Shown here one piece after another: positions 1 to 64,000 of a stretch of 64,000 nt of DNA; within the stretch, counting starts at the first letter, position 1, and every line of letters begins with the position of its first letter. Below the pieces are notes generated by a model. That model was not told where the DNA came from and searched no databases. It saw only the letters and a list, made by a program, of their open reading frames with translations. The stretch is from Formosa algae. Its GTDB lineage: Bacteria; Bacteroidota; Bacteroidia; Flavobacteriales; Flavobacteriaceae. The position numbers were made by a program, and so were the translations under genes. The stretch is taken from the NCBI RefSeq assembly GCF_001439665.1, contig NZ_LMAK01000078.1:1-64000 (forward strand), given 5' to 3'.

Positions 1-143
1 TAACTTTTAACAGTGGTAAAACTAAATATTATGATATAGATAAAGAAAGCATCATTTGCTTTATGCTAGCTCAGATCTGTATTTGGGCCTTTACGTTTTG
101 GGCTTTAAAAAAAGAGATGATTGTGAAATCAAAGATTAAATAA
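1..143 (+). CDS. C-terminal end of a membrane protein gene, cut by the window edge
   Basis: An open frame runs from the left window edge to TAA at 141-143 without any stop, so this is the 3' end of a gene that starts outside. The visible residues end with a strongly hydrophobic stretch (IICFMLAQICIWAFTFWAL) followed by a basic tail, which reads as a last transmembrane helix with a cytoplasmic end. The family cannot be recognised from this part. It could be a chance open frame, but the helix-plus-basic-tail pattern makes a real membrane protein more likely. Confidence 0.5.
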   Translation, partial: TFNSGKTKYYDIDKESIICFMLAQICIWAFTFWALKKEMIVKSKIK

Positions 144-324
144 AATACATTGAACTCTTCAATTTGTTTTAGCAAGACAATTGCTATGCTTCCTTATTGG
201 TTATAAATGAGTTAAAGCTTTTGAGACTTCGCAAACAGTAATAATAAACCCCTGTTGCTTTATACCTAAAAGTAACAAAATCATGGTGCAATCGTCTAAT
301 ATATGTATAACGAAACCACTACAT

Positions 325-1200
325 ATGCAAAACGTATTAATTACATTACTCTTGTTCTGTTCAATTCAACTCCATTCGCAAACACAATCAAAACCCGTTG
401 TAATTCCTTTTGAACTAACGCCAAATGGACACATCCTTATATCTGCAAAAGTTAATGGTATAGAAGGTAAATTCGTATTTGATACTGGAGCAGGAATGAA
501 TCTTTTAATTAAAAAGTACGCAGATAAAGTAATAAATTTAGAGAAAACGCAACATTTCCATACCGGACACAGAGCTACTGGCGAAGAGATTATGACAGAC
601 ATCTGGAATGCTAAATCTCTTGAAATGGAATCTTTTAAAATGAACACCGAATTATTTGCTGTATACGATTTAGACTTCCCTATTGATGGTCTTATTTCTT
701 TAACTCCCTTTAGAAACAAACCAATAACTATAGATTTTAAAAACAAACAATTAGTAGTAGAAAACGAGGCTTCTTTAAAGTCTAGAGTGACGACTGCAGA
801 TTTTGAAATGCCTATAAAAATACATAGCGATAAAGATATTACTATTGGAATTGCTACAGATGTTAAATTAAACGACAAACTGTCTTTACTTGTCAATCTA
901 GATAGTGGCGCCGGTTTTGGAGTATATCGCTTTAATTCAAGGTATATGGAATACTTAAACATAGACACTTTAAACCTAAAAAGTGAAGTGAGATCCAGTA
1001 CATTTAAACCAGAGCTTAGTAATACATTTTACTTTACCAAGTTAGATAAACTTAGTGATGTTAATAACCATACTCAATCTAAAGATATTAACGCACAGTT
1101 TATAACAGGACTAATACACGAAGGAATTATGGGCATAGATTGGATTGGAGACATAATAACAATAGACATTCCAAATAAAAGATTAATTGTTAAAAAATAA
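325..1200 (+). CDS. Secreted retropepsin-like aspartyl protease family protein
   Basis: The protein has two aspartic-protease-like half-motifs, FDTGAG near residue 55 and LDSGAG near residue 195, each followed by hydrophobic residues. This is the arrangement of the retropepsin-like/PDZ-less aspartyl protease family common in Bacteroidota. I place the start at ATG 325 because it gives a clean signal peptide (MQNVLITLLLFCSIQLHSQ); an upstream ATG at 283 in the same frame would add 14 residues before it. The product is probably exported to the periplasm or cell surface. Substrate is unknown. It stands alone, with no close same-strand neighbour. Confidence 0.75.
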   Translation: MQNVLITLLLFCSIQLHSQTQSKPVVIPFELTPNGHILISAKVNGIEGKFVFDTGAGMNLLIKKYADKVINLEKTQHFHTGHRATGEEIMTDIWNAKSLEMESFKMNTELFAVYDLDFPIDGLISLTPFRNKPITIDFKNKQLVVENEASLKSRVTTADFEMPIKIHSDKDITIGIATDVKLNDKLSLLVNLDSGAGFGVYRFNSRYMEYLNIDTLNLKSEVRSSTFKPELSNTFYFTKLDKLSDVNNHTQSKDINAQFITGLIHEGIMGIDWIGDIITIDIPNKRLIVKK

Positions 1201-1421
1201 CGCTTACTCACAATTGACTGCTGCAACACTTAGGAGCTGTATCTGAAATACTTTTGCTAGGCCTTTACCTGTTACTTTAAAACATACGTAATAACGGTAT
1301 CTTCTATAGACAGTATATTAACCCCTGATCTTGTTAGATTAACTTGGGTATATTGGGTCTGATAGAGTCGTACAAAAGTGAAAAAACACCTTGCTATATT
1401 AAACAATGACATTTAAAATAA

Positions 1422-1793
1422 AAGCATATTAAAACGGAAGATTTTAACAAGTTAGAAGCCGAGCTACTTCAAAACGTATGGTATAGTTCTTCAAACGAAA
1501 TGGAACATTTTAGGCGTTTTTGGTTTGAAAACTTTAATAAAAAGCCTGCTTTTAAGCCCAACTATATTTTACCGAATATAACGTCAATTATTAGATGTTT
1601 AAACAATGAAAACGGATTGGCAGTAGTGCCCGATTTTTTATGTCAGGAACACATTTTAAAAAACCATATCCATTTAGTTTGGGAAGGAACAGTAAAAACA
1701 GAAAACACCTTATATTTTGCATCAAGAACAGACTTAAAGTACAAAAAAGAATTAGATATAATTAAGAATATATTTACATCAAAAATGAAATAA
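1422..1793 (+). pseudogene. Remnant of a LysR-type regulator (effector domain only)
   Basis: The frame opens after a stop at 1419-1421 and encodes about 120 residues resembling the C-terminal part of a LysR substrate-binding domain (ILPNITSIIRCL, GLAVVPDFLC, LVWEG, FASR). The DNA-binding helix-turn-helix half, about 150-200 residues, is missing, and no matching coding sequence is visible in 1201-1421. The first in-frame ATG is 1500, inside the domain. I therefore read it as a truncated, non-functional gene. That it is LysR-like is from family pattern memory, not a search. Confidence 0.6.
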
Positions 1794-1820
1794 ACGCACT
1801 CTACAACAAGCTTTTATAAA

Positions 1821-2198
1821 CTACTTGTTTCCATAGGTTTTAACCACAGAATCTCCCCAATCTGCAATAGACTGAATTAACGGAATTAAGGTTTTACCAA
1901 AATCAGTTAACCTATACTCTACTTTCAATGGCGGTTTAGACGTATATACTTTTCTTTTAATTAGTCCATCTTCCTCTAAAGATTTAAGCTGCAAGCTCAA
2001 TGTTCTTTCGGTAACCGTAGGCATTTCTTTCCTCAATTCATTATAACGTAAGGTCTTTTCAATTAAATGATATAAGATCACCGTTTTCCATTTTCCACCA
2101 ATAATGCCCATAGTTAAACTTGCACAACAAGGGTAGGCTTTCCCTCTAAAATGAAGCATGTTTTGTTCTGTTTTTTCCATATAATATCTACTATCCAT
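1821..2198 (-). CDS. HxlR-family winged-helix transcriptional regulator
   Basis: This is a 125-residue protein with the whole HxlR pattern: a CC pair followed by GGKWKTVILYHL, then RYNELRKEMPTVTERTLSLQLKSLEEDGLIKR and YRLTDFGKTLIP. HxlR proteins bind DNA as dimers through this winged helix and often sense redox or electrophile stress. The two adjacent cysteines before the helix could serve as a sensor, which is inference. It is divergent from the oxidoreductase gene at 2277-3262, with a 78-bp shared control region, so that gene and itself are the likely targets. Confidence 0.9.
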   Translation of the reverse strand: MDSRYYMEKTEQNMLHFRGKAYPCCASLTMGIIGGKWKTVILYHLIEKTLRYNELRKEMPTVTERTLSLQLKSLEEDGLIKRKVYTSKPPLKVEYRLTDFGKTLIPLIQSIADWGDSVVKTYGNK

Positions 2199-2222
2199 TT
2201 TGACCGTTATTGCAAATATACA

Positions 2223-2261
2223 TTACTATACATATTTTTGCAACTATAATTTTTATAGTAA
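2223..2261. promoter_or_regulatory. Candidate HxlR operator between divergent genes
   Basis: TTACTATA at 2223-2230 is mirrored by TATAGTAA at 2254-2261, and a tighter palindrome ACTATAATTTTTATAGT sits at 2243-2259. Both lie in the 78-bp gap between the HxlR gene and the oxidoreductase gene, where an autoregulatory site is expected. Confidence 0.45.
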
Positions 2262-2276
2262 TTAAAACAATACAAT

Positions 2277-3262
2277 ATGAAAGCAATGACAATTAACACC
2301 TATGGAACACATGCAACATTTACATCTGAAGATGTTGAAACACCAACCTTAAAAACGGACAAGTACTCGTGAAAATTTTTGCATCTAGCATCAATACAGT
2401 AGACACCATGATTAAAAATATGGGCACAGCACTCCCCTTTTCACCTGCTACTCCAGCGATATTAGGCATGGACTTTGCCGGTACAATTGAGGCTATAGGG
2501 ACCGCTGTTACTGGATTTTCTATAGGAGATGACGTTTATGGTTGCGCGGGAGGTTTAGGAGATTTACAAGGGACATTGGCAGAATATATAGCTGCAGATT
2601 TTAAGCTTATTGCTAGAAAACCGAAAAACTTAAGCATGAAAGAAGCCGCTTCACTCCCATTAGTTGGGATAACAGCTTATGAAGGCTTAATGCGCGCCTC
2701 TGTAAAAAAAGGACAAACCGTTTTAGTACATGGTGGTACTGGAGGTGTTGGACATTTAGCTGTACAAATCGCTAAACATCTTGGGGCAACCGTTTATGCG
2801 ACTGCTGGCGGAGAGCAACAAATGGATATTATAGAAAGTTATGGAGCAAAATCTATAAACTATAAAACTGAAGCGGTTCAAGATTATGTAAACAAACATA
2901 CTAATGGTGCTGGCTTTGATGTAGTCTATGATACAGTTGGCGGAGAAAACATCCTTAAATCTTTTGCAGCCACAGCTTTAAACGGTCAAGTGGCTACTAC
3001 AGTATCCTTATGCGATCTAGATTTAAGCACTATGCACTTTAAAGGACTTTCATTACACGTTGTATTTATGCTTATCCCCATGCTACACAATTTTAAAAGA
3101 GAACAGCACGGAGACATTTTACAACACCTTACATCACTTGTTGAAGCTGGAGATTTAAAACCTTTACTTGACGTACAACAGTTTACGTTAGAACAAGTAG
3201 ATGAAGCATACGCAAGACTTGAAAGCAAAACAGCCATTGGTAAAGTAGTTGTTACACATTAA
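2277..3262 (+). pseudogene. Zinc-free MDR-family quinone/alcohol oxidoreductase, frameshifted near the start
   Basis: The frame from GTG 2369 to 3262 encodes an NADP-dependent quinone-oxidoreductase-like protein (medium-chain dehydrogenase fold): GMDFAGTIEAIG, the nucleotide-binding GGTGGVGHLAVQIAKHLGA, and DVVYDTVGGE. The N-terminal residues lie in another frame from ATG 2277 (MKAMTINTYGTHATF...EDVETPTLK), which stops at 2370-2372. Adding one A to the A run at 2351-2355 would restore a continuous ~328-residue protein (PTLKNGQVLVKIFASSIN). It is either a true frameshift or a homopolymer sequencing error. Its divergent HxlR neighbour probably controls it. Confidence 0.8.
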
Positions 3263-3304
3263 AAGCATTAATAGTGTTTCTCCTTACGCTAATAAAACTG
3301 AATT

Positions 3305-3375
3305 AATTACGGTTTTACTGTAAACACATTAGTCCAAATTGTATTATTTTTAGAATTGTAATTATAACCAAGACT
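3305..3375 (+). promoter_or_regulatory. Conserved upstream box 1 (TTACGG...TTATTTTTAG), array 1
   Basis: TTACGGTTTTACTGTAAA starts at 3307 and TTATTTTTAG starts at 3344, exactly 37 bp later; ATAACCAAGACT follows at 3364. The same three blocks with the same spacing recur upstream of many genes in this window. TTATTTTTAG resembles a Bacteroidota -7 element only loosely, so promoter function is inference. The copy lies directly before the array 1 leader. Confidence 0.6.
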
Positions 3376-3420
3376 CTTTACGGGATAAACAAACGTTTAT
3401 TTAGTATATTAGGAGTTAGC
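3376..3420 (+). other. Array 1 leader, attI-like site
   Basis: The block holds the palindrome ATAAACAAACGTTTAT, then TTAGTATATTAGGAG and ends with GTTAGC at 3415-3420. Close copies start arrays 2 and 3. The bases GTTAGCTTTA just after the leader are the exact reverse complement of TAAAGCTAAC at the far end of the first cassette (3871-3880). This is what integrase-mediated insertion at a G/TT crossover would leave, so I read it as an attI-like insertion site. No integrase is seen. Confidence 0.6.
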
Positions 3421-3429
3421 TTTAATTAA

Positions 3430-3873
3430 ATGACATTCGATAAAATGAATCATATTTCAATGGAATTCACACCTTCTCAACTCGGAGAAACTAAAAAAGT
3501 GTTTTTGAAAAATGGCTCATCAATCTCGACAAAATGGAAAAAAGAGAATGAATATATAATACGTTACAAACCTGAAAATTATGCAGACTATTATTCTCCG
3601 TATTTCTTATTTCAATTTGAAAATAGAACTTTAAAAAGAATGATTCCATATCCAAATAAAAGGTCATTTGGTTATATGACTATTATTATGATTGGATTTA
3701 TATATTTCAAAGGAATTAAACCTGATTTGTATTTGACACTAATTGGTTTTTCAATAGTTTTTGTTTTTTTATTGCAATTTGTTGTTGGAATTGCCGCCTA
3801 TAAGAAAATAAAGAATAATGTTTTCGGAAAGAATATAACGAAAATAAAAGAAACGTCTGAATTAAAAAACTAA
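3430..3873 (+). CDS. Hypothetical two-helix membrane protein, cassette 1 of array 1
   Basis: The 147-residue product has a polar N-terminal ~75 residues (KNGSSISTKWKKENEYIIRYKPENYADYYSPYF) and two hydrophobic helices near 78-97 and 103-124, followed by a basic tail. No family is recognised. ATG 3430 lies 10 bases after the leader's GTTAGC, and AGGAG of the leader lies about 15 bases upstream. The stop codon at 3871-3873 begins the following attC-like repeat, so gene and repeat form one unit. Confidence 0.7.
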   Translation: MTFDKMNHISMEFTPSQLGETKKVFLKNGSSISTKWKKENEYIIRYKPENYADYYSPYFLFQFENRTLKRMIPYPNKRSFGYMTIIMIGFIYFKGIKPDLYLTLIGFSIVFVFLLQFVVGIAAYKKIKNNVFGKNITKIKETSELKN

Positions 3874-4009
3874 AGCTAACACCGTATAAAAAAAATTGCT
3901 AGTTTTAGCTAAACCAAAGTTAGTTGCTCGTTTGCTAGCTTCTGATTTTCCTTCGGAAAATCCTCGCACACAAACACGCAACTTTCCTTATACATAAACG
4001 TTAGCTACA
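3871..4009 (+). repeat. attC-like site 1.1
   Basis: This ~135-bp imperfect palindrome starts TAAAGCTAACACCGTATA and ends TTATACATAAACGTTAGCTACA. The outer arms pair as AGCTAAC/GTTAGCT and GTATA/TATAC, and the inner arms as TTGCT/CGCAA. A perfect central hairpin GATTTTCC-TTC-GGAAAATC lies at 3944-3962. It separates two unrelated genes and matches the other spacers of the three arrays. Confidence 0.75.
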
Positions 4010-4012
4010 ATT

Positions 4013-4477
4013 ATGAAAAAAACAAATTTCGGATTAATTTTAATACTTCTGACTTTCTTTGTTTCCTGCAATGAAAAGAAAATATCGGAATTAAATAATC
4101 GGATTACTGACCTCGAAATTCAAAATAAAAAACTGACCGATTCGATTTCTAAAGCGGACTATTATAAAGTTTTAGGCTCAAACATTGTCGGACTGACTGC
4201 TAAACCTGAATTTATTGTAAATGAAAAAAGTGACGTGAAATTTCTTTTTAATTACCCTGAAAAATTACTGACTTATAATGTTTACACGACTACTAGCGAT
4301 GGAAAACCTGATAAGCTGATTTTCGAAAATCTCACGGATAATAAATTCATGTATAGTTTTATTCCAGAAAAAGTTGGAGAGCACAATATTAAATTAGTCG
4401 CAGTTTTTAAAATGAACAATAAAGAAAATGAAGAAATACACGTTCCGACAAATTTATATGTTACTGTAAAAGAATAA
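4013..4477 (+). CDS. Hypothetical lipoprotein with short coiled coil, cassette 2 of array 1
   Basis: The product starts with a type II signal peptide, FFVSC with the lipidated Cys at residue 19, so it should be anchored in a membrane facing the periplasm. Residues 25-45 (ISELNNRITDLEIQNKKLTDSIS) form a heptad-like coiled coil. The rest looks like a beta-sandwich (VLGSNIVGLTAKPEFIVNEKSDVKFLF). No named family is recognised. It is flanked by attC-like sites on both sides and starts right after GTTAGCTACA, which is partly complementary to its downstream boundary TGTGCCTAAC (8 of 10). Confidence 0.75.
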   Translation: MKKTNFGLILILLTFFVSCNEKKISELNNRITDLEIQNKKLTDSISKADYYKVLGSNIVGLTAKPEFIVNEKSDVKFLFNYPEKLLTYNVYTTTSDGKPDKLIFENLTDNKFMYSFIPEKVGEHNIKLVAVFKMNNKENEEIHVPTNLYVTVKE

Positions 4478-4484
4478 AAAATAC

Positions 4485-4621
4485 TGTGCCTAACAAAGTA
4501 TATAAAAAATTGCTATTTTGTGCTTAATCAATGTGAGTTGCTTTGTTTACTAGTATCCGATTTTCCTTCAGAAAGTCCTCGCATAAAAACTTGCAACTAT
4601 TCTTGTATAAACGTTGCAACC
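4485..4621 (+). repeat. attC-like site 1.2
   Basis: The site runs from TGTGCCTAACAAAGTATA to TTGTATAAACGTTGCAACC. It keeps the TTGCT/GCAAC inner arms and the GATTTTCCTTCAGAAAGTCC centre, which is a slightly worn hairpin. An open frame from 4520 into the next gene is just translated repeat and should not be used as the gene start. Confidence 0.7.
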
Positions 4622-4630
4622 ATTATTAAT

Positions 4631-4870
4631 ATGAAAGATAAATCGACTAAAAAACTAAATAGTGAGTTAAAAATTAAAAAATCAGCAACAATTTCGCTAA
4701 TTATAGTTTTAGCCCTATTGCTTTGCGTCTGTATATACGGATTAATAGCAAAAGAAAATAAAAGCGTTTTTATCTCTTTAATGATTATTCCTTTTTCATT
4801 AAGCTCAATAGTTTTCCTAAATTATAGAAATATGAAAAAAATAAAAAATGAATTGGAAACAAGAAAATAG
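4631..4870 (+). CDS. Small two-helix membrane protein, cassette 3 of array 1
   Basis: I place the start at ATG 4631 (MKDKSTKKLNSELKIKK), because all codons upstream of it lie in the attC-like repeat. The 79-residue product has a charged N-terminus, helices near residues 20-39 and 47-65, and a basic tail. No family is recognised. The next gene starts 10 bases after its stop, with no repeat between them, so both appear to belong to one two-gene cassette. Confidence 0.65.
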   Translation: MKDKSTKKLNSELKIKKSATISLIIVLALLLCVCIYGLIAKENKSVFISLMIIPFSLSSIVFLNYRNMKKIKNELETRK

Positions 4871-4879
4871 CATGTATTA

Positions 4880-5347
4880 ATGAATTACAAAACAATTTTC
4901 CACTATGTAAGTTATTTTCAGTATCCTTTAATGCTAACGGCATTATATTTTTCTTTTAGCCCATACCTTAATGGTCTTGAAGAGATTAAAAAAAACCCTG
5001 ATTTAATTTTTTTAAAGCTGAACTCGGCACTAATTTTTATGGGACTAGGAATGAGTTTTTCGTCTTTACAAGATACCACTAAAACGCAAAACACGTTTTC
5101 AGAGAAGGTTTGGAAAAACCCAAAGAAAGGAAAAATTATGATTATAATATTAAGCTTTATGATTCTATTATTTCTGATATTTGGATTAACAGGATACTAT
5201 TTCGTGAATTCTGGAGTTTTTAAAGAATTATCCATTGGACTTATTATTACCGGATTAGGAATGTTTGGATTTTTAAAATCTGCAATTGAAATGTTTGAAA
5301 ATCATAGAATAGATAAAAACACAGATTACAACAATGGCAATAACTAA
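4880..5347 (+). CDS. Hypothetical four-helix membrane protein, second gene of cassette 3
   Basis: The 155-residue product has hydrophobic helices near residues 12-30, 45-62, 86-108 and 115-135. Its last codons (DYNNGNN and stop) are read from the start of the next attC-like site at 5324, so the repeat supplies its C-terminus. The function is unknown. It is likely co-transcribed with the small membrane gene 10 bases upstream. Confidence 0.7.
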   Translation: MNYKTIFHYVSYFQYPLMLTALYFSFSPYLNGLEEIKKNPDLIFLKLNSALIFMGLGMSFSSLQDTTKTQNTFSEKVWKNPKKGKIMIIILSFMILLFLIFGLTGYYFVNSGVFKELSIGLIITGLGMFGFLKSAIEMFENHRIDKNTDYNNGNN

Positions 5348-5460
5348 TTACTTATTCTCGCCTAATTTTAAAATTCCAAGAACATTTTAAACTTAATATG
5401 TACTTGCAAAATCAAGTGCTGAACCACGCAATTAATATTATTCATAATCCGCTAGCTACC
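5324..5460 (+). repeat. attC-like site 1.3, partly degraded
   Basis: The site starts GATTACAACAATGGCAATAACTAATTAC and ends CATAATCCGCTAGCTACC. It resembles site 2.1 (GGTTACAACAATGGCTATAAG). The centre has lost hairpin pairing and the crossover GTT has become GCT. Its start still matches the end of site 1.2 in complement at 7 of 9 positions. Confidence 0.6.
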
Positions 5461-5491
5461 ATAAAAAACCATATAATTAATAGTAACGTTA

Positions 5492-6319
5492 ATGACATTT
5501 AATACACCTTTTCCTTATAATGCTTCTTTTAAAATTCACATCATTATTGGTGGAATCCTGGGCCTTTTATTAAGTTTTATTTTAATTACGTTACAGCCTT
5601 TCAATTTAAATAATTTCAACCATAAATATGGAGACGTTTTACTTTTAGGTTTTGGGTTAGTAAAATTTTTAAATTATACTGTAGCACACTTTGTAGAAAA
5701 CTACTTTTATAAACTACACAAAAAATGGACACTTTGGAATGAAATAATATTTCTTATCCTATCGTCGCTAACCGGAGCAATTCTTGGTTATATCTATTTA
5801 GATTTAGTTTTCGAAAATCAACCCTTATCATTTCTAAGGCTAATACTCTTTTTATATTATATTGTTTTACCCATTCTGCCTTTACTTATTTTTCCTAAAT
5901 CGGTACTACGTTATCTCATTATTAAAAGTCGAATAAAAGATTTGAATACGAATAACAATGAGAATACTGAGACTAAAGACATTGCATCAGAAAAAATAAT
6001 TTTAACGGGACAAAGCGTTAATGATAAATTGATGATTTTTAAAGAACAACTCGTATATGTAAAATCTATCGATAACTATGTGAAGGTATATTATAGCGAT
6101 GAAAAATTAAAAAGTAAGATGTTGCGAGCTAGTTTATCTGAAATTTTAAACCAAGCCCCATTTCTAATTAAACCACATCGTTCTTATTTAATAAATCCAG
6201 AACATGCATTTAAAATTGAGGGTAATTCTCAGAAAGCAGTGCTTGTCTTAAAAAACCTCAACGAAGATATTCCCATCTCCAGAATGGCGTATAAAGACAT
6301 GAAAGCGGTATTCCATTAG
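5492..6319 (+). CDS. LytTR-family transcriptional regulator with membrane-spanning N-terminus
   Basis: Residues 1-150 hold about four hydrophobic helices (IHIIIGGILGLLLSFILI, EIIFLILSSLTGAILGYIYL, LILFLYYIVLPILPLLIF). Residues ~175-275 match a LytTR DNA-binding domain (KEQLVYVKSIDNYVKVYYS, MLRASLSEILNQ, LIKPHRSYLINPEHAFKI, ISRMAYKDMK). LytTR proteins normally act as response regulators; this version lacks a receiver domain and would be a membrane-anchored regulator of unknown signal. It follows attC-like site 1.3, and 126 bp later comes a hydrolase gene; the two may share a cassette. Confidence 0.85.
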   Translation: MTFNTPFPYNASFKIHIIIGGILGLLLSFILITLQPFNLNNFNHKYGDVLLLGFGLVKFLNYTVAHFVENYFYKLHKKWTLWNEIIFLILSSLTGAILGYIYLDLVFENQPLSFLRLILFLYYIVLPILPLLIFPKSVLRYLIIKSRIKDLNTNNNENTETKDIASEKIILTGQSVNDKLMIFKEQLVYVKSIDNYVKVYYSDEKLKSKMLRASLSEILNQAPFLIKPHRSYLINPEHAFKIEGNSQKAVLVLKNLNEDIPISRMAYKDMKAVFH

Positions 6320-6445
6320 TCCCTTTTGCCTATACAGTTCATACCAAAAACACCTATTTCACCACTAAATACGGCAATCCACAACTCATTTTTTAATGTG
6401 TTTATTTTTTTAGTTTGATTTGTCTCAACATAAAAAATAAACAAA

Positions 6446-7318
6446 ATGAAAAGAGCACTAAAAATTGTAGGTTATGCCATATTACTAATTATAGTTTCGG
6501 GAATAGGATTTGGCATATACAAATATCAGACTGATGATATGTTAAGAGCGATGATTAATCAAGATGAATCAAAACTTTCTTATGGACCGTTAAAAGAGAT
6601 TGTATCATTAGAAAAATTTGATTTTGAAGAATATGAATTAGAAGTAAATGATTCAATCAAAATATACACCTATCTATTTAAGCCGTCCATACAACCAATA
6701 GGGAACGTTTTTTTTATTCACGGTTCAGGAGGTAATGCTGCCTATTGGTCGTCACTATACAAACCACTTATTGATGAAGGATATAATGTATATGCAGCAG
6801 ATTGGCGTGGATATGGTAAATCTACTGGTTCACCTAATTATAGAGGTGTTTTGAAAGATACTGAAGTTGCATTTAAAGATTTTCTAGACAAAACTAAAAC
6901 AGATAGTTTAAAGCATATTGTTTACGGCATGTCGTTAGGGGGACAATTAGCTATTAAAATCACTATGGACAATCAAGAACATGTAGATGCTTTAGTACTA
7001 GATAGCGCTTTAGAATCTGCTCAAAAAATAGCCATCGATTACGCCCCTTTTGAATTTTTAAAAAACAGAGCGAGACATCATCCCGAAAGTTTTAATCAAT
7101 TATATGTGGGTTCAAGAGACATTAAATCGATAAGAAATATACCAAAATTAATCATTCATAGCGCTAACGACTTACAAGTATCTATTAGTCACGGAGAAAA
7201 TCTTTTCAAAAACGCCAACGAACCTAAAACATTTTGGAAAACAGAAACATCTCATATTATGACATTACGAGATGAACCGAAAGAAGCTATTAAAAGAATA
7301 AATAGATTAATACAGTAG
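6446..7318 (+). CDS. Membrane-anchored alpha/beta hydrolase
   Basis: The N-terminal ~25 residues are one hydrophobic anchor. The rest is an alpha/beta hydrolase: oxyanion HGSGGNAAYW near 91, nucleophile elbow GMSLGGQ near 162-168, acid in SANDLQV near 240, and catalytic His in the C-terminal SHIMTL. It resembles the BAAT/esterase type with unknown substrate. The stop codon at 7316-7318 falls within the degraded attC-like site 1.4. The left (5451) and right (7314) boundaries share a complementary GTAGCTA core, so this gene and the LytTR gene may be one cassette. Confidence 0.85.
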   Translation: MKRALKIVGYAILLIIVSGIGFGIYKYQTDDMLRAMINQDESKLSYGPLKEIVSLEKFDFEEYELEVNDSIKIYTYLFKPSIQPIGNVFFIHGSGGNAAYWSSLYKPLIDEGYNVYAADWRGYGKSTGSPNYRGVLKDTEVAFKDFLDKTKTDSLKHIVYGMSLGGQLAIKITMDNQEHVDALVLDSALESAQKIAIDYAPFEFLKNRARHHPESFNQLYVGSRDIKSIRNIPKLIIHSANDLQVSISHGENLFKNANEPKTFWKTETSHIMTLRDEPKEAIKRINRLIQ

Positions 7319-7449
7319 CTACACTGCATATCATTAATTGCAAATACTTGCTTACTTACAAAAATCCACACAGACTTTCAATTTATGATTTATTTGCTAA
7401 CTTTAGGTGTTTTTGAACACGTAACTATTCTATACAAACACGTGGACAT
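7314..7449 (+). repeat. attC-like site 1.4, degraded
   Basis: AGTAGCTACACTGCATATCATTAATTGC starts the site and TATACAAACACGTGGACATT ends it. Between them, CTTGCTTACTTAC, GACTTTC and TTTATTTGCTAACTTTAGG match sites 2.3 and 3.1. The central hairpin is broken and the final GTT has become GTG. Confidence 0.55.
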
Positions 7450-7462
7450 TCATTGAGACAGA

Positions 7463-8299
7463 ATGTTAAAAATGAGAGAAGAAATTTCAGTAAACAAAGC
7501 TATAAACAGAGGACATTTAATTGTAAACATACCCGTTTTCGTATCCATGTTCGGAATTCCTGCTTTGGCACTTTATTTAGCTCAAAATAATTCAATTCCA
7601 AAATGGGGAGTTGTAATTAGTTTTATCATTGGATTTATAGTTGCTTGGTTAGTTTGGAGTTTTATGATAACCAAATGGAGAATTTGGGCTTTCGATAATG
7701 TTAGAAATGTTCACGAATTAAAAAAAAGAGCAATTGCTGAAAAACTTATCTGGAATGATGGGAAAATTTTTGAAAAAACAGAAATAAAAAGTCCTAAGCA
7801 AAAACGAAAACTGAAACTTCTTGAAAAGAAATTTGAGGAAGAAGATGTTTTCAAAGAAGATTTTTCAGCACCAAAATCAAAAACTATATATTATTCTAAA
7901 TCAACGAACTTGATTCAGATGTTTATTATGATAGCTTGTTCAATTCTTGGAATATATCTAATATTAGATTCGGGAAGTTACATAATGGGTTCTTTATTTA
8001 TAATCGGTGGAATTTATTACGCTTATAAAGCTTTCAAAAAAGCTACGATTACAGCACCGCAAATAATAATAAACGACAAAGGAATTGAAACAATACAAGT
8101 GAATTTTAAGAATTGGAGCGAAATTAAAAATGAAGAAGTACTAATTAAAAACAACGGAAATCACGCAAGTGCATATTTAAATTTTGATTTTAAAGAAGGT
8201 TTTGAAAGTTTGCAAATTGACGACTTTGACATTACACCTAAAGACATGGAAAATTTATTAAGAACGTATAGAATTAGAAATAAAAAAAATTACAGCTAA
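7463..8299 (+). CDS. Hypothetical membrane protein
   Basis: The 278-residue protein has two helices near residues 21-41 and 47-68, a long charged coiled-coil-like middle (KKRAIAEKLIWNDGKIFEK...KLKLLEKKFEEED), two more helices near 148-185, and a C-terminal PH-like segment (IIINDKGIETIQVNFKNWSEIKNEEV). No family is recognised. A second ATG at 7472 is an equally good start. It lies between degraded attC-like sites 1.4 and 1.5. Confidence 0.7.
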   Translation: MLKMREEISVNKAINRGHLIVNIPVFVSMFGIPALALYLAQNNSIPKWGVVISFIIGFIVAWLVWSFMITKWRIWAFDNVRNVHELKKRAIAEKLIWNDGKIFEKTEIKSPKQKRKLKLLEKKFEEEDVFKEDFSAPKSKTIYYSKSTNLIQMFIMIACSILGIYLILDSGSYIMGSLFIIGGIYYAYKAFKKATITAPQIIINDKGIETIQVNFKNWSEIKNEEVLIKNNGNHASAYLNFDFKEGFESLQIDDFDITPKDMENLLRTYRIRNKKNYS

Positions 8300-8432
8300 T
8301 ACCTATATAATGACTTGCCATGTTCTTCCTGAGTTGTAAAAATGTCCTCAGAATTAAAAAAACACCCTTAAAATCTTCTAAATTAGTCAATTTAACCTAG
8401 CAACAAATCAGACACAAACAGGTTTCTAAATA
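8293..8432 (+). repeat. attC-like site 1.5, heavily degraded
   Basis: CAGCTAATACCTATATAATGACTTGCC and, 100 bp later, TTAGTCAATTTAACC then GCAAC and ACACAAACAGG line up with both arms of site 2.3. The centre contains TGTCCTCAG but no stable hairpin. The call rests only on these two arm matches. Confidence 0.4.
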
Positions 8433-8497
8433 TTGCAGACCAAACTTAAAAATGAAACAATACTAAATACGCTGAATTGAATACAGTAAAAGCTACT

Positions 8498-8749
8498 ATG
8501 ATAAAAAAAATAATCGGATTTGCCTTTTTATTACTGGCATCTTATCTCACCATATTTTTTATATATAGAATTTCTAAAAACCCGAATACGCTCCTAATAT
8601 TAAAAATTATACTTAGTGGAGACCTTGGGATAAACTGGACTTTAGGAGTTGTTGTTTTCCATGTTTTTTTCTTTTTAATGTTATATCTATTATTCAAATT
8701 TGGACTAAAATGGACAACGTTATACGAACGCAACGCACTGAAACACTAA
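8498..8749 (+). CDS. Small two-helix membrane protein
   Basis: I use ATG 8498 (MIKKIIGFAFLLLASYLTIFFIYRI); a TTG at 8477 in frame would add seven residues. The 83-residue product has a first helix at residues 3-23 and a second near 50-70 (LGVVVFHVFFFLMLYLLFKFGL). No family is recognised. It lies past the last visible attC-like remnant of array 1, and possible traces of one more site lie at 8743-8846. Confidence 0.5.
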   Translation: MIKKIIGFAFLLLASYLTIFFIYRISKNPNTLLILKIILSGDLGINWTLGVVVFHVFFFLMLYLLFKFGLKWTTLYERNALKH

Positions 8750-8870
8750 AACCAAATGCTGTGAATGTTTAACCCGTGGCGAAATCATTCAAATTGAACA
8801 AGATCTATTCACATACGCTGGCAGTAACCACTAACCGTTACATGCTAAATTTAGATTTACAGAAACATAT

Positions 8871-9245
8871 TTAAGAACAATCTTTACAAATTCCGCTAAG
8901 CACACAATTTATACGCTCTACAGTATAGCCAACAGGTACAGCAAAATGAACAGGTTCGGGAAGACATTCAATAGTTTCACAACTGGTACAGCGGAAATGG
9001 AAATGATTATCTGGTATTTTTTTCTCATCACTTGTAATACATACAGCAAAATACTGTTTCCCATCTTCAGCAACAATTTTATGTACTATTCCATCTTCGC
9101 AAAAGCGGTTTAAAACCCTGTAAATGGTAGCACGATCAATGTCTACTTCTAATTGTTTTTCAATAGCATCTCGGCTCATGGCCTTTCCTGTATGTGCCAA
9201 TAAATCTAATACAGCTTCTTTTGATGGTGTATTCCTGCGTTTCAT
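8871..9245 (-). CDS. Fur-family metal- or peroxide-responsive repressor
   Basis: The 124-residue product has the Fur winged helix (SKEAVLDLLAHTGKAMSRDAIEKQL...DRATIYRVLNRFCEDGIVHKI) and a dimerisation part with the HFHFRCTSCETIECL metal motif and a second pair CKDC at the C-terminus, giving a CxxC...CxxC structural zinc site. Which metal or signal it senses cannot be read. It is divergent from a thioredoxin-reductase-like gene, with two operator-like boxes between them, which points to redox or metal control of that flavoprotein. Confidence 0.9.
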   Translation of the reverse strand: MKRRNTPSKEAVLDLLAHTGKAMSRDAIEKQLEVDIDRATIYRVLNRFCEDGIVHKIVAEDGKQYFAVCITSDEKKIPDNHFHFRCTSCETIECLPEPVHFAVPVGYTVERINCVLSGICKDCS

Positions 9246-9271
9246 CTCTATATTTTTTCTGCTGCAAATTT

Positions 9272-9314
9272 AATGCAAAATATTCGCATTAACTTATTGC
9301 AACTTGTTCGCATT
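9272..9314. promoter_or_regulatory. Tandem Fur-type operator boxes
   Basis: AATGC-N9-GCATT lies at 9272-9290 and ATTGC-N9-GCATT at 9296-9314, with centres 24 bp apart. Both are 19-bp inverted repeats, the size of Fur-family boxes, and both fall in the 105-bp gap between the divergent Fur-like and flavoprotein genes. Cooperative repression of both genes is inferred. Confidence 0.6.
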
Positions 9315-9350
9315 AACAAAAACTTTTCTATATTAGCAAAAAATTAGGCA

Positions 9351-10346
9351 ATGACTAGACGAGAAATCATTAAACAAGGCGGACTTGCTTTAACGGCATT
9401 GGCTTTTCCATTAACATCTTTTTCAAAAATCAATTTTATGACTGACACAAAAAATTTTGACGTAATCATTATAGGCGGAAGTTACTCGGGACTTTCATCG
9501 GCGATGGCTTTGGGACGCTCCTTAAGACAGGTTTTAATCATTGATAGCGGTTTGCCCTGCAACCGACAAACGCCACATTCGCATAATTTTATCACTCAAG
9601 ATGGAGAAAAACCAAGCGCAATTGCAGAACAGTCTAGATTACAGGTTTTAAAATATGATACTGTAAAAATTCATAATGGTCTTGCTGTTAGCGGAACAAA
9701 AACGGATAATGGTTTTGCCATTACCACTAAAACTGGCGCAACATTTACAGCCAAAAAACTCGTTTTTGCCACAGGAGTAAAAGATATCATGCCAGATCTT
9801 AAAGGCTTTTCTGAATGTTGGGGTATTTCTGTCATACACTGTCCGTATTGCCACGGTTACGAAGTAAAAGGTGAACACACCGGAATTCTAGCCAATGGAG
9901 ACGTTGCATTTCATTATGCCCAACTTATTCGCAATTGGACAAAAGAGCTAACTATTTTTACCAATGGAGCATCTACGCTTACAAAAGAACAAACCGATAA
10001 AATAAAACAACACAACATTGCGATAATAGAAAAAGAAGTTGCCGAATTACAACATGAAAACGGTGACCTCAAACACCTTGTGTTTAAGGACAGCTCTACG
10101 TTTAAGTTAAAAGCCATTTACTCGCGCCCGGATTTTGAACAACATTGTAAAATTTTAGAAGAATTGGGTTGCGAACTCACAGAACAAAACCTTATAAAAG
10201 TAGATATGTTTCAAAAAACGACCGTAACCGGAGTGTTTGCTTGTGGCGACAATGCAAGTGCTTTAAGAGCTGTTTCATATGCTGTTGCTACAGGAAACAT
10301 AGCAGGCGCCATGCTAAATAACCAAATGACCGAGGAAGAATTTTAG
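9351..10346 (+). CDS. Thioredoxin-reductase-like FAD/NAD(P) oxidoreductase
   Basis: It has the FAD-binding FDVIIIGGSYSGLSSAMALG, the dithiol region HCPYCHGYE, an NAD(P)-type middle and the C-terminal GVFACGDNASALRAVSYAVATG, as in thioredoxin-reductase-fold flavoproteins. It lacks the classic GxGxxG in the second nucleotide fold (TGILANGDVAFHYA), so its electron donor may differ. The first 25 residues (MTRREIIKQGGLALTALAF) look like a Tat-type signal with RR, suggesting export; an internal ATG at residue 30 would give a cytosolic form. It is controlled with the divergent Fur-like gene. Confidence 0.85.
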   Translation: MTRREIIKQGGLALTALAFPLTSFSKINFMTDTKNFDVIIIGGSYSGLSSAMALGRSLRQVLIIDSGLPCNRQTPHSHNFITQDGEKPSAIAEQSRLQVLKYDTVKIHNGLAVSGTKTDNGFAITTKTGATFTAKKLVFATGVKDIMPDLKGFSECWGISVIHCPYCHGYEVKGEHTGILANGDVAFHYAQLIRNWTKELTIFTNGASTLTKEQTDKIKQHNIAIIEKEVAELQHENGDLKHLVFKDSSTFKLKAIYSRPDFEQHCKILEELGCELTEQNLIKVDMFQKTTVTGVFACGDNASALRAVSYAVATGNIAGAMLNNQMTEEEF

Positions 10347-10513
10347 TCTATAAAAAAGAAACAAATTACTGTTTTTAATCAAATAGCTCCAAGAGAATCA
10401 TTGTTTTACAATCCCGATTTTAAGGTAAAGGTTTGCATTAAAATATATAACTAGACGTATTAAAATGACTAAATTAGTGCATACAAAACCGTTAAAACCT
10501 GGATAAAAAAACA

Positions 10514-10966
10514 TTGATACACCTAAAGACACCCTTATTAATTATAACATGTTTATGTGTCTGGATTGAGTTTTTTGGACAAGATATTCACGCTGAATAT
10601 AAATTTAAATCTGAAAAAACAAAATCCAGATTTTTAAGCGGTGTAACATGGAATTATTTAGAATTGGACAGTTTAGTGTTATATAAAGACAACACCTTCC
10701 ATCGTATATTTTCTTACAGATTTCACGAATTGGAATATTCCGAATATAAAGGATATTGGAACAAAAAAAACGACACTCTATTTTTAGATATACAACAGAA
10801 GAAAGCACATAAGTCTGATGAAAATTGGACAACCTTCCACTCTACTTTTACCTATAGAATAAGACGAAAAAAACTATGCCCTATAAACGATTACAACTAT
10901 AATGAATATTTTGATTTGAAAATAGAGTCTTTAAACGCTTATAATACTCTAAAACGCATAAAGTAA
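10514..10966 (+). CDS. Hypothetical secreted protein
   Basis: A TTG at 10514 begins a 150-residue frame whose first ~27 residues form a signal peptide (HLKTPLLIITCLCVWIEFFGQDIHA). There is no ATG before or within that peptide, so the alternative start is favoured by the signal itself. The mature part is a small beta-rich domain (FRFHELEYSEYKGYWNKKNDTLFLDI) of the kind found in lipocalin-like hypothetical proteins of flavobacteria. Function is unknown. Confidence 0.6.
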   Translation: MIHLKTPLLIITCLCVWIEFFGQDIHAEYKFKSEKTKSRFLSGVTWNYLELDSLVLYKDNTFHRIFSYRFHELEYSEYKGYWNKKNDTLFLDIQQKKAHKSDENWTTFHSTFTYRIRRKKLCPINDYNYNEYFDLKIESLNAYNTLKRIK

Positions 10967-11240
10967 TTTAAGTTTAAAAAGCCATACTTATTGGCTATTA
11001 CAACAATTATACTCACAGTGGCTTTAATATATGTGCTATTAACCATTAATCAATAGTCACGGATTGGGGTTTTCAGCAATAAAACAAAACGACAGCTTTA
11101 CCGTAACTAAAAAATTACTAGTTTTAGGTTTATTAATGTCAGTGGCTTTATGTGCTTGCTTCTGATTTCTGAAGCAGAATCTTCACTAAAACACATCAGC
11201 ACTTTTATGTATACCATAACACCCAATAAACCACTTAACT
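10967..11240. other. Intergenic stretch with a start-less TM frame and a solitary attC-like site
   Basis: Directly after the previous stop, 10967-11056 can be read in the same frame as KFKKPYLLAITTIILTVALI and then VLLTINQ, a clear membrane helix with no start codon, perhaps a remnant of a small membrane gene. It is followed by a weak match to the TTACGG upstream box near 11060-11085 and by the solitary attC-like site at 11101-11226. Confidence 0.35.
11101..11226 (+). repeat. Solitary attC-like site, worn
   Basis: CCGTAACTAAAAAATTACTAG starts the site. GTGCTTGCTTCTGATTT-CTGAAGCAG forms a shifted central hairpin (CTTCTG/CAGAAT region), and CTTTTATGTATACCATAACACCC ends it. It matches type I sites such as 2.2 along its length but has diverged. 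It stands between a hypothetical gene and the DsrE-like gene, outside the three arrays. Confidence 0.45.
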
Positions 11241-11795
11241 ATGAAATGTAACTTTTTAAACACTTGGTGTTTAGCAGTATGCTTTACAGCCGCAATCGCT
11301 TCTTACGGACAACATACAAAAGCAACAACCGGACCTGTATTCGACAATATTGGTCCAGTCTATACTGTTACTCATTTAGATCACAAACCAGACACTTCTA
11401 AACAACTCAAAGCTATATTTGATGTAGATAGAAAGCAATCCGATCCAAGTCAGTTAAACACCATCATTTCTAGTCTGCATCGCTATTACAATTTACATGT
11501 ACGCTACGGGTTTCCAAAAGAGCAGATTCATCTCGCCGTAATTTTACACGGTGGCGCCACCAAAGACGCATTATCTGCAGCTGCATATCAAGACAAGTAT
11601 AAGGTAGAGAACCCCAATATAGAACTCATTAAATCACTGTCAGAAATGGGTGTAGAAATTTTCCTTTGTGGGCAATCCATGTCGCATAGCGGTTACAATA
11701 AAGCAGATTTACTACCAGAAATAAAAGTAGCATTGTCTGCCATGACCGTATTAACTGTTTACCAAATGGATGATTATGCGCTTATAAAATTCTAA
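11241..11795 (+). CDS. Exported DsrE/DsrF-like family protein
   Basis: A signal peptide (CLAVCFTAAIASYGQ) is followed by a DsrE-like domain: LHRYYNLHVRYG, LAVILHGGATKDAL, LIKSLSEMGVEIFLCGQSMS with one conserved Cys, and a C-terminal MTVLTVYQMDDYALIKF. DsrE-fold proteins bind or relay sulfur, but the periplasmic forms in Bacteroidota have no assigned reaction. The gene is followed after 8 bp by the YdeI-like gene, so the two may be co-transcribed. Confidence 0.8.
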   Translation: MKCNFLNTWCLAVCFTAAIASYGQHTKATTGPVFDNIGPVYTVTHLDHKPDTSKQLKAIFDVDRKQSDPSQLNTIISSLHRYYNLHVRYGFPKEQIHLAVILHGGATKDALSAAAYQDKYKVENPNIELIKSLSEMGVEIFLCGQSMSHSGYNKADLLPEIKVALSAMTVLTVYQMDDYALIKF

Positions 11796-11803
11796 ATTGT
11801 AGC

Positions 11804-12379
11804 ATGACAGACGTTGAAGACTTTTGCCCCACTAATAAACAAGATTGGAGAACATGGCTAGAATTACATCATAAAAATAAAGCTGCCGTTTGGCTTATAT
11901 TTTATAAGAAAAATACTCCGAACTACAACTTAAGTTGGAGTGAATCTGTAGACGAAGCCCTTTGTTTTGGATGGATAGACAGTACTAAAAAAACCATAGA
12001 CAAAGACCGTTACAAACAGTATTTCTGTAAACGGAAAGCCAAAAGCAATTGGTCTAAAATAAACAAGAATAAAGTGACCACTTTAATTGATGAAGGATTA
12101 ATGACGGAAGCTGGACACAACAGCATTGAACTTGCCAAAGAAAACGGATCTTGGACCATTTTAGACCAAATAGAAGCGGTTATAATTCCGGAAGACTTAA
12201 AAGCTGAATTAACAAATTCCCAAGGTGCTTTAACATACTTCGAAAGTCTAAGTAAATCGGCAAAGAAGATGTTATTGTACTGGGTTGTTTCTGCCAAAAG
12301 AACAGAAACCAGGCAAAAAAGAATCTTAGATATTGCTAAAAATGCTAGCCAGCAAACAAAACCAAAACAGTTTAGATAA
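11804..12379 (+). CDS. YdeI/OmpD-associated family protein
   Basis: The 191-residue product shows the pattern of this family: WRTWLELHHKNKAAVWLIFYKK, the core motif LSWSESVDEALCFGWIDSTKK, RKAKSNWSKINK and a C-terminal SAKRTETRQKRILDIAKNA. The family has been linked with bacteriocin protection, but the reaction is unknown. It is probably cytosolic, without signal peptide or membrane helix. Confidence 0.85.
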   Translation: MTDVEDFCPTNKQDWRTWLELHHKNKAAVWLIFYKKNTPNYNLSWSESVDEALCFGWIDSTKKTIDKDRYKQYFCKRKAKSNWSKINKNKVTTLIDEGLMTEAGHNSIELAKENGSWTILDQIEAVIIPEDLKAELTNSQGALTYFESLSKSAKKMLLYWVVSAKRTETRQKRILDIAKNASQQTKPKQFR

Positions 12380-12460
12380 AGAGCAGCTCAAAACAATATA
12401 ATCTTAAAACCAAAAAACAGAATCTAAACCCTCGACTAACTATCTTAAAAAAATTACATA

Positions 12461-12535
12461 TTTACGGTTTTACAGTAAAAGGAAATGGCAGAATTGTGGT
12501 ATTTTTAAAAGTCTTACTTTAATAAGAGATAACTA
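12461..12535 (+). promoter_or_regulatory. Conserved upstream box 2, array 2
   Basis: TTACGGTTTTACAGTAAA begins at 12462 and GTATTTTTAA at 12499, again 37 bp apart. The crossover GTT of the leader is at 12570, 108 bp from TTACGG, the same distance as in array 1 (3307 to 3415). Confidence 0.6.
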
Positions 12536-12578
12536 CAGGATAAACGAATGTTTATTTGGTATAAAAGGAGTTGTAACC
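12536..12578 (+). other. Array 2 leader, attI-like site
   Basis: The block contains the palindrome ATAAACGAATGTTTAT, then TTGGTATAAAAGGAG and the junction GTTGTAACC at 12570-12578. The junction is the exact reverse complement of GGTTACAAC at 13789-13797, the far end of the first cassette. It matches leaders 1 and 3 nearly base for base. Confidence 0.6.
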
Positions 12579-12582
12579 AATT

Positions 12583-13032
12583 ATGAAGAAACCTTTTGCA
12601 ATCATTATAATTCTTGTGATTTTTTCGTGTAAAAATGACACACCTCTTTGTGATGAGCATTCCTCGCCCTATTACAGTTCTATAATTGGAATTGACTTTA
12701 AGGAAAAGCGTCATAATACAAGAATATTGGGAGAAAATATTACTATCCGAAAAGCATTTAAAGAACTAACAATTAAAGAAAAGAATATTGAACCAAATAA
12801 TGGTTTTATTACATTAAGAATTCATTTAGACAAATATGGTAATTTCTGTAATCAAGAAACTTTTGAGGTTGACAGTGATTATCAACCAACAGAGTTTAAC
12901 AATGGGACTTTGATTAAAAAAATTAGAAAAATCTCAAAAAGTTTATCCAACTGGACAAATGATACAGAAACAAAAACATTTTATTTGATAAGAATAAAAA
13001 TTAAAAACGGACAAATTGAAGAGATTTTTTAA
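12583..13032 (+). CDS. Hypothetical lipoprotein, first gene of array 2
   Basis: The product starts with a lipoprotein signal (ILVIFSCKN, Cys near residue 16). The mature ~130 residues (DFKEKRHNTRILGENITIRKAFKELT, GFITLRIHLDKYGNFCNQETFEVD) resemble the small TonB-C-like or energy-transducer-like domains of flavobacterial lipoproteins, which is a weak resemblance. ATG 12583 follows AAAGGAG of the leader by 13 bp. Its end overlaps the next gene by 17 bp, indicating translational coupling. Confidence 0.7.
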   Translation: MKKPFAIIIILVIFSCKNDTPLCDEHSSPYYSSIIGIDFKEKRHNTRILGENITIRKAFKELTIKEKNIEPNNGFITLRIHLDKYGNFCNQETFEVDSDYQPTEFNNGTLIKKIRKISKSLSNWTNDTETKTFYLIRIKIKNGQIEEIF

Positions 13033-13780
13033 AATATTTTTAATAATCGTAGGAATCATAACTGTATTTCTATTAGCCTTTATTTCTTTCGCTTACTTTA
13101 AGACTAAAAGTTTCAAAGAAAAAAGCATAGAAAGGCAAAAGAGAGTAATTAGTTTTCAATCAAACGATAGTAATGATTATTTTGAATATTCAGTAGACAT
13201 CAATAAATCTGGTGATTTCACTGAAGGATTCAAATTTTTAAATAAAGCAGTAGAACTCGACCCAAAATTACATTTAGGTTACAGAGGTTGGATAAGATTA
13301 AGAAAAATGAGAGACTTTGATAAAGCTCTTGAGGATTTTGACCGACTTGACAGTTTAACACCAAAATTTGTAGATGCACCTTGGGGAGAAGATATTGACT
13401 TTTTGCGAGGAGAATGCTATTTCGGGAAAAAGGACTATAACAAAGGAATTGAATTATTTAATCGCAACATTGAGAACCAAAAAGAGGATTGGGCTGACAT
13501 ACATAGTTTCGTTTATCTCGGACTTTGTGAATATGAACTTGGGAATTATGAAAAAGCGATTACCGAATTTAAACGAGCATTAAAACAAACCGAAAATGTT
13601 CCTGAATCCTATTTTGGAATGGCTAAAACTTACCAAAAACTTGGTCAAATAGACAAAGCCAAGGAGAATATATTGAAAGCGGAAAATAATATGGATTACA
13701 AACGAGATGATAAATACAATGAGTTTCTTAATGAAATTTATATGTCTGAAATACTAGAATTTAAACGAAAATTGAACTGA
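13016..13780 (+). CDS. Membrane-anchored TPR protein, second gene of the first cassette in array 2
   Basis: TTG 13016 is the only start that keeps the N-terminal anchor (FFKIFLIIVGIITVFLLAFISFA); no ATG precedes it. Residues ~55-235 hold about four tetratricopeptide repeats (GDFTEGFKFLNKAVELDPKL, FDKALEDFDRLDSLTP, YNKGIELFNRN, YEKAITEFKRALKQ, IDKAKENILKAEN). TPR domains mediate protein contacts; the partner may be the lipoprotein encoded just upstream. Both genes lie between the array leader and attC-like site 2.1, so this is a two-gene cassette. Confidence 0.75.
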   Translation: MKRFFKIFLIIVGIITVFLLAFISFAYFKTKSFKEKSIERQKRVISFQSNDSNDYFEYSVDINKSGDFTEGFKFLNKAVELDPKLHLGYRGWIRLRKMRDFDKALEDFDRLDSLTPKFVDAPWGEDIDFLRGECYFGKKDYNKGIELFNRNIENQKEDWADIHSFVYLGLCEYELGNYEKAITEFKRALKQTENVPESYFGMAKTYQKLGQIDKAKENILKAENNMDYKRDDKYNEFLNEIYMSEILEFKRKLN

Positions 13781-13788
13781 AAATAACT

Positions 13789-13922
13789 GGTTACAACAAT
13801 GGCTATAAGTAATTGCTTGTTCTCGCCTACTTCTGAAAATCCTCGCGGATTTTCAGCTTGGTGTGTACTTGCACAGTTAAGTGCTAACCCACGCAACTAC
13901 TCATAGCCCAACCGTTGGCACC
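13789..13922 (+). repeat. attC-like site 2.1
   Basis: The site runs from GGTTACAACAATGGCTATAAG to CATAGCCCAACCGTTGGCACC, with arms ATGGCTAT/ATAGCCCA and TTGC/GCAA. A perfect 10-bp hairpin, CTGAAAATCC-TCGC-GGATTTTCAG, lies at 13833-13856. Confidence 0.75.
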
Positions 13923-13999
13923 AATTTGACAACTTACGTAAGTTAATTGTAATTGCGTAATAGAATTAAACAGTTGAGCTTTGTAAAAAAATAACAGAA

Positions 14000-14920
14000 A
14001 TGATAATAGAATATAATTTTGCAAATGACTTACTGGAAAGAATAGAAGAAGAGTTAATTAACTATGACGACAAAAACAAAATTCAAGTCATTAAACGCTT
14101 TTCATTAAGTAAACTTGCAAATCTTGAATGGATGAGAAAAAGTCAAGATTTTAGTTTTCCAATTAACTCAAGTGGTTCAACAGAAATTATTCAAATTACA
14201 AAAGAGTTTTACGAACTTCTAGTAAATGGTTGGAAAGAAAAACATCATGAATTAGTGAAAGATGGAATTCCTGCGACAATCGAATCAATGATGGAATCTG
14301 ATTTTCCTGATGAAACTATTCATTCAGCAATTTATGACAAAGTTTCAAGACTAATATATCAATATGATGAAGTATTAAAATGCAGTAAAGAAACCAATGG
14401 CCTTTTTGGAATTGAAGACGAAGAAAAAATATTATTAATTCATCTAAATAAATATAATGAGATTTTAAGTTCTGATTTTAAGCAAATCGAATTTCTACAC
14501 GGAGTTACTTTAAATAAAAAAATCAGTGATTTAATCTTAGAAATTTACATTCGATTTATCAATTTAAGATTAGAAATGCTTAATCCAAAAATCACTCAAA
14601 TTGAAGAACGAAAAACTGAAATAGCAACTAAAATTTTATGGAAAGGAAGTCAAAGAGATTTGTGCGAACTTTTTATCGAGTTGCAAGAAAAAGAATGGAT
14701 TAATGAATTTGAATGGGGAGAACGAAATAAAATGGCGCAATCAATTTGTAACTTATTTGATTTAACTTTAACCAAGAAAAATAAAAACAGTAATGTTGAG
14801 AATTCATTTTACCAAATTTTAAAAGGAACTCATAATCCGAAAACGAAGAAAAGGGAATATGATGAAGTTTTAGGAAATGTGAATGATAGAAAATTTAATG
14901 AAATAAAAAACAGGTGCTAA
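14000..14920 (+). CDS. Hypothetical protein with RteC-like C-terminus
   Basis: The 306-residue product is soluble and mostly helical. Residues ~210-306 (LWKGSQRDLCELFIELQEKEWI, AQSICNLFDLTL, NSFYQILKGTHNPKTKKREYDEVLG) resemble the C-terminal domain of RteC, the regulator of Bacteroides conjugative-transposon excision; the N-terminal 200 residues are not recognised. A role in mobile-element control is possible but unproven. Its stop codon TAA is read from GCTAAC of site 2.2, so the repeat supplies the last codon. Confidence 0.65.
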   Translation: MIIEYNFANDLLERIEEELINYDDKNKIQVIKRFSLSKLANLEWMRKSQDFSFPINSSGSTEIIQITKEFYELLVNGWKEKHHELVKDGIPATIESMMESDFPDETIHSAIYDKVSRLIYQYDEVLKCSKETNGLFGIEDEEKILLIHLNKYNEILSSDFKQIEFLHGVTLNKKISDLILEIYIRFINLRLEMLNPKITQIEERKTEIATKILWKGSQRDLCELFIELQEKEWINEFEWGERNKMAQSICNLFDLTLTKKNKNSNVENSFYQILKGTHNPKTKKREYDEVLGNVNDRKFNEIKNRC

Positions 14921-15049
14921 CACCGTATAAAAATAATTGCGGTTTAGTGCTTAATCAAAGGTCGTTGCTTGTTTTTAACGTCTGATTTTCCTTCGGAAAA
15001 TCCTCGCATACAAACCCGCAACTATTCTTATACATAAACGTTAGGCAAC
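14913..15049 (+). repeat. attC-like site 2.2 (best preserved type I)
   Basis: The site starts GGTGCTAACACCGTATAAAAA and ends TTATACATAAACGTTAGGCAAC. The left arm GTATAAAAATAATTGCGG pairs with the reverse complement of the right arm, GTATAAGAATAGTTGCGG, at 16 of 18 positions. The perfect hairpin GATTTTCC-TTC-GGAAAATC lies at 14984-15002. The two ends differ by unpaired bases, as in real attC sites. Confidence 0.8.
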
Positions 15050-15067
15050 ATTAAAAAAAAACACATT

Positions 15068-15895
15068 ATGTTAAAATGGTACGCAGATAATACAGAACTA
15101 AGTACTGAAAAAGGAAAACCTAATGTTCTAGTATTTGGAGGAGTAATTGTTGACGAAAATTCCGAGAAGAAAATAGAGAAACTTTTACGAGATATTAAAA
15201 GCAAATATACCTATCCTACTCTGCCACTTAAATGGAATTTTAAGGATTTAAAACCAACTTACAAAGAATTTAATCGCTTAAAAGAATATGAAGCACTCTT
15301 AAAAGATTCTTATGAATGGAGAAATGAAATTTTCACAAGGTCATTAGATATAGATTATAAAGTCATACTTGCTTGTACACAAAGATATCCTTCAGACAAA
15401 CCTCTAAGTAAAATAAAAGAGCAATTAACTGAAATTTGTTTTTCTCAATCATTAATGCGAGTAGGAATGTTTGCTAAGCATTTACCGTTCAAAGAAAACT
15501 TTGAAATTATTTTAGATTGGCCAGATGGAAGTAATCCTAAACCTTTTAATAGAGAATATTTCAAAGCCTACAATTTGGGACAATCATCAAGTCAAATAAA
15601 TTATCTTTCAGGACCACTCATTAATCTTGGATTTAATGATAGTCTATATTATGCGAAATCTACTCATTCTGCAGTACTTCAATTTGCTGATTTAGTTATA
15701 GGAGCTGCCAAAGATTTTATGTTAAAGTCTATTCATAATCACGATCATTCATTAGGTTATAACTTAACTTCAATTATATTACCAAAATATCAAGGATATC
15801 CAAATAAAATAATTGAATATGGAATGAATTTTGCACCTAAATCATCTGAATGTTATACTAAAATAAACAATGAAATAAAAAATAACGTTGCCTAA
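15068..15895 (+). CDS. DUF3800 family protein
   Basis: The 275-residue product has the DUF3800 layout: N-terminal WYADNT in place of the usual DESG, FGGVIVDENSEKKIEKLL, an acidic DWPDG near residue 155, and the C-terminal LQFADLVIGAAKDFM. DUF3800 proteins are predicted RNase H-like nucleases and are often found in mobile or defence loci. The change at the first acidic motif retains one Asp. The stop codon lies inside GCCTAAC of the following site, and the cassette ends are exact complements (GTTAGGCAAC and GTTGCCTAAC). Confidence 0.75.
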   Translation: MLKWYADNTELSTEKGKPNVLVFGGVIVDENSEKKIEKLLRDIKSKYTYPTLPLKWNFKDLKPTYKEFNRLKEYEALLKDSYEWRNEIFTRSLDIDYKVILACTQRYPSDKPLSKIKEQLTEICFSQSLMRVGMFAKHLPFKENFEIILDWPDGSNPKPFNREYFKAYNLGQSSSQINYLSGPLINLGFNDSLYYAKSTHSAVLQFADLVIGAAKDFMLKSIHNHDHSLGYNLTSIILPKYQGYPNKIIEYGMNFAPKSSECYTKINNEIKNNVA

Positions 15896-16024
15896 CAATG
15901 CATATATTTTATTGCTAGGTTCTAGCCTGCTTACGAAAGTCCTCGCGGACTTTCTATTCGGTTTTTATTTACTAACTTAGTGACTTAACCACGCAACTAA
16001 CCGTACACAAAACCGTTGTGCAAA
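15887..16024 (+). repeat. attC-like site 2.3 (type II)
   Basis: The site starts GTTGCCTAACAATGCATA and ends CGTACACAAAACCGTTGTGC. The perfect hairpin GAAAGTCC-TCGC-GGACTTTC lies at 15935-15954, and the TTGCTAGG/ACGCAAC arms are kept. The central stem has a different sequence from site 2.2 yet pairs fully. Confidence 0.8.
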
Positions 16025-16027
16025 ATA

Positions 16028-16924
16028 ATGAAAAACCTACTTCAAATAATAATTCTGATATTTAGTTCAACCTTGTTTGGACAAGATTATTATGAAGTCG
16101 ACCTATCCAGAGAAAAACCTAATCTTAAAAATGTTGTTTTAAAAACAAAGACCTTAAGAGATTCAACTGGAATTACAGACTACATTTCAAATATTCAGAT
16201 TTATGACAAAAATGGAATTTCAACATTGGAATTTGATTTGAATAAAAAAGGAGATACTTTAGAAAAAATAACTACTTCTTTTCCTGATAAATATTCTGAA
16301 TTACAAATACATAGTTATTCAAATGCAAAAAGCGACACAGCATATTATTACTATAACAAAAACAACTTTGAGAAAAAGGAAATTTGGAAATGGGGAGATA
16401 ATAATGAAACTGACACTTATGAATTCTTCTTTGACGAAAACAATAGACTTCTAAAGCAAGAAGTTTACTTCGGAGTTGAAAAATCCTGGGATACTCTGAT
16501 ATACAAAAATGACCGAATTACAACAGTTCTTTCCTACGATGACACATTTGAGAGACAAGATTCAATTTCTTATTTATACAACAAAAAAAATCATTTAGCC
16601 AAAATTTTTAAATTTAATTTGGCAAACGAATTACAAGAAACGCAGACTTTTAAAACCAATCAAAAAGGACAGTTTAAAGAAATAATAAAAGAGTTTAAAA
16701 CGTTCGAATGGTCAAAAGACAAAAGGAAACACATAATTCGAATGGAATATCATCTGAACGGAGAATTGAAAACAAAAATTGTAGAGGAATTTATAAATGA
16801 AACGTTAGAAAGTAAAAGCGAACTGAATTTTAACGAATTTGGACTTCTGGAAAAAATCAAAGTAGAAAATCTAACGAAAGGAACAACAAGTGAAAAGAAA
16901 ATTACTTTGCACAACCCCGTGTAA
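16028..16924 (+). CDS. Hypothetical secreted protein with YD-like strand repeats
   Basis: I place the start at ATG 16028 (MKNLLQIIILIFSSTLFGQ, a signal peptide); a TTG at 16016 lies in the repeat. The ~280-residue mature protein consists of repeated short beta units (YNKNNFEKKEIWKWGD, FFDENNRLLKQEVYFG, LYNKKNHLAKIFKF, FNEFGLLEKIKVENL), like the YD/RHS-type or toxin-41-repeat style proteins of Bacteroidota. It is probably periplasmic or surface exposed. Its stop lies in the next attC-like site, and the cassette boundaries match over 14 of 15 bases. Confidence 0.65.
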   Translation: MKNLLQIIILIFSSTLFGQDYYEVDLSREKPNLKNVVLKTKTLRDSTGITDYISNIQIYDKNGISTLEFDLNKKGDTLEKITTSFPDKYSELQIHSYSNAKSDTAYYYYNKNNFEKKEIWKWGDNNETDTYEFFFDENNRLLKQEVYFGVEKSWDTLIYKNDRITTVLSYDDTFERQDSISYLYNKKNHLAKIFKFNLANELQETQTFKTNQKGQFKEIIKEFKTFEWSKDKRKHIIRMEYHLNGELKTKIVEEFINETLESKSELNFNEFGLLEKIKVENLTKGTTSEKKITLHNPV

Positions 16925-17040
16925 AATTAATTGCTATTGCAAGCTTACTTACGAAAATCCTCGCGGATTTTATATTCGGTTTTTATTTGCTAAATTACAT
17001 GCTAAACCACGCAACGTATCATATACAAAACCATATGCAA
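16906..17040 (+). repeat. attC-like site 2.4 (type II)
   Basis: The site starts TTTGCACAACCCCGTGTA and ends CATATACAAAACCATATGCAA. The AAAATCC-TCGC-GGATTTT hairpin lies at 16954-16971. The right crossover GTT is damaged (CCATATGC). Confidence 0.7.
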
Positions 17041-17072
17041 TTAACCAAAAACACAACTAAAATTAGACTTTA

Positions 17073-17732
17073 ATGATTCAAAAATTAATTGAAAGAACCA
17101 ATACAACAGAATTTTATCAAGACTCTGATTTAAAGCTTGAATCGTACAATTATAATCCTTCCAGTAATACTTTAGAAATGTTTTTGTCAATTAACCAAAT
17201 CAGTTATGACATTCCAATTGAGTATGAAGAATGGAAATTAACTTGCATAAAAACCGAAAATTTTAATGGCTTCTTTAGTCAACGAATGCTACCCTATGTG
17301 AAATTAAAAGTTCTAAAAAATCATCCTTTGTTATTGAAATATCATGAAAATGAACTTGAATGCGAAATAAAAGGAAAACCAGAAAATGTAAATGAATTTA
17401 TTGGAGAACTTAGCAATGTTTTGGAAAAAGAAACAGGAAATTGGATTACAGTAAATGAATATTTTTGGAATAATGTAGAGTATTACAAAAAGTATTCTAA
17501 AAGAACTATTTGCATCCCAAAGTCTTTAGAGAAATCGATAAAAGAAGTTTGCAAAAAACATAAATTGAATTTTAGTGTAAATAATGAAATTATTGGAGAA
17601 GACAAAGGTTACGCTGACAAACCAAAAGCAAAAGTTCTAATCTTTGGAAATGAAGATGTAAGTCCTAATGACTTTTTTTTAAATCAACATTTTATAATTG
17701 CCGAGGAGTTTACCGCTGAACGAATTAAATAA
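17073..17732 (+). CDS. Hypothetical soluble protein, cassette of array 2
   Basis: The 219-residue product has no signal peptide and no membrane helix. It mixes beta strands (LEMFLSINQISYDIPIEYEEWKLTCI) with a helical middle and ends with an alpha/beta part (RTICIPKSLEKSIKEVCKKHKLNF, AKVLIFGNEDVSPNDFF). No family is recognised. It lies between sites 2.4 and 2.5. Confidence 0.65.
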   Translation: MIQKLIERTNTTEFYQDSDLKLESYNYNPSSNTLEMFLSINQISYDIPIEYEEWKLTCIKTENFNGFFSQRMLPYVKLKVLKNHPLLLKYHENELECEIKGKPENVNEFIGELSNVLEKETGNWITVNEYFWNNVEYYKKYSKRTICIPKSLEKSIKEVCKKHKLNFSVNNEIIGEDKGYADKPKAKVLIFGNEDVSPNDFFLNQHFIIAEEFTAERIK

Positions 17733-17736
17733 TAAT

Positions 17737-17864
17737 AACGGCATACAACAATGGCTATAAGTAATTGTTAGTTACAGCCTACTTACGAAAATCCTTAAAA
17801 ATTTTATATTCGGTTTTTATTTAAAAAATCAAGACCTTAAACCATACTCTAACACGTTAGCACC
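17737..17864 (+). repeat. attC-like site 2.5
   Basis: The site starts AACGGCATACAACAATGGCTATAAG, like site 2.1, and ends CTAACACGTTAGCACC. The type II centre is worn (GAAAATCCTTAAAAATTTT), and CGGTTTTTATTT matches sites 2.3 and 2.4. Confidence 0.65.
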
Positions 17865-17981
17865 AATTAGAACGCAACAAAATCAATAACTGGCATGAAT
17901 GTCGTAAAAATGTCGTATTTAAACCGTTATCAAAATGGTATTTTCATAATTAATTTTGCCATAAAATAAACGTTATTACTT

Positions 17982-18557
17982 ATGAACGAAATTGGGAAAA
18001 AAATTAGAGACGTTAGAAAGAAAAAAGGACTATCTCAAGAAGAGTTAGCTGAATCTGCAAAAATTAACTTGAGAACTATTCAACGGATTGAAAATAATGA
18101 AAGTGAACCAAGAGGAAAAACTCTGAATTTAATTTGCAAAGTTTTAGACTTAAATGCAGAAGACATTCTAGATTACGGAAAAAAAACCGACAAAAGCTAT
18201 TTAACTTACTTTCATTTGTCTGTATTATTGGGTCTTATTATTCCAATAGGAAATATAGTAATTCCATTTATCTTATGGATAACTAAGAAAGATAAAATAA
18301 TTGATTTGAAAGATATGGGAGCCAATCTTTTGAATTTTCAAATTATTTGGACTTTACTTGCTTTTTTTGGGTTAATAATTGGAGCATTTCTTAAGATTAC
18401 ACATTTAGAAATTGGTCCAGGAAATTTAATACTTTCATTATATTTTTGGCTTTTTCTTTATGTTATAAACATCATTTTACCAATAATATTTGCTATCAAA
18501 GTTAACAAAGGGCAAACAGGAAATTTTTATCCCAACATCATAAAATTAATAAAATAA
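17982..18557 (+). CDS. XRE-type regulator fused to a DUF4870-like membrane domain
   Basis: Residues 4-64 are a Cro/C1-type helix-turn-helix (IGKKIRDVRKKKGLSQEELAESAKINLRTIQRIENNESEPRGKTL). Residues ~75-190 hold four hydrophobic helices with the DUF4870-like LLGLIIPIGNIVIPFILWITKKD. The fusion would make a membrane-bound regulator. The signal is unknown. A clear relative lies in array 3 (42661-43278), so the same cassette family was captured twice or duplicated. Cassette boundaries GTTAGCACC and GGAGCTAAT pair at 7 of 9. Confidence 0.85.
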   Translation: MNEIGKKIRDVRKKKGLSQEELAESAKINLRTIQRIENNESEPRGKTLNLICKVLDLNAEDILDYGKKTDKSYLTYFHLSVLLGLIIPIGNIVIPFILWITKKDKIIDLKDMGANLLNFQIIWTLLAFFGLIIGAFLKITHLEIGPGNLILSLYFWLFLYVINIILPIIFAIKVNKGQTGNFYPNIIKLIK

Positions 18558-18559
18558 CT

Positions 18560-18698
18560 GGAGCTAATATCGTATAAAAATATTGATTAACTTAGTCCTT
18601 AATCAAGAGTTAGTATACTTTTGTAACTCCTGACTTTCCTGCGGAAAATCCTCGCATACAAAACAGCAACGTTCATTACACAAAACCGTTAGGCATAA
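18560..18698 (+). repeat. attC-like site 2.6
   Basis: The site starts GGAGCTAATATCGTATAAAAA and ends ACACAAAACCGTTAGGCATA. The centre, GACTTTCCTGCGGAAAATCC, is a mixed form with GGAAAATCC of type I and GACTTTCC of type II. Confidence 0.7.
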
Positions 18699-18707
18699 TT
18701 TAAAAAA

Positions 18708-19187
18708 ATGATACTGAAACACATTATACTGGGATTTATATTCGGAATTTCAATGTCCTTTATATCTTGGATAGTCGGAATGATTATCAACAGTATTCTT
18801 ATGAAAACGGCATATTACAAAAAGCTATCTAATCTGAATTTTATTAAAAGCAAATCTCTGAATAAAAATATCGGAATCAAATACTTTAAATGGATTGTAA
18901 AAAATACTTTTTTCAAATTTTTTAATCAGAAAATCAAATTAGAAAACAGAAATACCGACTTGACCGTAATTCGGAATGAAATGACTATCTCTGAAATAAG
19001 TCATTTAATCGGATTTATCTTTGTGACCATTTTTGCTATTTACAAAAGCATTGATGTGGGAATATTATTCGGATTGATAATGATGATTCCTAATGTTTTA
19101 ATGAACTTATACCCTTTATTATTACAACAGGAAAATAAAAGACGAATTGACAAAATGATGAAAAGAAAAACAAAAAACTGTAGCTAA
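18708..19187 (+). CDS. Hypothetical membrane protein, possibly CrtO-acyltransferase-like
   Basis: The 159-residue product has helices near residues 5-27, 95-113 and 118-140 and ends with NVLMNLYPLLLQQENKRR. This ending resembles the NxYPxLLQRxNRxR signature of glycosyl-diaponeurosporenoate acyltransferase-like membrane proteins; the match is from memory and weak. Its TAA stop at 19185-19187 lies in GCTAAC of site 2.7. Confidence 0.6.
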   Translation: MILKHIILGFIFGISMSFISWIVGMIINSILMKTAYYKKLSNLNFIKSKSLNKNIGIKYFKWIVKNTFFKFFNQKIKLENRNTDLTVIRNEMTISEISHLIGFIFVTIFAIYKSIDVGILFGLIMMIPNVLMNLYPLLLQQENKRRIDKMMKRKTKNCS

Positions 19188-19314
19188 CACCGTATAGTTA
19201 ATTGCTTTGTTCTTCCCTACTTACGACTATCCCTGCGGAATATTTTATTCGGTTTCTATTTACTAAATTAGGTGCTAAAACGCGCCACTAATCTTATACA
19301 AAACCGTTATAACC
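19179..19314 (+). repeat. attC-like site 2.7, last of array 2
   Basis: The site starts TGTAGCTAACACCGTATAG and ends CTTATACAAAACCGTTATAACC. The centre ACGACTATCCCTGCGGAATATTTT is worn, and CGGTTTCTATTTACTAAATTAGGTGC matches type II sites. The crossover GTT is intact. Confidence 0.65.
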
Positions 19315-19398
19315 AAATTATAACATACATACTACCTAAAAAGGCAACACTCGCAATCAAACATCCAAATTCACATACATAAAATCGCTACAATCCGA

Positions 19399-19752
19399 AT
19401 GCATATTAAAGACACCATAAATTATAACAACCGAAAATTCAGACCTGTACAGAACTCTGAACATGGAGAAACTACTAAAGACACCCTATTCGAATATATA
19501 CAAGAAGGAAACATTTTAACATCAACGTATTCAGGTGGAAAAATTATAAAAGGACATCTTATAGGTCTTGTAGATACCGTTGGAAACATAAATATGAGAT
19601 ACCATCAGGTTAATGAAAATGGCGTTTTAATGACTGGAGTTTGCAAATCTACACCAGAACGATTACCTAATGGAAAAATTCGACTTCATGAAAATTGGAC
19701 GTGGACTTCTGGTGATAAATCAAACGGTATATCAATTTTAGAAGAAATCTAA
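19399..19752 (+). CDS. Small conserved hypothetical protein (often labelled N-acetylglutamate synthase)
   Basis: The 117-residue product (FRPVQNSEHGETTKDTLFEYIQEGNILTSTYSGGKIIKGHLIGLVD, RYHQVNENGVLMTGVC, ENWTWTSGDKSNGISILEE) belongs to a family of small beta-barrel proteins in Bacteroidota and Firmicutes. Databases often call them N-acetylglutamate synthase, without a GNAT fold that I can see, so I do not accept that name as function. It follows the last clear attC-like site of array 2; no site closes it on the right. Confidence 0.7.
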   Translation: MHIKDTINYNNRKFRPVQNSEHGETTKDTLFEYIQEGNILTSTYSGGKIIKGHLIGLVDTVGNINMRYHQVNENGVLMTGVCKSTPERLPNGKIRLHENWTWTSGDKSNGISILEEI

Positions 19753-20255
19753 AAATCAAAATGAATACAGAGTGTGCAATCTTCTCAACATTTTCACATA
19801 CTTACTTAGTCGTTATCTATTCTTACTCCTAAAAGGCTCTACGCCTCTTTGTCCCTAGCTAATTCCAATAAAAACCCTTTTCAAAATATACAAAAATGCA
19901 TTACCAAATTTGAACACATGGAATTAAAATCAATTCAGGATAATGGCGTAATGTAAACCTTTAAATATATAAACACGACCAACAAAATAATAGATCTTGA
20001 CTTTAGGCCTATAATGGTTAAGTTAAAAAACCCTACACAGTAGCACTAAACACAGATAATTACAGTCTACGAGTAAACAAGTTAGACCAAATTATGGTAT
20101 TTTTAGAATTATTTTTAACTGAATAATCCAGGTAGGATGCTCTTTAGCGTAAAGAGATTAGGAACAAAAAAAAAGAAACCATAAAAACAAAAACCGATGT
20201 CCTATTTTAACACTCTCAATCGTCATAAAGGTATAAACATAACATATTAGAAACT
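19753..20255. other. 503-bp intergenic region with upstream box 3
   Basis: 19753-20040 shows no credible gene on either strand: the frames are short and broken. The only recognisable parts are upstream box 3 at 20056-20110 and a hairpin CTCTTT-AGCGT-AAAGAG near 20140-20156, at the place of the leader palindrome in other copies. Confidence 0.5.
20056..20156 (+). promoter_or_regulatory. Conserved upstream box 3, before the YCII-ECF operon
   Basis: TTACAG begins at 20060 and GTATTTTTAG at 20097, 37 bp apart, as in the other boxes. CCAAATTATG precedes the second block. It is followed by a short hairpin and then, about 100 bp later, by ATG 20256. Confidence 0.5.
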
Positions 20256-20600
20256 ATGAAAGAATTTATGATGATTTTCAGAAATGAAAAAACGGATCAA
20301 CCCAAACCTTCTCCAGAACAAATGCAAGCCATGATTAAACAATGGCAAGATTGGATTGGCGGTATCGCAGCACAAGGAAAATTTGTAAGCACTAATGCTT
20401 TGGGGTACGAAGGACAGACGGTAAACGCAAGCGGCGTTGTAAGCGATGGACCTTATGCCGAAATAAAAGAAATAGTTGGAGGCTACATTATTGTAAAAGC
20501 AGAGAATCTTGTCGACGCTGTAACACTTTCTGAAGGTTGCCCAACACTTCTTATGGGTGGAAAAATAGAAGTACGGGATGTTATGCTAATTAATTTATAA
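20256..20600 (+). CDS. YCII/DGPF-domain protein
   Basis: The 114-residue product is a YCII-related (DGPF) protein: MKEFMMIFRNEKT, a Gln/Trp-rich helix (AMIKQWQDWIGGIAAQG) and SDGPYAEIKEIVGGYIIVKA with the DGP motif. These proteins form dimeric ferredoxin-like folds and are typically encoded beside ECF42-group sigma factors, exactly as here: the sigma gene is two genes downstream. The reaction is unknown. Confidence 0.85.
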   Translation: MKEFMMIFRNEKTDQPKPSPEQMQAMIKQWQDWIGGIAAQGKFVSTNALGYEGQTVNASGVVSDGPYAEIKEIVGGYIIVKAENLVDAVTLSEGCPTLLMGGKIEVRDVMLINL

Positions 20601-20601
20601 G

Positions 20602-21060
20602 ATGGCTTTACCAAATATATTTAACAAAGAAGTTTCAGAGACAGTCATTCACCGTATTAACAATCTAAAACCCGATACACAACCCCAGTGGGGAAAAATG
20701 AATGTTTCAGAAATGTTAGCACATTGCAACGTTACCTACGAAATGGTTTATGAGAACAAACATCCGAAACCAAACTTTTTTATGAAAGCTATAATGACAG
20801 CCTTTATAAAAAAAATCGTGACTAATGAAACACCATATAAACGCAACGGACAAACGGCACCTGCGTTTAAAATTACTGATAGCAGACACTTTGAAACAGA
20901 AAACAAACGGTTAATTAATTACATTGCCAAAACACAAGAGTTAGGGGCAGATCATTTCGACAATAAAGAGTCGCACGGATTTGGGACATTAAGCATAACC
21001 GAATGGAATAACATGTTTTACAAACACTTAGACCATCATTTAACTCAATTTGGAGTGTAA
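20602..21060 (+). CDS. DUF1569/DinB-like protein
   Basis: The 152-residue helical product has histidines arranged as in DUF1569, a DinB-like four-helix family: MNVSEMLAHCNVTYEMV, HFDNKESHGFGTLSITEWNNMFYKHLDHHLTQFGV. The His triad (HC, HG, HHL region) may bind a metal. It starts one base after the YCII gene and ends six bases before the sigma gene, so it belongs to the same operon. Confidence 0.75.
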   Translation: MALPNIFNKEVSETVIHRINNLKPDTQPQWGKMNVSEMLAHCNVTYEMVYENKHPKPNFFMKAIMTAFIKKIVTNETPYKRNGQTAPAFKITDSRHFETENKRLINYIAKTQELGADHFDNKESHGFGTLSITEWNNMFYKHLDHHLTQFGV

Positions 21061-21066
21061 TACTTT

Positions 21067-22302
21067 ATGCAAGACAAGGAACTTATTCCACAACTATTTA
21101 AAACAGAGTATAGAAAAATTATTTCTGTACTCTGTAAGTTGTTTGGCATAGAACAAATAGAAATTGCTGAAGATATTGCAAACGATACTTTTCTATTAGC
21201 TTCCGAAACTTGGGGTTTAAAAGGAATTCCCGAAAACCCTAAAGCTTGGCTTTATACAGTAGCAAAAAATAAAACGAAAGATTATTTTAGAAGAAAGAAA
21301 CGCTTTACCGAAAACATTGCTCCCGAACTTAAAAACAAGCAATCCTGTACTCAAGAAATAGAACTAGACCTATCTGAAGCAAATATTAAGGATAGTGAAT
21401 TGCAAATGTTGTTTGCTGTTTGTAATCCTATTAATAGTAATGAATCACAAATCGCCCTTGCTTTAAAAATACTCTGCGGCTTTGGTATAGATGAAATTGC
21501 CAACGCACTTTTAAGTACAAAAGAAAACATCAATAAAAGGTTATATAGAGCTAAACATAACTTAAGAGTGCATAATGTAGATTTATCGTTTCCGTCTAAT
21601 TCAAACTTAAAAAAACGTTTAGATAACGTACTTTCAATTCTGTACCTGCTATTTAATGAGGGTTATTATTCATCTACATCAAAGCACACCATTAGTAAAG
21701 ACATATGCTTTGAGGCCATGCGTTTACTTTATATCCTCACAGAAAACAACAAAACAAATATCCCAAAAGTGAATGCGTTAATGGCGCTGTTTTGCTTTCA
21801 TACGTCAAGGTTTGAAGCACGGTTTGACCAAGTTGGACTACAAGTGATTTATAAAGAACAAAACAAAAACAAATGGAATCTTGAACTCATTGCAAAGGGA
21901 GAAACCTATCTAAATATTTCGGCAAAGGGTCAGGAAGTATCAAAATATCATTTAGAAGCTGGTATTGCTTTTTGGCATACAAGATTAAATGTAGTTGAAA
22001 AGAAAAAATGGAATAACATTTTACAACTGTACAATAGACTTTTACAAATTGAATATTCTCCTATTACTGCATTAAACAGAACGTATGCTTTAGCCATGGC
22101 ACAACATAAAGAAATTGCATTAAAAGAAGCTTTAAAAATCGACTTAAAACAAAACCACCTTTACCATGTTCTTTTGGCGGAATTATACTGCGGAATAGAT
22201 AAACAAAACCAAATTGCGCATTTGGATTTAGCTATACATCTGACAAAAAACGAAAATGATAGAAAATTTTTGATACACAAGAAAGATAAAGTTAGTAATT
22301 AA
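21067..22302 (+). CDS. ECF42-type RNA polymerase sigma factor with C-terminal extension
   Basis: Residues 1-170 contain sigma region 2 (LFKTEYRKIISVLCKLFG, WLYTVAKNKTKDYFRR) and region 4 (ALKILCGFGIDEIANALLSTKENINKRLYRAKHNLR). Residues ~180-411 form the long helical extension with NEGYYSS, ALMALFCFHTSRFEAR and TPR-like repeats, typical of ECF42 (DUF6596) factors. These lack a classic anti-sigma factor and are thought to be controlled through the extension. The operon with YCII and DUF1569 genes agrees with that group. Confidence 0.9.
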   Translation: MQDKELIPQLFKTEYRKIISVLCKLFGIEQIEIAEDIANDTFLLASETWGLKGIPENPKAWLYTVAKNKTKDYFRRKKRFTENIAPELKNKQSCTQEIELDLSEANIKDSELQMLFAVCNPINSNESQIALALKILCGFGIDEIANALLSTKENINKRLYRAKHNLRVHNVDLSFPSNSNLKKRLDNVLSILYLLFNEGYYSSTSKHTISKDICFEAMRLLYILTENNKTNIPKVNALMALFCFHTSRFEARFDQVGLQVIYKEQNKNKWNLELIAKGETYLNISAKGQEVSKYHLEAGIAFWHTRLNVVEKKKWNNILQLYNRLLQIEYSPITALNRTYALAMAQHKEIALKEALKIDLKQNHLYHVLLAELYCGIDKQNQIAHLDLAIHLTKNENDRKFLIHKKDKVSN

Positions 22303-22450
22303 AGAAGTCTTTTGAATAAACTGAAATAAGTAAATATCGATTTTTCCGCTACAACACTTCAATAAACATCACCTTTAGTGATCTCATTTCAATTTAGCAA
22401 TAGTAAACAGTTGCTCGTAAATCATTACACTATAAGTCTAAAAACTCAGA

Positions 22451-22577
22451 TAATTACGGTTTTACAGTAAAGGCTGTATACCAAATTGTTTTATTTTTAG
22501 GGTTATGATTTAATCTACATGTCCTGACTAACGGTATAGGTATTTATAGCGTTTCAGGAAAAATAACAGATGTTAGA
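22451..22577 (+). promoter_or_regulatory. Conserved upstream box 4 with leader-like tail
   Basis: TTACGGTTTTACAGTAAA begins at 22454 and TTATTTTTAG at 22491, 37 bp apart, with CCAAATTGTT before the second. A tail with ACGGTATAGGTATTTATAG and AGATGTTAGAA (22570-22576) takes the place of the leader end. The gene start follows at 22590. Confidence 0.5.
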
Positions 22578-22589
22578 ATAAAGAACAGC

Positions 22590-23056
22590 ATGATAGAATT
22601 TATACTTTCAACTTTTGCAGAATTCGGGTTAATTCATCAAGATTATAAACATCAAAAACGAATAAGTAAAAAGGAAAAGGAAGATGGCATTAAAAGACCT
22701 TTTAAAAAATATGTTATGCAACCAAGTGTTTTAATATGTATTTCTGCTATAGTAATTGTAAGCATAGCTGTATTCTAATTATTACTTTTCAAAGGACTTA
22801 TACATTTCCAGAAAACACAAAAAAAGAAGTGTTGAAAATGAGCGAAAGAATGGAAAATTGGAATGAAAATTTAGGCCACTACCCAACAGATCTAAATGAA
22901 TTAATAGGAAATAGTCCAGCTAGGCAAGATTGGAAAAAAGATGCATGGAATAGAACATATGAATTTAAGATTTCTGAAAATGGTAAACAATTCTTAATAC
23001 GATCTGCTGGACCTGATGGAACATTTAATACGAAAGATGACATTATATCAGAATAA
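22590..23056 (+). pseudogene. GspG-like membrane protein split by a frameshift
   Basis: ATG 22590 opens a 62-residue frame (MIEFILSTFAEFGLI...QPSVLICISAIVIVSIAVF), a basic domain plus one helix, which stops at 22776-22778. The other frame continues from within the helix (LIITFQRTYTFPENTKKEVLKM) through YPTDLNELIGNSPARQDWKKDAWNRTYEF to SAGPDGTFNTKDDI at 23056, the C-terminal pattern of a GspG-like pseudopilin domain. A one-base change near 22770-22780 would join them into ~155 residues. It is a real frameshift or a sequence error. Confidence 0.6.
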
Positions 23057-23494
23057 AAAAAAATTAAGCATTTTAAGACTTTACATCATAAGCTTAGTCT
23101 GTATTGTAAGTTATGTTTTATTAGAAAACTCTAACATTATACTAGAACACTAGCTTAGACAACAAACCGCTTCAATTAGGCCTATAAAAACACAACCCAA
23201 TTGTTAGGGTAACTCCCTTTACGTTTTATATTGAAAAGCAAATTGTTTATCATTAAAATAACTATTGTAAACACTGAAACGTTTCGCTACACTATCCTAT
23301 TTAAAAGGATAAGATCGCTTCATGCAAAGGTCTTACCCAAAAAATGTTGTAATTACGGTTTTCCCGCAAAACAAATTCACCAAAATACTTTATGTTTATA
23401 ATTACTATTCTAAAAACAACATAACCAATGTTTTGCAGTATATTAGAAGAGCCCAACCTTTAAAAAAGAGTAACAACTTAACACTATATACAAT
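23057..23494. other. 438-bp intergenic region with box 5
   Basis: At 23053-23160 one frame reads KKKLSILRLYIISLVCIVSY and then VLLEN, a single membrane helix without a start codon, perhaps a remnant of a small gene. The rest to 23340 shows no gene. Box 5 and its leader-like tail fill 23351-23455. Confidence 0.45.
23351..23455 (+). promoter_or_regulatory. Conserved upstream box 5 with leader-like tail
   Basis: TTACGGTTTTCCCGCAAA begins at 23353 and TTATGTTTAT at 23390, 37 bp apart. The tail ATAACCAATGTTTTGCAGTA followed by TATTAGAAGAGCC lines up with the array leaders, except that the crossover GTT reads GAG. It precedes the TlpA-like gene by about 45 bp. Confidence 0.5.
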
Positions 23495-24628
23495 ATGAAA
23501 ATTAAAACGTATGCAACCATTACACTCGGACTATTGATTTTGACGTCTTGTAATCAACCAAAACGTAATCCCAAAGCTTTTACTTTAAATGGAAAGATAG
23601 AAGGTTCTAATACTGAATATGTAATCTTAAGTTACCGTGACAGTTCCGACGTTTACATTTCCGATACATTGCCAATAGTAGATCAATCTTTTTCAGCAGA
23701 AGGTTATCTAATGCATACGTCTATGGTTGGATTATCAACTAACTTAAGTGAAAATAGTATGGAAGATCCTAATCGTTTAAAGTTTTTTTTAGAACCAACC
23801 GAAATTGATATAAAACTAAAGGAAGGGGAATTCCCAAATGCAAAAATAAGTGGTTCGAAAACTCAAGTTGAAAGTGAAGAATTAAATGAAACCATTGAAC
23901 CATTACAGGTAAAAGCGACTGAAATACATAATATTAATACGTCTTCTAAACAACTAAAAAAACTAAACAATGACATTAAAGATATAAAAATTCAATATGT
24001 TGTTAACCACCCCAAATCGTACTTAAGCGCCTCCATAATAAGTTTCTACCAATACTCGCTACCTACAGATTCTCTATCTATGCTATTTTCTAATCTTGAT
24101 CCAAAACTAAAAGAATCATATTATGGTGTAGAAATCGAAAAGACTATTCAGGAGAGAATAAACAAGTACATTGTTAGTTCGGGAGATATTGCACCAAACT
24201 TTTCTAAAGAGAATAGTGATGGCGACATTTTAACTCTTAATCAATTTAAAGGAAAAACGGTATTATTAGATTTTGGGGCAGATTGGTGTTTACCATGTAA
24301 AAAAGAAATTCCTCAAGTAAAAAAAATCTATGACGAATACCATGCAAAAGGGTTGGAAATTATTGGTGTTTCGTATGACAGGGATAAAACTATTTGGAAG
24401 GAATATATAAAAAATGAAGAGTTAAATTGGCACCATGTTAATAATGGTATGCCCAAAGAAAATCAGGGAGTCTCTATTAGTAAATTATATGAGGTACCAG
24501 CTATCCCAACATACATCCTTATCGATGAAAAAGGTATTATAGTTGATCGTTATCGAGCTTCTGATGAGGAGAACAAAAGCTTAGATGATTTAGAAAATAA
24601 ACTAAACACATTGTTAACTTCGAAATAA
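23495..24628 (+). CDS. TlpA-family thiol-disulfide reductase lipoprotein
   Basis: A lipoprotein signal (LLILTSCNQ, Cys near residue 19) is followed by a DUF4369 domain (FTLNGKIEGSNTEYVILSYRD) and a helical linker, then a thioredoxin-like domain from ~235: FKGKTVLLDFGADWCLPCKKEIPQVKKIYDEYHAKGLEIIGVSYD. The WCLPC dithiol and the cis-Pro region VPAIPTYILID mark a working TlpA/ResA-type oxidoreductase in the periplasm. It probably reduces disulfides of outer-envelope proteins or cytochromes; the partner is unknown. Confidence 0.9.
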   Translation: MKIKTYATITLGLLILTSCNQPKRNPKAFTLNGKIEGSNTEYVILSYRDSSDVYISDTLPIVDQSFSAEGYLMHTSMVGLSTNLSENSMEDPNRLKFFLEPTEIDIKLKEGEFPNAKISGSKTQVESEELNETIEPLQVKATEIHNINTSSKQLKKLNNDIKDIKIQYVVNHPKSYLSASIISFYQYSLPTDSLSMLFSNLDPKLKESYYGVEIEKTIQERINKYIVSSGDIAPNFSKENSDGDILTLNQFKGKTVLLDFGADWCLPCKKEIPQVKKIYDEYHAKGLEIIGVSYDRDKTIWKEYIKNEELNWHHVNNGMPKENQGVSISKLYEVPAIPTYILIDEKGIIVDRYRASDEENKSLDDLENKLNTLLTSK

Positions 24629-24689
24629 TTAACAATTCAGAAATAAAATTACAACCAATAACGTTCTACGATATAAGACAATTAAAAAA

Positions 24690-25508
24690 ATGACAATCAG
24701 CATAGATACTTATATCGTAGATTCGTTTACAGATAAACCGTTTAAAGGAAATCCAGCAGGTGTTTGCCTAGTCACACAAAAACTGTCGGATAAACAAATG
24801 CAACTTATTGCGAAAGAATTAGGGCTTTCGGAGACGGCTTTTATCACTAAAACCGGAGGGTTAAATACATTTACAATACGATTTTTCTCTCCTAAAATGG
24901 AAATACCACTCTGCGGACATGCAACTTTGGCAGCCTCAAAAGTATGCTTTGAACTTTATCCCGAAATAGACAAAATTCATTTTAAGACCATTCAAAATTT
25001 AGATTTAATAATTACAAAACACGGAAAAACTATTGCAATGGCATTTCCTGTTTACCATACCATTCCGCAACATGCACCCAAAGCGTTACTAGATGCTCTT
25101 GGACTACATAAAATATCTAATAGCGAGTATAATAGTGAAACGAATATCTTACTTCTAGAAATTGAAAGTAGTGAAGTCTTAAAACAGTTATCGCCAGATT
25201 TTGAACGTTTAAAACGAGCTCATAATTCAATAAACGGAGTATTGGTTACGGCACGCTCGCAAAGACATGGTTTTGATTTTGAATCGCGTTACTTTTGGCC
25301 TTGGAGCGGCACAAATGAAGATCCTGTAACTGGCGGAACTCATACGTTTTTAGCAAAATATTGGAGTGAACGCTTAAATAAAAAGAAAATGAATTCTTAT
25401 CAATGTTCTGAGCGGACTGGATTTATGGAAGTCGAACTTATTGGTAATGATACATTATCGATAAAAAGTCAAGCTCAAATTGTATTTAAAGGTGCATTAA
25501 GACTATAA
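24690..25508 (+). CDS. PhzF-family isomerase-like protein
   Basis: The product has the PhzF layout: IDTYIVDSFTDKPFKGNPAGVCLV, LGLSETAFIT with the catalytic Glu, IRFFSPKMEIPLCGHATLAAS, and a second half with DFESRYFWPWSGTNEDPVTGGTHTFLAKYW. Length (272) is near the family norm. PhzF proteins are cofactor-free isomerases or epimerases; only a few make phenazine, and no other phenazine genes are near, so the substrate is open. It is followed by a terminator. Confidence 0.9.
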   Translation: MTISIDTYIVDSFTDKPFKGNPAGVCLVTQKLSDKQMQLIAKELGLSETAFITKTGGLNTFTIRFFSPKMEIPLCGHATLAASKVCFELYPEIDKIHFKTIQNLDLIITKHGKTIAMAFPVYHTIPQHAPKALLDALGLHKISNSEYNSETNILLLEIESSEVLKQLSPDFERLKRAHNSINGVLVTARSQRHGFDFESRYFWPWSGTNEDPVTGGTHTFLAKYWSERLNKKKMNSYQCSERTGFMEVELIGNDTLSIKSQAQIVFKGALRL

Positions 25509-25527
25509 GACGGATTTAAAAACCTAT

Positions 25528-25571
25528 AAAAGCTAGTGCGTATATAATCTAAAAACGTATTAGCTTTTTTT
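25528..25571 (+). terminator. Rho-independent terminator after the PhzF gene
   Basis: AAAGCTAGTGCG pairs with CGTATTAGCTTT (11 of 12-13 bases) around a loop of about 16 bases, ending in a T run at 25564-25571. It lies 20 bp after the stop. Confidence 0.7.
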
Positions 25572-25655
25572 AACTTATAGCATGCTTTCTTGCCAATCCA
25601 CCAAACTTATTATAGTTTAGAGCTTTAGAAATCATTAATAAAACCTCAGAGTTTA

Positions 25656-27179
25656 ATGACAAAAAAGGCATTTATTTTAGTCGGTTTTATAATTTTAAAA
25701 TTTGTACTCCAATACACTCTAATAAGCCCTGAATATGATTTACAACGGGATGAATATCTTCATCTCGATTTGGGTCAGCATTTAGAGTGGGGCTATTTAT
25801 CTGTACCACCTTTAACGTCTTGGATTTCAAGAATAATTTATTTGTTAGGTAATTCTGTATTTTGGGTAAAATGTTTTCCGGCCTTATTTGGCGCCTTAAC
25901 CCTTCTTGTGGTATGGAAAGCCATTGAAGCACTTAAAGGCAATTTATTTGCTTTAATATTGGGAGCAACTGGCGTTTTGTTTTCTTGTCTGTTAAGCCTC
26001 AACACCTTGTTTCAACCAAATTCTTTCGATGTCTTAAGCTGGACAACCTTCTTCTATATCGTGATTAAATATTTTAATTCCGAAAACCCCAAATGGCTCT
26101 TTGTTGCAGCGCTCGTATTTGCTTTAGGGTTTTTAAACAAATACAATATTGTGTTTTTACTTTTAGGGTTTCTTCCCGCTATTTTACTTACCAAACAACG
26201 CAACGTATTCCTTCAAAAAAAGCTGTACTATGCGGTATTTTTAGGTTTACTGCTTATTAGCCCTAACCTGTTGTGGCAATACACTAATAACTTCCCTGTT
26301 ATTAATCACCTTAAAGAATTATCAGACACCCAATTAAAACACATCAACCAATTCGATTTTATACAATCACAAATCTTATTTTTTATAGGTTCTCTGCTTG
26401 TTATTATTTCAGCTTTATATGCTTTACTGTTTTATAAACCGTTTAAAAAATACAAGGCATTCTTTTGGGCTTTCTTTTTTACGCTTACCCTGTTTATGAG
26501 TTTTAAAGCGAAAGATTACTATGCCATCGGGCTCTACCCTATCTACATCTCGTTTGGCTCTGTGTTTCTTGCGACCCTATTAAATACAGGTTGGAAAAGA
26601 TATTTACAACCCATTGCTATTGCTATGCCTGTATGCTTTTTTATTCCCATGTATAACGTGTCATTTCCTAATAAGAGTCCAGAATATATTGTTAAACATT
26701 CCAACAGTTACAAAGCCTTAGGACTTTTGCGCTGGGAAGACGGAACAGATCATGCCATACCACAAGATTATGCAGATATGCTTGGGTGGAAAGAACTGGC
26801 AAAAAAAGTAGATGCTGTATATGGCACATTACCAAACCCAAAGCAAACACTTATTATTTGCGACAATTACGGACAGGCTGGAGCAATAAATTATTATACA
26901 AAACAAGGCATAAAAGCCGTGTCGTTTAATGCAGATTATGTGAACTGGTTTAATTTAGACCAACAATACACCAACCTTATTCGGATTAAAAATCACCAAG
27001 AAAAGGATAGTGAACTCGAAGAAACCAGTCCGTATTTTGAATCTAGTAGTATAGCAGATTCCATTACAAACCCCTACGCCAGAGAATTCAGGACTTTAAT
27101 TTTTGCATTTAGCGGTGCAAAGATTGATATGAACGAGAGGATACAGTATGAAATTGACGAAGTAAAAAACAACCACTAA
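25656..27179 (+). CDS. GT39/ArnT-like membrane glycosyltransferase
   Basis: The product has an N-terminal helix followed by DLQRDEYLHLDLGQHLEWGYLSVPPLTSWISR, the acidic loop typical of GT39/GT83 dolichyl-phosphate-mannose-type enzymes, then about ten helices (FPALFGALTLLVVWKAI, ILGATGVLFSCLLSL, FLLLGFLPAILLT). The C-terminal ~130 residues are soluble (LIICDNYGQAGAINYYTKQG). Such enzymes use a polyprenyl-phosphate sugar to modify protein or lipid. The acceptor is unknown. Confidence 0.85.
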   Translation: MTKKAFILVGFIILKFVLQYTLISPEYDLQRDEYLHLDLGQHLEWGYLSVPPLTSWISRIIYLLGNSVFWVKCFPALFGALTLLVVWKAIEALKGNLFALILGATGVLFSCLLSLNTLFQPNSFDVLSWTTFFYIVIKYFNSENPKWLFVAALVFALGFLNKYNIVFLLLGFLPAILLTKQRNVFLQKKLYYAVFLGLLLISPNLLWQYTNNFPVINHLKELSDTQLKHINQFDFIQSQILFFIGSLLVIISALYALLFYKPFKKYKAFFWAFFFTLTLFMSFKAKDYYAIGLYPIYISFGSVFLATLLNTGWKRYLQPIAIAMPVCFFIPMYNVSFPNKSPEYIVKHSNSYKALGLLRWEDGTDHAIPQDYADMLGWKELAKKVDAVYGTLPNPKQTLIICDNYGQAGAINYYTKQGIKAVSFNADYVNWFNLDQQYTNLIRIKNHQEKDSELEETSPYFESSSIADSITNPYAREFRTLIFAFSGAKIDMNERIQYEIDEVKNNH

Positions 27180-27322
27180 CACAATGTTAAAGCAATATCA
27201 AAAAGACGTGTTCTTTTTAGATTAACTCCACTCTAAGCAACATTATCTAAGCTTCTGGTCTTTCCTAAAGAAAAGTATAACGCTCCTAATCAGCGACAAT
27301 CAATCCGCTTAAAAAACACCTA

Positions 27323-27440
27323 TTATTACGGGTATTCTGTACCGTAATTATGCCAAATTGTTTTATTTTTAAGGAAACAAATTTAACTAGACTTCTGGCT
27401 TAAATAAACGCGCGTTTGTTTGGGTTTCAGAAGTTAAATA
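27323..27440 (+). promoter_or_regulatory. Conserved upstream box 6 with leader-like tail
   Basis: TTACGG begins at 27326 and TTATTTTTAA at 27363, 37 bp apart; CCAAATTGTT precedes it and TTAACTAGACTT follows at 27383. The tail has AATAAACGCGCGTTTGTTTG (a palindromic core) and AGAAGTTAAATAACC; the GTT at 27433 is 107 bp from TTACGG. The GH30 gene starts at 27463. Confidence 0.6.
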
Positions 27441-27462
27441 ACCTCAAAAAAAAACATAGAAC

Positions 27463-29088
27463 ATGAAACCATTTAGTAGCACAGCGCAGCGGAAAAACCA
27501 AATTAAAAGCATCACACATCTGCCCATACTGGTTCTAATTCTGTTGCTTGTTGGTTGCTCAAATAAAAAAGCAACTCAAGATTACGATATCGAAATATAT
27601 CAAACATCTCAAGCAGGAGATAATCTCAAATTAAAAACAAACCAACACACCCAATCGTCTGATTCAGTAAAAAACAAAGCAACTTTAGAATTGCATCCTG
27701 AGCAAACCTTTCAGAAGTACATTGGTTTTGGAGCATCATTTACAGAGTCGTCTGCATGGAACCTAGCCACCATTCCAGTAGACTTACGTAAAGATGTTCT
27801 TACGAAACTTTTCAGTCCAACAGCCGGTGCTGGATTCACGCTTACAAGAACACATATTAACAGTAGCGATTACTCTAACACCCACTACACTTACCTTGAA
27901 GCAGGAGACACCGACCTGTCTACATTTAGCATTCAACAAGATATTAGAGGATTTTCTGGCGATGAAAATGAACAAGTGCAAGGTGTGCAATTGGTAGATT
28001 CTACATACGATCTAATCCCCATGATTTTAGAAGCGTCTAGCATTCCTGGAGCAGATTTTAAAATTATTGCTTCGCCTTGGAGTCCGCCATCATGGATGAA
28101 AACAGGAGAAACTGCAGAAATGACTAACGGAAGCTTACTTCCTGAATATTATGGTGTGTGGGCCAAATACTTATCTATGTATGTAAGCGCTTATGCCGAC
28201 AAAGGCATTACACTTTGGGGACTTACACCTCAAAACGAACCTTTACATTATCACGATGCCGCATGGGATAGTAATGGATTTACTCCAGAACAAGCACGAG
28301 TCTTTTTAAGAGATCACCTTGGTCCGCAACTGGTAAAAGATGGTCATCTTGATCTGAACGATTTAGATGCCGGATTACACGTCCTTATTTACGACCATAA
28401 TAAATCGACTATGATTGATTACGTTACACCAACCTACGAAGATCCTGAAGCATCGAAATATGCTTGGGGAACTGCTTTCCATTGGTATACAAATTCCGAA
28501 CTTAAGGAAAACAACTATTATGCTGAAGAGGTAAAGACACTTCAAGAAACTTGGCCTAATAAAGGGATGATTCATTCAGAATCGAGTATAGATATAGACG
28601 CCAAAGCCCCTGTCGGACAGTATTGGAGAGCAAGTACAGATTATGCAGGGACGTTTGTACCGTTTGAAACCTATGCCCATGATATTATTACAGATTTAAA
28701 CCACGGCACTCAAGGTTATGTAGAATGGTGCAGTATTTTAAGTAATCAAGGGCAACCTAACCCATATAACAATTTTAATAGCGCGCCAGTGCTTATAAAT
28801 CCTGCTACAGATGAAGTCATTTACACGCCACTGTATTATTTACTAAGTCATTTTAGTAAATTTATTCGCCCCGATGCACATAGAATTGAGCTGATAGGAG
28901 AACACACGAACGGACTTATTTATACAGCTGCTAAAAACACAGATGGCTCTATTGTTGTTGTGGTATACAATAATAATGAAGAAGCATACCATTTATCTTT
29001 AGCATTAGGTACTAACACCTTTACCTCTCAAATTGCACCAAAAGCAATGCAAACCATACGTCTAAAAAGCAACGTAAAAACAGATTAG
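27463..29088 (+). CDS. GH30-family glycoside hydrolase lipoprotein
   Basis: After a basic start and a lipoprotein signal (LILLLVGCSNK), the protein has the GH30 (beta/alpha)8 fold features: IGFGASFTESSAWNLA, LTRTHINSSDYS, SPWSPPSWMKT, acid/base Glu259 in TPQNEP and nucleophile Glu373 in IHSESS, and a C-terminal beta domain (VVVVYNNNEEAYHLSLALGTNTFT). Characterised relatives are glucosylceramidases and beta-1,6-glucanases; the true substrate is not readable. It is probably surface exposed and used for glycan breakdown. A strong terminator follows. Confidence 0.9.
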   Translation: MKPFSSTAQRKNQIKSITHLPILVLILLLVGCSNKKATQDYDIEIYQTSQAGDNLKLKTNQHTQSSDSVKNKATLELHPEQTFQKYIGFGASFTESSAWNLATIPVDLRKDVLTKLFSPTAGAGFTLTRTHINSSDYSNTHYTYLEAGDTDLSTFSIQQDIRGFSGDENEQVQGVQLVDSTYDLIPMILEASSIPGADFKIIASPWSPPSWMKTGETAEMTNGSLLPEYYGVWAKYLSMYVSAYADKGITLWGLTPQNEPLHYHDAAWDSNGFTPEQARVFLRDHLGPQLVKDGHLDLNDLDAGLHVLIYDHNKSTMIDYVTPTYEDPEASKYAWGTAFHWYTNSELKENNYYAEEVKTLQETWPNKGMIHSESSIDIDAKAPVGQYWRASTDYAGTFVPFETYAHDIITDLNHGTQGYVEWCSILSNQGQPNPYNNFNSAPVLINPATDEVIYTPLYYLLSHFSKFIRPDAHRIELIGEHTNGLIYTAAKNTDGSIVVVVYNNNEEAYHLSLALGTNTFTSQIAPKAMQTIRLKSNVKTD

Positions 29089-29140
29089 ATTAAAGGTTTG
29101 CTAGATAAATCCTATGCCTACAATAAGCCAATTATGGTAT

Positions 29141-29176
29141 ACTAAACCGTATAACACATAAATTATACGGTTTAGT
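29141..29176 (+). terminator. Strong hairpin after the GH30 gene
   Basis: ACTAAACCGTATAA (29141-29154) pairs perfectly with TTATACGGTTTAGT (29163-29176) around an 8-base loop. It lies about 50 bp after the stop and is followed by CATTTGG, a weak T tract. Confidence 0.6.
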
Positions 29177-29210
29177 CATTTGGATTTAGTAGCGTTTCAA
29201 ATACACAAGA

Positions 29211-30152
29211 ATGAATTTAAAAGACGATTACACTAGCGAAATTATTACACTTGAAGCAGATTATGAAGGTGAAGTCCAAGCCGTCTTAACAGCCTCCAAC
29301 CATAATACAGGGCAGCGAAAATCTATTTTATACATACATGGTTATGTAGATTATTTTTTCCATCCGCATTTGGGTGAAACATGTAACCAAAATAATTTTG
29401 ATTTTTACGCACTCGATCTTCGTAAACATGGTCGTGCATTATTGCCACACCAGCACCCGAATTACTGTAAAGACTTAAAAGAATATTTTGAAGAAATCTC
29501 AATTGCCATTCGCAAAATTAAAAATAAAACTAATCCTGTTTTTTTATTAGCACATTCTACAGGAGGGTTAACCGCGAGTTGTTACATGAATTATGGAACA
29601 GAGCGAAATCTTGTAGAGGGTTTAATTTTAAACGCCCCTTTTCTAGATTTTAATCAATCCAAAATTGAAAAATCAATCAGTCTTTTTGTCGCAAAATTAA
29701 TAAGCAAAGTCTCTGACTATGCTAAAATTGAAGGCGTGCTTTCCCCGGCTTACGCACAAAGCATTCACAAAGATTATTATGGCAGTTGGGATTTCAATTT
29801 AGACTGGAAACCAATACACGGATTTCCAACCTATTTTAAATGGGTGACAGCAATTGCTAGAGCGCAAAAATCTTTAGAAAAACCGGACATCCAAAGTCCT
29901 GTTTTAATTTTACATTCATCAGGCTCAATAAAGACTAAAACATATACAAAAGCAGCCATGACGCATGATATTGTTTTAAATATTGAAGACATTAAACGAG
30001 TGGGTATAAAATTAGGACATAAGGTAACCTTAGCACAAATTGACCATGCCCTACACGATGTATTTTTATCTTCTAAAGCCGTTAGAGAGCAAGCCTTCGA
30101 TAAAATGTTTTCTTGGTTAGCACAGACAGATTTTAAGGCACAAGAGCACTAA
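29211..30152 (+). CDS. Serine aminopeptidase S33-type alpha/beta hydrolase
   Basis: The 313-residue product has a lid-type alpha/beta hydrolase layout as in monoacylglycerol-lipase-like proteins: SILYIHGYVDYFFH, FDFYALDLRKHGRALLPHQHPNYCKDL, nucleophile elbow AHSTGGLT near 117-124, acid region SPVLILHSSGS, and catalytic His in IDHALHDVFLSS. It has no signal peptide. The substrate is unknown, likely a lipid ester. Confidence 0.9.
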   Translation: MNLKDDYTSEIITLEADYEGEVQAVLTASNHNTGQRKSILYIHGYVDYFFHPHLGETCNQNNFDFYALDLRKHGRALLPHQHPNYCKDLKEYFEEISIAIRKIKNKTNPVFLLAHSTGGLTASCYMNYGTERNLVEGLILNAPFLDFNQSKIEKSISLFVAKLISKVSDYAKIEGVLSPAYAQSIHKDYYGSWDFNLDWKPIHGFPTYFKWVTAIARAQKSLEKPDIQSPVLILHSSGSIKTKTYTKAAMTHDIVLNIEDIKRVGIKLGHKVTLAQIDHALHDVFLSSKAVREQAFDKMFSWLAQTDFKAQEH

Positions 30153-30207
30153 AACATGCTTTTATACACTCAAAATTAAATCTATTTCTTAGCGGTAAAG
30201 AATTTCA

Positions 30208-30280
30208 ATAATTACGGTTTTACCTCAAATGAGTTTACAAAATTTATATTATTTTTAATACTAGTAAATTAACCAGACTT
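30208..30280 (+). promoter_or_regulatory. Conserved upstream box 7
   Basis: TTACGGTTTTACCTCAAA begins at 30212 and TTATTTTTAA at 30249, 37 bp apart; TTAACCAGACTT follows at 30269. A tail with CTGGTACAGTTTAAACC near 30319-30335 may be a worn leader end. The next gene starts at 30363. Confidence 0.55.
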
Positions 30281-30362
30281 TTCATTTTAGAACCTATTTT
30301 ATTTTTCACCTTAAAATTCTGGTACAGTTTAAACCAAGTGTCTAAACTACAAAACTAGAATT

Positions 30363-30698
30363 ATGTTAGGATTAGTATTTCTGTATTGGATTGGCAAATA
30401 TTTTTACAAATTAGCCGAAAAGTATAATAAAAGTAAATGGGGATTTGCTATTTTAGGAGTCGTGGTTTATTATGCTGGCATAATACTCTTTAGTTTCTCT
30501 ATAGCACTCATACTAGAAATTTTAGCACCAGGTTATATTAGTGATATAAATGAATCGTTATTAGGAATAGTCATGCTCCCTTTCGGAATTTTAAGTTGCT
30601 ATGGATTGTATAAATATTTAGAAAAAACGTGGAAGAAAAATCAACCCAACACAAGTGAATTGCTTGATGAAATTGGTAAACCTCAAAATTCACTCTAA
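30363..30698 (+). CDS. Small membrane protein of unknown function
   Basis: The 111-residue product has helices at about residues 1-16, 26-52 ([27 protein letters not shown]) and 65-82, with a charged tail ([22 protein letters not shown]). No named family is recognised; similar small proteins are common in flavobacteria. It follows upstream box 7. Confidence 0.65.
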
Positions 30699-30834
30699 AT
30701 ACTCGAGCTTATCGAAATTAATAAAAAGACGAAGCACATTCTAAAAAAATAGTCATCACTAAAATAGTAAACAACAAATAGATGCCAATTATACATTGAT
30801 CATCTACATTATCATATCCAAACTAGAATAATAA

Positions 30835-30972
30835 TTTAAATTTTTTAAACATGTCTTATTAGAAATTTCAAACAGAACCTTATTAAGTATTGGCGCACTA
30901 ACGCCTGTAGTATTAGGATGAATAACTTTTATGATTGTTAAACGGTTTAATGAAAAACAAAAGCCTCAATAA
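30835..30972 (+). pseudogene. Possible remnant of a small membrane protein gene
   Basis: The frame reads KHVLLEISNRTLLSIGALTP, then VVLG, a TGA, and ITFMIVKRFNEKQKPQ with a stop. One base change (TGA to TGG) would join a helix to a basic tail. There is no start codon. It is a weak call. Confidence 0.3.
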
Positions 30973-31112
30973 CAACGAAGATTCAAAAATTAACCCCGAT
31001 TGCTTACACTTTGCAAAACATTAGTATACTGCTCCAAACTGTTCCGCCCCTTTTCTAATAGTTTTAAAACACAAGCGCTCATAATATTTACATTTGCTTT
31101 ACAAATGGAACA

Positions 31113-31230
31113 GAACTACGGTTTTCAGGTATAGCGGTTACAAATAATAGTTTTATTTTCGGACTATAATATTATCAAGACTTCTTCTCAGACAACCATC
31201 GTTGAGTTTGAGATATAAGAAGTGGGCAGT
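31113..31230 (+). promoter_or_regulatory. Conserved upstream box 8 with leader-like tail
   Basis: CTACGGTTTTCAGG begins at 31116 and TTATTTTCGG at 31153, 37 bp apart, with ACAAATAATAG before it. TTATCAAGACTT follows at 31172. The tail CGTTGAGTTTGAGATATAAG then AAGTGGGC ends 106 bp from the first block. The next gene starts at 31251. Confidence 0.5.
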
Positions 31231-31250
31231 AATCCAAGAGACTTGTTACC

Positions 31251-31871
31251 ATGACTTATCTATACTTTGCCGTTTTACTCTTTTTAAGTGTTTCAACACA
31301 AGCTGACATACATAACACACGCTTTGGACATACATTATCCATAAGCCAAACTATGCCTTCACAGAAAGACCAATGCATTCAGCAATCCCATAAAATTTTA
31401 GCCTCAAAATATCCTGAGTTTGTATTCGATTCGCTATTATACGATATTACAGTGTGGAAGAATTTTAAAGAAACCATAGTTAGATACAGACGAATCATCA
31501 GATTTACACCACTTAATAAAAAGGATTCAAATTTAAGTTTTGATTTTGAAGTTAACCTAAGCAACCAAGACATCTCACCGTTCGACTATTGGGGGTTTGA
31601 CAACTTTTATATTCCCACTGCGGAAGAGCAAGAACACCTTGATTTTGTAATCCGTTCGTTTGGTTTGCCACGTTCAGGGTTCAACAACAGTATTGTAGAA
31701 ACATCTGATATGTATGTTATTTATTTGGATAACGAGATGGTCTTCGGGCAATACTATATAGATAAAATAACCGGTAAGCAATCTATGGGTGCTGTTGAAG
31801 GAAACTATGAACCTATGCCCGATTTTCCTGAATTAACGCCTACAGATCCGTTAATAGAAATTACAGACTAA
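31251..31871 (+). CDS. Hypothetical secreted protein
   Basis: The first 18 residues (MTYLYFAVLLFLSVSTQA) form a signal peptide. The 188-residue mature protein is acidic and beta-rich, with SPFDYWGFDNFYIPTAEEQEHLDFVIRSFG and a proline-rich end (PMPDFPELTPTDPLIEI). No family is recognised. It is preceded by upstream box 8. Confidence 0.6.
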   Translation: MTYLYFAVLLFLSVSTQADIHNTRFGHTLSISQTMPSQKDQCIQQSHKILASKYPEFVFDSLLYDITVWKNFKETIVRYRRIIRFTPLNKKDSNLSFDFEVNLSNQDISPFDYWGFDNFYIPTAEEQEHLDFVIRSFGLPRSGFNNSIVETSDMYVIYLDNEMVFGQYYIDKITGKQSMGAVEGNYEPMPDFPELTPTDPLIEITD

Positions 31872-31965
31872 TACTATTTAAGAATTTAAACGCACTAAAA
31901 TGTATAAACCTAAGAACTATTATAAAACCATAACACACACAACCTAATTGTTTTAAGAAACGCGT

Positions 31966-32017
31966 TTAATTCCGGTTTTATATTAATTCCATTACAAATA
32001 ATTGTCTTACTTTAATA
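31966..32017 (+). promoter_or_regulatory. Conserved upstream box 9, worn
   Basis: TTCCGGTTTTATATTAAT begins at 31970 and TTACTTTAAT at 32007, 37 bp apart; ACAAATAATTGTC precedes the second block. No leader tail is left before ATG 32074. Confidence 0.4.
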
Positions 32018-32073
32018 CAAAATTTCACAAAACCCCAACTAGCAACCTAACTTTAAAACCTCATTACAATACC

Positions 32074-33945
32074 ATGAAACATATCATTCTGTTTACGTTT
32101 TGCTTAATATTTAGTACCACATACGCTCAAATTATAAACGAAAAAAAAATAACTTCTGAAGTTAGTGAAGTCACCGTCTTTATTAAAGATGCACAAATAA
32201 CCAGAAAAAAAACAATCGACTTGCAACAAGGCATTACGATACTAAAATTCATCAACCTTTCACCGTTTATCGATGCCAAAAGTATTCAGGTTAAAGCAAA
32301 CGGAAATTTAACTGTATTATCTGTAAATCATCAGCAAAATTACATCGATAAATTAGACAAGCAACAAGAAGTATTAGACTTAGAACTAAAATCTGAAGAC
32401 TTAGCTAGCAAAATAAATCTTGAGAAAACCTACTTAGATATTTTAAAGGAAGAATTGGCTTTTTTACAAGAAAACAGAACTATTGGAGGTAAAAATCAAG
32501 AACTTAGTGTGACTAATTTAAAGGAAGCTTCAAATTTCTATGGTACAAAATTAACCGCTTTAAAACTTAAAGAAATCGACATTATTAAGAAGCTGGAAAC
32601 TCTTAACAATTCAAAATCGGATATAGACCTGCAAATAAAAACCTTGACCAGTCAAAAAGAATTTCCTAATGGAGAAATACTTGTGAAAATAGATTCTAAA
32701 AATTATAATAAAGCCGACTTTGAACTGTCTTATTTAGTAGGAAACTCGAGCTGGTTTCCGAGCTACGATATTCGTGCAAAAACCATAAACGAACCTATAG
32801 AAATTATTTACAAAGCGAATGTTAAGCAAGACACAAAAGTAGATTGGACTAATGTAAAATTAAATTTATCTTCGGCTAACCCGAACAATTCAGGCGTAGC
32901 ACCAGAACTAAAAACGTATTATTTAAATTACAACACCTTACCACCTACTTATAACCTAACCTCTAATGAAATTACAGGTAAAGTATTAGACGAGCAAGGT
33001 TTACCACTTCCTGGAGTAAACGTATTGGTTGAAGGGACAACTATTGGAACCAGTACAGATTTTGATGGAAATTACTCGATTACAATTCCAAACTACTCAA
33101 GCCAATTGACATTTTCTTATATCGGGTATATCAACCAAACCTCAGCAATACGTCAATCGCCCTTAAACATACAATTACAAGAAGACATCACTGCACTTGA
33201 TGAGGTTGTGGTTATTGGGTATGGAACATCATCTAAAAGAAGAAAATCGGTAAATGAAGCTTTATCGGGAAGAGTTGGTGGTATCAACATAAAAGAAGCT
33301 AGCAGTACTCCTATTCCGGCGAATCAAGTTGTGAAACAAACCACCGTAGATTTCGCTATCGACATTCCGTATTCCGTAAAATCGGACAATAAAAGTTATA
33401 CTGTAGATATGGCAAACTATCAATTACCTGCAGATTACAATTACATATGCGTTCCTAAAATAGAAAAAGATGCGTTCTTAATTGCTGAAGTCTCAGATTG
33501 GGAAAAATATAATTTACTAGAAGGTGAAGCTAATTTGTTTTTTGAAGACACTTACGTTGGAAAAACCTTGTTAGATACAAGATATGCATCCGACACTTTA
33601 AAAATCTCGCTTGGAAGAGATAAAAATGTATCGGTAAAAAGAGAAAAGGTTAAAGACTTTACCACCAAACAATTTATTGGCAGTAAAAAAGAAGACAACA
33701 GAGCTTGGACTATTCTTGTAAAAAACAATAAAAACCAAACCATAAATATGTCTATTTTCGATCAGGTTCCGGTATCTACTCTAGAAGAAATTAAAGTTGA
33801 TATTACTGAAATGACCAAAGCAGAGCACGACAAAGACACAGGCGAAATTACATGGGATTTTTCTATTAATCCTAAAGAAACGAAAACCATGAACTTAAAC
33901 TACTCTATAAAATATCCAAAAGACAAAAATCTCGTTATCGAATAA
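32074..33945 (+). CDS. DUF4139/MuiA-like protein with inserted CarboxypepD_reg and SusC-plug-like segment
   Basis: ATG 32074 gives a signal peptide (HIILFTFCLIFSTTYAQ); codons upstream of it are not part of the gene. The N-terminal DUF4140-like part (SEVSEVTVFIKDAQITRKKTI) precedes a coiled coil. DUF4139 (YLVGNSSWFPSYDIRAK, IYKANVKQDTKVDWTNVKLNLSSANP) is interrupted by ~110 residues: a carboxypeptidase-regulatory domain (GKVLDEQGLPLPGVNVLVEG, DFDGNYSI) and VVVIGYGTSSKRR...ALSGRVGGINI, the hallmark of a SusC TonB plug start. DUF4139 resumes at PYSVKSDNKSYTVDMANYQLP. It is probably an envelope protein; its role is unknown. Confidence 0.85.
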   Translation: MKHIILFTFCLIFSTTYAQIINEKKITSEVSEVTVFIKDAQITRKKTIDLQQGITILKFINLSPFIDAKSIQVKANGNLTVLSVNHQQNYIDKLDKQQEVLDLELKSEDLASKINLEKTYLDILKEELAFLQENRTIGGKNQELSVTNLKEASNFYGTKLTALKLKEIDIIKKLETLNNSKSDIDLQIKTLTSQKEFPNGEILVKIDSKNYNKADFELSYLVGNSSWFPSYDIRAKTINEPIEIIYKANVKQDTKVDWTNVKLNLSSANPNNSGVAPELKTYYLNYNTLPPTYNLTSNEITGKVLDEQGLPLPGVNVLVEGTTIGTSTDFDGNYSITIPNYSSQLTFSYIGYINQTSAIRQSPLNIQLQEDITALDEVVVIGYGTSSKRRKSVNEALSGRVGGINIKEASSTPIPANQVVKQTTVDFAIDIPYSVKSDNKSYTVDMANYQLPADYNYICVPKIEKDAFLIAEVSDWEKYNLLEGEANLFFEDTYVGKTLLDTRYASDTLKISLGRDKNVSVKREKVKDFTTKQFIGSKKEDNRAWTILVKNNKNQTINMSIFDQVPVSTLEEIKVDITEMTKAEHDKDTGEITWDFSINPKETKTMNLNYSIKYPKDKNLVIE

Positions 33946-34104
33946 CCTAAAACACAAGCTCAAACAAAACCACGCAAAACATTGAAGTGTATCTGTGAAA
34001 TTGGTGTAAGAATGGTATATAAATTACATGTCATTCTTAATTCATCAGCAGTTTCACGCAACCTTTGACATTATTATCATCTATAAAATAAAACCTTACC
34101 TGTT

Positions 34105-34536
34105 ATGAAAAAGAAAATTTTATATGTGATACTGATTGGAATATTAACTGCTTGTGGTCATGATGATGACACGACTACTCAAGAAACTGACCTTGTCGGA
34201 GATTGGATACTCATACAAATATCTGGACGTATAGAAGGATCTGAAACTTCGGGCGCAGATATGGAATGGCAAGAAACGTATAGCTTGTACACCGATGGAA
34301 CCTTCGAAAAAACAAGAATACAAGATAGTACAACCACTGTAGCTGCGGGAACTTATACGTATTCAGAGTCTACAAACGGTGACTTTTTAGAATTTAATTT
34401 TAGTACAGACAGTGATATTATTGGGTCTTGCTTTTCTAATTTAAAAGAAGAAATGGTTTTTGATTCTGAAAACACATTTTCAAGCAGTTGGATTGCTTGC
34501 GATGGTCCTGGTTTAATTTATGAGAAAGCGGATTAA
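34105..34536 (+). CDS. Lipocalin-like lipoprotein
   Basis: A lipoprotein signal (LIGILTACGHDDD, Cys near 17) is followed by a ~120-residue beta domain starting LVGDWILIQISGRIEG, with YSLYTDGTFEKTRI and AAGTYTYSE, as in lipocalin-like (DUF4923/lipocalin_5) proteins of Bacteroidota. Two later cysteines (SCFSNL and IACDG) may form a disulfide. Ligand and function are unknown. Confidence 0.75.
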   Translation: MKKKILYVILIGILTACGHDDDTTTQETDLVGDWILIQISGRIEGSETSGADMEWQETYSLYTDGTFEKTRIQDSTTTVAAGTYTYSESTNGDFLEFNFSTDSDIIGSCFSNLKEEMVFDSENTFSSSWIACDGPGLIYEKAD

Positions 34537-34650
34537 TAATTCTAAGCAGCACACACCCTATTAACTTTTATACATCAACAAACCTACGCACTACACTAGC
34601 TCTAAGTCTGTTTAAAAAAGTGCGCTTTAGATTTTAACATAAACATATTT

Positions 34651-34676
34651 CAAAGAATTGTTTTATTTTTAGAAAG
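34651..34676 (+). promoter_or_regulatory. Partial upstream box 10
   Basis: CAAAGAATTGTTTTATTTTT and AGAAAG match the second block of the other boxes (TTATTTTTAG at 34663), but the TTACGG block expected 37 bp upstream is not recognisable. It lies 45 bp before the beta-lactamase-like gene. Confidence 0.35.
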
Positions 34677-34707
34677 CTATGAATAAGAAAGCCTAAAAAA
34701 TAAGACT

Positions 34708-36150
34708 ATGAAAAAATTTTACGTTGCAGCCCTACTGTTATTATCCATCAGTTCGAGCTTTTCCCAAACAGATAAAAAGGACTATAGTGAAGCCTTTAAA
34801 CTTGTAGAAGTCTGGCTAGATGCTCAAAAAGATTTTGACAATTTACCCAGTTTAACCGCTATTGTAATTGAAGATCAAGATGTGTTGTGGTCAGGCGCTT
34901 TTGGTCTATCGTACGTAGAAAAGCAAATTAAGGCAGAACCTTCTACACGTTGTAGTATATGTTCTATTTCTAAGTTATTCACATCGGTGGCTGTAATGAA
35001 ATTATATGATGAAGGAAAACTACGCTTAGACGATAAAGTAAGCGACTTACTTCCGGCTTATAAAGTGGAACAGCAATATCCAGAAAGCGGCCCGATTACC
35101 GTAAGAACATTATTAACGCATTCTTCTGGACTTCCTAGAGAAGCCGCCTATCCTTATTGGACAGGTCCAGATTTCCCTTTTCCTACCAAGGCACAAATAG
35201 ATTCCAAATTAAGTGAACAAGAAACCTTGTATCCTGCCTCCACGTATTTTCAATATAGCAACCTAGGATTTACCCTTTTGGGTGAAATTGTTGAAGAACG
35301 TTCTGGCATGCCTTATGATGAATATGTAGAACAAAACATACTCATCCCGCTTGGACTCACTAACACCCAAACCACACTACCAGAGCAATTATATGGTAAT
35401 GAACTCGCCGTAGGTTATAGCGCTATATCGCGACAAGGGAAACGCGAACAAGTGAACTTCTTTCAGGCCAACGGCATTACACCAGCTGCTGGATTTTCTT
35501 CAAACGTGCTAGATTTAGGGAAATTTGCGTCGTGGCAATTCCGATTAAGAGATACCACTGTGACCGAAATACTAAAGCCTTCAACTTTAAAATACATGCA
35601 AAATATACATTGGATAAACCCAAAATGGGGAACCACATGGGCATGGGGACTCGGATTTATTATTTCTAAAGGTACAAACGGAAATACTTGGGTGGGACAT
35701 AACGGCATTTGTCCAGGGTATAAAACCACACTAAACATAGATTTAGATAGTAAAAGAGCCTATTCGGTCATGATTAACGCTAATGGTGTAAATCCAGAAA
35801 AATATGTTAACGGCATAGATGGCATCATTAAAAACGTAAGCAAAGCACAGCCTGCCACAGACAAAGCTACACAGAAAAAGCTATCAGAATTTGTTGGATA
35901 TTATAGTCCGTTACCATGGTCTAGTGAAGTTTACATCTCTACATGGAATGGCAAACTGGTAAGTCTTGGATTGCCTTCAGAAAAACCAGGATCTGCAATG
36001 ACGTTTTACAAACACATACAAGGCGATACCTTCCGTAGAATAAGAGATAATAAGGAACTGGGAGAAACTTTAACTTTTATACGCGATACAAACGGGACCA
36101 TTACTAAATATAAAAGTCATGGAAATTATGCTCAGAAATTAGAGCGGTAA
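34708..36150 (+). CDS. Serine hydrolase of the beta-lactamase/CubicO family
   Basis: A signal peptide (YVAALLLLSISSSFSQ) is followed by a class C beta-lactamase-like domain: SxxK motif S86-I-S-K89 (CSISKLFTSVAV), the YSN motif in FQYSNLGFTLLGEIVEERSGMPYDEYV, HSSGLPRE, and GHNGICPGY in place of KTG. The C-terminal ~110 residues form an added domain. The family includes D-aminopeptidases and esterases, so resistance to beta-lactams should not be assumed. It is likely periplasmic. Confidence 0.9.
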   Translation: MKKFYVAALLLLSISSSFSQTDKKDYSEAFKLVEVWLDAQKDFDNLPSLTAIVIEDQDVLWSGAFGLSYVEKQIKAEPSTRCSICSISKLFTSVAVMKLYDEGKLRLDDKVSDLLPAYKVEQQYPESGPITVRTLLTHSSGLPREAAYPYWTGPDFPFPTKAQIDSKLSEQETLYPASTYFQYSNLGFTLLGEIVEERSGMPYDEYVEQNILIPLGLTNTQTTLPEQLYGNELAVGYSAISRQGKREQVNFFQANGITPAAGFSSNVLDLGKFASWQFRLRDTTVTEILKPSTLKYMQNIHWINPKWGTTWAWGLGFIISKGTNGNTWVGHNGICPGYKTTLNIDLDSKRAYSVMINANGVNPEKYVNGIDGIIKNVSKAQPATDKATQKKLSEFVGYYSPLPWSSEVYISTWNGKLVSLGLPSEKPGSAMTFYKHIQGDTFRRIRDNKELGETLTFIRDTNGTITKYKSHGNYAQKLER

Positions 36151-36190
36151 ACGTCCTTTTACGTCCTATTTTTATTCTGTATAAAATGGC

Positions 36191-36310
36191 ATTATTACGG
36201 TTTTACCACAAGCAAATTAAACAAATTTACTTTATTTTTAGAACGAGAAAGCCAAACAAATTTTTCAACCCAGTGCGACTTTGTTTATGGTAACACCTAA
36301 CAGGTATTAA
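36191..36310 (+). promoter_or_regulatory. Conserved upstream box 11 with worn leader tail
   Basis: TTACGGTTTTACCACAAG begins at 36195 and TTATTTTTAG at 36232, 37 bp apart, with ACAAATTTAC before it. A tail with TTTGTTTATGGTAACACC and CAGGTATTAAG ends near 36308, 108 bp from TTACGG at GTATTAAG (36303). Confidence 0.5.
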
Positions 36311-36490
36311 GATGCTATTTTTCTAGAGACAACGCTTTGTATTTTATAAAAGCAATGTTGAGTTAAATTAGGATTTGGCATCTAATTTAAACACTAAATA
36401 TAGATTCTAACACAACGACAAATGCCTATTCAGAACCAAAAGTAACACTGTGTTACAATTTTATATAAATAAACTTAATAAGCTGCTTTG

Positions 36491-36538
36491 CCGGGATAAA
36501 CGAATGTTTATTTGGTATGATAGGAGTTGGCGGTAAAC
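36491..36538 (+). other. Array 3 leader, attI-like site
   Basis: The block has the palindrome ATAAACGAATGTTTAT, then TTGGTATGATAGGAG and the junction GTTGGCGGTAAAC at 36526-36538. The reverse complement GTTTACCGCCAAC matches GTCTACCGCTAAC at 37134-37146 at 11 of 13 positions. The body is nearly identical to leader 2. Confidence 0.6.
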
Positions 36539-36559
36539 AAAAAATAAGACTGAAAAAGA

Positions 36560-37129
36560 ATGATCTATAATATTGAAGAGATTATATTACAGACGCAATT
36601 ATTAATGACTGAATTCTCTATTCCCACAAGAGATACTTGGATCGGTCTTAATGGTAAAAATTGGGATGATTACTATGCAAACGGAAACTCATATCAAAGC
36701 AAACGTCATTATAATATTATAATTAAAGAAGACGGATATGCAGACACTAAATATGAGAGAGGTTATAGCATTCCTAATTTTGAATGTAGTGCCTATAATA
36801 TTTGTACAATAAGAATCCCAAAAAGACTTGAAGCTGTGATGCATCCAATAATACACGAAACGGTTCACTTCTTACAAGTTAACAGACCAGAACTTGATTC
36901 ACAATATATTGATTACAATGGAAGTAATTTATATGAATATATAAGTCAAAGACCAGAACTTGAAGCACACTTTGTACAATTAAAATATATTGAAAGATTT
37001 GAGTTAGAAAGACTGAACCATAATAAAGAAGTGAAAGAGAATTTCAGAAAAGCAATTAAACAAGTTTCGGAATTTAATGAAAATGCTATTCAAATAATAA
37101 TGTATTCTAAGGAATTAGGAATAATATAG
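36560..37129 (+). CDS. Putative zinc metallopeptidase-like protein (HExxH), first cassette of array 3
   Basis: The 189-residue product has HPIIHETVHFLQ near residues 96-107, a HExxH zinc-binding motif, and RPELEAHF about 30 residues later, whose Glu or His could be the third ligand. No signal peptide is seen, so it is cytosolic. The size and layout recall small zincin-like proteins found with toxins or defence genes, which is inference. ATG 36560 follows the leader by about 20 bp. Confidence 0.65.
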   Translation: MIYNIEEIILQTQLLMTEFSIPTRDTWIGLNGKNWDDYYANGNSYQSKRHYNIIIKEDGYADTKYERGYSIPNFECSAYNICTIRIPKRLEAVMHPIIHETVHFLQVNRPELDSQYIDYNGSNLYEYISQRPELEAHFVQLKYIERFELERLNHNKEVKENFRKAIKQVSEFNENAIQIIMYSKELGII

Positions 37130-37133
37130 AAAT

Positions 37134-37277
37134 GTCTACCGCTAACACCGTATAAAATTAATTGCTAGTCTTAGCCAGTTTACGAAAGTCCTCGCGAACT
37201 TTTTATCTGTGATTTATTTGCTGACTTTAGTACCTGAACAACGCAACTAATCTTATACATAATCGTTAGGTATAAGC
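37134..37277 (+). repeat. attC-like site 3.1
   Basis: The site starts GTCTACCGCTAACACCGTATA and ends CTTATACATAATCGTTAGGTATAAGC. The centre AAAGTCC-TCGC-GAACTTT has one mismatch in the stem. TTGCTAGT/ACGCAACTAA arms are kept. Confidence 0.75.
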
Positions 37278-37287
37278 TAAAAAAACG

Positions 37288-38094
37288 ATGAAATTGAAAG
37301 AAGAGACAAAAAAAGATTTATTTGAAATCACACAATTTATAATTGAAAACACAACTAAATCATTAGATAACAATAGAATATTATTAATAAAGAATTCAAA
37401 AGTAAAAGAACTATTAATATCTCACGAAATTGACATAACACATTTAGAAAAATCTGTAAATATTTTAGAATACAGAATGTTAATTGGATTATTATTACTT
37501 GATTTAAATTCTTCAACAAGAGCTTATTTAAATTCTGTTAACGATTACGAAAAACTTTACGCAAGTAGACAAATAATTGTAATAATTAAAGAGGGGTATC
37601 AAAAAATATATGATTTTGTATTCAAAAATAATGAAGGACAAACCGTAATGAAAAACCGGAATAAATCATTTTGGAATAATGAAATTCGAATGATAATTGA
37701 AAATGATATTCCTGAATTAGTTGCAAAATATGAAGAAATTACAATTGCATTAAATGAGTTCTATGACAACAATTTTGATTCAATAAAAGAGCAGCGTGAT
37801 TTATCAATTCATTATGATAAGAAAGCAAGTAAAGTTTATGATATGATTACAAATATTGATATTGATGGAACGTTTAAAAAAATGATTCCTTTTAGTGATA
37901 TTTTATTTAAAATGTTGAATTTTACAGAAAAAATCGCTGAATTTTTAATTGAAATATTAAGAAAGGAAAACAACAAAACATATGAATCAACTAAAATGAA
38001 TTTTGAAAAAATCAAGAAAAAAATATCAAAACATAATCTTGACATAGATATTGAGCAGTTAACAAAATTATTTAATACTATTAAATTGAGCTAA
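37288..38094 (+). CDS. Hypothetical helical protein, possibly HEPN-like
   Basis: The 268-residue product is nearly all helix and has no signal peptide. It contains LNSSTRAYLNSVNDYEKLYASRQ and RDLSIHYDKKASKVYDMITNID; RDLSIH fits the Rx4H pattern of HEPN ribonucleases, set in a helix as expected. No named family is recognised, so the HEPN idea is a lead only. Array 3 also holds a HerA/DUF4297 pair, so a defence role is worth testing. Confidence 0.6.
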   Translation: MKLKEETKKDLFEITQFIIENTTKSLDNNRILLIKNSKVKELLISHEIDITHLEKSVNILEYRMLIGLLLLDLNSSTRAYLNSVNDYEKLYASRQIIVIIKEGYQKIYDFVFKNNEGQTVMKNRNKSFWNNEIRMIIENDIPELVAKYEEITIALNEFYDNNFDSIKEQRDLSIHYDKKASKVYDMITNIDIDGTFKKMIPFSDILFKMLNFTEKIAEFLIEILRKENNKTYESTKMNFEKIKKKISKHNLDIDIEQLTKLFNTIKLS

Positions 38095-38095
38095 A

Positions 38096-38238
38096 GTTTG
38101 CAACTAACACCGTGTAAAAAAATTACTGGTAAAAGCCTATTTACGAAAATCCTCTTAGATTTTCTTGGTTCCTGTTTTATTTATAAATTTTATTGTTTAA
38201 ACTACGCAACTTACCTTACACAACAACGTTACAAGTAA
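38096..38238 (+). repeat. attC-like site 3.2
   Basis: The site starts GTTTGCAACTAACACCGTGTA and ends CTTACACAACAACGTTACAAGTAA. The hairpin GAAAATC-CTCTTA-GATTTTC is fully paired although its sequence differs from other sites. Confidence 0.7.
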
Positions 38239-38269
38239 TTTAAAAAAACCTACAAAAAGAATATAACTA

Positions 38270-39400
38270 ATGGATGGAGGATATTATGCAATAAAAGGTT
38301 TTGATTATCAAATTGACAAAAACATACTTGAAATTCTTAAAGAAGAAGATGTAAATAAGGCCATAAATATTGAGCAAAACCAAGATATTGATACAGCAGA
38401 TTTTGTAATGCAAGTAAAATATAAAGAAGCAACGAAGTTTACTCCTTCTACAATAAAAAAACCAGTTATTCAATTAATAGATGAATACAAAAAGAATAAC
38501 ACAAAAAAATATATACTCTATTGTTTTTTTAAAGATTTTAATGGCTATACAGAATCTACTTCTATTGATTTAATTTTAGGCTCTTCCAAGACCAATTATA
38601 CTCAACGACAAAAAAAGGATTTTAAAAAATCTTTCAAATTAATTTTTGCTCCTCAATTTGAAATACAATTAGAGCAAACTATTCGTGAAATACAGAACTT
38701 AAATTATAATGAGGACGAATCTATTATTTTTCATAGTAGAGCGTCAAACTTTTTAAGAAATCTAGTTGTGAACAATTCACCTGATAAAATCTCAAATAGA
38801 ACTTGTAAGAAGAAAGAATTAATAGAGCTTTTTAAAAATGATAGGAAAGTAATTTTCGAAAATAGCTTTAGATTTTTCAAAGGGGAAGAAGCGTACTTCA
38901 AGAAAATGAAAAAGGATTTTTTTACTTTCAATAATGTCGACAAAACTATAAGATTATTTATTCTTGAAATTGATGGCTCGGAGGATATTTCGGAATTAGT
39001 ATTACTCTTAAAATCGATAAGTGTTAAGTTTTTAAAACATCAACTAAGGGATATTAAAGGTGAAGCTCCATATGTTTTTTTTCGAAATATTGATTCTCAA
39101 AAACTTCTAAAGACTAAAGAAATTTTAGTTGATACAGAACTCGTTTTTAAAGATGGTTACGATTATTTAAATAGTGAGTTTAATTTGAATTCAATTATTA
39201 TAAAATCATCAAAAGAAAATCAAGTTTCTCTAAAAATAATAAATAGTGAAACTGAATTAAATCAAGTAGTCGATTATAATCACAACAGACTCAAAGAAGT
39301 TTATCAATTTTTTAAAAGTAAACCTATGAAAATAGATCAAGATATTAGAGAGGTTAACATTGAAATTCAAAACTCAAATGAACTATTAAAAATCATATAA
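38270..39400 (+). CDS. DUF4297-like (Cap4-type) nuclease, partner of HerA
   Basis: The N-terminal domain has the DUF4297/Cap4 nuclease pattern: GFDYQ at residues 10-14, Glu35 in INIEQ, Asp39/Asp41 in NQDIDTAD and QVK at 48-50, matching a PD-(D/E)xK active site. Residues ~100-376 are an unrecognised helical and beta region. The HerA gene starts one base after its stop. DUF4297-HerA pairs are established antiphage modules, where the nuclease assembles with the HerA hexamer and degrades DNA on infection. The assignment here is by motif and gene order; length (376) fits. It sits in one cassette with HerA. Confidence 0.7.
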   Translation: MDGGYYAIKGFDYQIDKNILEILKEEDVNKAINIEQNQDIDTADFVMQVKYKEATKFTPSTIKKPVIQLIDEYKKNNTKKYILYCFFKDFNGYTESTSIDLILGSSKTNYTQRQKKDFKKSFKLIFAPQFEIQLEQTIREIQNLNYNEDESIIFHSRASNFLRNLVVNNSPDKISNRTCKKKELIELFKNDRKVIFENSFRFFKGEEAYFKKMKKDFFTFNNVDKTIRLFILEIDGSEDISELVLLLKSISVKFLKHQLRDIKGEAPYVFFRNIDSQKLLKTKEILVDTELVFKDGYDYLNSEFNLNSIIIKSSKENQVSLKIINSETELNQVVDYNHNRLKEVYQFFKSKPMKIDQDIREVNIEIQNSNELLKII

Positions 39401-39401
39401 T

Positions 39402-41177
39402 ATGGCAGTAAAAAACGAAGCAGCCGAACCGAATGCGGAAGTAATTGCGGTATATCCCAATAGAGTCAAAATTTCAGTAGATGATTTAAGTAAATTCTCT
39501 ACGATAGATAGTCAATTAGAAAAATTAAGAGTTGGCTCATACTTAGAAGTTTCAGACGATGATAATCATAAGTTAATTGTTATAATCGAAAGTTACTCTA
39601 TAGAGTATAAAGAAGATAAAATAATAGATAAAGACGGTGAAGAAAGAATTCTAAAAAACAAAAAATATATTATAGAAGCCAATCCACTAGGCACATTAGT
39701 AAATGATAAATTTCAAAGAGGTGGTGATTCACTAACAATTCCACCAACTAAAGTAAGACCTGCAAGTGCTGATGTTATTAAAAAAATATACCAGTCGGAT
39801 GTAACTGAAAACGAAAAATTCTCATTTGCTACACTCCTTACAAATAAAGAGATTGAAGTGCCTGTAAATGGTAATAAATTTTTCAATAAACATTTTGCAA
39901 TTGTTGGTTCTACTGGTTCTGGTAAATCCCATACAGTTGCAAAAGTATTACAGGAAGCTATAAACTCTAAAAATGGTGGTTACAATGGGTTAAATAATTC
40001 TCATATTGTAATTTTTGACATTCACGGAGAGTATAAAAAAGCATTTCCTAGTTCAAATTACATAGACATAAACAATCTTACATTACCCTATTGGCTGCTC
40101 AATAGTGATGAGTTAACAGAACTATTTATTGATACAGATGCAAACGACCATAATCAACGAAGTATTTTTCAAGAAGCAGTAACAATTAATAAGAAAAAGC
40201 ATTCAACAGATAGTGAGGAATTAAAATCAAAAATTCATTTTGATTCTCCCTCATATTTCGACATAATTGAAGTATTACAATATTTGAAATATAGAAATAC
40301 CGAGCTGAAACAAACTGATACATCAATAATATGGATCGACAATGAGGGAGAGTTTACTTTTTCAGAGGAAACCTCTGAGAAACTATTTAATAAGGGACTA
40401 AAAATTAAAAAAGGAAGTGCAACAGGAACGTTAAATGCAAAATTCATAAACTTTATAAATCGATTACAAATAAAATTAAATGACAAAAGATTAGACTTCC
40501 TTCTTGATGAAAAAGCAAAAAAAATATCATTTGAAAATACCATTAAGCAATTCATTGGTTATAACAAAGAAGAAAGTAAAAACTCAAATATTACAATCAT
40601 TGATTTAGGGGGTATTCCGTTTGAAGCATTAAGTATAACTGTTTCTCTGATTTCAAGGATGCTTTTCGAGTTTGGTTTTTATTACAAAAAAAAATTAAAT
40701 GAAGACATTGATTGTGAAACTCCCATTTTACTACTTTATGAAGAAGCTCATAAATACGTTCCTAAAAGCGACCTAGTAAAATACAGATCTTCTAAGGCTG
40801 CAATTGAAAGAATTGCTAAAGAAGGCCGAAAATATGGTGTAACTCTTGGCATAGTAAGTCAAAGACCTTCCGAAGTGTCAGAAACAATATTCTCGCAATG
40901 TAATACATTTATAGCAATGAGATTGACTAACCCAGATGACCAAAATTATGTAAAAAAGTTATTACCTGATACTATGGGAAATATGACAGAGATGTTGCCT
41001 TCTTTAAAAGCAGGTGATGCTTTACTTGTTGGAGAGTCTATTGCTATTCCATCACTAGTTCACTTGAACGAATGCTCTCCTTCCCCAAAATCATCTGACA
41101 TTAAATACATTGAAGTTTGGAAAGAAAAATGGAAAGATGTAGACTTTGACGATATAATAAAAGAATGGAAAAAATAA
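39402..41177 (+). CDS. HerA-family hexameric ATPase (defence partner)
   Basis: Residues ~10-120 form a HAS-type barrel (AEVIAVYPNRVKISVDDL...GSYLEVSDDDNHKLIVIIESYSIEY). The AAA-like RecA domain follows: Walker A GSTGSGKS at 169-176, IVIFDIHGEYKKAFP, a Walker B-like LLLYEEAHKY at 443-452 with Glu447/448, and the HerA signature GRKYGVTLGIVSQRPSEVSETIFSQCNTFIAMRL. HerA works as a ring-shaped DNA translocase. Paired with the upstream DUF4297-like nuclease gene, it is likely a defence complex. The 591-residue length is usual. Confidence 0.9.
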   Translation: MAVKNEAAEPNAEVIAVYPNRVKISVDDLSKFSTIDSQLEKLRVGSYLEVSDDDNHKLIVIIESYSIEYKEDKIIDKDGEERILKNKKYIIEANPLGTLVNDKFQRGGDSLTIPPTKVRPASADVIKKIYQSDVTENEKFSFATLLTNKEIEVPVNGNKFFNKHFAIVGSTGSGKSHTVAKVLQEAINSKNGGYNGLNNSHIVIFDIHGEYKKAFPSSNYIDINNLTLPYWLLNSDELTELFIDTDANDHNQRSIFQEAVTINKKKHSTDSEELKSKIHFDSPSYFDIIEVLQYLKYRNTELKQTDTSIIWIDNEGEFTFSEETSEKLFNKGLKIKKGSATGTLNAKFINFINRLQIKLNDKRLDFLLDEKAKKISFENTIKQFIGYNKEESKNSNITIIDLGGIPFEALSITVSLISRMLFEFGFYYKKKLNEDIDCETPILLLYEEAHKYVPKSDLVKYRSSKAAIERIAKEGRKYGVTLGIVSQRPSEVSETIFSQCNTFIAMRLTNPDDQNYVKKLLPDTMGNMTEMLPSLKAGDALLVGESIAIPSLVHLNECSPSPKSSDIKYIEVWKEKWKDVDFDDIIKEWKK

Positions 41178-41314
41178 AACAGTAACACCATATATAATTT
41201 ATTGCTAGTTCTAGCCTACTCACTAAAACCCTCGGACTTTATATCTGTAATTTATTTAAGAGCTTTAGTAAATAAAGACGCCACTAATCATACATAAAAT
41301 CGTTAGGCAAAATT
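41177..41314 (+). repeat. attC-like site 3.3
   Basis: The site starts AAACAGTAACACCATATA and ends CATACATAAAATCGTTAGGCAAAATT. The centre ACTAAAACCCTCGGACTTTATAT is worn. Its start matches the end of site 3.2 at only 6 of 10. Confidence 0.65.
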
Positions 41315-41366
41315 CTAGTTAACTACGTGATAAATAAAAACCAAAAAAAATATATTCATAAATTTT

Positions 41367-42491
41367 ATGAAACATAAAAAATTAAATTTATTTATATTGA
41401 TTGTACTATTAGGTCATTCTTTATATTCTCAAGACAAATATAATTCAGGATATGTATTAACAACAAAGAAAGATACTATCAATGGTTTTATTCTTAACAA
41501 AATTGACTCTGAATTAGCTTATAAGATTAGTTTTAAAAGAAATTTATTGGATGAAACTAATATAGAATATACCCCTAATGAGCTATTGAGTTTTAGTTTC
41601 AGTTCTGGACGAGTTTTTGAGAGGAAGAAAATAATGAACGATAATAAAACCTCTAAAGACAGCTTATATATTTTTGCAAAAAGAATTGTGAAGGGCAAAA
41701 TTGATCTTTTTGTTTGGCGCCATGAAAAGTATAATTCAAAAGATTTTTTCATAATAAATAATAATTCAAAAAGAGAAGCACAATTAATAAAACCTAAAAA
41801 AAATAAGATAAAATTAGATGGTAAAAGTTATTCCAAAAAGGATAGTAAATATAAGAACTATATATCCTATGTTAAAAAGGATGAAAACTTAGAAGCAGAA
41901 AATAATAATAATTTAAGTTTTGGTGAAAAATCGATAAGTAAGGACATCATCTCATTTAACAGAAATTTTCAGGATGAATATCCAATTGAAATATATAAGG
42001 AACCCTTTGAATATAATTATGATATTTTAGGGGGTATTCCATTAAGTCTGAAATCGGAAGAATTACATTTTAGAATTGGGGTATATAGAAATAAAACTTT
42101 TATTGAGAAATCAAATAAATTCTCATATTTAAATGGAATTGTATATCATCATTGGAGTGACAAAGATAAAAATTGGAATAAGCAATATCCAAATGGAACA
42201 TCAAATTATAGATGGCAAATGTTAAATATTATTCCGGTAGGAATTAAGTTTCAGACCAATCCAAAAAATATCATCCTATATGGATATATTGGTGCAGGAG
42301 CAGCTGTATTAATGATGACCGACTATATTATTGAGGATTACGAAAATGTTGGAAGTCAAAAAGATTTTCTGTTTTTACCAACTGTGAATGTGGGTTTAGG
42401 AGCTAAAATAAAGGTTAACTCAAATTTTATTCTAACGGAATTAACTCCCACGATGAATGGAGTATTTTTTAATGTTGGTTATTCATTCTAA
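41367..42491 (+). CDS. Hypothetical secreted, beta-barrel-like protein
   Basis: A signal peptide (LNLFILIVLLGHSLYSQ) is followed by SGYVLTTKKDTINGFILNK, a charged middle rich in Lys and Asn (~residues 110-200), and a C-terminal half with alternating strands (LHFRIGVYRNKTFIEKSNKFSYLNGIVYHHW, ILYGYIGAGAAVLMMTDYI, TVNVGLGAKIKVNSNF, VFFNVGYSF). The terminal aromatic Phe after a strand is typical of outer-membrane barrels. No family name is assigned. Cassette boundaries match at 11 of 13. Confidence 0.65.
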   Translation: MKHKKLNLFILIVLLGHSLYSQDKYNSGYVLTTKKDTINGFILNKIDSELAYKISFKRNLLDETNIEYTPNELLSFSFSSGRVFERKKIMNDNKTSKDSLYIFAKRIVKGKIDLFVWRHEKYNSKDFFIINNNSKREAQLIKPKKNKIKLDGKSYSKKDSKYKNYISYVKKDENLEAENNNNLSFGEKSISKDIISFNRNFQDEYPIEIYKEPFEYNYDILGGIPLSLKSEELHFRIGVYRNKTFIEKSNKFSYLNGIVYHHWSDKDKNWNKQYPNGTSNYRWQMLNIIPVGIKFQTNPKNIILYGYIGAGAAVLMMTDYIIEDYENVGSQKDFLFLPTVNVGLGAKIKVNSNFILTELTPTMNGVFFNVGYSF

Positions 42492-42508
42492 AGTAACTAG
42501 GAAAAATA

Positions 42509-42556
42509 AACTTTACCTAACACCGTATACAATTTATTGCTAGTTGTATGCCATTT
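42509..42556 (+). repeat. attC-like site 3.4, truncated
   Basis: AACTTTACCTAACACCGTATACAATTTATTGCTAG opens as in other sites, and its start complements the end of site 3.3 at 11 of 13. From 42547 the sequence diverges; the hairpin and right arm are missing apart from ACGCAACC at 42601-42608. It looks like a deletion inside the site. Confidence 0.6.
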
Positions 42557-42660
42557 GAGCCGAACATTGGCGAAAATGTCATAAGATTGACATAGAAATG
42601 ACGCAACCAATAGAACAATTAGAAAATATCTTTGCTGAGTAATCATTAAAATATATTAAA

Positions 42661-43278
42661 ATGAATAATCAAAACTTAGCAATCAAGATTAAAGACCTAC
42701 GAAATCGAAAAGGATTTTCTCAAGAACAATTAGCGGAAGAATCAAAAATAAGCCTAAGAACAGTTCAACGAATTGAAAAAGGCGAATCTATACCGAGAGG
42801 AGATACGTTGATAAAATTAACACAAGCTCTAGGAGTAACACCAGACGACCTTTTAGAATGGACAGACATTGAAGATAAAGGCTATCTGACTCTTTTAAAT
42901 TTAAGTGCCTTAACAGGTCTATTATTTAATCCATTATTAGGGATAATAATCCCATTAGTAATGTGGATTTTAAAAAAAGACAAAATAAAATTTGTAGATA
43001 ATTATGGAAAAAAAATAATTAGTTTCCAAATTACTTGGACTTTATTAGTCTATTCTGTTTTCATGATAGCAACAAAGGGTTCATATATTAAATTTGATTT
43101 TAATCTTTTTGATCTAGTTTTATCTTTAATCAATTTTAGAATGAACAAAGAAATAATATTTGTTGTTCTTATAGGAATTCTTTATTTATATAATCTTATA
43201 CTGATCTTTAAAAATTATATAAGAATAAAAAAAGGAAAACAAAGTTGGTTTTCACCTGCAATCCCATTTCTAAAATGA
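42661..43278 (+). CDS. XRE-type regulator fused to a DUF4870-like membrane domain (second copy)
   Basis: Residues 5-65 form a Cro/C1 helix-turn-helix (LAIKIKDLRNRKGFSQEQLAEESKISLRTVQRIEKGESIPRGDTL). Four helices follow, beginning LLNLSALTGLLFNPLLGIIIPLVMWILKKDK. It closely resembles the product of 17982-18557 in array 2 in both domains, but the second half has diverged. As there, the signal is unknown. The truncated site 3.4 lies upstream and site 3.5 downstream. Confidence 0.85.
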   Translation: MNNQNLAIKIKDLRNRKGFSQEQLAEESKISLRTVQRIEKGESIPRGDTLIKLTQALGVTPDDLLEWTDIEDKGYLTLLNLSALTGLLFNPLLGIIIPLVMWILKKDKIKFVDNYGKKIISFQITWTLLVYSVFMIATKGSYIKFDFNLFDLVLSLINFRMNKEIIFVVLIGILYLYNLILIFKNYIRIKKGKQSWFSPAIPFLK

Positions 43279-43284
43279 AAAAAA

Positions 43285-43427
43285 CGTCATATAACACACC
43301 GTATATAATTTATTGCTAGTTCTAGCTTACTTACGAAAGTCCTCGCAGACTTTATATCTGTAATTTATTTGCTAGCTTTAGTGCTTAAACACGTCACTAA
43401 TCTTATTTAAACCCGCTGGGCATAATT
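43285..43427 (+). repeat. attC-like site 3.5, last of array 3
   Basis: CATATAACACACCGTATATAATTTATTGC opens the site. AAAGTC-CTCGCA-GACTTT is its hairpin, ATCTGTAATTTATTTGCTAGC follows, and the end reads CTTATTTAAACCCGCTGGGCATAATT with the crossover GTT changed to GCT. Confidence 0.65.
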
Positions 43428-43558
43428 CTATTCTTAATGAAAAATTCTCTAAATGTGCACAAAAGAGATTATCGGAATTAGAATCTGGAAGTAAGAAAAC
43501 CGCATCATCAAAGCAATACATTCGAGTTAATTGCAAATTTGTAACAATATTTTGTTTT
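43428..43558 (+). pseudogene. Possible remnant of an XRE-like antitoxin gene
   Basis: In one frame the bases read NSILNEKFSKCAQKRLSELE, GSKKTASSKQYIRV and a stop at ~43558. The part RLSELESGSKK resembles helix three of a Cro/C1 domain. There is no start codon or complete domain. It is a weak remnant call. Confidence 0.25.
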
Positions 43559-43561
43559 TGA

Positions 43562-43579
43562 ATACTAATTAATTAGTAT
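43562..43579. promoter_or_regulatory. Perfect 18-bp palindrome before a membrane gene
   Basis: ATACTAATTAATTAGTAT is fully symmetric and ends 15 bases before ATG 43595. Its place and size suit an operator of a dimeric repressor such as a TetR-type protein; none is encoded next to it. Confidence 0.5.
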
Positions 43580-43594
43580 CTCTAAAATTAAAAA

Positions 43595-43987
43595 ATGAAC
43601 ACAAAAATATTAATGACCTCAAGCTCCTTTTTCTTGGCAATTATAGGAATCACTCTTTCTTTTCTGCCAAATGAAATAATAGATTATCTAAATGTGGAGT
43701 CAAATGTTATAACAATACTCTTTGTAAAAATATTGAGTGCGTTATACTTGGGGTTTGGAATTTTAAATTGGATGGCTAAAGGCACACTAATTGGAGGAAT
43801 TTATAACAAACCTATTGCTTTTGGAAATCTAATGCATTTTGGAGTAGGAGCAGTTGCGTTGGTTAAAGTTGCTTCTAATATCCAAACCCACTCGGAAATT
43901 ATTATTTCACTCTCAATAATCTATGTCATTTTTGCGATATTATTTGTTTATATATTTAAAACGAATCCGATTAAAACTGAAAAATAA
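43595..43987 (+). CDS. Small four-helix membrane protein
   Basis: The 130-residue product has four helices (LMTSSSFFLAIIGITLSFL, ITILFVKILSALYLGFGILNWM, IAFGNLMHFGVGAVALVKV, IIISLSIIYVIFAILFVYIF) and short loops. It resembles small DoxX/DUF-type membrane proteins of flavobacteria in layout only. An 18-bp palindrome sits at its start. It follows the last attC-like site of array 3 but no site closes it. Confidence 0.6.
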   Translation: MNTKILMTSSSFFLAIIGITLSFLPNEIIDYLNVESNVITILFVKILSALYLGFGILNWMAKGTLIGGIYNKPIAFGNLMHFGVGAVALVKVASNIQTHSEIIISLSIIYVIFAILFVYIFKTNPIKTEK

Positions 43988-44467
43988 AAACCACCTACAA
44001 CATAGTACTGTGGTGAAAAACAATTAAGATTCCATTATTTTTTTACAAAAGCACTGCTGTGAGAATCAGTATAAATTAACCCAGATATTGTGAAGGCAAA
44101 TGCTTGGCTTTTCTATCAAAATAAACCTTTTTTAAAATAAAAATGGACAGCAAATAACAGCCTTAGTCTACTGTTTTAAGAGATTATATCTAATTCATAT
44201 CATTTTTATAAAAATTGAAATAATTCTACAAACACAAATATCAACAGATTAAAATTTAAAAACATCTCACTAAAAAAAGTGTTTCTGGATCAAAGACTTC
44301 TCGATTCAAAAATTCTATTAGAAGTAGTTACATAGTTTACGTTCCTGACGACTCAATATTAATCTAAATTACAAAACACAAAAGATTTAAGGAAATATAC
44401 CTATTTATGGGTATTGTATAAAGTATTTAAGGACAGTAGTTTTAAAGCAAAAATGTTAAACTCAATT
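43988..44467. other. 480-bp intergenic region
   Basis: No gene is seen on either strand. The only structured element is the palindrome at 44397-44414 close to the downstream lipoprotein gene. Confidence 0.5.
44397..44414. promoter_or_regulatory. Imperfect palindrome before a large lipoprotein gene
   Basis: ATACCTATTTATGGGTAT is symmetric at 14 of 18 positions (ATACC...GGTAT) and lies 53 bases before ATG 44468. Its position suits a regulator site. Which protein binds it is unknown. Confidence 0.4.
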
Positions 44468-46603
44468 ATGAAAAAATTTCTGTTCTTATTCTTACTTATT
44501 TTATCTGTCTTATTTATTAACTGCGGTGAAGAAAACACCTCGGAAAATGAACCAGAAGTTATTGAGGATACAACTAAAATATCTATCTCTATTGATTTGC
44601 CTGTAGAGTTGGAAGATGAAGTAATAATTATCACTACACCCAACGAATCTTTTGATGCAACACCTACAATGGAAATGTATGCTAATATTACAGCAACTAA
44701 TAAGGAAGTTATTTTTGCAGAAAACAGTAATGGAGATATATTATTCGCGAGTATTACTACGGTAGAAGATAATATTATCTTGTCCAATTATTCTATGGCA
44801 CAAACAATGGTTGGGTTGTTGCCTTGGACTGGCTTACTTGAAAACGATGAATTAAAAGAGGTCTTAAAAGAAATAAGTTATTTTGAAGAGTTCAACCAAC
44901 TCGTTAAACGCATTGAAGTCGTTGTAAAAGAAAACAAATCTCCTCTTGATGATGAAGTTTCTTTAACTTTACTATCTACATTAAATCAAAAAATTGTAAA
45001 CTCAGATAGTAATGGTGGAAAATTAGAAAATGGTAAAAATCTGTCTATTCCAGATGTAAATTATTTAGTTGAACCTACACTTACATACAGTGATACACAA
45101 TTAAAAATTGATAATGATGGTCAAACAACTGCCACCTGGGGAGTTGAAATCATAAACAAAGATATTGAGACAGAATCAGATTATTTTATGTTAGAAGGTA
45201 ATAGTTTTCATTTACCAACGGTAGAATCTCTCATAAAATATTTTTTTTTAGCAACAGACTTTGATCAGATTTTATTGGATAATAATGATCCTATAACATA
45301 TTCTATAACAGAAGGTAGCACCTATCAAATAAATTTTAGAAGCCCTACAAGTCTTACGGTTTTGGATGGTAAACTGGCTTATGATGCTGCACTTTATAAT
45401 GTATATCTTATGGTTGAGAGTATTCTAAATGCTTTTGGTTTTGAGCTTCCAGAGATGCCTTCTGTAAACCCATCAGATTTTTTAAACTTGAAAGGATGCA
45501 GTAAAGATTTGTTTAGTGATATTTACAATTCTTCAATTGAAGCTTTGAGTAAAGACGAACTGGATGATGAATTTATAGTTGATAAAGTAATCAAAGTAAT
45601 GAGTACTTCAATAGAAACTATAGGTGAGTGTACAGAAATAGGTAAAAAAATAAAAAACACTAACTATTTTAAAAGATTACTTAAAATAATAAATATCTAT
45701 GGAAAGATAGGTAATGTGTTTAAAATAGGAAAACATTATGGTGATATGAATGCATTATTTGATATCACTATCTGTAGACAATTTATACAGGGAAATATGT
45801 ATTCATGTTTTAAATTAGAAAAAATCACCGAGGGATCTCTTGAAAGTCTAATATATTGTCCTGATACAGAAATTGAACTATCTGTAAAAACAAAATTAGA
45901 CACTGTAATACCTAATGTAAATACATACCCTATTAATTTAGAAATGACTTGGGAATACAAAAATAAAGATGGAGATCTATTGACTTCTACAAGTAAAATA
46001 GATTCTGAAGGCCTTGCTAAATTTGAATATACAACATTAGAAGACTCCGATCAAGTGATTAAAGCTCTGATAAAAAATGGTGAAACTATAATAGATGAAG
46101 TTGAATTTAATTTAAAAATTGATAAAGAAAAAACAGAGTGTCTGCAAAATCCAATTATTGGAAATTGGGTTGCAATTAGTTACAATGACAAAACTATGGG
46201 GGAAACCACAAATGAATCTTATAATGAAAAATGTGATGTGTATTTAAATAGCTATACATTAAACTCCTCTAATATTGATATATCTGAAGAAAATATTCTA
46301 ATGTATCTTAACCAAACTATTTACAATATAGACTATAGCACTACTGATACGAATGAAATAGATTGTGAAACTATTGAGAAAGAACCTAAAACAACAAATA
46401 GTAGTTATAATTTTATTTTATCAGAATTTATACAACAAGAAAACACTAATATTTATAAGAAAATCACTGAATATGATGATGGACAAGTTTCTACTTTAAC
46501 GATAGAATTACTAAATGAAAATGAACTACGATTTCTTGATCAACATAAAGACATAGATAACATTACTAGAACAGGATATTCTATCTTGTACAATAGAAAG
46601 TAA
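44468..46603 (+). CDS. Large hypothetical lipoprotein
   Basis: ATG 44468 gives a lipoprotein signal (FLFLFLLILSVLFINCGEE); the in-frame codons upstream from 44414 do not belong. The ~690-residue mature protein has an acidic N-terminal linker, a beta domain (ISIDLPVELEDEVIIITT), a helical middle (LNLKGCSKDLFSDIYNSSIEALSKDELDD, CTEIGKKIKNTNYFKRLLKIIN), an Ig-like segment (YPINLEMTWEYKNKDGDLLTSTS) and a C-terminal lipocalin-like part (NPIIGNWVAISYNDKTM). No family is recognised. Confidence 0.75.
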   Translation: MKKFLFLFLLILSVLFINCGEENTSENEPEVIEDTTKISISIDLPVELEDEVIIITTPNESFDATPTMEMYANITATNKEVIFAENSNGDILFASITTVEDNIILSNYSMAQTMVGLLPWTGLLENDELKEVLKEISYFEEFNQLVKRIEVVVKENKSPLDDEVSLTLLSTLNQKIVNSDSNGGKLENGKNLSIPDVNYLVEPTLTYSDTQLKIDNDGQTTATWGVEIINKDIETESDYFMLEGNSFHLPTVESLIKYFFLATDFDQILLDNNDPITYSITEGSTYQINFRSPTSLTVLDGKLAYDAALYNVYLMVESILNAFGFELPEMPSVNPSDFLNLKGCSKDLFSDIYNSSIEALSKDELDDEFIVDKVIKVMSTSIETIGECTEIGKKIKNTNYFKRLLKIINIYGKIGNVFKIGKHYGDMNALFDITICRQFIQGNMYSCFKLEKITEGSLESLIYCPDTEIELSVKTKLDTVIPNVNTYPINLEMTWEYKNKDGDLLTSTSKIDSEGLAKFEYTTLEDSDQVIKALIKNGETIIDEVEFNLKIDKEKTECLQNPIIGNWVAISYNDKTMGETTNESYNEKCDVYLNSYTLNSSNIDISEENILMYLNQTIYNIDYSTTDTNEIDCETIEKEPKTTNSSYNFILSEFIQQENTNIYKKITEYDDGQVSTLTIELLNENELRFLDQHKDIDNITRTGYSILYNRK

Positions 46604-46979
46604 AAATGAAATCATTAAAAACAAAACATTTCACAAAGGAAAGATTGCTTCTGAACTAAACGTCAAGAAAAGTTGAATTGTAAATAACATATAGTAGCAA
46701 ACACGTTACAAATGTAATTGTAAATTCAAGTTATTATTCCTTAAAAAACATTTTAAATAATGCTGCCGAACATATATTCATAGAAAATTATTTCTATGTA
46801 TTATAAGTTTGGCAGTTTTGATTTTTACAGAATTAGAAAGTTTATCAAAGAACAACTAATGCATTCAAAAAATTATGTAATTTAGTTTCCAACAAATACA
46901 TAAATGAATTATTCTAGGTTGAATCCATAATTAAAAAATAAATAACAACCAGAATACGTACTACTAATTTAAATACCAC
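46604..46979. other. 376-bp intergenic region
   Basis: No gene is seen. It contains the long hairpin at 46762-46815, listed separately. Confidence 0.5.
46762..46815. repeat. 54-bp long imperfect palindrome
   Basis: CTGCCGAAC (46762-46770) pairs with GTTTGGCAG (46807-46815) at 8 of 9, and CATAGAAA-ATTA-TTTCTATG forms a perfect core. The ends AAC and GTT resemble short attC sites, but no cassette boundary matches it. It could also be a terminator, though it lies 160 bp after the stop. Confidence 0.4.
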
Positions 46980-47375
46980 ATGATAAAAATACGCTATAAA
47001 AAAAGGAAGCTAAACATGAATCTTATTGCAGGTGTTATCTGGAGTATTATTGCCATTTTGAATATTGTATTCAAAGACAAATCTCAAATTAGTTTTCTTA
47101 CATTCGGTTGGATAATTCTAGCAGTATTATATCTAGGTTTGTATTTTGTACAACGCTTTACAGCGTATATGACCATTGAAAACAATGTGATTTCGAAGCT
47201 AATACCGCTTCCAAAACACATCGCTATTCAAGACATTACTGAAATTAAAAAATTTAAGCATGGCTATAAAATTATTTCTGATGGTAAAACACTCGCCATT
47301 AATACAGAAATGATTAATGAGGACGACCTTATTACTTTAAATACCTATTTAGATGGTATTCAGCTAAAGGCGTAA
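46980..47375 (+). CDS. Small membrane protein with PH-like tail
   Basis: The 131-residue product has a basic N-terminus, two helices (LIAGVIWSIIAILNIVF, FGWIILAVLYLGLYFV) and a C-terminal beta part (AYMTIENNVISKLIPLPKHIAIQDITEIKKF) like a bacterial PH domain. Function is unknown. It converges with the ArsC-like gene, 3 bases apart. Confidence 0.65.
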   Translation: MIKIRYKKRKLNMNLIAGVIWSIIAILNIVFKDKSQISFLTFGWIILAVLYLGLYFVQRFTAYMTIENNVISKLIPLPKHIAIQDITEIKKFKHGYKIISDGKTLAINTEMINEDDLITLNTYLDGIQLKA

Positions 47376-47378
47376 CAT

Positions 47379-47789
47379 TTACTCATCAATCCCCGCACTA
47401 TTATTTTCTAAATGTTTTACAAGATCTGATGGGTTTGTAATAATTAGACTGTCTTTACCATTTAATACAATACAACCGGATAAAACTTCTGGTTGATTTT
47501 GTAAGACTTTAATCCAATCGTCAGAGCTTAAAAGGGCTGCTTTATCTCCAAAATTCTGAACAAAATTTGTATGCTCCTGATCTACTAAATCCGCTATTTT
47601 AACATCTAATTGCGAGGCTATTTCGGCCCATTGTGTACCTGTAACTTTAGTTTTAGAAATATCTATACTTCGTAACTTTTTATCTGCCGCATTTGCATAC
47701 GCCAACGTTTGTTTCCCCACAGAGGTTTCTGAATTGTAAATTAAAGTCATTTGATTTTTATCTTCTGATATAACTCCCATAATATCCAT
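47379..47789 (-). CDS. ArsC/Spx-like protein without the catalytic Cys
   Basis: The 136-residue product has the ArsC-type thioredoxin-like layout: MTLIYNSETSVGKQTLAYANA, DISKTKVTGTQWAEIASQL, and a C-terminal DWIKVLQNQPEVLSGCIVLNG. The N-terminal CxxC or Cys position is replaced by NSETSVG, so it is unlikely to be an active arsenate reductase. Similar proteins are common in flavobacteria without known function. Confidence 0.75.
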   Translation of the reverse strand: MDIMGVISEDKNQMTLIYNSETSVGKQTLAYANAADKKLRSIDISKTKVTGTQWAEIASQLDVKIADLVDQEHTNFVQNFGDKAALLSSDDWIKVLQNQPEVLSGCIVLNGKDSLIITNPSDLVKHLENNSAGIDE

Positions 47790-47844
47790 AATTTAATATT
47801 TTTTATTGATTAATACGTTTTACTTTTTTTGATTACAGCCCACC

Positions 47845-49059
47845 TTAAGATGTTAAAGTGAGTAATGTAATTTCTGGTCGCATTCCCAAACGTCCTGGAA
47901 ATCCTAACCAACCTAAACCTCTATTAACATATAGATATTGATTGGTTTCTTTATATAAACCGGCCCAATGCTTATACTTATACTGTATTGGGCTCCAAGC
48001 TTTATTTTTAAATTGAAGTCCGGCTTGCATACCATGGGTATGACCGGCAAGCGTGACAGCAATATTGGTGTGGTTTACAACCTCTTCGCTCCAATGTGTC
48101 GGATCGTGAGATAATAATATTTTAAAATCGGAAGCTGATAAGCCTGACATACTTTGCTTTAAATTTCCGTATTGTTTAAAGGGCGGCAAACCCCAATTCT
48201 CTACTCCAATAATATGGAGATGCTCATTATGTTTTGAAATTACCGCATTGGTATTCAATAATAATTTAAAACCAATACGGGAATAAAATGCTTTTAAAGT
48301 GTCTAAGTTCACTTGCTTATCTGCCTCTGAATGCCATGTGCTATAATCGCCATAATCATGGTTTCCTAAAACCGCATATTTTTTAATTTCTGGAGACAAC
48401 TTTAAAAACGTGCTGTCCCAACCCTTAAGTTCCCATGCGTAATTATTTACGAGATCGCCTGTAAAACAAACGATATCTGGTTTTAATTCATTTATAATTT
48501 GAATCGCCCGATCTAAAACCTTGTAACGATAATTTAAACTTCCCAAATGTAAATCTGAGATATGTACCACACGAAATCCTTCAAATGCCTTAGGTAAATC
48601 CTGATGATGCACCGTAATATGATAGGTTTTAAAATGATACACAGCCTTAAAAACCGCATACACAATGACTAAAAACGGTAAAATTCCCGCGATTAACCCC
48701 AAAACCGGAATGAACCACAAGTTTTCTATAGGCGTGAACATCTGATTTGTAACACTAAGTATTGTAATACACATTACAAATATAATTTTAGGTACAAAAG
48801 ACGATACTGTTAAACCATAGAGCGATGAAATGAGTCGCTGTTTCCGTTTGACATCTATATGATCTAAGCGCACTTTTAAAACGATAATCGCTGTAACGAG
48901 TCCGATAGAAAAACATACAAATAAACCGTTAATAATGTATGTGTAAACACTAAGATCTATCCATTGTAACACCGACTGTAACCAGTAAAAGGTGATGCCG
49001 TCTACCATTAGAATAGCCAAACACAGCAAAATGATTACAGATAGCGGATACGATTTCAT
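47845..49059 (-). CDS. Membrane-anchored calcineurin-like metallophosphoesterase
   Basis: Four N-terminal helices (residues ~1-140) precede a calcineurin-like domain: VVHISDLHLGSLN, DIVCFTGDLVNN, YAVLGNHDYGDY, LLSHDPTHW and VTLAGHTHGMQ, giving all metal-binding motifs. It resembles YaeI/LpxG-like phosphodiesterases, some of which act on lipids; the substrate is not readable. It is divergent from the molybdenum cofactor operon, with 224 bp between. Confidence 0.9.
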   Translation of the reverse strand: MKSYPLSVIILLCLAILMVDGITFYWLQSVLQWIDLSVYTYIINGLFVCFSIGLVTAIIVLKVRLDHIDVKRKQRLISSLYGLTVSSFVPKIIFVMCITILSVTNQMFTPIENLWFIPVLGLIAGILPFLVIVYAVFKAVYHFKTYHITVHHQDLPKAFEGFRVVHISDLHLGSLNYRYKVLDRAIQIINELKPDIVCFTGDLVNNYAWELKGWDSTFLKLSPEIKKYAVLGNHDYGDYSTWHSEADKQVNLDTLKAFYSRIGFKLLLNTNAVISKHNEHLHIIGVENWGLPPFKQYGNLKQSMSGLSASDFKILLSHDPTHWSEEVVNHTNIAVTLAGHTHGMQAGLQFKNKAWSPIQYKYKHWAGLYKETNQYLYVNRGLGWLGFPGRLGMRPEITLLTLTS

Positions 49060-49207
49060 AAACCCAATATTTAAAAGATTAAAATTACATGGATATGTTT
49101 TGATACGTTAACTCATTCGAATCACATTGTAATTCGAAAACACGTTTTAATATAAATCGTTATAATTCTTTAGTGAATTATCAATTAAATGAACAATACT
49201 TAAAAAC

Positions 49208-49223
49208 TACGTAAAAATACTTA
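49208..49223. promoter_or_regulatory. TACGTA/TACTTA motif pair before the moeA operon
   Basis: TACGTA at 49208-49213 and TACTTA at 49218-49223 are spaced 10 bp start to start, about 60 bp before moeA. The same half-sites cluster before the nitrate transporter gene and the response regulator gene, suggesting shared control by the NarL-type regulator encoded at 62871-63521. Confidence 0.45.
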
Positions 49224-49283
49224 GTTTTTGTATTTTGAATGCTTTTATTCGTTATATTCGACAAGACATAACGCTCAGAATAA

Positions 49284-50468
49284 ATGATATCAGTTCAGCA
49301 AGCCTTACATATTATAGACACCACCTTAGTTGCTCATCATATTAAGGAGGTTAATATCGCAAAGAGTTTAGGCTACATATTAGCAGAAGACATTTCAGCA
49401 CCTATTAATATGCCGTCGTTTAGGCAATCTGCAATGGATGGCTACGCTATTATATGGAGTGAAGACTCTTACTATAAGATCACTGAAGAGTCTAAAGCTG
49501 GAGAAGCTAAACAAATTACGCTTCAACCTTTAGAGGCTGTACGCATTTTTACTGGAGCAAAAGTTCCAGAGACTGCAGACACCGTAGTTATGCAAGAACA
49601 CGTCGTTAGAGATGGCAATACCATTAGCATTACTAAAATGCCACGGCAAGGTGCTAATGTTAGACCAATAGGCGAACAAGTTCATGCTGGTGAATTGGTA
49701 TTAAAAAAAGGCACACGTTTAAACGAAGCGGCTATTGGATTCTTAGCAGGATTAGGCATTTCTACAATCGCTATATATAAATCACCTAAAGTTTCGGTTT
49801 TAGTTACCGGAAATGAATTACAACAACATGGCAAACCCTTAAAAGAAGGTGCTATTTACGAAAGTAATTCGGTGATGCTTCGCATGGCGTTACACCGGTT
49901 TGGCATAAAGAAAGTAAAAACATTTACTGCTAAAGACACTTTAAAAGCCACGAAAAAAGCCATAAAAAAGGCGTTAGACTATGGTGACTTTTTATTAATC
50001 TCTGGTGGTATTTCTGTAGGAGATTACGATTTTGTAAAAGAGGCATTAGACCTAAATCATGTAGATGAATTGTTTTATAAAATCAATCAGAAACCAGGAA
50101 AGCCGTTGTGGTTTGGAAAGAAAGACCAACAATTTGTATTTGCTCTTCCTGGAAATCCGGCCTCAGCCTTAACATGCTTTTATGTATATGTATTACCACT
50201 ATTAAAAAAATATGCGGCTTATCCCGATTATCATTTACCACGGGCACAAGCCAAGCTGCATTCAGAATTTAAGAATACTACGGGAAAAACATTGTTTCTT
50301 AAAGCGTATTGCAAAAACGGAAGCGTTAGTGTTTTACCAAGTCAGCAATCGTCTATGTTAAACACTTTTGCTACGAGTAATGTATTAGTCACCATTCCAG
50401 AAGACGTAACATATTTAGAACCACAAGAACAAGTAACCTGTATACAATTAGACGGCTATGGAAATTAA
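49284..50468 (+). CDS. moeA: Molybdopterin molybdotransferase MoeA
   Basis: The 394-residue product has the MoeA layout: MPSFRQSAMDGYAI, FTGAKVPETADTVVMQE, RPIGEQVHAGELVLKKG, VLVTGNEL and the molybdate-insertion domain LLISGGISVGDYDFVKEAL, with PLWFGKK and ALPGNPASALTCFYVYVLPLL. MoeA inserts molybdate into adenylylated molybdopterin. It starts the plus-strand cofactor operon and overlaps the next gene by 11 bases. Confidence 0.93.
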   Translation: MISVQQALHIIDTTLVAHHIKEVNIAKSLGYILAEDISAPINMPSFRQSAMDGYAIIWSEDSYYKITEESKAGEAKQITLQPLEAVRIFTGAKVPETADTVVMQEHVVRDGNTISITKMPRQGANVRPIGEQVHAGELVLKKGTRLNEAAIGFLAGLGISTIAIYKSPKVSVLVTGNELQQHGKPLKEGAIYESNSVMLRMALHRFGIKKVKTFTAKDTLKATKKAIKKALDYGDFLLISGGISVGDYDFVKEALDLNHVDELFYKINQKPGKPLWFGKKDQQFVFALPGNPASALTCFYVYVLPLLKKYAAYPDYHLPRAQAKLHSEFKNTTGKTLFLKAYCKNGSVSVLPSQQSSMLNTFATSNVLVTIPEDVTYLEPQEQVTCIQLDGYGN

Positions 50469-50796
50469 AAGTAGAATCTGGATAGAAAAAGACGGCAAGC
50501 CTTTTATAGGTTATGGGAAAATTGAATTGCTTAAAAAAGTAGATAGCGAACATTCCATAACAGCAGCTGCAAAGGCCTTAAATATGTCGTATAAAAAAGC
50601 ATGGAATTTATTAAACGACATGGAGCAGTTGGCAGACGAACCGTTATTAATTAAATCTATAGGTGGAAAATCTGGAGGAAGCTCTACACTTACGGCCTAT
50701 GGTAAACACCTTATTAAAACCTTTGAAAAATTAAACGATAAATGCGAAACCTACTTAAACAACGAATTTAAGCCCGTTACCAATGGAATATCTTAG
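50458..50796 (+). CDS. ModE-like winged-helix protein without TOBE domains
   Basis: The 112-residue product is only the ModE N-terminal helix-turn-helix (KSRIWIEKDGKPFIGYGKIELLKKVDSEHSITAAAKALNMSYKKAWNLLNDME, GGKSGGSSTLTAYG). Full ModE has molybdate-binding TOBE domains after it; these are absent, as in some short ModE-type regulators. It may tune the operon by an unknown ligand. It overlaps moeA by 11 bases and the next gene by 14. Confidence 0.88.
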   Translation: MEIKSRIWIEKDGKPFIGYGKIELLKKVDSEHSITAAAKALNMSYKKAWNLLNDMEQLADEPLLIKSIGGKSGGSSTLTAYGKHLIKTFEKLNDKCETYLNNEFKPVTNGIS

Positions 50797-51529
50797 CACC
50801 AATGTATTTATACTCTTTGCGTTAATTCTCATCTGCATATCATTTTTGTATGCATCGGTTGGGCATGGTGGTGCGAGCGGATATTTGGCATTAATGGCTT
50901 TATTTTCATTTCCCATTGTCATTATAAAACCCACTGCATTGCTATTAAATATTTTTGTGAGTGGCATATCATTTTGGTATTTTAAAAAGAACAAACATTT
51001 TAAATGGCAACTCTTTTATCCATTTGCTATAACATCTATTCCTGCAGCTTTTATTGGCGGTTACCTCACGATAAATACCACATTATACAAACAGATTTTA
51101 GGTGTATTTTTAATCATAGCGGTCTTACGTATTTTAGGTGTGTTTGGTAAAGAACAACACGCTGAAAAGGCAGTACAGTTACCTTTAGCTTTAATTGTTG
51201 GTTGTGGCATCGGATTGTTTTCTGGCATGATTGGTATTGGTGGCGGTATTATTTTAAGTCCGATAATTTTACTGCTCGCTTGGGGAACAACTAAAGAATC
51301 GGCGGCCGTATCTGCCCTATTTATATTTGTAAATTCTGTAGCAGGCCTAGTAGGGTTTCTAATAAAAAACGACAGTTTCCCTACAGAATCTTTTTACTTG
51401 ATTCCGTTTGCGTTAATTGGCGGTACATTAGGCGCAATATATGGGAGCCAACGCTTTTCAAACGTAAAGCTAACGTATATGTTATCATTCGTTTTACTAT
51501 TAGCATCACTTAAATTATTTATATTTTAA
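50783..51529 (+). CDS. TauE/SafE-family anion transporter
   Basis: The 248-residue product has seven to eight helices and the TauE/SafE repeats (ASVGHGGASGYLALMALFSF, LIVGCGIGLFSGMIGIGGGIILSPIILL). The family exports or imports sulfite, sulfoacetate and similar anions. In this operon it could move an anion linked to cofactor or nitrite metabolism; the substrate is inference. The stop and the mobA start share one base (TAATG). Confidence 0.85.
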   Translation: MEYLSTNVFILFALILICISFLYASVGHGGASGYLALMALFSFPIVIIKPTALLLNIFVSGISFWYFKKNKHFKWQLFYPFAITSIPAAFIGGYLTINTTLYKQILGVFLIIAVLRILGVFGKEQHAEKAVQLPLALIVGCGIGLFSGMIGIGGGIILSPIILLLAWGTTKESAAVSALFIFVNSVAGLVGFLIKNDSFPTESFYLIPFALIGGTLGAIYGSQRFSNVKLTYMLSFVLLLASLKLFIF

Positions 51530-52113
51530 TGTCTATTCAAAAACACATATCAGTTTATATTCTTTGCGGCGGAAAAAGTTCTCGTATGCAAACAGAGAAA
51601 GGCTTGGTCGTGTTTAATAACAAACCATTTATTGAATGGATTTTAGAAGCTGTTAAACCAATATCTAATCACATCTATCTTATTACAGAAAATACAGATT
51701 ATAGCGTGTACAACTACCCGTTAGTAGCAGATATTCATAAAGACAAAGGTCCAGTTGGAGGCATTCACACGGCCTTATCACATACAAAAACACAACAAAA
51801 TTTAATTTTAAGTTGCGATATTCCCATGATATCTACACACATTATAAACAGGTATTTAATCAACTCAAAAGTGATTAATTCTAACATCACTTTTGTCTCA
51901 GATAGTACTAGAGATTACCCATTAATTGGAATGTATAGCACGAATAATCTTCAGAAATTTGAAACCGCTATTCAGCAAAACCATTTAAAATTGATGCATT
52001 TAATACAGTCGTCAACCTATCATCGCATCCAAGTAGCTTCTCGAGATTTCGAAGCGCTTTACAATATCAATACTCATGATGAATTACAAATTTTAATACA
52101 GCGTAAATTATGA
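51529..52113 (+). CDS. mobA: Molybdenum cofactor guanylyltransferase MobA
   Basis: The product shows the nucleotidyltransferase signature ILCGGKSSRMQTEKGLVVFNNKPFIEWIL, DIHKDKGPVGGIHTAL, LILSCDIPMIST and YPLIGMYS. MobA adds GMP to molybdopterin, forming the bis-MGD cofactor needed by the nitrate reductase encoded at 57674-61198. It overlaps cobA by four bases (ATGA). Confidence 0.9.
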   Translation: MSIQKHISVYILCGGKSSRMQTEKGLVVFNNKPFIEWILEAVKPISNHIYLITENTDYSVYNYPLVADIHKDKGPVGGIHTALSHTKTQQNLILSCDIPMISTHIINRYLINSKVINSNITFVSDSTRDYPLIGMYSTNNLQKFETAIQQNHLKLMHLIQSSTYHRIQVASRDFEALYNINTHDELQILIQRKL

Positions 52114-52919
52114 AAAAAGCAGATATACAACCTAAAGTGACCCTTGTTGGTGCAGGCCCGGGAGACCCGGATTTACTGACTTTAAAAGCTGTAAAAGCAT
52201 TAAAAAAAGCAAAAGCCGTATTATATGATGCCTTGGTGAACGAAGATATTTTAGACCATGCGCCTGATGCTGTAAAATTATACATTGGGAAACGCAAAGG
52301 AAACCATAGCTATACGCAAGATGAGATTAACGACTTACTTGTTAGTTACGCCAAAAAATACGGAAAAGTAGTGAGACTAAAAGGTGGCGACCCGTTTGTA
52401 TTTGGTCGCGGAAAAGAGGAAACAGATTACTTAGAAGGTTTTGGTATTAAAACGGCAATTATTCCTGGAATTACCTCAGCTATTGCTGTTCCGGCTTCGG
52501 TGGGAATTCCTGTTACACATCGCAGAGTTTCCGAAAGTTTTTGGGTGATTACAGGAACAACATCTAATCGCACCCTGTCTGCCGATGTTAAACTCGCAGC
52601 ACAATCTTCTGCCACGGTTATTATTTTAATGGGCATGTCTAAACTTTCCGAAATCACAGCGCTATATAAAGCAAATAATCGAGCAGACATGCCAGTAGCC
52701 ATTATACAAAATGGCACAAAAAAAGAAGCAAAACAAGCTGTGGGCACCATAGCAACTATTGTGAAATTAGTAAAAGACAAACAACTGTCGTCTCCCGCCA
52801 TTATCATTATTGGTGAAGTCGTAAACGGACATAAAAGTTTACTGACTTACTATAATGAACAGTTTATGGAAGACGATTTTATATATCAAAATTTAGACAT
52901 AGAACCTATAACAAAATAA
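52110..52919 (+). CDS. cobA: Uroporphyrinogen-III C-methyltransferase (SUMT)
   Basis: The product has VTLVGAGPGDPDLLTLKAVKALKKA, YDALV, RLKGGDPFVFGRGKEE, PGITSAIAVPASVGIPVTHR and IIIIGEVV, the SUMT motifs. It methylates uroporphyrinogen III at C2 and C7 to precorrin-2, the first step to siroheme, the nitrite reductase cofactor. The next gene carries the later steps. Confidence 0.93.
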   Translation: MKKADIQPKVTLVGAGPGDPDLLTLKAVKALKKAKAVLYDALVNEDILDHAPDAVKLYIGKRKGNHSYTQDEINDLLVSYAKKYGKVVRLKGGDPFVFGRGKEETDYLEGFGIKTAIIPGITSAIAVPASVGIPVTHRRVSESFWVITGTTSNRTLSADVKLAAQSSATVIILMGMSKLSEITALYKANNRADMPVAIIQNGTKKEAKQAVGTIATIVKLVKDKQLSSPAIIIIGEVVNGHKSLLTYYNEQFMEDDFIYQNLDIEPITK

Positions 52920-52920
52920 C

Positions 52921-53505
52921 ATGGAACGTAACGAATTATACCCTATATTTTTAAAAGTAAACCAACTAGACATCCTCATAGTTGGTGGCGGAAATGTTGG
53001 TTTAGAGAAATTAAGTTTCTTATTAAAGTCGAGTCCGAATGCTAATGTGGATGTCATATCTATAGACTTTTTAGAAGAATTAAAAGACTTAGCCAGTCAA
53101 CATGAAAACGTGAATTTAATTCAGAAAGCATACGATATTTCAGATTTAGAACAGCGCCATTTTGTAATTGGCTGTACAGACAATTTAGATGTTAATTTGC
53201 AAATTAATAAAGAAGCCAAAGCGAAACATTTATTGGTAAATATTGCAGATACTCCAGACCAATGCGATTTTTATTTAGGAGGCATTGTAACCAAAGGACA
53301 TGTAAAAATTGCCATTTCAACTAACGGAAAATCCCCGACAACAGCTAAACGATTACGTCAGCTTTTCGAGGAAGTTATTCCAGAAAACATCACCGAATTG
53401 GTATCAAATTTAAACCTGTATAGAAAAACATTAAAAGGTGATTTTCAGCAAAAAGTAGACGAAATGAACAAGGTTACTAAGGGTTTAGTCTCTAAAAAAG
53501 AATAA
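52921..53505 (+). CDS. Precorrin-2 dehydrogenase / sirohydrochlorin ferrochelatase-like
   Basis: The product has an N-terminal NAD-binding ILIVGGGNVGLEKLSFLLKS, KAYDISDLEQRHFVIGCTDNLDVNLQI, VNIADTPDQCDFYLGGIVTKGHVKIAISTNGKSPTTAKRLR, the layout of the CysG N-terminal half or Met8. It would oxidise precorrin-2 and possibly insert iron to complete siroheme. It starts one base after cobA and is 4 bases before moaD. Confidence 0.9.
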   Translation: MERNELYPIFLKVNQLDILIVGGGNVGLEKLSFLLKSSPNANVDVISIDFLEELKDLASQHENVNLIQKAYDISDLEQRHFVIGCTDNLDVNLQINKEAKAKHLLVNIADTPDQCDFYLGGIVTKGHVKIAISTNGKSPTTAKRLRQLFEEVIPENITELVSNLNLYRKTLKGDFQQKVDEMNKVTKGLVSKKE

Positions 53506-53509
53506 GAAA

Positions 53510-53746
53510 ATGATTACTATAAAATACTTTGGCATGCTCGCCGAACACACAAAGTGTACAGAAGAGCAAATGGATTTTAAAGCTTTAAAGCTTTCAGAAT
53601 TGGTGCAGGATTTAAAAGTAAAATATCAATTAAATCCAGCTTCGTTTCATGTTGCTCTAAACCATAAATTAGTCCAGGATTCCGAAGATGTTACCCTTCA
53701 GTTCCAAGACGAAATTGCGCTTTTACCACCATTTGCAGGTGGCTAA
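53510..53746 (+). CDS. moaD: Molybdopterin synthase small subunit MoaD
   Basis: The 78-residue product is a ubiquitin-like protein (IKYFGMLAEHTKCTEEQMDF) ending in the functional FAGG tail, where a thiocarboxylate is formed. With MoaE it converts cPMP to molybdopterin. The adenylating MoeB is not encoded in this window. Confidence 0.9.
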   Translation: MITIKYFGMLAEHTKCTEEQMDFKALKLSELVQDLKVKYQLNPASFHVALNHKLVQDSEDVTLQFQDEIALLPPFAGG

Positions 53747-53878
53747 AATTAGATTAACCCTAATTAAGTGTTACACTAAAACGCGTTATTTCACAATAAT
53801 AATGAGATGCTGAATACAACACCTCAGCATGGCATTTGACTACTATTTTAATACCGACTATTTATAAAATAAAAACTC

Positions 53879-54316
53879 ATGAAAAAGAAAACTGTATTTA
53901 TTGAAGGTCCTATTTCGCCTAGCTTTATCTCCGATTCTATTGCAAAACACCAAAGCAAACATAGCATTGGCGGACATAATATATTTTTAGGACAAGTGCG
54001 CGCAGACGAGATTGAAGGTAAAACTGTAGCTGCTATAGACTTTACTGCTTACGAAGATATGGCGTTGGAACAAATTGCAGAAATTAGAGAAAAAGCCTTT
54101 AAAACTTTCGACTTAACCTGTATGCATATCTATCACAGTTTAGGAAAAATTAAAGCTGGAGAGCTTTGTTTTTTTGTATTTGTATCGGCTAAACACAGTA
54201 AAGATATTTATGCTGCGACAGAATATTTAGTCAATATTGTAAAAAAGAAAGTACCCATTTTTGGAAAAGAAATCTTTGAAGACGACACCCACCAATGGAA
54301 AACCAATATCAAATAA
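53879..54316 (+). CDS. moaE: Molybdopterin synthase large subunit MoaE
   Basis: The 145-residue product has GGHNIFLGQVRADEIEGKTVAAIDFTAYEDMA, RVxSLG-type YHSLGKIKAGELCFFVFVSAKHSKDIYAATEYLVNIVKKKVPIFGKE and HQWKTN. The catalytic lysines (KKKVPIFGKE) are kept. The gap to moaD (132 bp) is larger than others in this operon. It overlaps nothing; the next start is one base after its stop. Confidence 0.92.
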   Translation: MKKKTVFIEGPISPSFISDSIAKHQSKHSIGGHNIFLGQVRADEIEGKTVAAIDFTAYEDMALEQIAEIREKAFKTFDLTCMHIYHSLGKIKAGELCFFVFVSAKHSKDIYAATEYLVNIVKKKVPIFGKEIFEDDTHQWKTNIK

Positions 54317-54317
54317 G

Positions 54318-55223
54318 ATGGTAGACATTACCCACAAAATAAAAACATTACGCACTGCAACAGCAACCGCTATTGTAAAAGTGAGTAAACCCGAAACAAT
54401 TGAATCGATTCTAAAAAACTTGGTTCCGAAAGGAAATGTGTTTGAAATGGCAAAAACAGCAGGACTATTTGCCGTAAAAAATACACATACAGTTATTCCT
54501 GACTGTCACCCCTTGCCTATCGAATTTACTTCCGTGAGTTATAACATTGAAGGTTTAGAGATTCATATCCTTTTCAACGTGAAAACCATTTATAAAACTG
54601 GGGTTGAAGTTGAAGCCATGCACGGCGCATCTGTAGTCGCGTTGACGATGTACGATATGTTGAAACCCATTGACAAGCGTATTGAAATTGGCAGCATTAA
54701 ATTACTTGAGAAAAAAGGTGGAAAAAGCAGTTTCAAGAATAAGCAAATTTCAACTTTAAAGGCGAGTGTTATCGTGTGTTCAGATTCGATTTCTCAAGGC
54801 AAAAAAGAAGATTTTGCTGGAAAGGCCATTATTGAAAAACTAGAAGCGAATGATGTCATTATCAAGAATTACGATATTATCCCAGACGAAGTCGAATTGA
54901 TTAGAACCAAAGCAATTGAATTGTCTGAAACCAACAACCTCATCATTTTTACAGGTGGTACAGGTTTATCGTTTCGCGACGTCACTCCCGAAGCACTAGA
55001 ACCTATTTTAGAACGTAGAATTCCAGGTATAGAAGAAGCCATTAGAAGTTATGGTCAGGACCGCATGCCGTATGCCATGTTATCCAGAAGTGTAGCAGGA
55101 ACTATAGGAAATTGCCTTGTTCTGGCTTTACCGGGCTCTACAAATGGCGCTAAAGAATCTATGGATGCTGTGTTCCCTCATGTGCTTCATATTTTTAAGA
55201 TTTTAAGAGGACAGCAACATTAG
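54318..55223 (+). CDS. Bifunctional MoaC / MogA-type fusion (MoaCB)
   Basis: I place the start at ATG 54318, one base after the moaE stop; an upstream TTG would fall inside moaE. Residues 1-~150 are MoaC (MVDITHKIKTLRTATATAIV, DCHPLPIEFTSVSYNI, KTGVEVEAMHGASVVALTMYDML), which makes cPMP with MoaA. Residues ~155-301 are a MogA/MoaB-type adenylyltransferase (ASVIVCSDSISQGKKEDFAG, IIFTGGTGLSFRDVTPEALEPIL, LALPGS). The fusion fits a linked cofactor pathway. Confidence 0.92.
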   Translation: MVDITHKIKTLRTATATAIVKVSKPETIESILKNLVPKGNVFEMAKTAGLFAVKNTHTVIPDCHPLPIEFTSVSYNIEGLEIHILFNVKTIYKTGVEVEAMHGASVVALTMYDMLKPIDKRIEIGSIKLLEKKGGKSSFKNKQISTLKASVIVCSDSISQGKKEDFAGKAIIEKLEANDVIIKNYDIIPDEVELIRTKAIELSETNNLIIFTGGTGLSFRDVTPEALEPILERRIPGIEEAIRSYGQDRMPYAMLSRSVAGTIGNCLVLALPGSTNGAKESMDAVFPHVLHIFKILRGQQH

Positions 55224-55224
55224 A

Positions 55225-56232
55225 ATGACCAAACAAAACAACATATTAACCGACGATTTTGGACGCCATCATTCGTATTTACGTATATCATTAACCGAAA
55301 AATGTAATTTACGTTGCACCTATTGTATGCCAGAAAATGGCGTGCCTTTAACACCAAAATCCCATATTATGACGGCCCATGAGATTTTTGAAATCGCATC
55401 TACTTTTGTAAAACATGGCGTGACTAAAATTAGGTTAACTGGTGGCGAACCTTTAGTGAGAAAAGATTTCTCTGAAATCCTTAAACGTCTGGCAACTTTA
55501 AATGTAAAATTATCCATTACAACTAATGCCGTTATTGTAAATCGGTTTATTGACGATTTTAAGAACTATGGATTACAAGATATTAATGTGAGTTTAGACA
55601 GTTTACAAGCCGATAAATTCACTTTTATTACACGAAGAAATCAGTTTAAAGAAGCATATAACAACATCATTCTTTTATTAGAACAAGGGTTTAACGTGAA
55701 AATGAATGTGGTGTTAATTAAAGGCTTTAATGACGATGAGATTATCGATTTTATCAAATTCACCAAACATCTTCCTATTGCCATTCGCTTTATAGAATTT
55801 ATGCCGTTTGATGGTAATAATTGGAACAAAGAAAAACTGGTTACTCAAGCTGAAATTTTAGAACAAACTCATGCTCATTTTGGTGCAGACCCTGTTATAT
55901 CTCTAAAAAACGAAGCCAATTTCACTTCTAGAAATTATCAAATAGAAGGTTATAAAGGCACTTTTGGTATTATTAGTTCGGTAAGTAATCCGTTTTGCGA
56001 CAGTTGTAATCGTATTCGCTTAACGGCGAACGGAAATATTAAAAACTGTCTATTTTCTAACCAGGAAACTAATCTATTAAAGGCTTACAGACATGGTGAA
56101 AATATTGAACCGCTTATTGCTAATTTAATACAGAAAAAATATGCTGTACGTGCAGGCATGACAGATTTTGAAACACTTAACAACCCCGAAAACCACAACA
56201 ATAATAGAAGTATGATTACTATTGGTGGCTAA
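55225..56232 (+). CDS. moaA: GTP 3',8-cyclase MoaA
   Basis: The radical-SAM motif KCNLRCTYCMP (CxxxCxxC) lies near residues 30-37, with VTKIRLTGGEPLVRKDF and LSITTNAV. The second iron-sulfur cluster site CDSCNRIRL...IKNCLF and the C-terminal MITIGG double glycine are present. It performs the first step of molybdopterin synthesis. It closes the plus-strand operon and overlaps the convergent rubredoxin-protein gene by four bases at the stops. Confidence 0.93.
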   Translation: MTKQNNILTDDFGRHHSYLRISLTEKCNLRCTYCMPENGVPLTPKSHIMTAHEIFEIASTFVKHGVTKIRLTGGEPLVRKDFSEILKRLATLNVKLSITTNAVIVNRFIDDFKNYGLQDINVSLDSLQADKFTFITRRNQFKEAYNNIILLLEQGFNVKMNVVLIKGFNDDEIIDFIKFTKHLPIAIRFIEFMPFDGNNWNKEKLVTQAEILEQTHAHFGADPVISLKNEANFTSRNYQIEGYKGTFGIISSVSNPFCDSCNRIRLTANGNIKNCLFSNQETNLLKAYRHGENIEPLIANLIQKKYAVRAGMTDFETLNNPENHNNNRSMITIGG

Positions 56233-57677
56233 TCTTGACTTACATGTTGTTTGTGGGTGGTCTTTTTAAAACTCGATTTCGGAGCTTCACAAAGCGCACA
56301 TTCATAAGTATCTGGCAATGCAGAAAACGGTGTATTTGGAACAATGTCTTGCGTGGCGTCTCCATATACTTCATTATAAATGGTTAAGCAATCTTGACAT
56401 TGATATACTTCAGCATCTTTAATTTCTGCCTCCGTTTTAATTTGTTTTTCATCTTCACGTTCTGTTCCGAGTTGCTCAAAATACAACTGACTTAATTCCA
56501 TAAGTAAACCTGGAAGTTCTACTTGGTCTATATCTTGAACATGAGTAATATACTCTCTAGAATTCGGGTCGAAATTCTTTGCATATAATAAATTATAGGT
56601 ATCCCTAATTTTAAAATCGGACAAACCTTTAGGCTGTTCATTCTTTTCAATCACTATAGATGTGAAGTAATATGCTTTCTTCGTGTATTCTGTAATCGCA
56701 AAGGTTAAACCATAAGTACTAATATCGTTCTGATCGAAATTTGACACTAAATACTTTTTCAATCTTAACGCTTCTTCATTAGCTACTGGCAAATGCCAAT
56801 TTAATTCAAGCATAGAGTGACGTACGTTAATTCCATATTTTCCCAAGAATTTTTCCCAAATCAATTTAGATTCATTTGGAATATCTTTTACAATAAACGA
56901 TTTCCAAGGCGTAATTGAGATCTTTCCAATTTTACAATCAGAACACAAATCGCACATGGCTTTCAAGAAGTCTAAATCGTAATTATTATTTCTCCAGTAC
57001 AACCCTAACCAATACTTATCGTTCCCAATTCTATTCATGCCTTCGTAATACGGAAACGGATAAAATGGGACATGTAGAGGTTTATCAATGGTCCTATTAT
57101 TTGTATCGATTGCATCGTTTACCAAATCGAAAATCATCTCGACGCTTTCTGGCTCTTCTTGTAGAAGCCCTTCAATTGTTGTTTGAATTTTAGCCATATC
57201 CCAACTATAAATTAATGCAGGGTATACAACTGCGGTTTCCCATTCTGGCAAACGCACATACAAATACCAATAATCTTCATGTTCTGAAGCTATAAAATTT
57301 AAATGCCCTGTAAATAGCGGCACCAATCGTTGTTTGGGATCTGTAATATTAACTTTTAATTGCGGATGCGTTCTAAATTGTTCTAAAACATACAGATACT
57401 TTTCTCCTGTTAACCAGGTTGTACTCGAAAAAATTCCTGCACTCACATAAGACGATACGATATTTACAGAACCTTCGCCATGAGCTGGTACCACCTGAAG
57501 ATTTTCTATAGTTTCTAAAGCCTGAGATGTTACATTTTCAGAAATTAAAATATCTTGTCTAGACCCAAAAGAAATGGTATCTAACCCTAGACGTTCTGCG
57601 GATAAACAAATCGATTTTAACTCTCCTGGCGACAATACACCACCCTTTACAATTAATCTAGATAACGCTTTCATCAT
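56229..57677 (-). CDS. Rubredoxin-domain protein with nitrite/sulfite-reductase-like N-terminus
   Basis: Residues ~1-70 match the NIR_SIR ferredoxin-like half domain (LIVKGGVLSPGELKSICLSAERLGLDTISFGSRQDILI). The middle ~300 residues include a CDLCSDC cluster-like motif (near 241-247), and the C-terminus is a rubredoxin (YQCQDCLTIYNEVYGD, DTYECALCEAPKSSF). The full nitrite reductase siroheme motif is not seen. It may feed electrons to nitrate or nitrite reduction. It overlaps the nitrate reductase gene by four bases on the same strand, so both are in one operon. Confidence 0.75.
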   Translation of the reverse strand: MMKALSRLIVKGGVLSPGELKSICLSAERLGLDTISFGSRQDILISENVTSQALETIENLQVVPAHGEGSVNIVSSYVSAGIFSSTTWLTGEKYLYVLEQFRTHPQLKVNITDPKQRLVPLFTGHLNFIASEHEDYWYLYVRLPEWETAVVYPALIYSWDMAKIQTTIEGLLQEEPESVEMIFDLVNDAIDTNNRTIDKPLHVPFYPFPYYEGMNRIGNDKYWLGLYWRNNNYDLDFLKAMCDLCSDCKIGKISITPWKSFIVKDIPNESKLIWEKFLGKYGINVRHSMLELNWHLPVANEEALRLKKYLVSNFDQNDISTYGLTFAITEYTKKAYYFTSIVIEKNEQPKGLSDFKIRDTYNLLYAKNFDPNSREYITHVQDIDQVELPGLLMELSQLYFEQLGTEREDEKQIKTEAEIKDAEVYQCQDCLTIYNEVYGDATQDIVPNTPFSALPDTYECALCEAPKSSFKKTTHKQHVSQD

Positions 57678-60600
57678 GCTAAAACTTTATGATTATTTAA
57701 TATCTCTCTCACTTCAGTTTTACAACTTCCACATCCTAACCCTGCTCCCGTTTGGTTACATAACTCAGTGAAATTTGTACAACCGTTAGTAATGGCTTCT
57801 GTTATATTTCCTTCTCCAACTTGACTACAAGAACACACCAATTTCCCAACCATAGGTTTATCGCTAGATGCGCCTCGCAGCAATTTATCTCGTTTATCAG
57901 ACAGTTCTACCTTACTCTCAATAAGGGTTTTAAATTCTGCAAATTCATTCTTATCCCCCATTAAAACGGCTCCGACTAGCAAATCGTCTTTTACAATACA
58001 TTTTTTATAGTAACGCTTAGACATATCCATAAAGATAATTTCTTCGTAACTATTATCATTTTCAGGTACAGATATATTTCCTAAGCTACATAAATCTAAA
58101 TCGCTGAATTTTAAAATATTCATCGATACAGATCCTTTGTACATACTACTAATATCTCCTGCTAAATAATTTGCAAGAATGGCTGCTTGTTCTTCGGCGG
58201 CAGAAGTAATTCCTAAAATATTATTATTGAATTCAGCAATTTCACCAATGGCAAAAATACTTGGATCTGAAGACTGTAAATGATGATTCACTTTTATACC
58301 ACGGCCACATGCAACACCACTAGATTTTGCAATCTCTATATTTGGTCGCGTTCCAATAGCATACACAATGGCATTAGATTTAAATGTCTTCCCACTTTTT
58401 AAGGTGATATTTAATGCGTTTTTAGTATTCTCGTCGTCAAACACTGTACTCACTTCGTTAGAAAAATAGATCTGAATACCCAATTCCTGTACATGCTTAG
58501 CTAATAGTTTACAAGAAATAGGATCTAACTGACGCTCCATTAAATTAGACGCTCGCTGAATAATGGTTGTATTAACATTTCTGTGTTTTAAAGCGGCAGC
58601 AAGCTCTAAACCTAAAAGTCCACCTCCAACAATAGTGACATGCTGATCTTCTGCTTTTAGATTTGTACCGTCTAAATACGACTTAAAACGATCGGCATCA
58701 TCTTTAGAACGTAACGTGAATCGGCCAGGTAAATTTAACTGCACATCGTTAGGCACAAAAGAGCGGCTTCCGGTTGCTAGAATTAATTTATCATAAGCAT
58801 GATAATTTCCATGATTATCTGTTGCCAGTTTATTATCGCGATCAATTTCTACAATAAAAGTTTCTGAATGCAATTCAATTTGAAGTTTTTTCAGTTCTTT
58901 TTCTTTAATTTTTTGAAGTTGTTCCCAGCTTAACTCTTCTGTGATATACTCTGGAAGTAACACACGGTTATAAAAGGGGTTTATTTCTTTTGAAAACACT
59001 ACAATCTTATCGGTTTCGCTATGTTCTCTGTAATTTTGAATAAAACGAAATGCTGCGGCTCCTGCACCAACTACGATTATTTTTTCTGTTTCTTTTTTAT
59101 ATTTTGATACCGAAACTCGGGTGAATTTAAAATCTGGCTCTTTAGATATTGGATCGACAATAGTGTGGGTTAAATTATTTGCACGATTTAAATCACTCTG
59201 CAATTGTTTTCCCCAATGCATAGGTAAGAACACGACACCTTTTTTTACACTATCTGTAACTTTGGCACGCACTCTTACCACGCCTTTCGCACTGGTAACT
59301 TCTACAACATCGCCATCTTTAATTTTATTTAGGAAGGCATCAACTTGACTAATTTCTAAAACTGGAGTAGAATAATGTGTTTTTAAACGCGAGACTTTTC
59401 CTGTCTTTGTCATGGTGTGCCATTGGTCACGCACACGCCCAGTAGTTAAGATTAATGGAAAAGTTTCGTTTGGTAAATTGGATGTATTTTTTATAAATTC
59501 TGGCACATTAAACATCGCTTTTTGCGAAGGCGTGTAGAACTTTTTATCTTGAAATAATCTTGGAGTCCCTGCTTTATGTGTTTCGGACACGGGCCATTGA
59601 AATGTACCTTCCCCTTTTAAGCGGTCGTAACTTAATTCAGACACATCAATATTCGAGCCTTTAGTCATCTCGCAATACTCTTGATAAATTTCGGCAGTAG
59701 AATTATAATCAAAACCTTCAAATCCCATTTTCTGAGCAAACTCACATAAAATCTCTACATCTGGTTTTGCTTCTCCTGGCGCTTCAATACCTTTTGGTAG
59801 ATATGAAATACGACGTTCAGAATTTGTCATCGTACCTTCTTTTTCTAACCAGGCTGCAGCTGGTAGCACCAAATCTGCATGCTCTAAAGTATCAGAGCGA
59901 TTAGAAATATCTTGTACCACAACAAATTTAGCATGTTTTAAGGCTTTTTCAATTTTATGTGCATTTGGCATACTTACCATTGGGTTTGTACAGACTACCC
60001 AAACGGCTTTCATTTTACCAGATTCTAAAGCATCAAACATTTCTGTCGCTGTATATCCAGCCTTATCTGAAATTTTATCAACCTTCCAAAAATCGGCTAC
60101 TTCTTGGCGGTGTTTTTCATTAAATAAATCTTTATGAACTGCTAATAAATTTGCCATACCTCCAACTTCACGACCTCCCATAGCATTAGGTTGTCCGGTT
60201 AAAGAAAACGGACCACAACCTGGTTTTCCTACTTGTCCGGTAATTAAAGACAGATTTAAAAGTGCATAATTTTTATGTGTTCCAATAGCACTTTGATTTA
60301 GACCCATAGCCCACATACTAATAAAGGCTTTAGAGTTTCCAATGATTTGAGCAGCCTTTTTAATTTCATCAACAGTAATACCACATAAAGTTGCGGCTTC
60401 TTTTAATGAAGTGCCCAGGACTTGTTTTTTATATTTTTCGAAATTTTCGGTATGATCTTTTATAAAGTTTTTATCGATCATTCGACGTTCAATTAAACGT
60501 CTTCCAATCGCGTTATATAAAATAACATCTGTTCCTGGTAAAATTTGAAGATGCACATCTGCGAAATTAGCGGAGTCGGTTTTTCTAGGATCTACAACCA

Positions 60601-61198
60601 AGATTTTTACATCTGGATTCTTCTCTTTATGTTGCTCAATACGTCTGAACAGTATAGGGTGACACCATGCCGGATTTGCGCCGGTTATTAAAAAACAATC
60701 GGCTAATTCTATATCTTCATAAGAGATAGGCACAGAATCTTCACCAAATGTTTTTTTATAACCAACAACAGCAGAACTCATACATAACCTAGAATTTGTA
60801 TCTATGTTATTGGTTCCTAAAAATCCTTTAGTTAGTTTGTTTGCAATATAGTATTCTTCGGTTAAGCACTGTCCAGACACATAAAACCCCACGCTGTCTG
60901 GACCATATTTTTGTATAATAGATTTAAAAACTTTTGCCGCACGATCTAAAGCCGTATCCCAACTTACGCGCTCTAACGGATGAGATTTACTCCATCGCAT
61001 TTCAGGATACAACAGTCTATCTGAAACATCGTTGGCAACGTAATGTAAGTTCATACCTTTAGAACACAACATCCCTCTGTTTACCGGATGCTCTTTATCG
61101 CCCTCCACATAAACCTTATTATGTTCATCCTTCTTTACAATAATACCACAGCCAACACCACAGTATGAACACGTTGTTTTAATTTCTTTTTGAGGCAT
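57674..61198 (-). CDS. Assimilatory nitrate reductase fused to NirB-like flavoprotein and BFD domain
   Basis: The 1174-residue product joins three parts. Residues ~1-690 are a molybdenum oxidoreductase: 4Fe-4S ligands C10, C13, C17 and C45, NSRLCMSSAVVGY with the Mo ligand Cys, and the bis-MGD C-terminal part (VVEVTSAKGVVRVRAKV). Residues ~695-1095 are an NAD(P)H/FAD domain (IIVVGAGAAAFRFIQNY, VTIVGGGLLGLELAAALKHR) as in NirB. Residues ~1115-1174 are a BFD-like 2Fe-2S domain (VCSCSQVGEGN, GLGCGSCKTEV). It would pass electrons from NAD(P)H to nitrate in one polypeptide. Fusion order agrees with NasA-type enzymes in Bacteroidota. Confidence 0.9.
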   Translation of the reverse strand: MPQKEIKTTCSYCGVGCGIIVKKDEHNKVYVEGDKEHPVNRGMLCSKGMNLHYVANDVSDRLLYPEMRWSKSHPLERVSWDTALDRAAKVFKSIIQKYGPDSVGFYVSGQCLTEEYYIANKLTKGFLGTNNIDTNSRLCMSSAVVGYKKTFGEDSVPISYEDIELADCFLITGANPAWCHPILFRRIEQHKEKNPDVKILVVDPRKTDSANFADVHLQILPGTDVILYNAIGRRLIERRMIDKNFIKDHTENFEKYKKQVLGTSLKEAATLCGITVDEIKKAAQIIGNSKAFISMWAMGLNQSAIGTHKNYALLNLSLITGQVGKPGCGPFSLTGQPNAMGGREVGGMANLLAVHKDLFNEKHRQEVADFWKVDKISDKAGYTATEMFDALESGKMKAVWVVCTNPMVSMPNAHKIEKALKHAKFVVVQDISNRSDTLEHADLVLPAAAWLEKEGTMTNSERRISYLPKGIEAPGEAKPDVEILCEFAQKMGFEGFDYNSTAEIYQEYCEMTKGSNIDVSELSYDRLKGEGTFQWPVSETHKAGTPRLFQDKKFYTPSQKAMFNVPEFIKNTSNLPNETFPLILTTGRVRDQWHTMTKTGKVSRLKTHYSTPVLEISQVDAFLNKIKDGDVVEVTSAKGVVRVRAKVTDSVKKGVVFLPMHWGKQLQSDLNRANNLTHTIVDPISKEPDFKFTRVSVSKYKKETEKIIVVGAGAAAFRFIQNYREHSETDKIVVFSKEINPFYNRVLLPEYITEELSWEQLQKIKEKELKKLQIELHSETFIVEIDRDNKLATDNHGNYHAYDKLILATGSRSFVPNDVQLNLPGRFTLRSKDDADRFKSYLDGTNLKAEDQHVTIVGGGLLGLELAAALKHRNVNTTIIQRASNLMERQLDPISCKLLAKHVQELGIQIYFSNEVSTVFDDENTKNALNITLKSGKTFKSNAIVYAIGTRPNIEIAKSSGVACGRGIKVNHHLQSSDPSIFAIGEIAEFNNNILGITSAAEEQAAILANYLAGDISSMYKGSVSMNILKFSDLDLCSLGNISVPENDNSYEEIIFMDMSKRYYKKCIVKDDLLVGAVLMGDKNEFAEFKTLIESKVELSDKRDKLLRGASSDKPMVGKLVCSCSQVGEGNITEAITNGCTNFTELCNQTGAGLGCGSCKTEVREILNNHKVLA

Positions 61199-61279
61199 AT
61201 TCAGGATTTAAATATATTATCTATTCTACTAAAAGTAATGAAACTATCTATTACGAAGTCATTATTTGAATGACATTTT

Positions 61280-62695
61280 TTAAATGGATTGTGTTAGCAT
61301 TTCTGCTTCTAAATCGTCTTCTATTTCTTTTTCAATGATTGAATCTTCTACTGGAGCGAACTTAATAGCTAATACACCTATAGCAACAATGATTACTGTA
61401 AATCCGATTAACAAGAAACCACTTGAAACTGCCGAAGAAGACGCTGCAGATTGTGCTGCTTGAATGGCTTCTGCACCCATACCTTCTGTCGCTGTTATTG
61501 CTGCTTTTTCTGCTACAGCCGATTTAGATTTTAATAAAATAGCGGCTAAGAATGCGCCTACATTACCTCCTGCTCCAACAATTCCAGAAATAGACCCAAT
61601 TGCTTTTGGATTTACAAACGGGACCACAGAAAAGGTTGCTCCTTCGGCCATTTGCACTGTTAAACTAAACAATACTAATAATGCAATGCCGACAAAAATT
61701 CCAGTTGCAGTAGAGAATAATGCCAACATGATACCTTCTGCTGCTAAAATAACGGCTAGGAATAATACACGTCCGCGTAGTCCTTTTAATTTTCCAAATT
61801 TATCTCCAAAGAAGCCTCCTAGCGTTCTGGCAAAAATATTCATTAATGCAAAAGACAATACAATATTACCCGCAGTAACCCGCTCTAATTGAAAGGTGTT
61901 TTGCAGATAATCATCCATCGTTCCATACACAGTCAATTCAATTCCGAAACAGGCTGCATAGACTAAGAATAAAATCCAAACGCGGTAATCTTTGATGGCT
62001 TCTAAAAAGCTAACATCATCTTTTTTAGCGACAGGCATTTCACCAGTTGCTTTCAAATCTTTATAATTTCCTTGTAACGTATCTTGAGTAAAATTGTAAT
62101 ATACAAGTCCCATTAAAAAACACACTACACCAGCTACAATCGTAGAATAACGCCAAGCTTCAGACTCTGCTGCTCCAAAGGCTACAACTGCTGCTGCTAT
62201 TATTGGCATCCCTAAACGATTAGCTCCACCTCCTAAATTCCCCCAACCGGCAGAAGTTGCATTCGCAGTTCCTACAATATTTGGAGCAAACATAATTGAC
62301 GTATGAAATTGTGTGATAACAAACGATGCTCCAATAAAACCAATAAAAAATCGGCAAACTAAAAACTGAAGAGGAGTTTGTACAAATCCTAATAAAATAA
62401 CGGGAATGGCTCCTAAAACAAGTAACCATGAATAACACAAACGCGGTCCGTATTTATCACATAATTTACCAATTAATAAACGAGCAAATACAGTTCCTGA
62501 AACTGCAAGAATAATAGAGTTCCATTTTTGTGACGGTGATAATCCTAAATCTTTAACAACATCTGGCATAAAAGGTACGATACCAAACCAGGCAAAGAAA
62601 CATAAGAAAAAGGCGATTGATGTAATCCAGAATGTTCGGATAGGAAGACTCTTTACATTTAAAAGGTCTAATTTTGTAGCTTTTGTTGGATTCAT
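61280..62695 (-). CDS. NarK/NasA-type nitrate/nitrite transporter (MFS)
   Basis: The 471-residue product has 12 helices and nitrate-transporter signatures GWGNLGGGANRLGMPII (nitrate signature 1) and SISGIVGAGGNVGAFLAAILLKSK (signature 2), with Arg residues in helices 2 and 8 region (FARLLIGKLCDKYG). It imports nitrate for the reductase encoded 82 bp downstream. A cluster of TACGTA/TACTTA motifs lies before its start. Confidence 0.92.
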   Translation of the reverse strand: MNPTKATKLDLLNVKSLPIRTFWITSIAFFLCFFAWFGIVPFMPDVVKDLGLSPSQKWNSIILAVSGTVFARLLIGKLCDKYGPRLCYSWLLVLGAIPVILLGFVQTPLQFLVCRFFIGFIGASFVITQFHTSIMFAPNIVGTANATSAGWGNLGGGANRLGMPIIAAAVVAFGAAESEAWRYSTIVAGVVCFLMGLVYYNFTQDTLQGNYKDLKATGEMPVAKKDDVSFLEAIKDYRVWILFLVYAACFGIELTVYGTMDDYLQNTFQLERVTAGNIVLSFALMNIFARTLGGFFGDKFGKLKGLRGRVLFLAVILAAEGIMLALFSTATGIFVGIALLVLFSLTVQMAEGATFSVVPFVNPKAIGSISGIVGAGGNVGAFLAAILLKSKSAVAEKAAITATEGMGAEAIQAAQSAASSSAVSSGFLLIGFTVIIVAIGVLAIKFAPVEDSIIEKEIEDDLEAEMLTQSI

Positions 62696-62727
62696 AATAT
62701 TGGAATTTTACGTTTACATGATAAAAC

Positions 62728-62785
62728 TAAGTAATAATACTTAATTTATACGTAATTATCTACGTAATTTTTCAATTATTACGTA
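62728..62785 (-). promoter_or_regulatory. Cluster of TACGTA/TACTTA sites before the nitrate transporter gene
   Basis: TAAGTAATAATACTTA at 62728-62743 is a perfect palindrome. TACGTA occurs at 62749-62754, 62761-62766 and 62780-62785. Four half-site units in 58 bp before a nitrate gene, next to a NarL-type regulator, suggest its binding sites. Confidence 0.5.
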
Positions 62786-62870
62786 GATAGTAAAATTTCA
62801 AGCTTAAATTATCAATCTTTTAATAATAACACCTAAAAAGCTATAATATAATGATATACATTTTTATAAA

Positions 62871-63521
62871 CTAAACCAATCGATACTTAGAAGCTACTTT
62901 GGTAAGCTCGATTAAGTTCTTAACGTCTAATTTTTTCATTAAATTAAATCTATGTACTTCTGCAGTTCGCTTACTCACATCTAAATCTTCGGCAATTTCT
63001 TTATTACTCTTACCATCTAACACCAATCCTAAAATTTGCTTTTCACGTTTTGTGAGCTTAAAAGTTGCTTCTGGCTGGTCTTCTTCTACTTGTTGTCCGC
63101 CTTTATTAACCATACTATTTATAATAATAGATGATATATCTCCAGTAAAATACTTACCTCCGCTAGCAATCATTTGTAAAGCTTTCATAAATTCTTCTTT
63201 ACTTGATCCTTTTAATAAGTAGCCATCTGCTCCTGCATTTATAGCATTTAAAACATATTCTTCAGAGTCGTGCATGGAGAGCACTAATGTTTTTACAGCT
63301 TTATTTGTCTTTTTTAATTCAGCAACCACTTCAATTCCATTCATTTCTGGCATACGTATATCCACAATCAACACATCTGGAAGCGCAGTTTCTACGACAT
63401 CTAAAGCTTCTTTTCCATTAGAGGCTTCTGCTACAACATGAATTCCTTCTTGGTCTTCTAACAATGATTTTATGCCGTCACGAACTAAAATATGATCGTC
63501 TGCTAACACTACATTTATCAT
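62871..63521 (-). CDS. NarL/LuxR-family response regulator
   Basis: Residues 1-120 are a receiver domain with acid pair D8-D9, phosphoacceptor D54 (VLIVDIRMPEMNG) and K104-type Lys in LLKGSSKEEF. Residues ~150-216 are a LuxR helix-turn-helix (LTKREKQILGLVLDGKSNKEIAEDLDVSKRTAEVHRFNLMKKLDVKN). The kinase gene at 63583 upstream is its natural partner. It likely switches on the nitrate genes on both strands. Confidence 0.92.
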   Translation of the reverse strand: MINVVLADDHILVRDGIKSLLEDQEGIHVVAEASNGKEALDVVETALPDVLIVDIRMPEMNGIEVVAELKKTNKAVKTLVLSMHDSEEYVLNAINAGADGYLLKGSSKEEFMKALQMIASGGKYFTGDISSIIINSMVNKGGQQVEEDQPEATFKLTKREKQILGLVLDGKSNKEIAEDLDVSKRTAEVHRFNLMKKLDVKNLIELTKVASKYRLV

Positions 63522-63542
63522 ATACTTATATATTCTATTTAA

Positions 63543-63571
63543 TACGTAGCAAAATAATCAAAAAATAAGTA
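63543..63571 (-). promoter_or_regulatory. TACGTA and TAAGTA before the response regulator gene
   Basis: TACGTA at 63543-63548 and TAAGTA at 63566-63571 lie in the 61-bp gap between kinase and regulator genes. They match the motifs before moeA and the nitrate transporter, so the regulator may control itself. Confidence 0.35.
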
Positions 63572-63582
63572 AATACACCTAA

Positions 63583-64000
63583 TTAAATTGGGATATTTAA
63601 AGTGATTCGGGTTCCTGTTTCTGGAGAAGAACTTAAAAACAGACGACCATTTATGTAATTTATACGCTCTTTCATAAAGGTCATTCCCATACCACCAACA
63701 CCTGTCTTAATGTTTTTAGGGCGATTCACATCAAACCCCTTTCCATCGTCATCAATCGTAATACTTAACATGTGATCACTATGAGACACGGACACTAAAA
63801 TATAAGAGGAATCAGCATATTTAATCGCATTATTAATCGCTTCTTGAGTAATGCGATAAATATTAATTTCGACTAAAGAATCTAATCGCTTATTGAAGTT
63901 TTTACGATTGTAAAGTTCTATGGTTTTACCTGTAAGTTTAGATAACTCGTGCGTTAATTTTGATAGCGCCGAGACAATTCCATAATCACTTAATTCTGGT
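63583..64000 (-). CDS. Sensor histidine kinase, C-terminal part, cut by the window edge
   Basis: The minus-strand frame is open to the right window edge. It contains [20 protein letters not shown], an N-box of HisKA_3 (NarX-type) kinases, then [13 protein letters not shown] (G1) and [21 protein letters not shown] (G2), ending TRITLNIPI. The dimerisation His box and sensor domain lie outside. An internal ATG near 63795 is not the real start. It is the presumed partner of the response regulator 62 bp downstream. Confidence 0.9.

Follow-up and report, generated by a model that had tools for sequence, protein, structure and literature searches.

Integrons are described as consisting of one integrase, one attI site and one array of cassettes, with the docking site beside its own recombinase. 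In a 64,000-nt stretch of the Formosa algae genome (the window, analysed here over its full length), a first-pass annotation had noticed a module with promoter-like and insertion-site-like features in front of many separate genes, raising the question of what such a repeat could be. The annotation could match it to no named element; it can now be read as an integron-type platform made of two blocks, M and L. We consider it probable that M and L together form an array head, i.e., a cassette promoter plus attI, of an integron-like system of the Flavobacteriaceae, copied genome-wide and presumably served in trans.

Block M consists of TTACGGTTTTACNGTAA followed by TAYTTTT[A/G]. The ten pairs of TTACGG-like and TTATTTTTAG-like blocks reported by the annotation, exactly 37 bp apart, are all present at their places (Table 1). 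A strict two-block pattern finds three matches in the window and none in 100 shuffles, and the genome-wide search with the two blocks and their spacing, proposed earlier as a check, gives 13 fixed-spacing matches with up to three mismatches and none for a reversed control. A 63-column profile of M recovers 22 sites in the genome at E<1e-4 and, at the same threshold, none in the 37–64 kb part of the window, in agreement with the annotation; it also picks up an extra partial copy near 34632. Seventeen copies can be aligned without gaps, and counts over 16 copies give a consensus with a palindrome-like block, roughly TTACGGTTTTMCNGTAA, plus a box TA[TC]TTTT[AG] at columns 39–46. Other parts of the description stood less well: AACNAGACTT, said to follow 20 bp later in several copies, occurs in a few and as a loose resemblance only, and the leader-like end 106–108 bp from TTACGG is intact in two of the five copies for which it was claimed (3307 and 12462), is a weak remnant in two (27326 and 31116) and is missing at 36303, the intact leader of array 3 lying instead at 36488–36528, about 300 bp after the TTACGG at 36195. 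Copies 3307 and 12462 do directly start arrays 1 and 2, as proposed, but the idea that the module ends in an attI-like site at every copy had to be given up, since most window copies have no attI left.

Table 1. Coordinates of the M and L blocks, cassette arrays and recombinase gene (window positions unless a contig is named).
Feature	Position	Strand	Details
M, head of array 1	3307–3353	+	palindrome-like block 3307–3323; predicted -7 box 3345–3352
L, attI of array 1	3377–3417	+	predicted exchange between G 3415 and TT 3416–3417
Array 1	3868–8423	+	attC 3868–4004, 4482–4612, 5321–5449, 7317–7443, weak 8290–8423
M, head of array 2	12462–12508	+	block pair and profile
L, attI of array 2	12532–12572	+	GTT at 12570–12572; score, junction pairing
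Array 2	13785–19309	+	attC 13785–13913, 14909–15044, 15886–16018, 16904–17034, 17738–17858, 18556–18692, 19176–19309
M without L, upstream of YCII, DUF1569 and ECF sigma genes	20060–20106	+	profile, L scores
M without clear L, upstream of a small ORF	22454–22500	+	pattern, profile, L scores
M without intact L, upstream of a TlpA-like gene	23353–23399	+	profile, L scores
M with weak L remnant at the proper offset (70), upstream of GH30	27326–27438	+	L scores
M without intact L (best trace at offset 67), upstream of a small membrane protein	30212–30258	+	profile
M with L remnant at offset 68	31116–31223	+	L scores
Weak M without L, upstream of a DUF4139 protein gene	31970–32016	+	profile
M, about 300 bp upstream of the array 3 attI	36195–36241	+	pattern, profile
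L, attI of array 3	36488–36528	+	GTT at 36526–36528
Array 3	37136–43418	+	attC 37136–37269, 38099–38231, 41181–41306, partial 42509–42552, 43293–43418
400-aa tyrosine recombinase	C11:228867–230066		single gene of its kind in the genome

The first cassette of an integron starts directly at the end of attI, and each cassette opens with bases that pair with the R'' arm of its own attC. Block L, GGATAAACnnnnGTTTATTTnGTATnnnAGGAG^TT, ends at the cassette junction in intact copies; GGATAAACnnnnGTTTATTTnGTATnnnAGGAGTT sits inside this 41-bp stretch, which begins 67–72 bp after TTACGG in intact heads, and conservation stops at GGAGTT, downstream of which the sequence varies from copy to copy. At all 13 testable sites, i.e., those with an assembled first attC (nine heads and the integrase attI in this genome, three sites in the congener G014), what follows G^TT is the reverse complement of the R'' arm of that attC, with zero or one mismatch in seven variable bases compared to an average of 4.7 for wrong pairings; the observed total was not equalled in any of 200,000 permutations. 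Because of this complementarity, L is, on sequence grounds, an attI site. Intact L occurs at three places in the window, each starting an attC array; the bases after the GTT of array 1 match the R'' arm of its first attC, and the L of array 3 pairs with that of its own first attC with one mismatch. The distance separating M from attI at array 3 counts against the reading of M and L as parts of one head. L is also present on contigs C7, C24, C34, C71 (one intact and one damaged copy) and C81 (three copies); the damaged C71 copy has no R'' match and the other runs off the contig. Viral contigs contain no match to the exact L pattern.

The attC family of these arrays was found in 13 of the 14 genomes searched. 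RNAalifold gave no consensus pairs for attC, and the search model was therefore built from sequence only; single-strand folding gives the outer stem in several sites, of which only some beat shuffles, and Rfam and tRNA scans of the window returned no matches. The C11 array has an integrase, whereas no integrase remnant was found at the window arrays or the other array contigs read. Counterparts of array 2 cassettes occur in an integrase-linked array of G014. The three C81 heads are located among attC sites, and two of them share with the C7 head a common sequence upstream of M.

The genome contains about 11 M+L heads versus one 400-aa recombinase, which is encoded on a different contig (C11) next to an attI of its own; the other tyrosine recombinases are homologs of XerC and XerD and a weak, partial match on C27. 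The C11 gene reads toward its attI, and downstream of its stop codon CATTGTTTAGTATATAACTAG^TTACC is followed by cassettes with attC. Among related integrases from many Flavobacteriaceae genera, an ATAACnnGTT core lies within 200 bp past the stop in 27 of the 29 loci read, mostly within 40 bp, and genomes with this order of integrase and attI core include Subsaximicrobium wynnwilliamsii, Wenyingzhuangia heitensis and Zunongwangia mangrovi, the pairing of the first cassette in Subsaximicrobium extending to 10 of 10 bases. The catalytic residues R239, K264/K267, H328, R331, H354 and Y363 are invariant in 26 sequences. Aligned with IntI1, a Vibrio IntI and 2a3v, the protein lacks the IntI-specific insertion, and the TIGR02249 match covers only residues 1–175 and 239–313. 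This insertion has been surveyed as essential for integron function, though it is not fully conserved in its subgroup (PMC8138268); given its absence, the recombinase is not a canonical IntI by that feature, although the layout is integron-like. Among the features of a canonical integron, intact catalytic residues, an attI beside the integrase and attC arrays with R'' pairing are present, and an integrase with the IntI-specific insertion is absent. The enzyme is also about 100 residues longer at its N-terminus, where a prediction with an overall pTM of only 0.52 shows a domain of mixed strands and helices (residues 15–84), and this extension may have a role at the GGATAAACnnnnGTTT element. The best NCBIfam match is NF040815 (212 bits, below the cut-off of 220), and in both structure lists archaeal Xer structures come first and IntI4 (2a3v) follows closely. 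An integrase tree with long branches and open forks, which supports no claim on branching order, separates Xer from IntI, the Flavobacteriaceae family and an enzyme of a Chryseobacterium plasmid.

The promoter role of M is predicted from its box. The Flavobacterium -7 element is TAHHTTTG, at positions -12 to -5 (PMC6847099, PMC9723704), and it matches M columns 39–46 well, so that M is a putative cassette promoter. With the box aligned to the -7 element, transcription would start near column 51 and the palindrome would be centred near -42, a usual position for an activator, which suggests a promoter of the activator type; a literature search found no regulatory motif matching the M sequence. 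Of the 22 M sites, 20 (9 of 11 with contig C78 left out) have an attC no more than 10 kb away, in a zone that makes up 6.6% of the genome. At E<1e-5 M occurs in 3 of 199 family genomes, namely Formosa algae, G014 and one other, and an M-like site without L in another genus (G071) lies upstream of a TonB-type gene. Being tied to attC and nearly confined to the genus, M does not behave as the mark of a general regulon. A transcription-factor regulon, tried as a candidate, fits poorly on these same counts, the first of which disagrees with a spread independent of arrays and the second with conservation in related genera.

The M copies lacking L are likely old heads whose attI has decayed, leaving the promoter before a fixed gene. 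In 7 of these 13 the highest-scoring L match is at offset 64–73, a result equalled by 2 of 2000 random sets; the test was set up after the scores had been inspected once, and its offset window was taken from intact heads. Because the search for a cassette junction at these copies found none, it is the traces of L that speak for their origin as heads. The TlpA-like gene that follows M at 23353 has a paralog that is the first gene behind an intact head on contig C24.

Comparison with congeners, G300 being covered by the head search only, shows differences in heads and arrays between genomes at the same loci. The head profile has matches in four of six genomes of the genus (20 here, six in G301, two in G299 and one in G014). 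A tesA-like gene is followed here, on C24, by a head and an array, and in G301 by a head with other contents; in G014 it has no head, and the next gene is one that lies here beyond the C45 array. Head-profile matches follow deoCD in G014, G301 and G299, and at the deoD site G014 has M+L, whereas this genome has M without L at the aligned position. In this genome, deoCD lies close to the end of contig C35 and its M copy points outward, and contig C78 begins with the window; orthologs of the genes at window position 46980 and beyond lie about 2.6 kb after the deoD head in G299 and about 14 kb after it in G301. From this synteny, the part of the window up to 47 kb would be an enlarged hotspot between deoD and the gene at 46.98 kb, holding all ten M copies in one direction; we infer the C35-C78 and C24-C45 joins, which are not assembled. 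For intact heads, the earlier proposal of a module combining promoter-like and insertion-site-like features is thus borne out by the complementarity at the junction, the attI beside the integrase and the differences among congeners, its promoter part being a prediction from the -7 box match.

The proposed explanation is that extra attI sites, most with their own promoter, would have been copied to many places in this genus. The C11 recombinase would most likely insert circular cassettes in trans at the G^TT of each head, and the exchange would put the circular cassette between head and array, bringing its gene under M, which would drive the first genes. Action of this enzyme on distant heads is something we infer, and the left halves of the head attI (TAAGGAGTT) and the integrase attI (ATAACTAGTT) differ, so that the former may be the poorer substrate. 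Since no integrase transcript reads into a distant head, a promoter of its own would make sense there. Heads could multiply by homologous exchange, by duplication or by attI x attI exchange that stacks units, and, more speculatively, the position of the C81 heads among attC sites and the upstream sequence common with C7 would allow a head to travel inside a multi-cassette circle. A bolder version, which we hold to be doubtful, treats the heads as mobile docking units: attI-attI (or attI-attC) joining would stack circles of promoter, attI and cargo one-directionally at existing heads, the ten window copies would be a stacked island with non-cassette cargo such as GH30, and the integrase would work without the IntI-specific insertion.

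Heads may also have spread only by duplication or homologous exchange, the distant arrays being dead, CALIN-like fossils untouched by the recombinase. The decayed heads (C71, 27326 and 31116) and the other array contigs without an integrase fit this possibility, which we regard as rather unlikely, since nine heads here keep exact pairing with the first cassette, the contents of the tesA head differ between this genome and G301, and array 2 cassettes recur beside an integrase in G014. Somewhat similar doubts attend the reading of M as an ordinary promoter or operator of a regulon that the arrays merely use, the copies without L never having been attachment sites. It draws on the palindrome-like block, on genes such as the ECF operon and GH30 that do not look like cassettes and yet follow M, and on the G071 site before a TonB-type gene; the location of M with arrays, its near absence from the family and the traces of L kept at the right offset by half of the L-less copies make it unlikely. 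Least credible is the idea that M+L is a mobile repeat of transposon or MITE type in which attI occurs by chance: the many copies in one lineage and the empty tesA site in G014 would suit it, but the right end is the cassette junction and no terminal inverted repeats or target duplications were noticed on reading through copies, and we judge it highly improbable.

Among known systems, the sedentary chromosomal integron of Vibrio has the same components, namely a tyrosine recombinase, attI, attC cassette arrays and orientation-specific insertion, whereas the Formosa integrase lacks the IntI-specific insertion, has an N-terminal extension and points toward attI, and there are, at a distance from it, numerous additional attI heads with a predicted promoter. 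The integrons of Treponema share an integrase in cassette direction with attI behind its stop codon, but are described with one attI per integron, and scattered promoter-attI heads were not reported there (PMC3607928). Arrays 1–3 resemble CALIN in having attC with no integrase nearby, but each has a conserved attI at its start, mostly joined to a promoter-like block. The best-scoring NCBIfam match and the leading archaeal Xer structures recall XerA-type enzymes (NF040815), from which the Formosa protein differs in having an extra N-terminal domain and in being linked to attI and to arrays with attC. Within Bacteroidetes proper, the only complete integron in a survey of complete genomes was that of Salinibacter ruber (PMC9024848), and our search, which left preprints and most subscription papers outside, found no published account of such Flavobacteriaceae integrons, of multiple attI or of scattered promoter-attI heads. 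What appears to be new here is a widespread integron-type platform of the Flavobacteriaceae, whose attI has been multiplied across the chromosome in one genus, in most cases together with a promoter-like block. Should this be confirmed, one cell could take up cassettes and express them at many loci simultaneously, what are now called CALIN arrays might be live satellites, and a natural enzyme without the usual insertion would allow the protein parts needed for attC reading to be tested.

Integrase-distant attI sites are not confined to the array heads in which the predicted promoter block M is followed by the attI block L: in two compared genomes, the congener G014 and G168, near-copies of the genome's own integrase-linked attI, the site directly behind the integrase gene, open two further arrays, at neither of which was an integrase remnant found. 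On contig C11 of Formosa algae, which carries the tyrosine recombinase, the stretch from the integrase to its attI holds an inverted copy of the GGATAAACnnnnGTTT element of L, which might serve as an accessory recombinase site; G014 has a similar element at the corresponding place.

Features discussed, with their positions (window coordinates unless a stretch label, L plus three digits, is given)
Feature	Position	Strand	Setting
attI near-copy, G014	L121:7469		opens array
attI near-copy, G168	L129:3979		opens array
Inverted GGATAAACnnnnGTTT element	L021:18136	minus	C11
C7 head	L022:5445		
Two C81 heads	L023:8826, 17856		
TlpA-like gene	23495-24628		behind M copy without L at 23353
Array 2 cassette sequence	18627-19196, 19417-19759		
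DUF4297-HerA pair	38270-41177		array 3

The C7 head and two of the C81 heads share upstream sequence opening with CTAACACTGCATATC-like letters, similar to the start of the cassette recombination site attC. Behind some heads of the congener G301 (L166, L167), the putative cassette end runs on as TCGAGTGGATGGCTCCGCCATC, a continuation which differs from the attC family used in the present analysis and is possibly another attC type.

As for gene content, a paralog of the TlpA-like gene is the first gene behind the intact C24 head (L007). Cassette sequence of array 2 is matched, with 68-78% DNA identity, by stretches of the integrase-linked array of G014, and one counterpart (73%) is present in G245. 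In array 3, a two-gene pair matched by PADLOC to DUF4297 and HerA (HerA E 8e-264) is flanked by two attC sites, and therefore a cassette here apparently holds a known anti-phage system, DUF4297-HerA.

What the first reader, a model, noticed from the sequence alone, without database searches (positions are those of the whole stretch)
3376..8846. Decay gradient away from the array 1 leader
Sites 1.1 and 1.2 next to the leader are well preserved, 1.3 has lost GTT, 1.4 lost its hairpin, 1.5 is barely visible and traces at 8743-8846 are doubtful. This order fits insertion of new cassettes at the leader and ageing of distant ones, as in integrons. Arrays 2 and 3 show a milder version of the same trend (2.7, 3.4 and 3.5 worn).
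Basis: partly seen in the sequence, partly recalled or inferred. Interest (0 to 1): 0.55.

Follow-up and report, generated by a model that had tools for sequence, protein, structure and literature searches.

The report
Gene-cassette arrays wear with distance
In a marine Formosa bacterium, strings of captured genes tend to be freshest beside a conserved entry site and more worn further away, and matching end sequences on each captured gene act as a rough built-in clock that shows the same order.

Summary
The gradient is real as a trend, less clean than described. With profiles trained without this genome, array 1 site quality runs 1.01, 0.63, 0.35, 0.47, 0.10, and 0.12 for a missed remnant at 11.1 kb: 1.4 beats 1.3, and 8743-8846 holds nothing. 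Array 2 trends weakly (p=0.043), array 3 does not (p=0.35).

An independent clock agrees. The two ends of a cassette are complementary when it arrives: 496 of 679 still match 6/6, against 2.1% of shuffled pairs. In five leader arrays outside the window the match (p=0.00005) and site quality (p=0.004) both fall with order. Long arrays mostly stay matched for tens of cassettes and fall mainly in the tail, so this is no smooth law of distance.

The system works like an integron: attC-like sites with predicted bottom-strand hairpins, attI-like leaders, whole cassettes recurring between arrays. Its recombinase lacks the IntI-specific domain, so I do not file it as a standard integron. Genus Formosa; the recombinase is common in Flavobacteriaceae. 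Ageing after insertion at the leader is my best reading; survivorship of cassettes that can no longer be excised is the main rival.

The parts
3293..3418 (+). Leader 1: upstream repeat element (3293-3370) and attI-like motif GGATAAAC..GTTTATTT..GGAGTT (3383-3418); GTT junction at 3415
   Evidence: the first cassette's end barcode fits this GTT 6 of 6
3869..4014 (+). Site 1.1, type A, intact
   Evidence: R2 167.2 bits; quality 1.01; end match 10
4483..4629 (+). Site 1.2, type A, worn
   Evidence: R2 122.6 bits; quality 0.63; end match 6
5321..5465 (+). Site 1.3, type B, GTT changed to GCT
   Evidence: R1 58.3 bits; quality 0.35; end match 5
7312..7456 (+). Site 1.4, type B; better preserved than 1.3; its barcode still fits 1.3 once a lost base is allowed
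   Evidence: R1 84.3 bits; quality 0.47; end match 7
8304..8424 (+). Site 1.5, faint remnant
   Evidence: 13.0 bits; 0 of 200 shuffles reach 13; end match 3
11089..11230 (+).
   Evidence: R2 33.8 bits, E 4.5e-5; 16.5 bits
12448..12573 (+). Leader 2 (upstream element and attI-like motif at 12538-12573)
   Evidence: first barcode 6 of 6
13786..13928 (+). Site 2.1
   Evidence: quality 0.91
14910..15054 (+). Site 2.2, type A
   Evidence: R2 165.6 bits; quality 0.97
15885..16029 (+). Site 2.3
   Evidence: quality 0.90
16904..17047 (+). Site 2.4, GTT lost
   Evidence: quality 0.78; R'
17738..17870 (+). Site 2.5, the most worn of array 2
   Evidence: quality 0.46
18557..18702 (+). Site 2.6, type A
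   Evidence: R2 122.2 bits; quality 0.68
19177..19320 (+). Site 2.7
   Evidence: quality 0.73
36494..36529 (+). Leader 3 attI-like motif (an upstream-element copy lies apart at 36191-36267)
   Evidence: first barcode 5 of 6
37135..37279 (+). Site 3.1
   Evidence: quality 0.68
38097..38242 (+). Site 3.2
   Evidence: quality 0.52
41175..41316 (+). Site 3.3
   Evidence: quality 0.48
42510..42632 (+). Site 3.4, truncated
   Evidence: quality 0.12
43284..43429 (+). Site 3.5, body sound, GTT changed to GCT
   Evidence: quality 0.68; R'

Best explanation
The arrays are integron-like cassette arrays. A tyrosine recombinase encoded elsewhere in the genome (contig C11) inserts cassettes at the G|TT of attI-like leaders, in trans. 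Each new cassette enters beside the leader and pushes older ones away. In the excised form the cassette's attC-like site is closed by a 6-7 base barcode complementary at its two ends. Once inserted, these ends lie hundreds of bases apart and drift independently, so their mismatch counts time since insertion. In slow arrays such as the three in the window, site quality and end match therefore both fall with distance from the leader. In busy arrays, where cassettes are still exchanged, most clocks are fresh and mainly the far tail ages. Shown here: matching cassette ends, whole cassettes recurring in other arrays, predicted bottom-strand hairpins, leader junctions that fit, both trends. Inferred: that this recombinase does it, that entry at the leader and drift cause the trends.
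For: Cassette ends match 6/6 in 496 of 679 against 2.1% of shuffled pairs; the two ends of one site do not match (2.26 of 6, 423 sites) while the two ends of one cassette do (5.76 of 6, 401 cassettes) in four genomes. End match falls with order: window p 0.005-0.007, own leader arrays p 0.0001-0.0002, five arrays outside the window p 0.00005. Quality with profiles trained without this genome: window p 0.0037, all leader arrays p 0.0002, outside the window p 0.004. Quality and end match correlate (rho 0.27, 679 cassettes). First cassette fits the leader's GTT in 7 of 8 own leader arrays. Two G014 arrays about 530 kb apart share whole cassettes, 12 pairs at 99% or more, one of 1677 bases identical, and start with near-identical attI-like DNA although only one close integrase is found. 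25 of 27 integrase loci held have sites downstream on the same strand; the other two hold under 250 bases there. Bottom-strand hairpins: z below -2 in 93 of 94 G014 cassettes in circle form.
Against: Array 1 is not monotonic and array 3 has no quality trend. Without first cassettes the window alone gives p 0.07-0.12. Long arrays lack a smooth slope: p 0.26 for end match without G101 and the last five cassettes; only 1 of 15 long arrays is significant alone by quality. G149_s1 and G045_C1 go the other way in end match. One own leader array (C7) and two G151 leaders do not fit their first site. Most window sites do not fold better than shuffles (3 of 17 sites tested were beaten by none of 200). 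No recombination has been observed.
Confidence: 0.65

Rival explanations
1. Survivorship (lock-in): cassettes with working sites keep being excised and lost, while cassettes whose sites break cannot leave. Worn cassettes then gather at the far end because their sites broke, not because entry order sets the wear.
For: Quality and end match go together (rho 0.27), and long arrays keep a fresh body with a worn tail, as lock-in would also give.
Against: The end barcode belongs to two different sites while the cassette is in the array (within-site match 2.26 of 6, near the shuffled 2.16), so its drift should not by itself stop excision, yet it falls with order. Age and lock-in can act together.
Confidence: 0.25
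2. Leader arrival: the leaders were recently copied in front of old cassette remnants, so only the cassettes captured since then are fresh.
For: This genome has 10 leader copies against 0, 0, 1, 1 and 4 in the five other Formosa genomes; three leader copies (C81 twice, C7) are nearly alike over more than 100 bases.
Against: The wear is graded over several cassettes rather than stepped in several arrays, and leaders in G151 and G014 have diverged.
Confidence: 0.1
3. Chance and selective reading of a few sites; no gradient exists.
For: Array 1 has only six sites, array 3 gives no quality trend, and per-array tests were not corrected.
Against: Both measures repeat in five arrays outside the window (p 0.00005 and 0.004), and 14 of 15 long arrays have negative quality correlations.
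Confidence: 0.03

Closest known systems
Integrons (intI, attI, attC), including sedentary chromosomal integrons
   Same: Arrays of cassettes in one orientation; sites with R-boxes of the form CTAAC...GTTAG; crossover inferred at G|TT; cassette ends complementary; predicted bottom-strand hairpins; recombinase gene with an attI-like region in front of the array.
   Different: The recombinase lacks the IntI-specific domain region and is below the integron-integrase cut-off; end barcodes are 6-7 variable bases; several attI-like leaders lie far from the recombinase gene.
CALIN (clusters of attC lacking an integrase; PMC9024848, PMC8618304, PMC12444791, passages seen)
   Same: The window arrays have sites and no integrase nearby.
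   Different: They begin with conserved attI-like leaders and seem served in trans; CALINs are described as degraded integrons or off-target insertions.
XerA/XerC-type tyrosine recombinases
   Same: Nearest by sequence (XerA 5hxy) and by Foldseek E-value.
   Different: An extra N-terminal part of about 100 residues and cassette arrays downstream; by TM-score IntI4 (2a3v, 0.56) is closer than XerA (0.37).
Dating of LTR retrotransposons by divergence of their two ends (recalled, as a working analogy)
   Same: Two ends equal at insertion, drifting afterwards.
   Different: Only 6-7 bases per cassette, so this clock is coarse and works on averages.

Membership tests
Integron | Integrase with the IntI-specific additional domain (PMC9668308, passages) | tested here: not met
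   Between aligned blocks the recombinase has 23 residues where IntI4 has 66; TIGR02249 189, 222 and 194 bits in 3 of 3 proteins against a cut-off of 265. NF040815, titled tyrosine recombinase/integron integrase, passes in 1 of the 3.
Integron | Tyrosine recombinase with the catalytic residues | tested here: met
   R239, K264, H328, R331, H354, Y363 invariant in 28 aligned proteins (catalytic roles recalled); PF00589 131 bits.
Integron | attC sites with RYYYAAC and GTTRRRY boxes in tandem arrays of cassettes in one orientation | tested here: met
   cassette-end complementarity 496 of 679 at 6 of 6.
Integron | attC folds into a hairpin from its bottom strand | tested here: met
   By prediction only, in G014: 94 cassettes, mean z -3.2 in array form and -5.1 in circle form; bottom more stable than top in 91 of 94. 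In the window only 3 of 17 sites beat all 200 shuffles.
Integron | attI beside the integrase gene | tested here: inconclusive
   A region behind the C11 gene resembles the leaders (an inverted GGATAAAC motif, then GTATATAACTAGTT), and G014 has a near-copy at a second array; its use as attI is inferred.
Integron | Cassettes move as units by integrase action | tested here: inconclusive
   Whole cassettes recur between arrays of one genome: G014 14 of 57 against 15 of 49, G113 40 of 96 against 12 of 26 at 90% identity or more. The reaction was not observed.
Integron | Cassette promoter Pc ahead of the array | not tested
   The upstream repeat element may be a promoter, but it also stands before ordinary genes.
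CALIN | Two or more attC without an integrase nearby | tested here: met
   Window arrays; the best integrase matches of this genome lie on other contigs. IntegronFinder itself was not run.

The most novel reading that the evidence does not exclude
Flavobacteriaceae carry their own integron-like lineage, run by a XerA-like recombinase without the IntI domain and therefore easy for IntI-based searches to miss. One enzyme feeds several attI-like leaders in trans, and each cassette carries a complementary end barcode that works as a clock of its time in the array.
Probability: 0.65. Interest if true: 0.85.

Novelty: new variant of a known kind. Interest (0 to 1): 0.7.

Why it matters
How cassette arrays grow, shuffle and decay is mostly inferred from array order. 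Here each cassette gives a readout of time since insertion that does not rest on site quality, so growth at the leader, shuffling and lock-in can be compared over many genomes. It also points to a large cassette system in marine flavobacteria: in the passages seen, IntegronFinder 2.0 names Salinibacter ruber M1 as the Bacteroidetes genome with a complete integron (PMC9024848).

Tried and rejected
Consensus folding of all 16 sites gave no pairs, so I set the pairs of R1 and R2 by hand from the complementary ends; both models lean on that choice. Rfam gave no match. The trace at 8743-8846 was dropped. TTACGG(N4)CCGTAA, read from the upstream element, is not enriched in the genome (100 against 149 per strand for the reversed pattern). 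A first count of end matches at fixed offsets gave 1.4 a score of 0 because of a lost base; local alignment corrected this. The fixed-offset count in its later form gives the window p 0.012, and 0.11-0.12 without first cassettes. I considered tying worn arrays to integrase loss: the close integrase of G151 has two stops, but a distant relative stands beside its main array, so I make no such claim. The genes flanking array 1 have no relative at E 1e-60 in the five other Formosa genomes, so no empty-site or shared-cassette comparison was possible.

Left out before counting: sites under 12 bits, hits on the minority strand of a region, and cassettes with gaps outside 100-2500 bases (65 of 744; repeated with gaps up to 4500 and without a gap limit). 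For several long arrays the start is set by site strand, not by a leader that was seen. Genome searches with R1 scored 150 candidates a genome, so counts are lower bounds, and the lists were cut.
Full report
What was examined. The window is the first 64 kb of contig C78 of a 4.29 Mb genome in 82 contigs. The genus is Formosa: genome G151 of the same genus has the contig length and integrase position of Formosa sp. L2A11, NZ_CP047028.1. The finding concerns array 1 and, in milder form, arrays 2 and 3.

The sites. Type A (1.1, 1.2, 2.2, 2.6) and type B sites share their ends and differ in the middle. I built a covariance model for each (R1, R2). R1 finds 59 places in this genome at E up to 1, with 150 candidates scored. 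Since both models contain window sites, the gradient was tested with profiles trained on other genomes only; quality is the score relative to the 90th percentile of its type.

Quality against order. Array 1: 1.01, 0.63, 0.35, 0.47, 0.10, 0.12 (p 0.005; the last value is the remnant at 11.1 kb, whose membership is assumed). Array 2: 0.91, 0.97, 0.90, 0.78, 0.46, 0.68, 0.73 (p 0.043). Array 3: 0.68, 0.52, 0.48, 0.12, 0.68 (p 0.35). All three p 0.0037; arrays 2 and 3 together p 0.09; own leader arrays without array 1 p 0.015; all leader arrays p 0.0002. Bottom-strand folding, as z against shuffles, points the same way in array 1 (-3.6, -0.6, -0.8, 0.0, 0.8) and array 2 (-4.0, -4.1, -1.6, -1.9, 0.6, -0.7, 1.0), not in array 3 (-0.2, 0.6, 1.1, -0.7, 0.1).

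A second measure. In integrons a cassette begins just after the G of GTT and ends at the next such G (recalled). The bases after GTT of site n-1 and those before AAC of site n then come from one excised site and must be complementary on arrival. They are: 496 of 679 cassettes match 6 of 6 against 2.1% of shuffled pairs, whose mean is 2.16. In four genomes the two barcodes of one site do not match (2.26 of 6, 423 sites) while the two ends of one cassette do (5.76 of 6, 401 cassettes). This fixes the cassette boundaries and gives a clock that starts at insertion.

The clock against order. Local match scores are 10, 6, 5, 7, 3, 4 in array 1; 10, 7, 10, 10, 5, 7, 5 in array 2; 8, 5, 5, 8, 3 in array 3. 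Window p 0.005-0.007, but 0.07-0.12 without first cassettes; own leader arrays p 0.0001-0.0002. In five leader arrays outside the window (three of this genome, one of G014, one of G151; 23 cassettes) the clock falls with p 0.00005, 0.003 without first cassettes, and quality with p 0.004, 0.04 without first cassettes. The three of this genome alone give clock p 0.004 and quality p 0.046.

Long arrays. Fifteen arrays of at least 12 sites in eleven genomes were examined. Quality correlates negatively with order in 14 of 15, but only G101 is significant alone; pooled p 0.0013 over 608 sites, 0.002 without the last five sites of each. For the clock, 12 of 15 are negative, one is 0.00 and two are positive (G149_s1, G045_C1); pooled p 0.0002; without G101 0.0004; without G101 and the last five cassettes 0.26. 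G014, G113, G068 and G045 stay at 6 of 6 over long stretches. So a mostly fresh body with an aged tail is the common picture, and short leader arrays look like tails. G101 has a real slope (rho -0.40, p 0.002).

What may run it. One full-length tyrosine recombinase of 400 residues lies at C11:228867-230069, with an attI-like region and sites directly behind it. Of 27 integrase loci held, 25 have sites downstream on the same strand, the first within 3 kb in 21; the other two hold under 250 bases there. None has a site upstream on that strand, though little upstream DNA was held at many loci. Some first sites are weak, and two of the 27 are distant relatives (34% identity). Matches at E 1e-60 occur in 54 of 149 family genomes; these include distant ones down to 33% identity, and arrays were not checked in all. 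Among named genomes the 80 loci kept are titled Lutibacter, Polaribacter, Winogradskyella, Tenacibaculum and others. By sequence the nearest solved structure is XerA, with IntI4 third. For the predicted fold (mean pLDDT 84, pTM 0.58) XerA has the best E-value but IntI4 the higher TM-score, 0.56 against 0.37. The region that carries the extra domain in IntI is short: 23 residues against 66; integron-integrase score 189 bits against a cut-off of 265.

Leaders in trans. The leader motif occurs 10 times in this genome, 4 times in G151, once each in G149 and G014, not in G150 and G152; the reversed control gave 0. First-cassette barcodes fit the leader's GTT with 5 or 6 of 6 in 7 of 8 own leader arrays that have a site, and in 8 of 11 over all genomes. 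In G014 a second array of 50 sites, about 530 kb from the integrase, starts with a near-copy of the integrase's attI-like region, one difference from 34 bases before the motif to the GTT; the only other match at E 1e-30 in G014 is a 31% relative inside the first array. Whole cassettes at 90% identity or more recur between the two arrays: 14 of 57 against 15 of 49, 12 pairs at 99% or more, one of 1677 bases identical; in G113 40 of 96 against 12 of 26 (only cassettes of 200-4500 bases were compared, and multi-copy cassettes add pairs).

Hairpins. For 94 G014 cassettes that passed the end and gap filters, mean z is -3.2 in array form and -5.1 when closed with the cassette's own start; z is below -2 in 79 and 93; the circle form is more stable in 86 and equal in 8; bottom beats top in 91. 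These are predictions. In the window only 3 of 17 sites beat all 200 shuffles, in line with wear.

Reading. Entry at the leader, drift afterwards and renewal by exchange in busy arrays explain both the window trend and the flat long arrays. Survivorship of cassettes that can no longer leave remains a serious rival and may act together with age. Cassettes with low end match also hold a smaller open frame (median share 0.56 for 93 with match 5 or less, 0.95 for 549 with 8 or more), though missed sites could cause part of this, and frames in worn window cassettes are mostly whole.

Literature. Searches of the open library showed no paper on such a system in Flavobacteriaceae; subscription papers and preprints are not covered. 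I saw passages only of PMC9024848, PMC8618304, PMC9668308, PMC12444791, PMC9892861 (a Polaribacter phage with attC, one of its two sites named active with IntI1), PMC8946536 and PMC11023631. Bacteroidota are listed among phyla with integrons in PMC8618304 and PMC9668308.

Noticed in passing
window 38270-41177: Cassette 3.3 carries a DUF4297 and HerA pair that matches PADLOC defence models (E 3e-50 and 8e-264): a defence-like system inside a cassette.
   Followed up: partly
window 17982-18557 and 42661-43278: Two cassettes in different arrays carry proteins of the same make-up, HTH_3 plus DUF4870.
   Followed up: no
window 20046, 22440, 23339, 27312, 30198 (start positions): The 78-base element found in leaders 1 and 2 (ATTACGGTTTTAC ... 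TTATTTTTAG) also occurs away from the arrays, upstream of ordinary genes; perhaps a shared promoter or regulator site.
   Followed up: partly
G000 contigs C5, C11, C24, C71: Several contigs end inside or close to arrays, so the assembly probably breaks at repeated sites and the true number of sites is likely higher.
   Followed up: no
G014:C1:2765954-2766727: A 31% relative of the recombinase lies inside the main G014 array, perhaps as part of a cassette.
   Followed up: no
G014 main and second arrays: A cassette of about 558 bases is present in many near-identical copies in both arrays.
   Followed up: no
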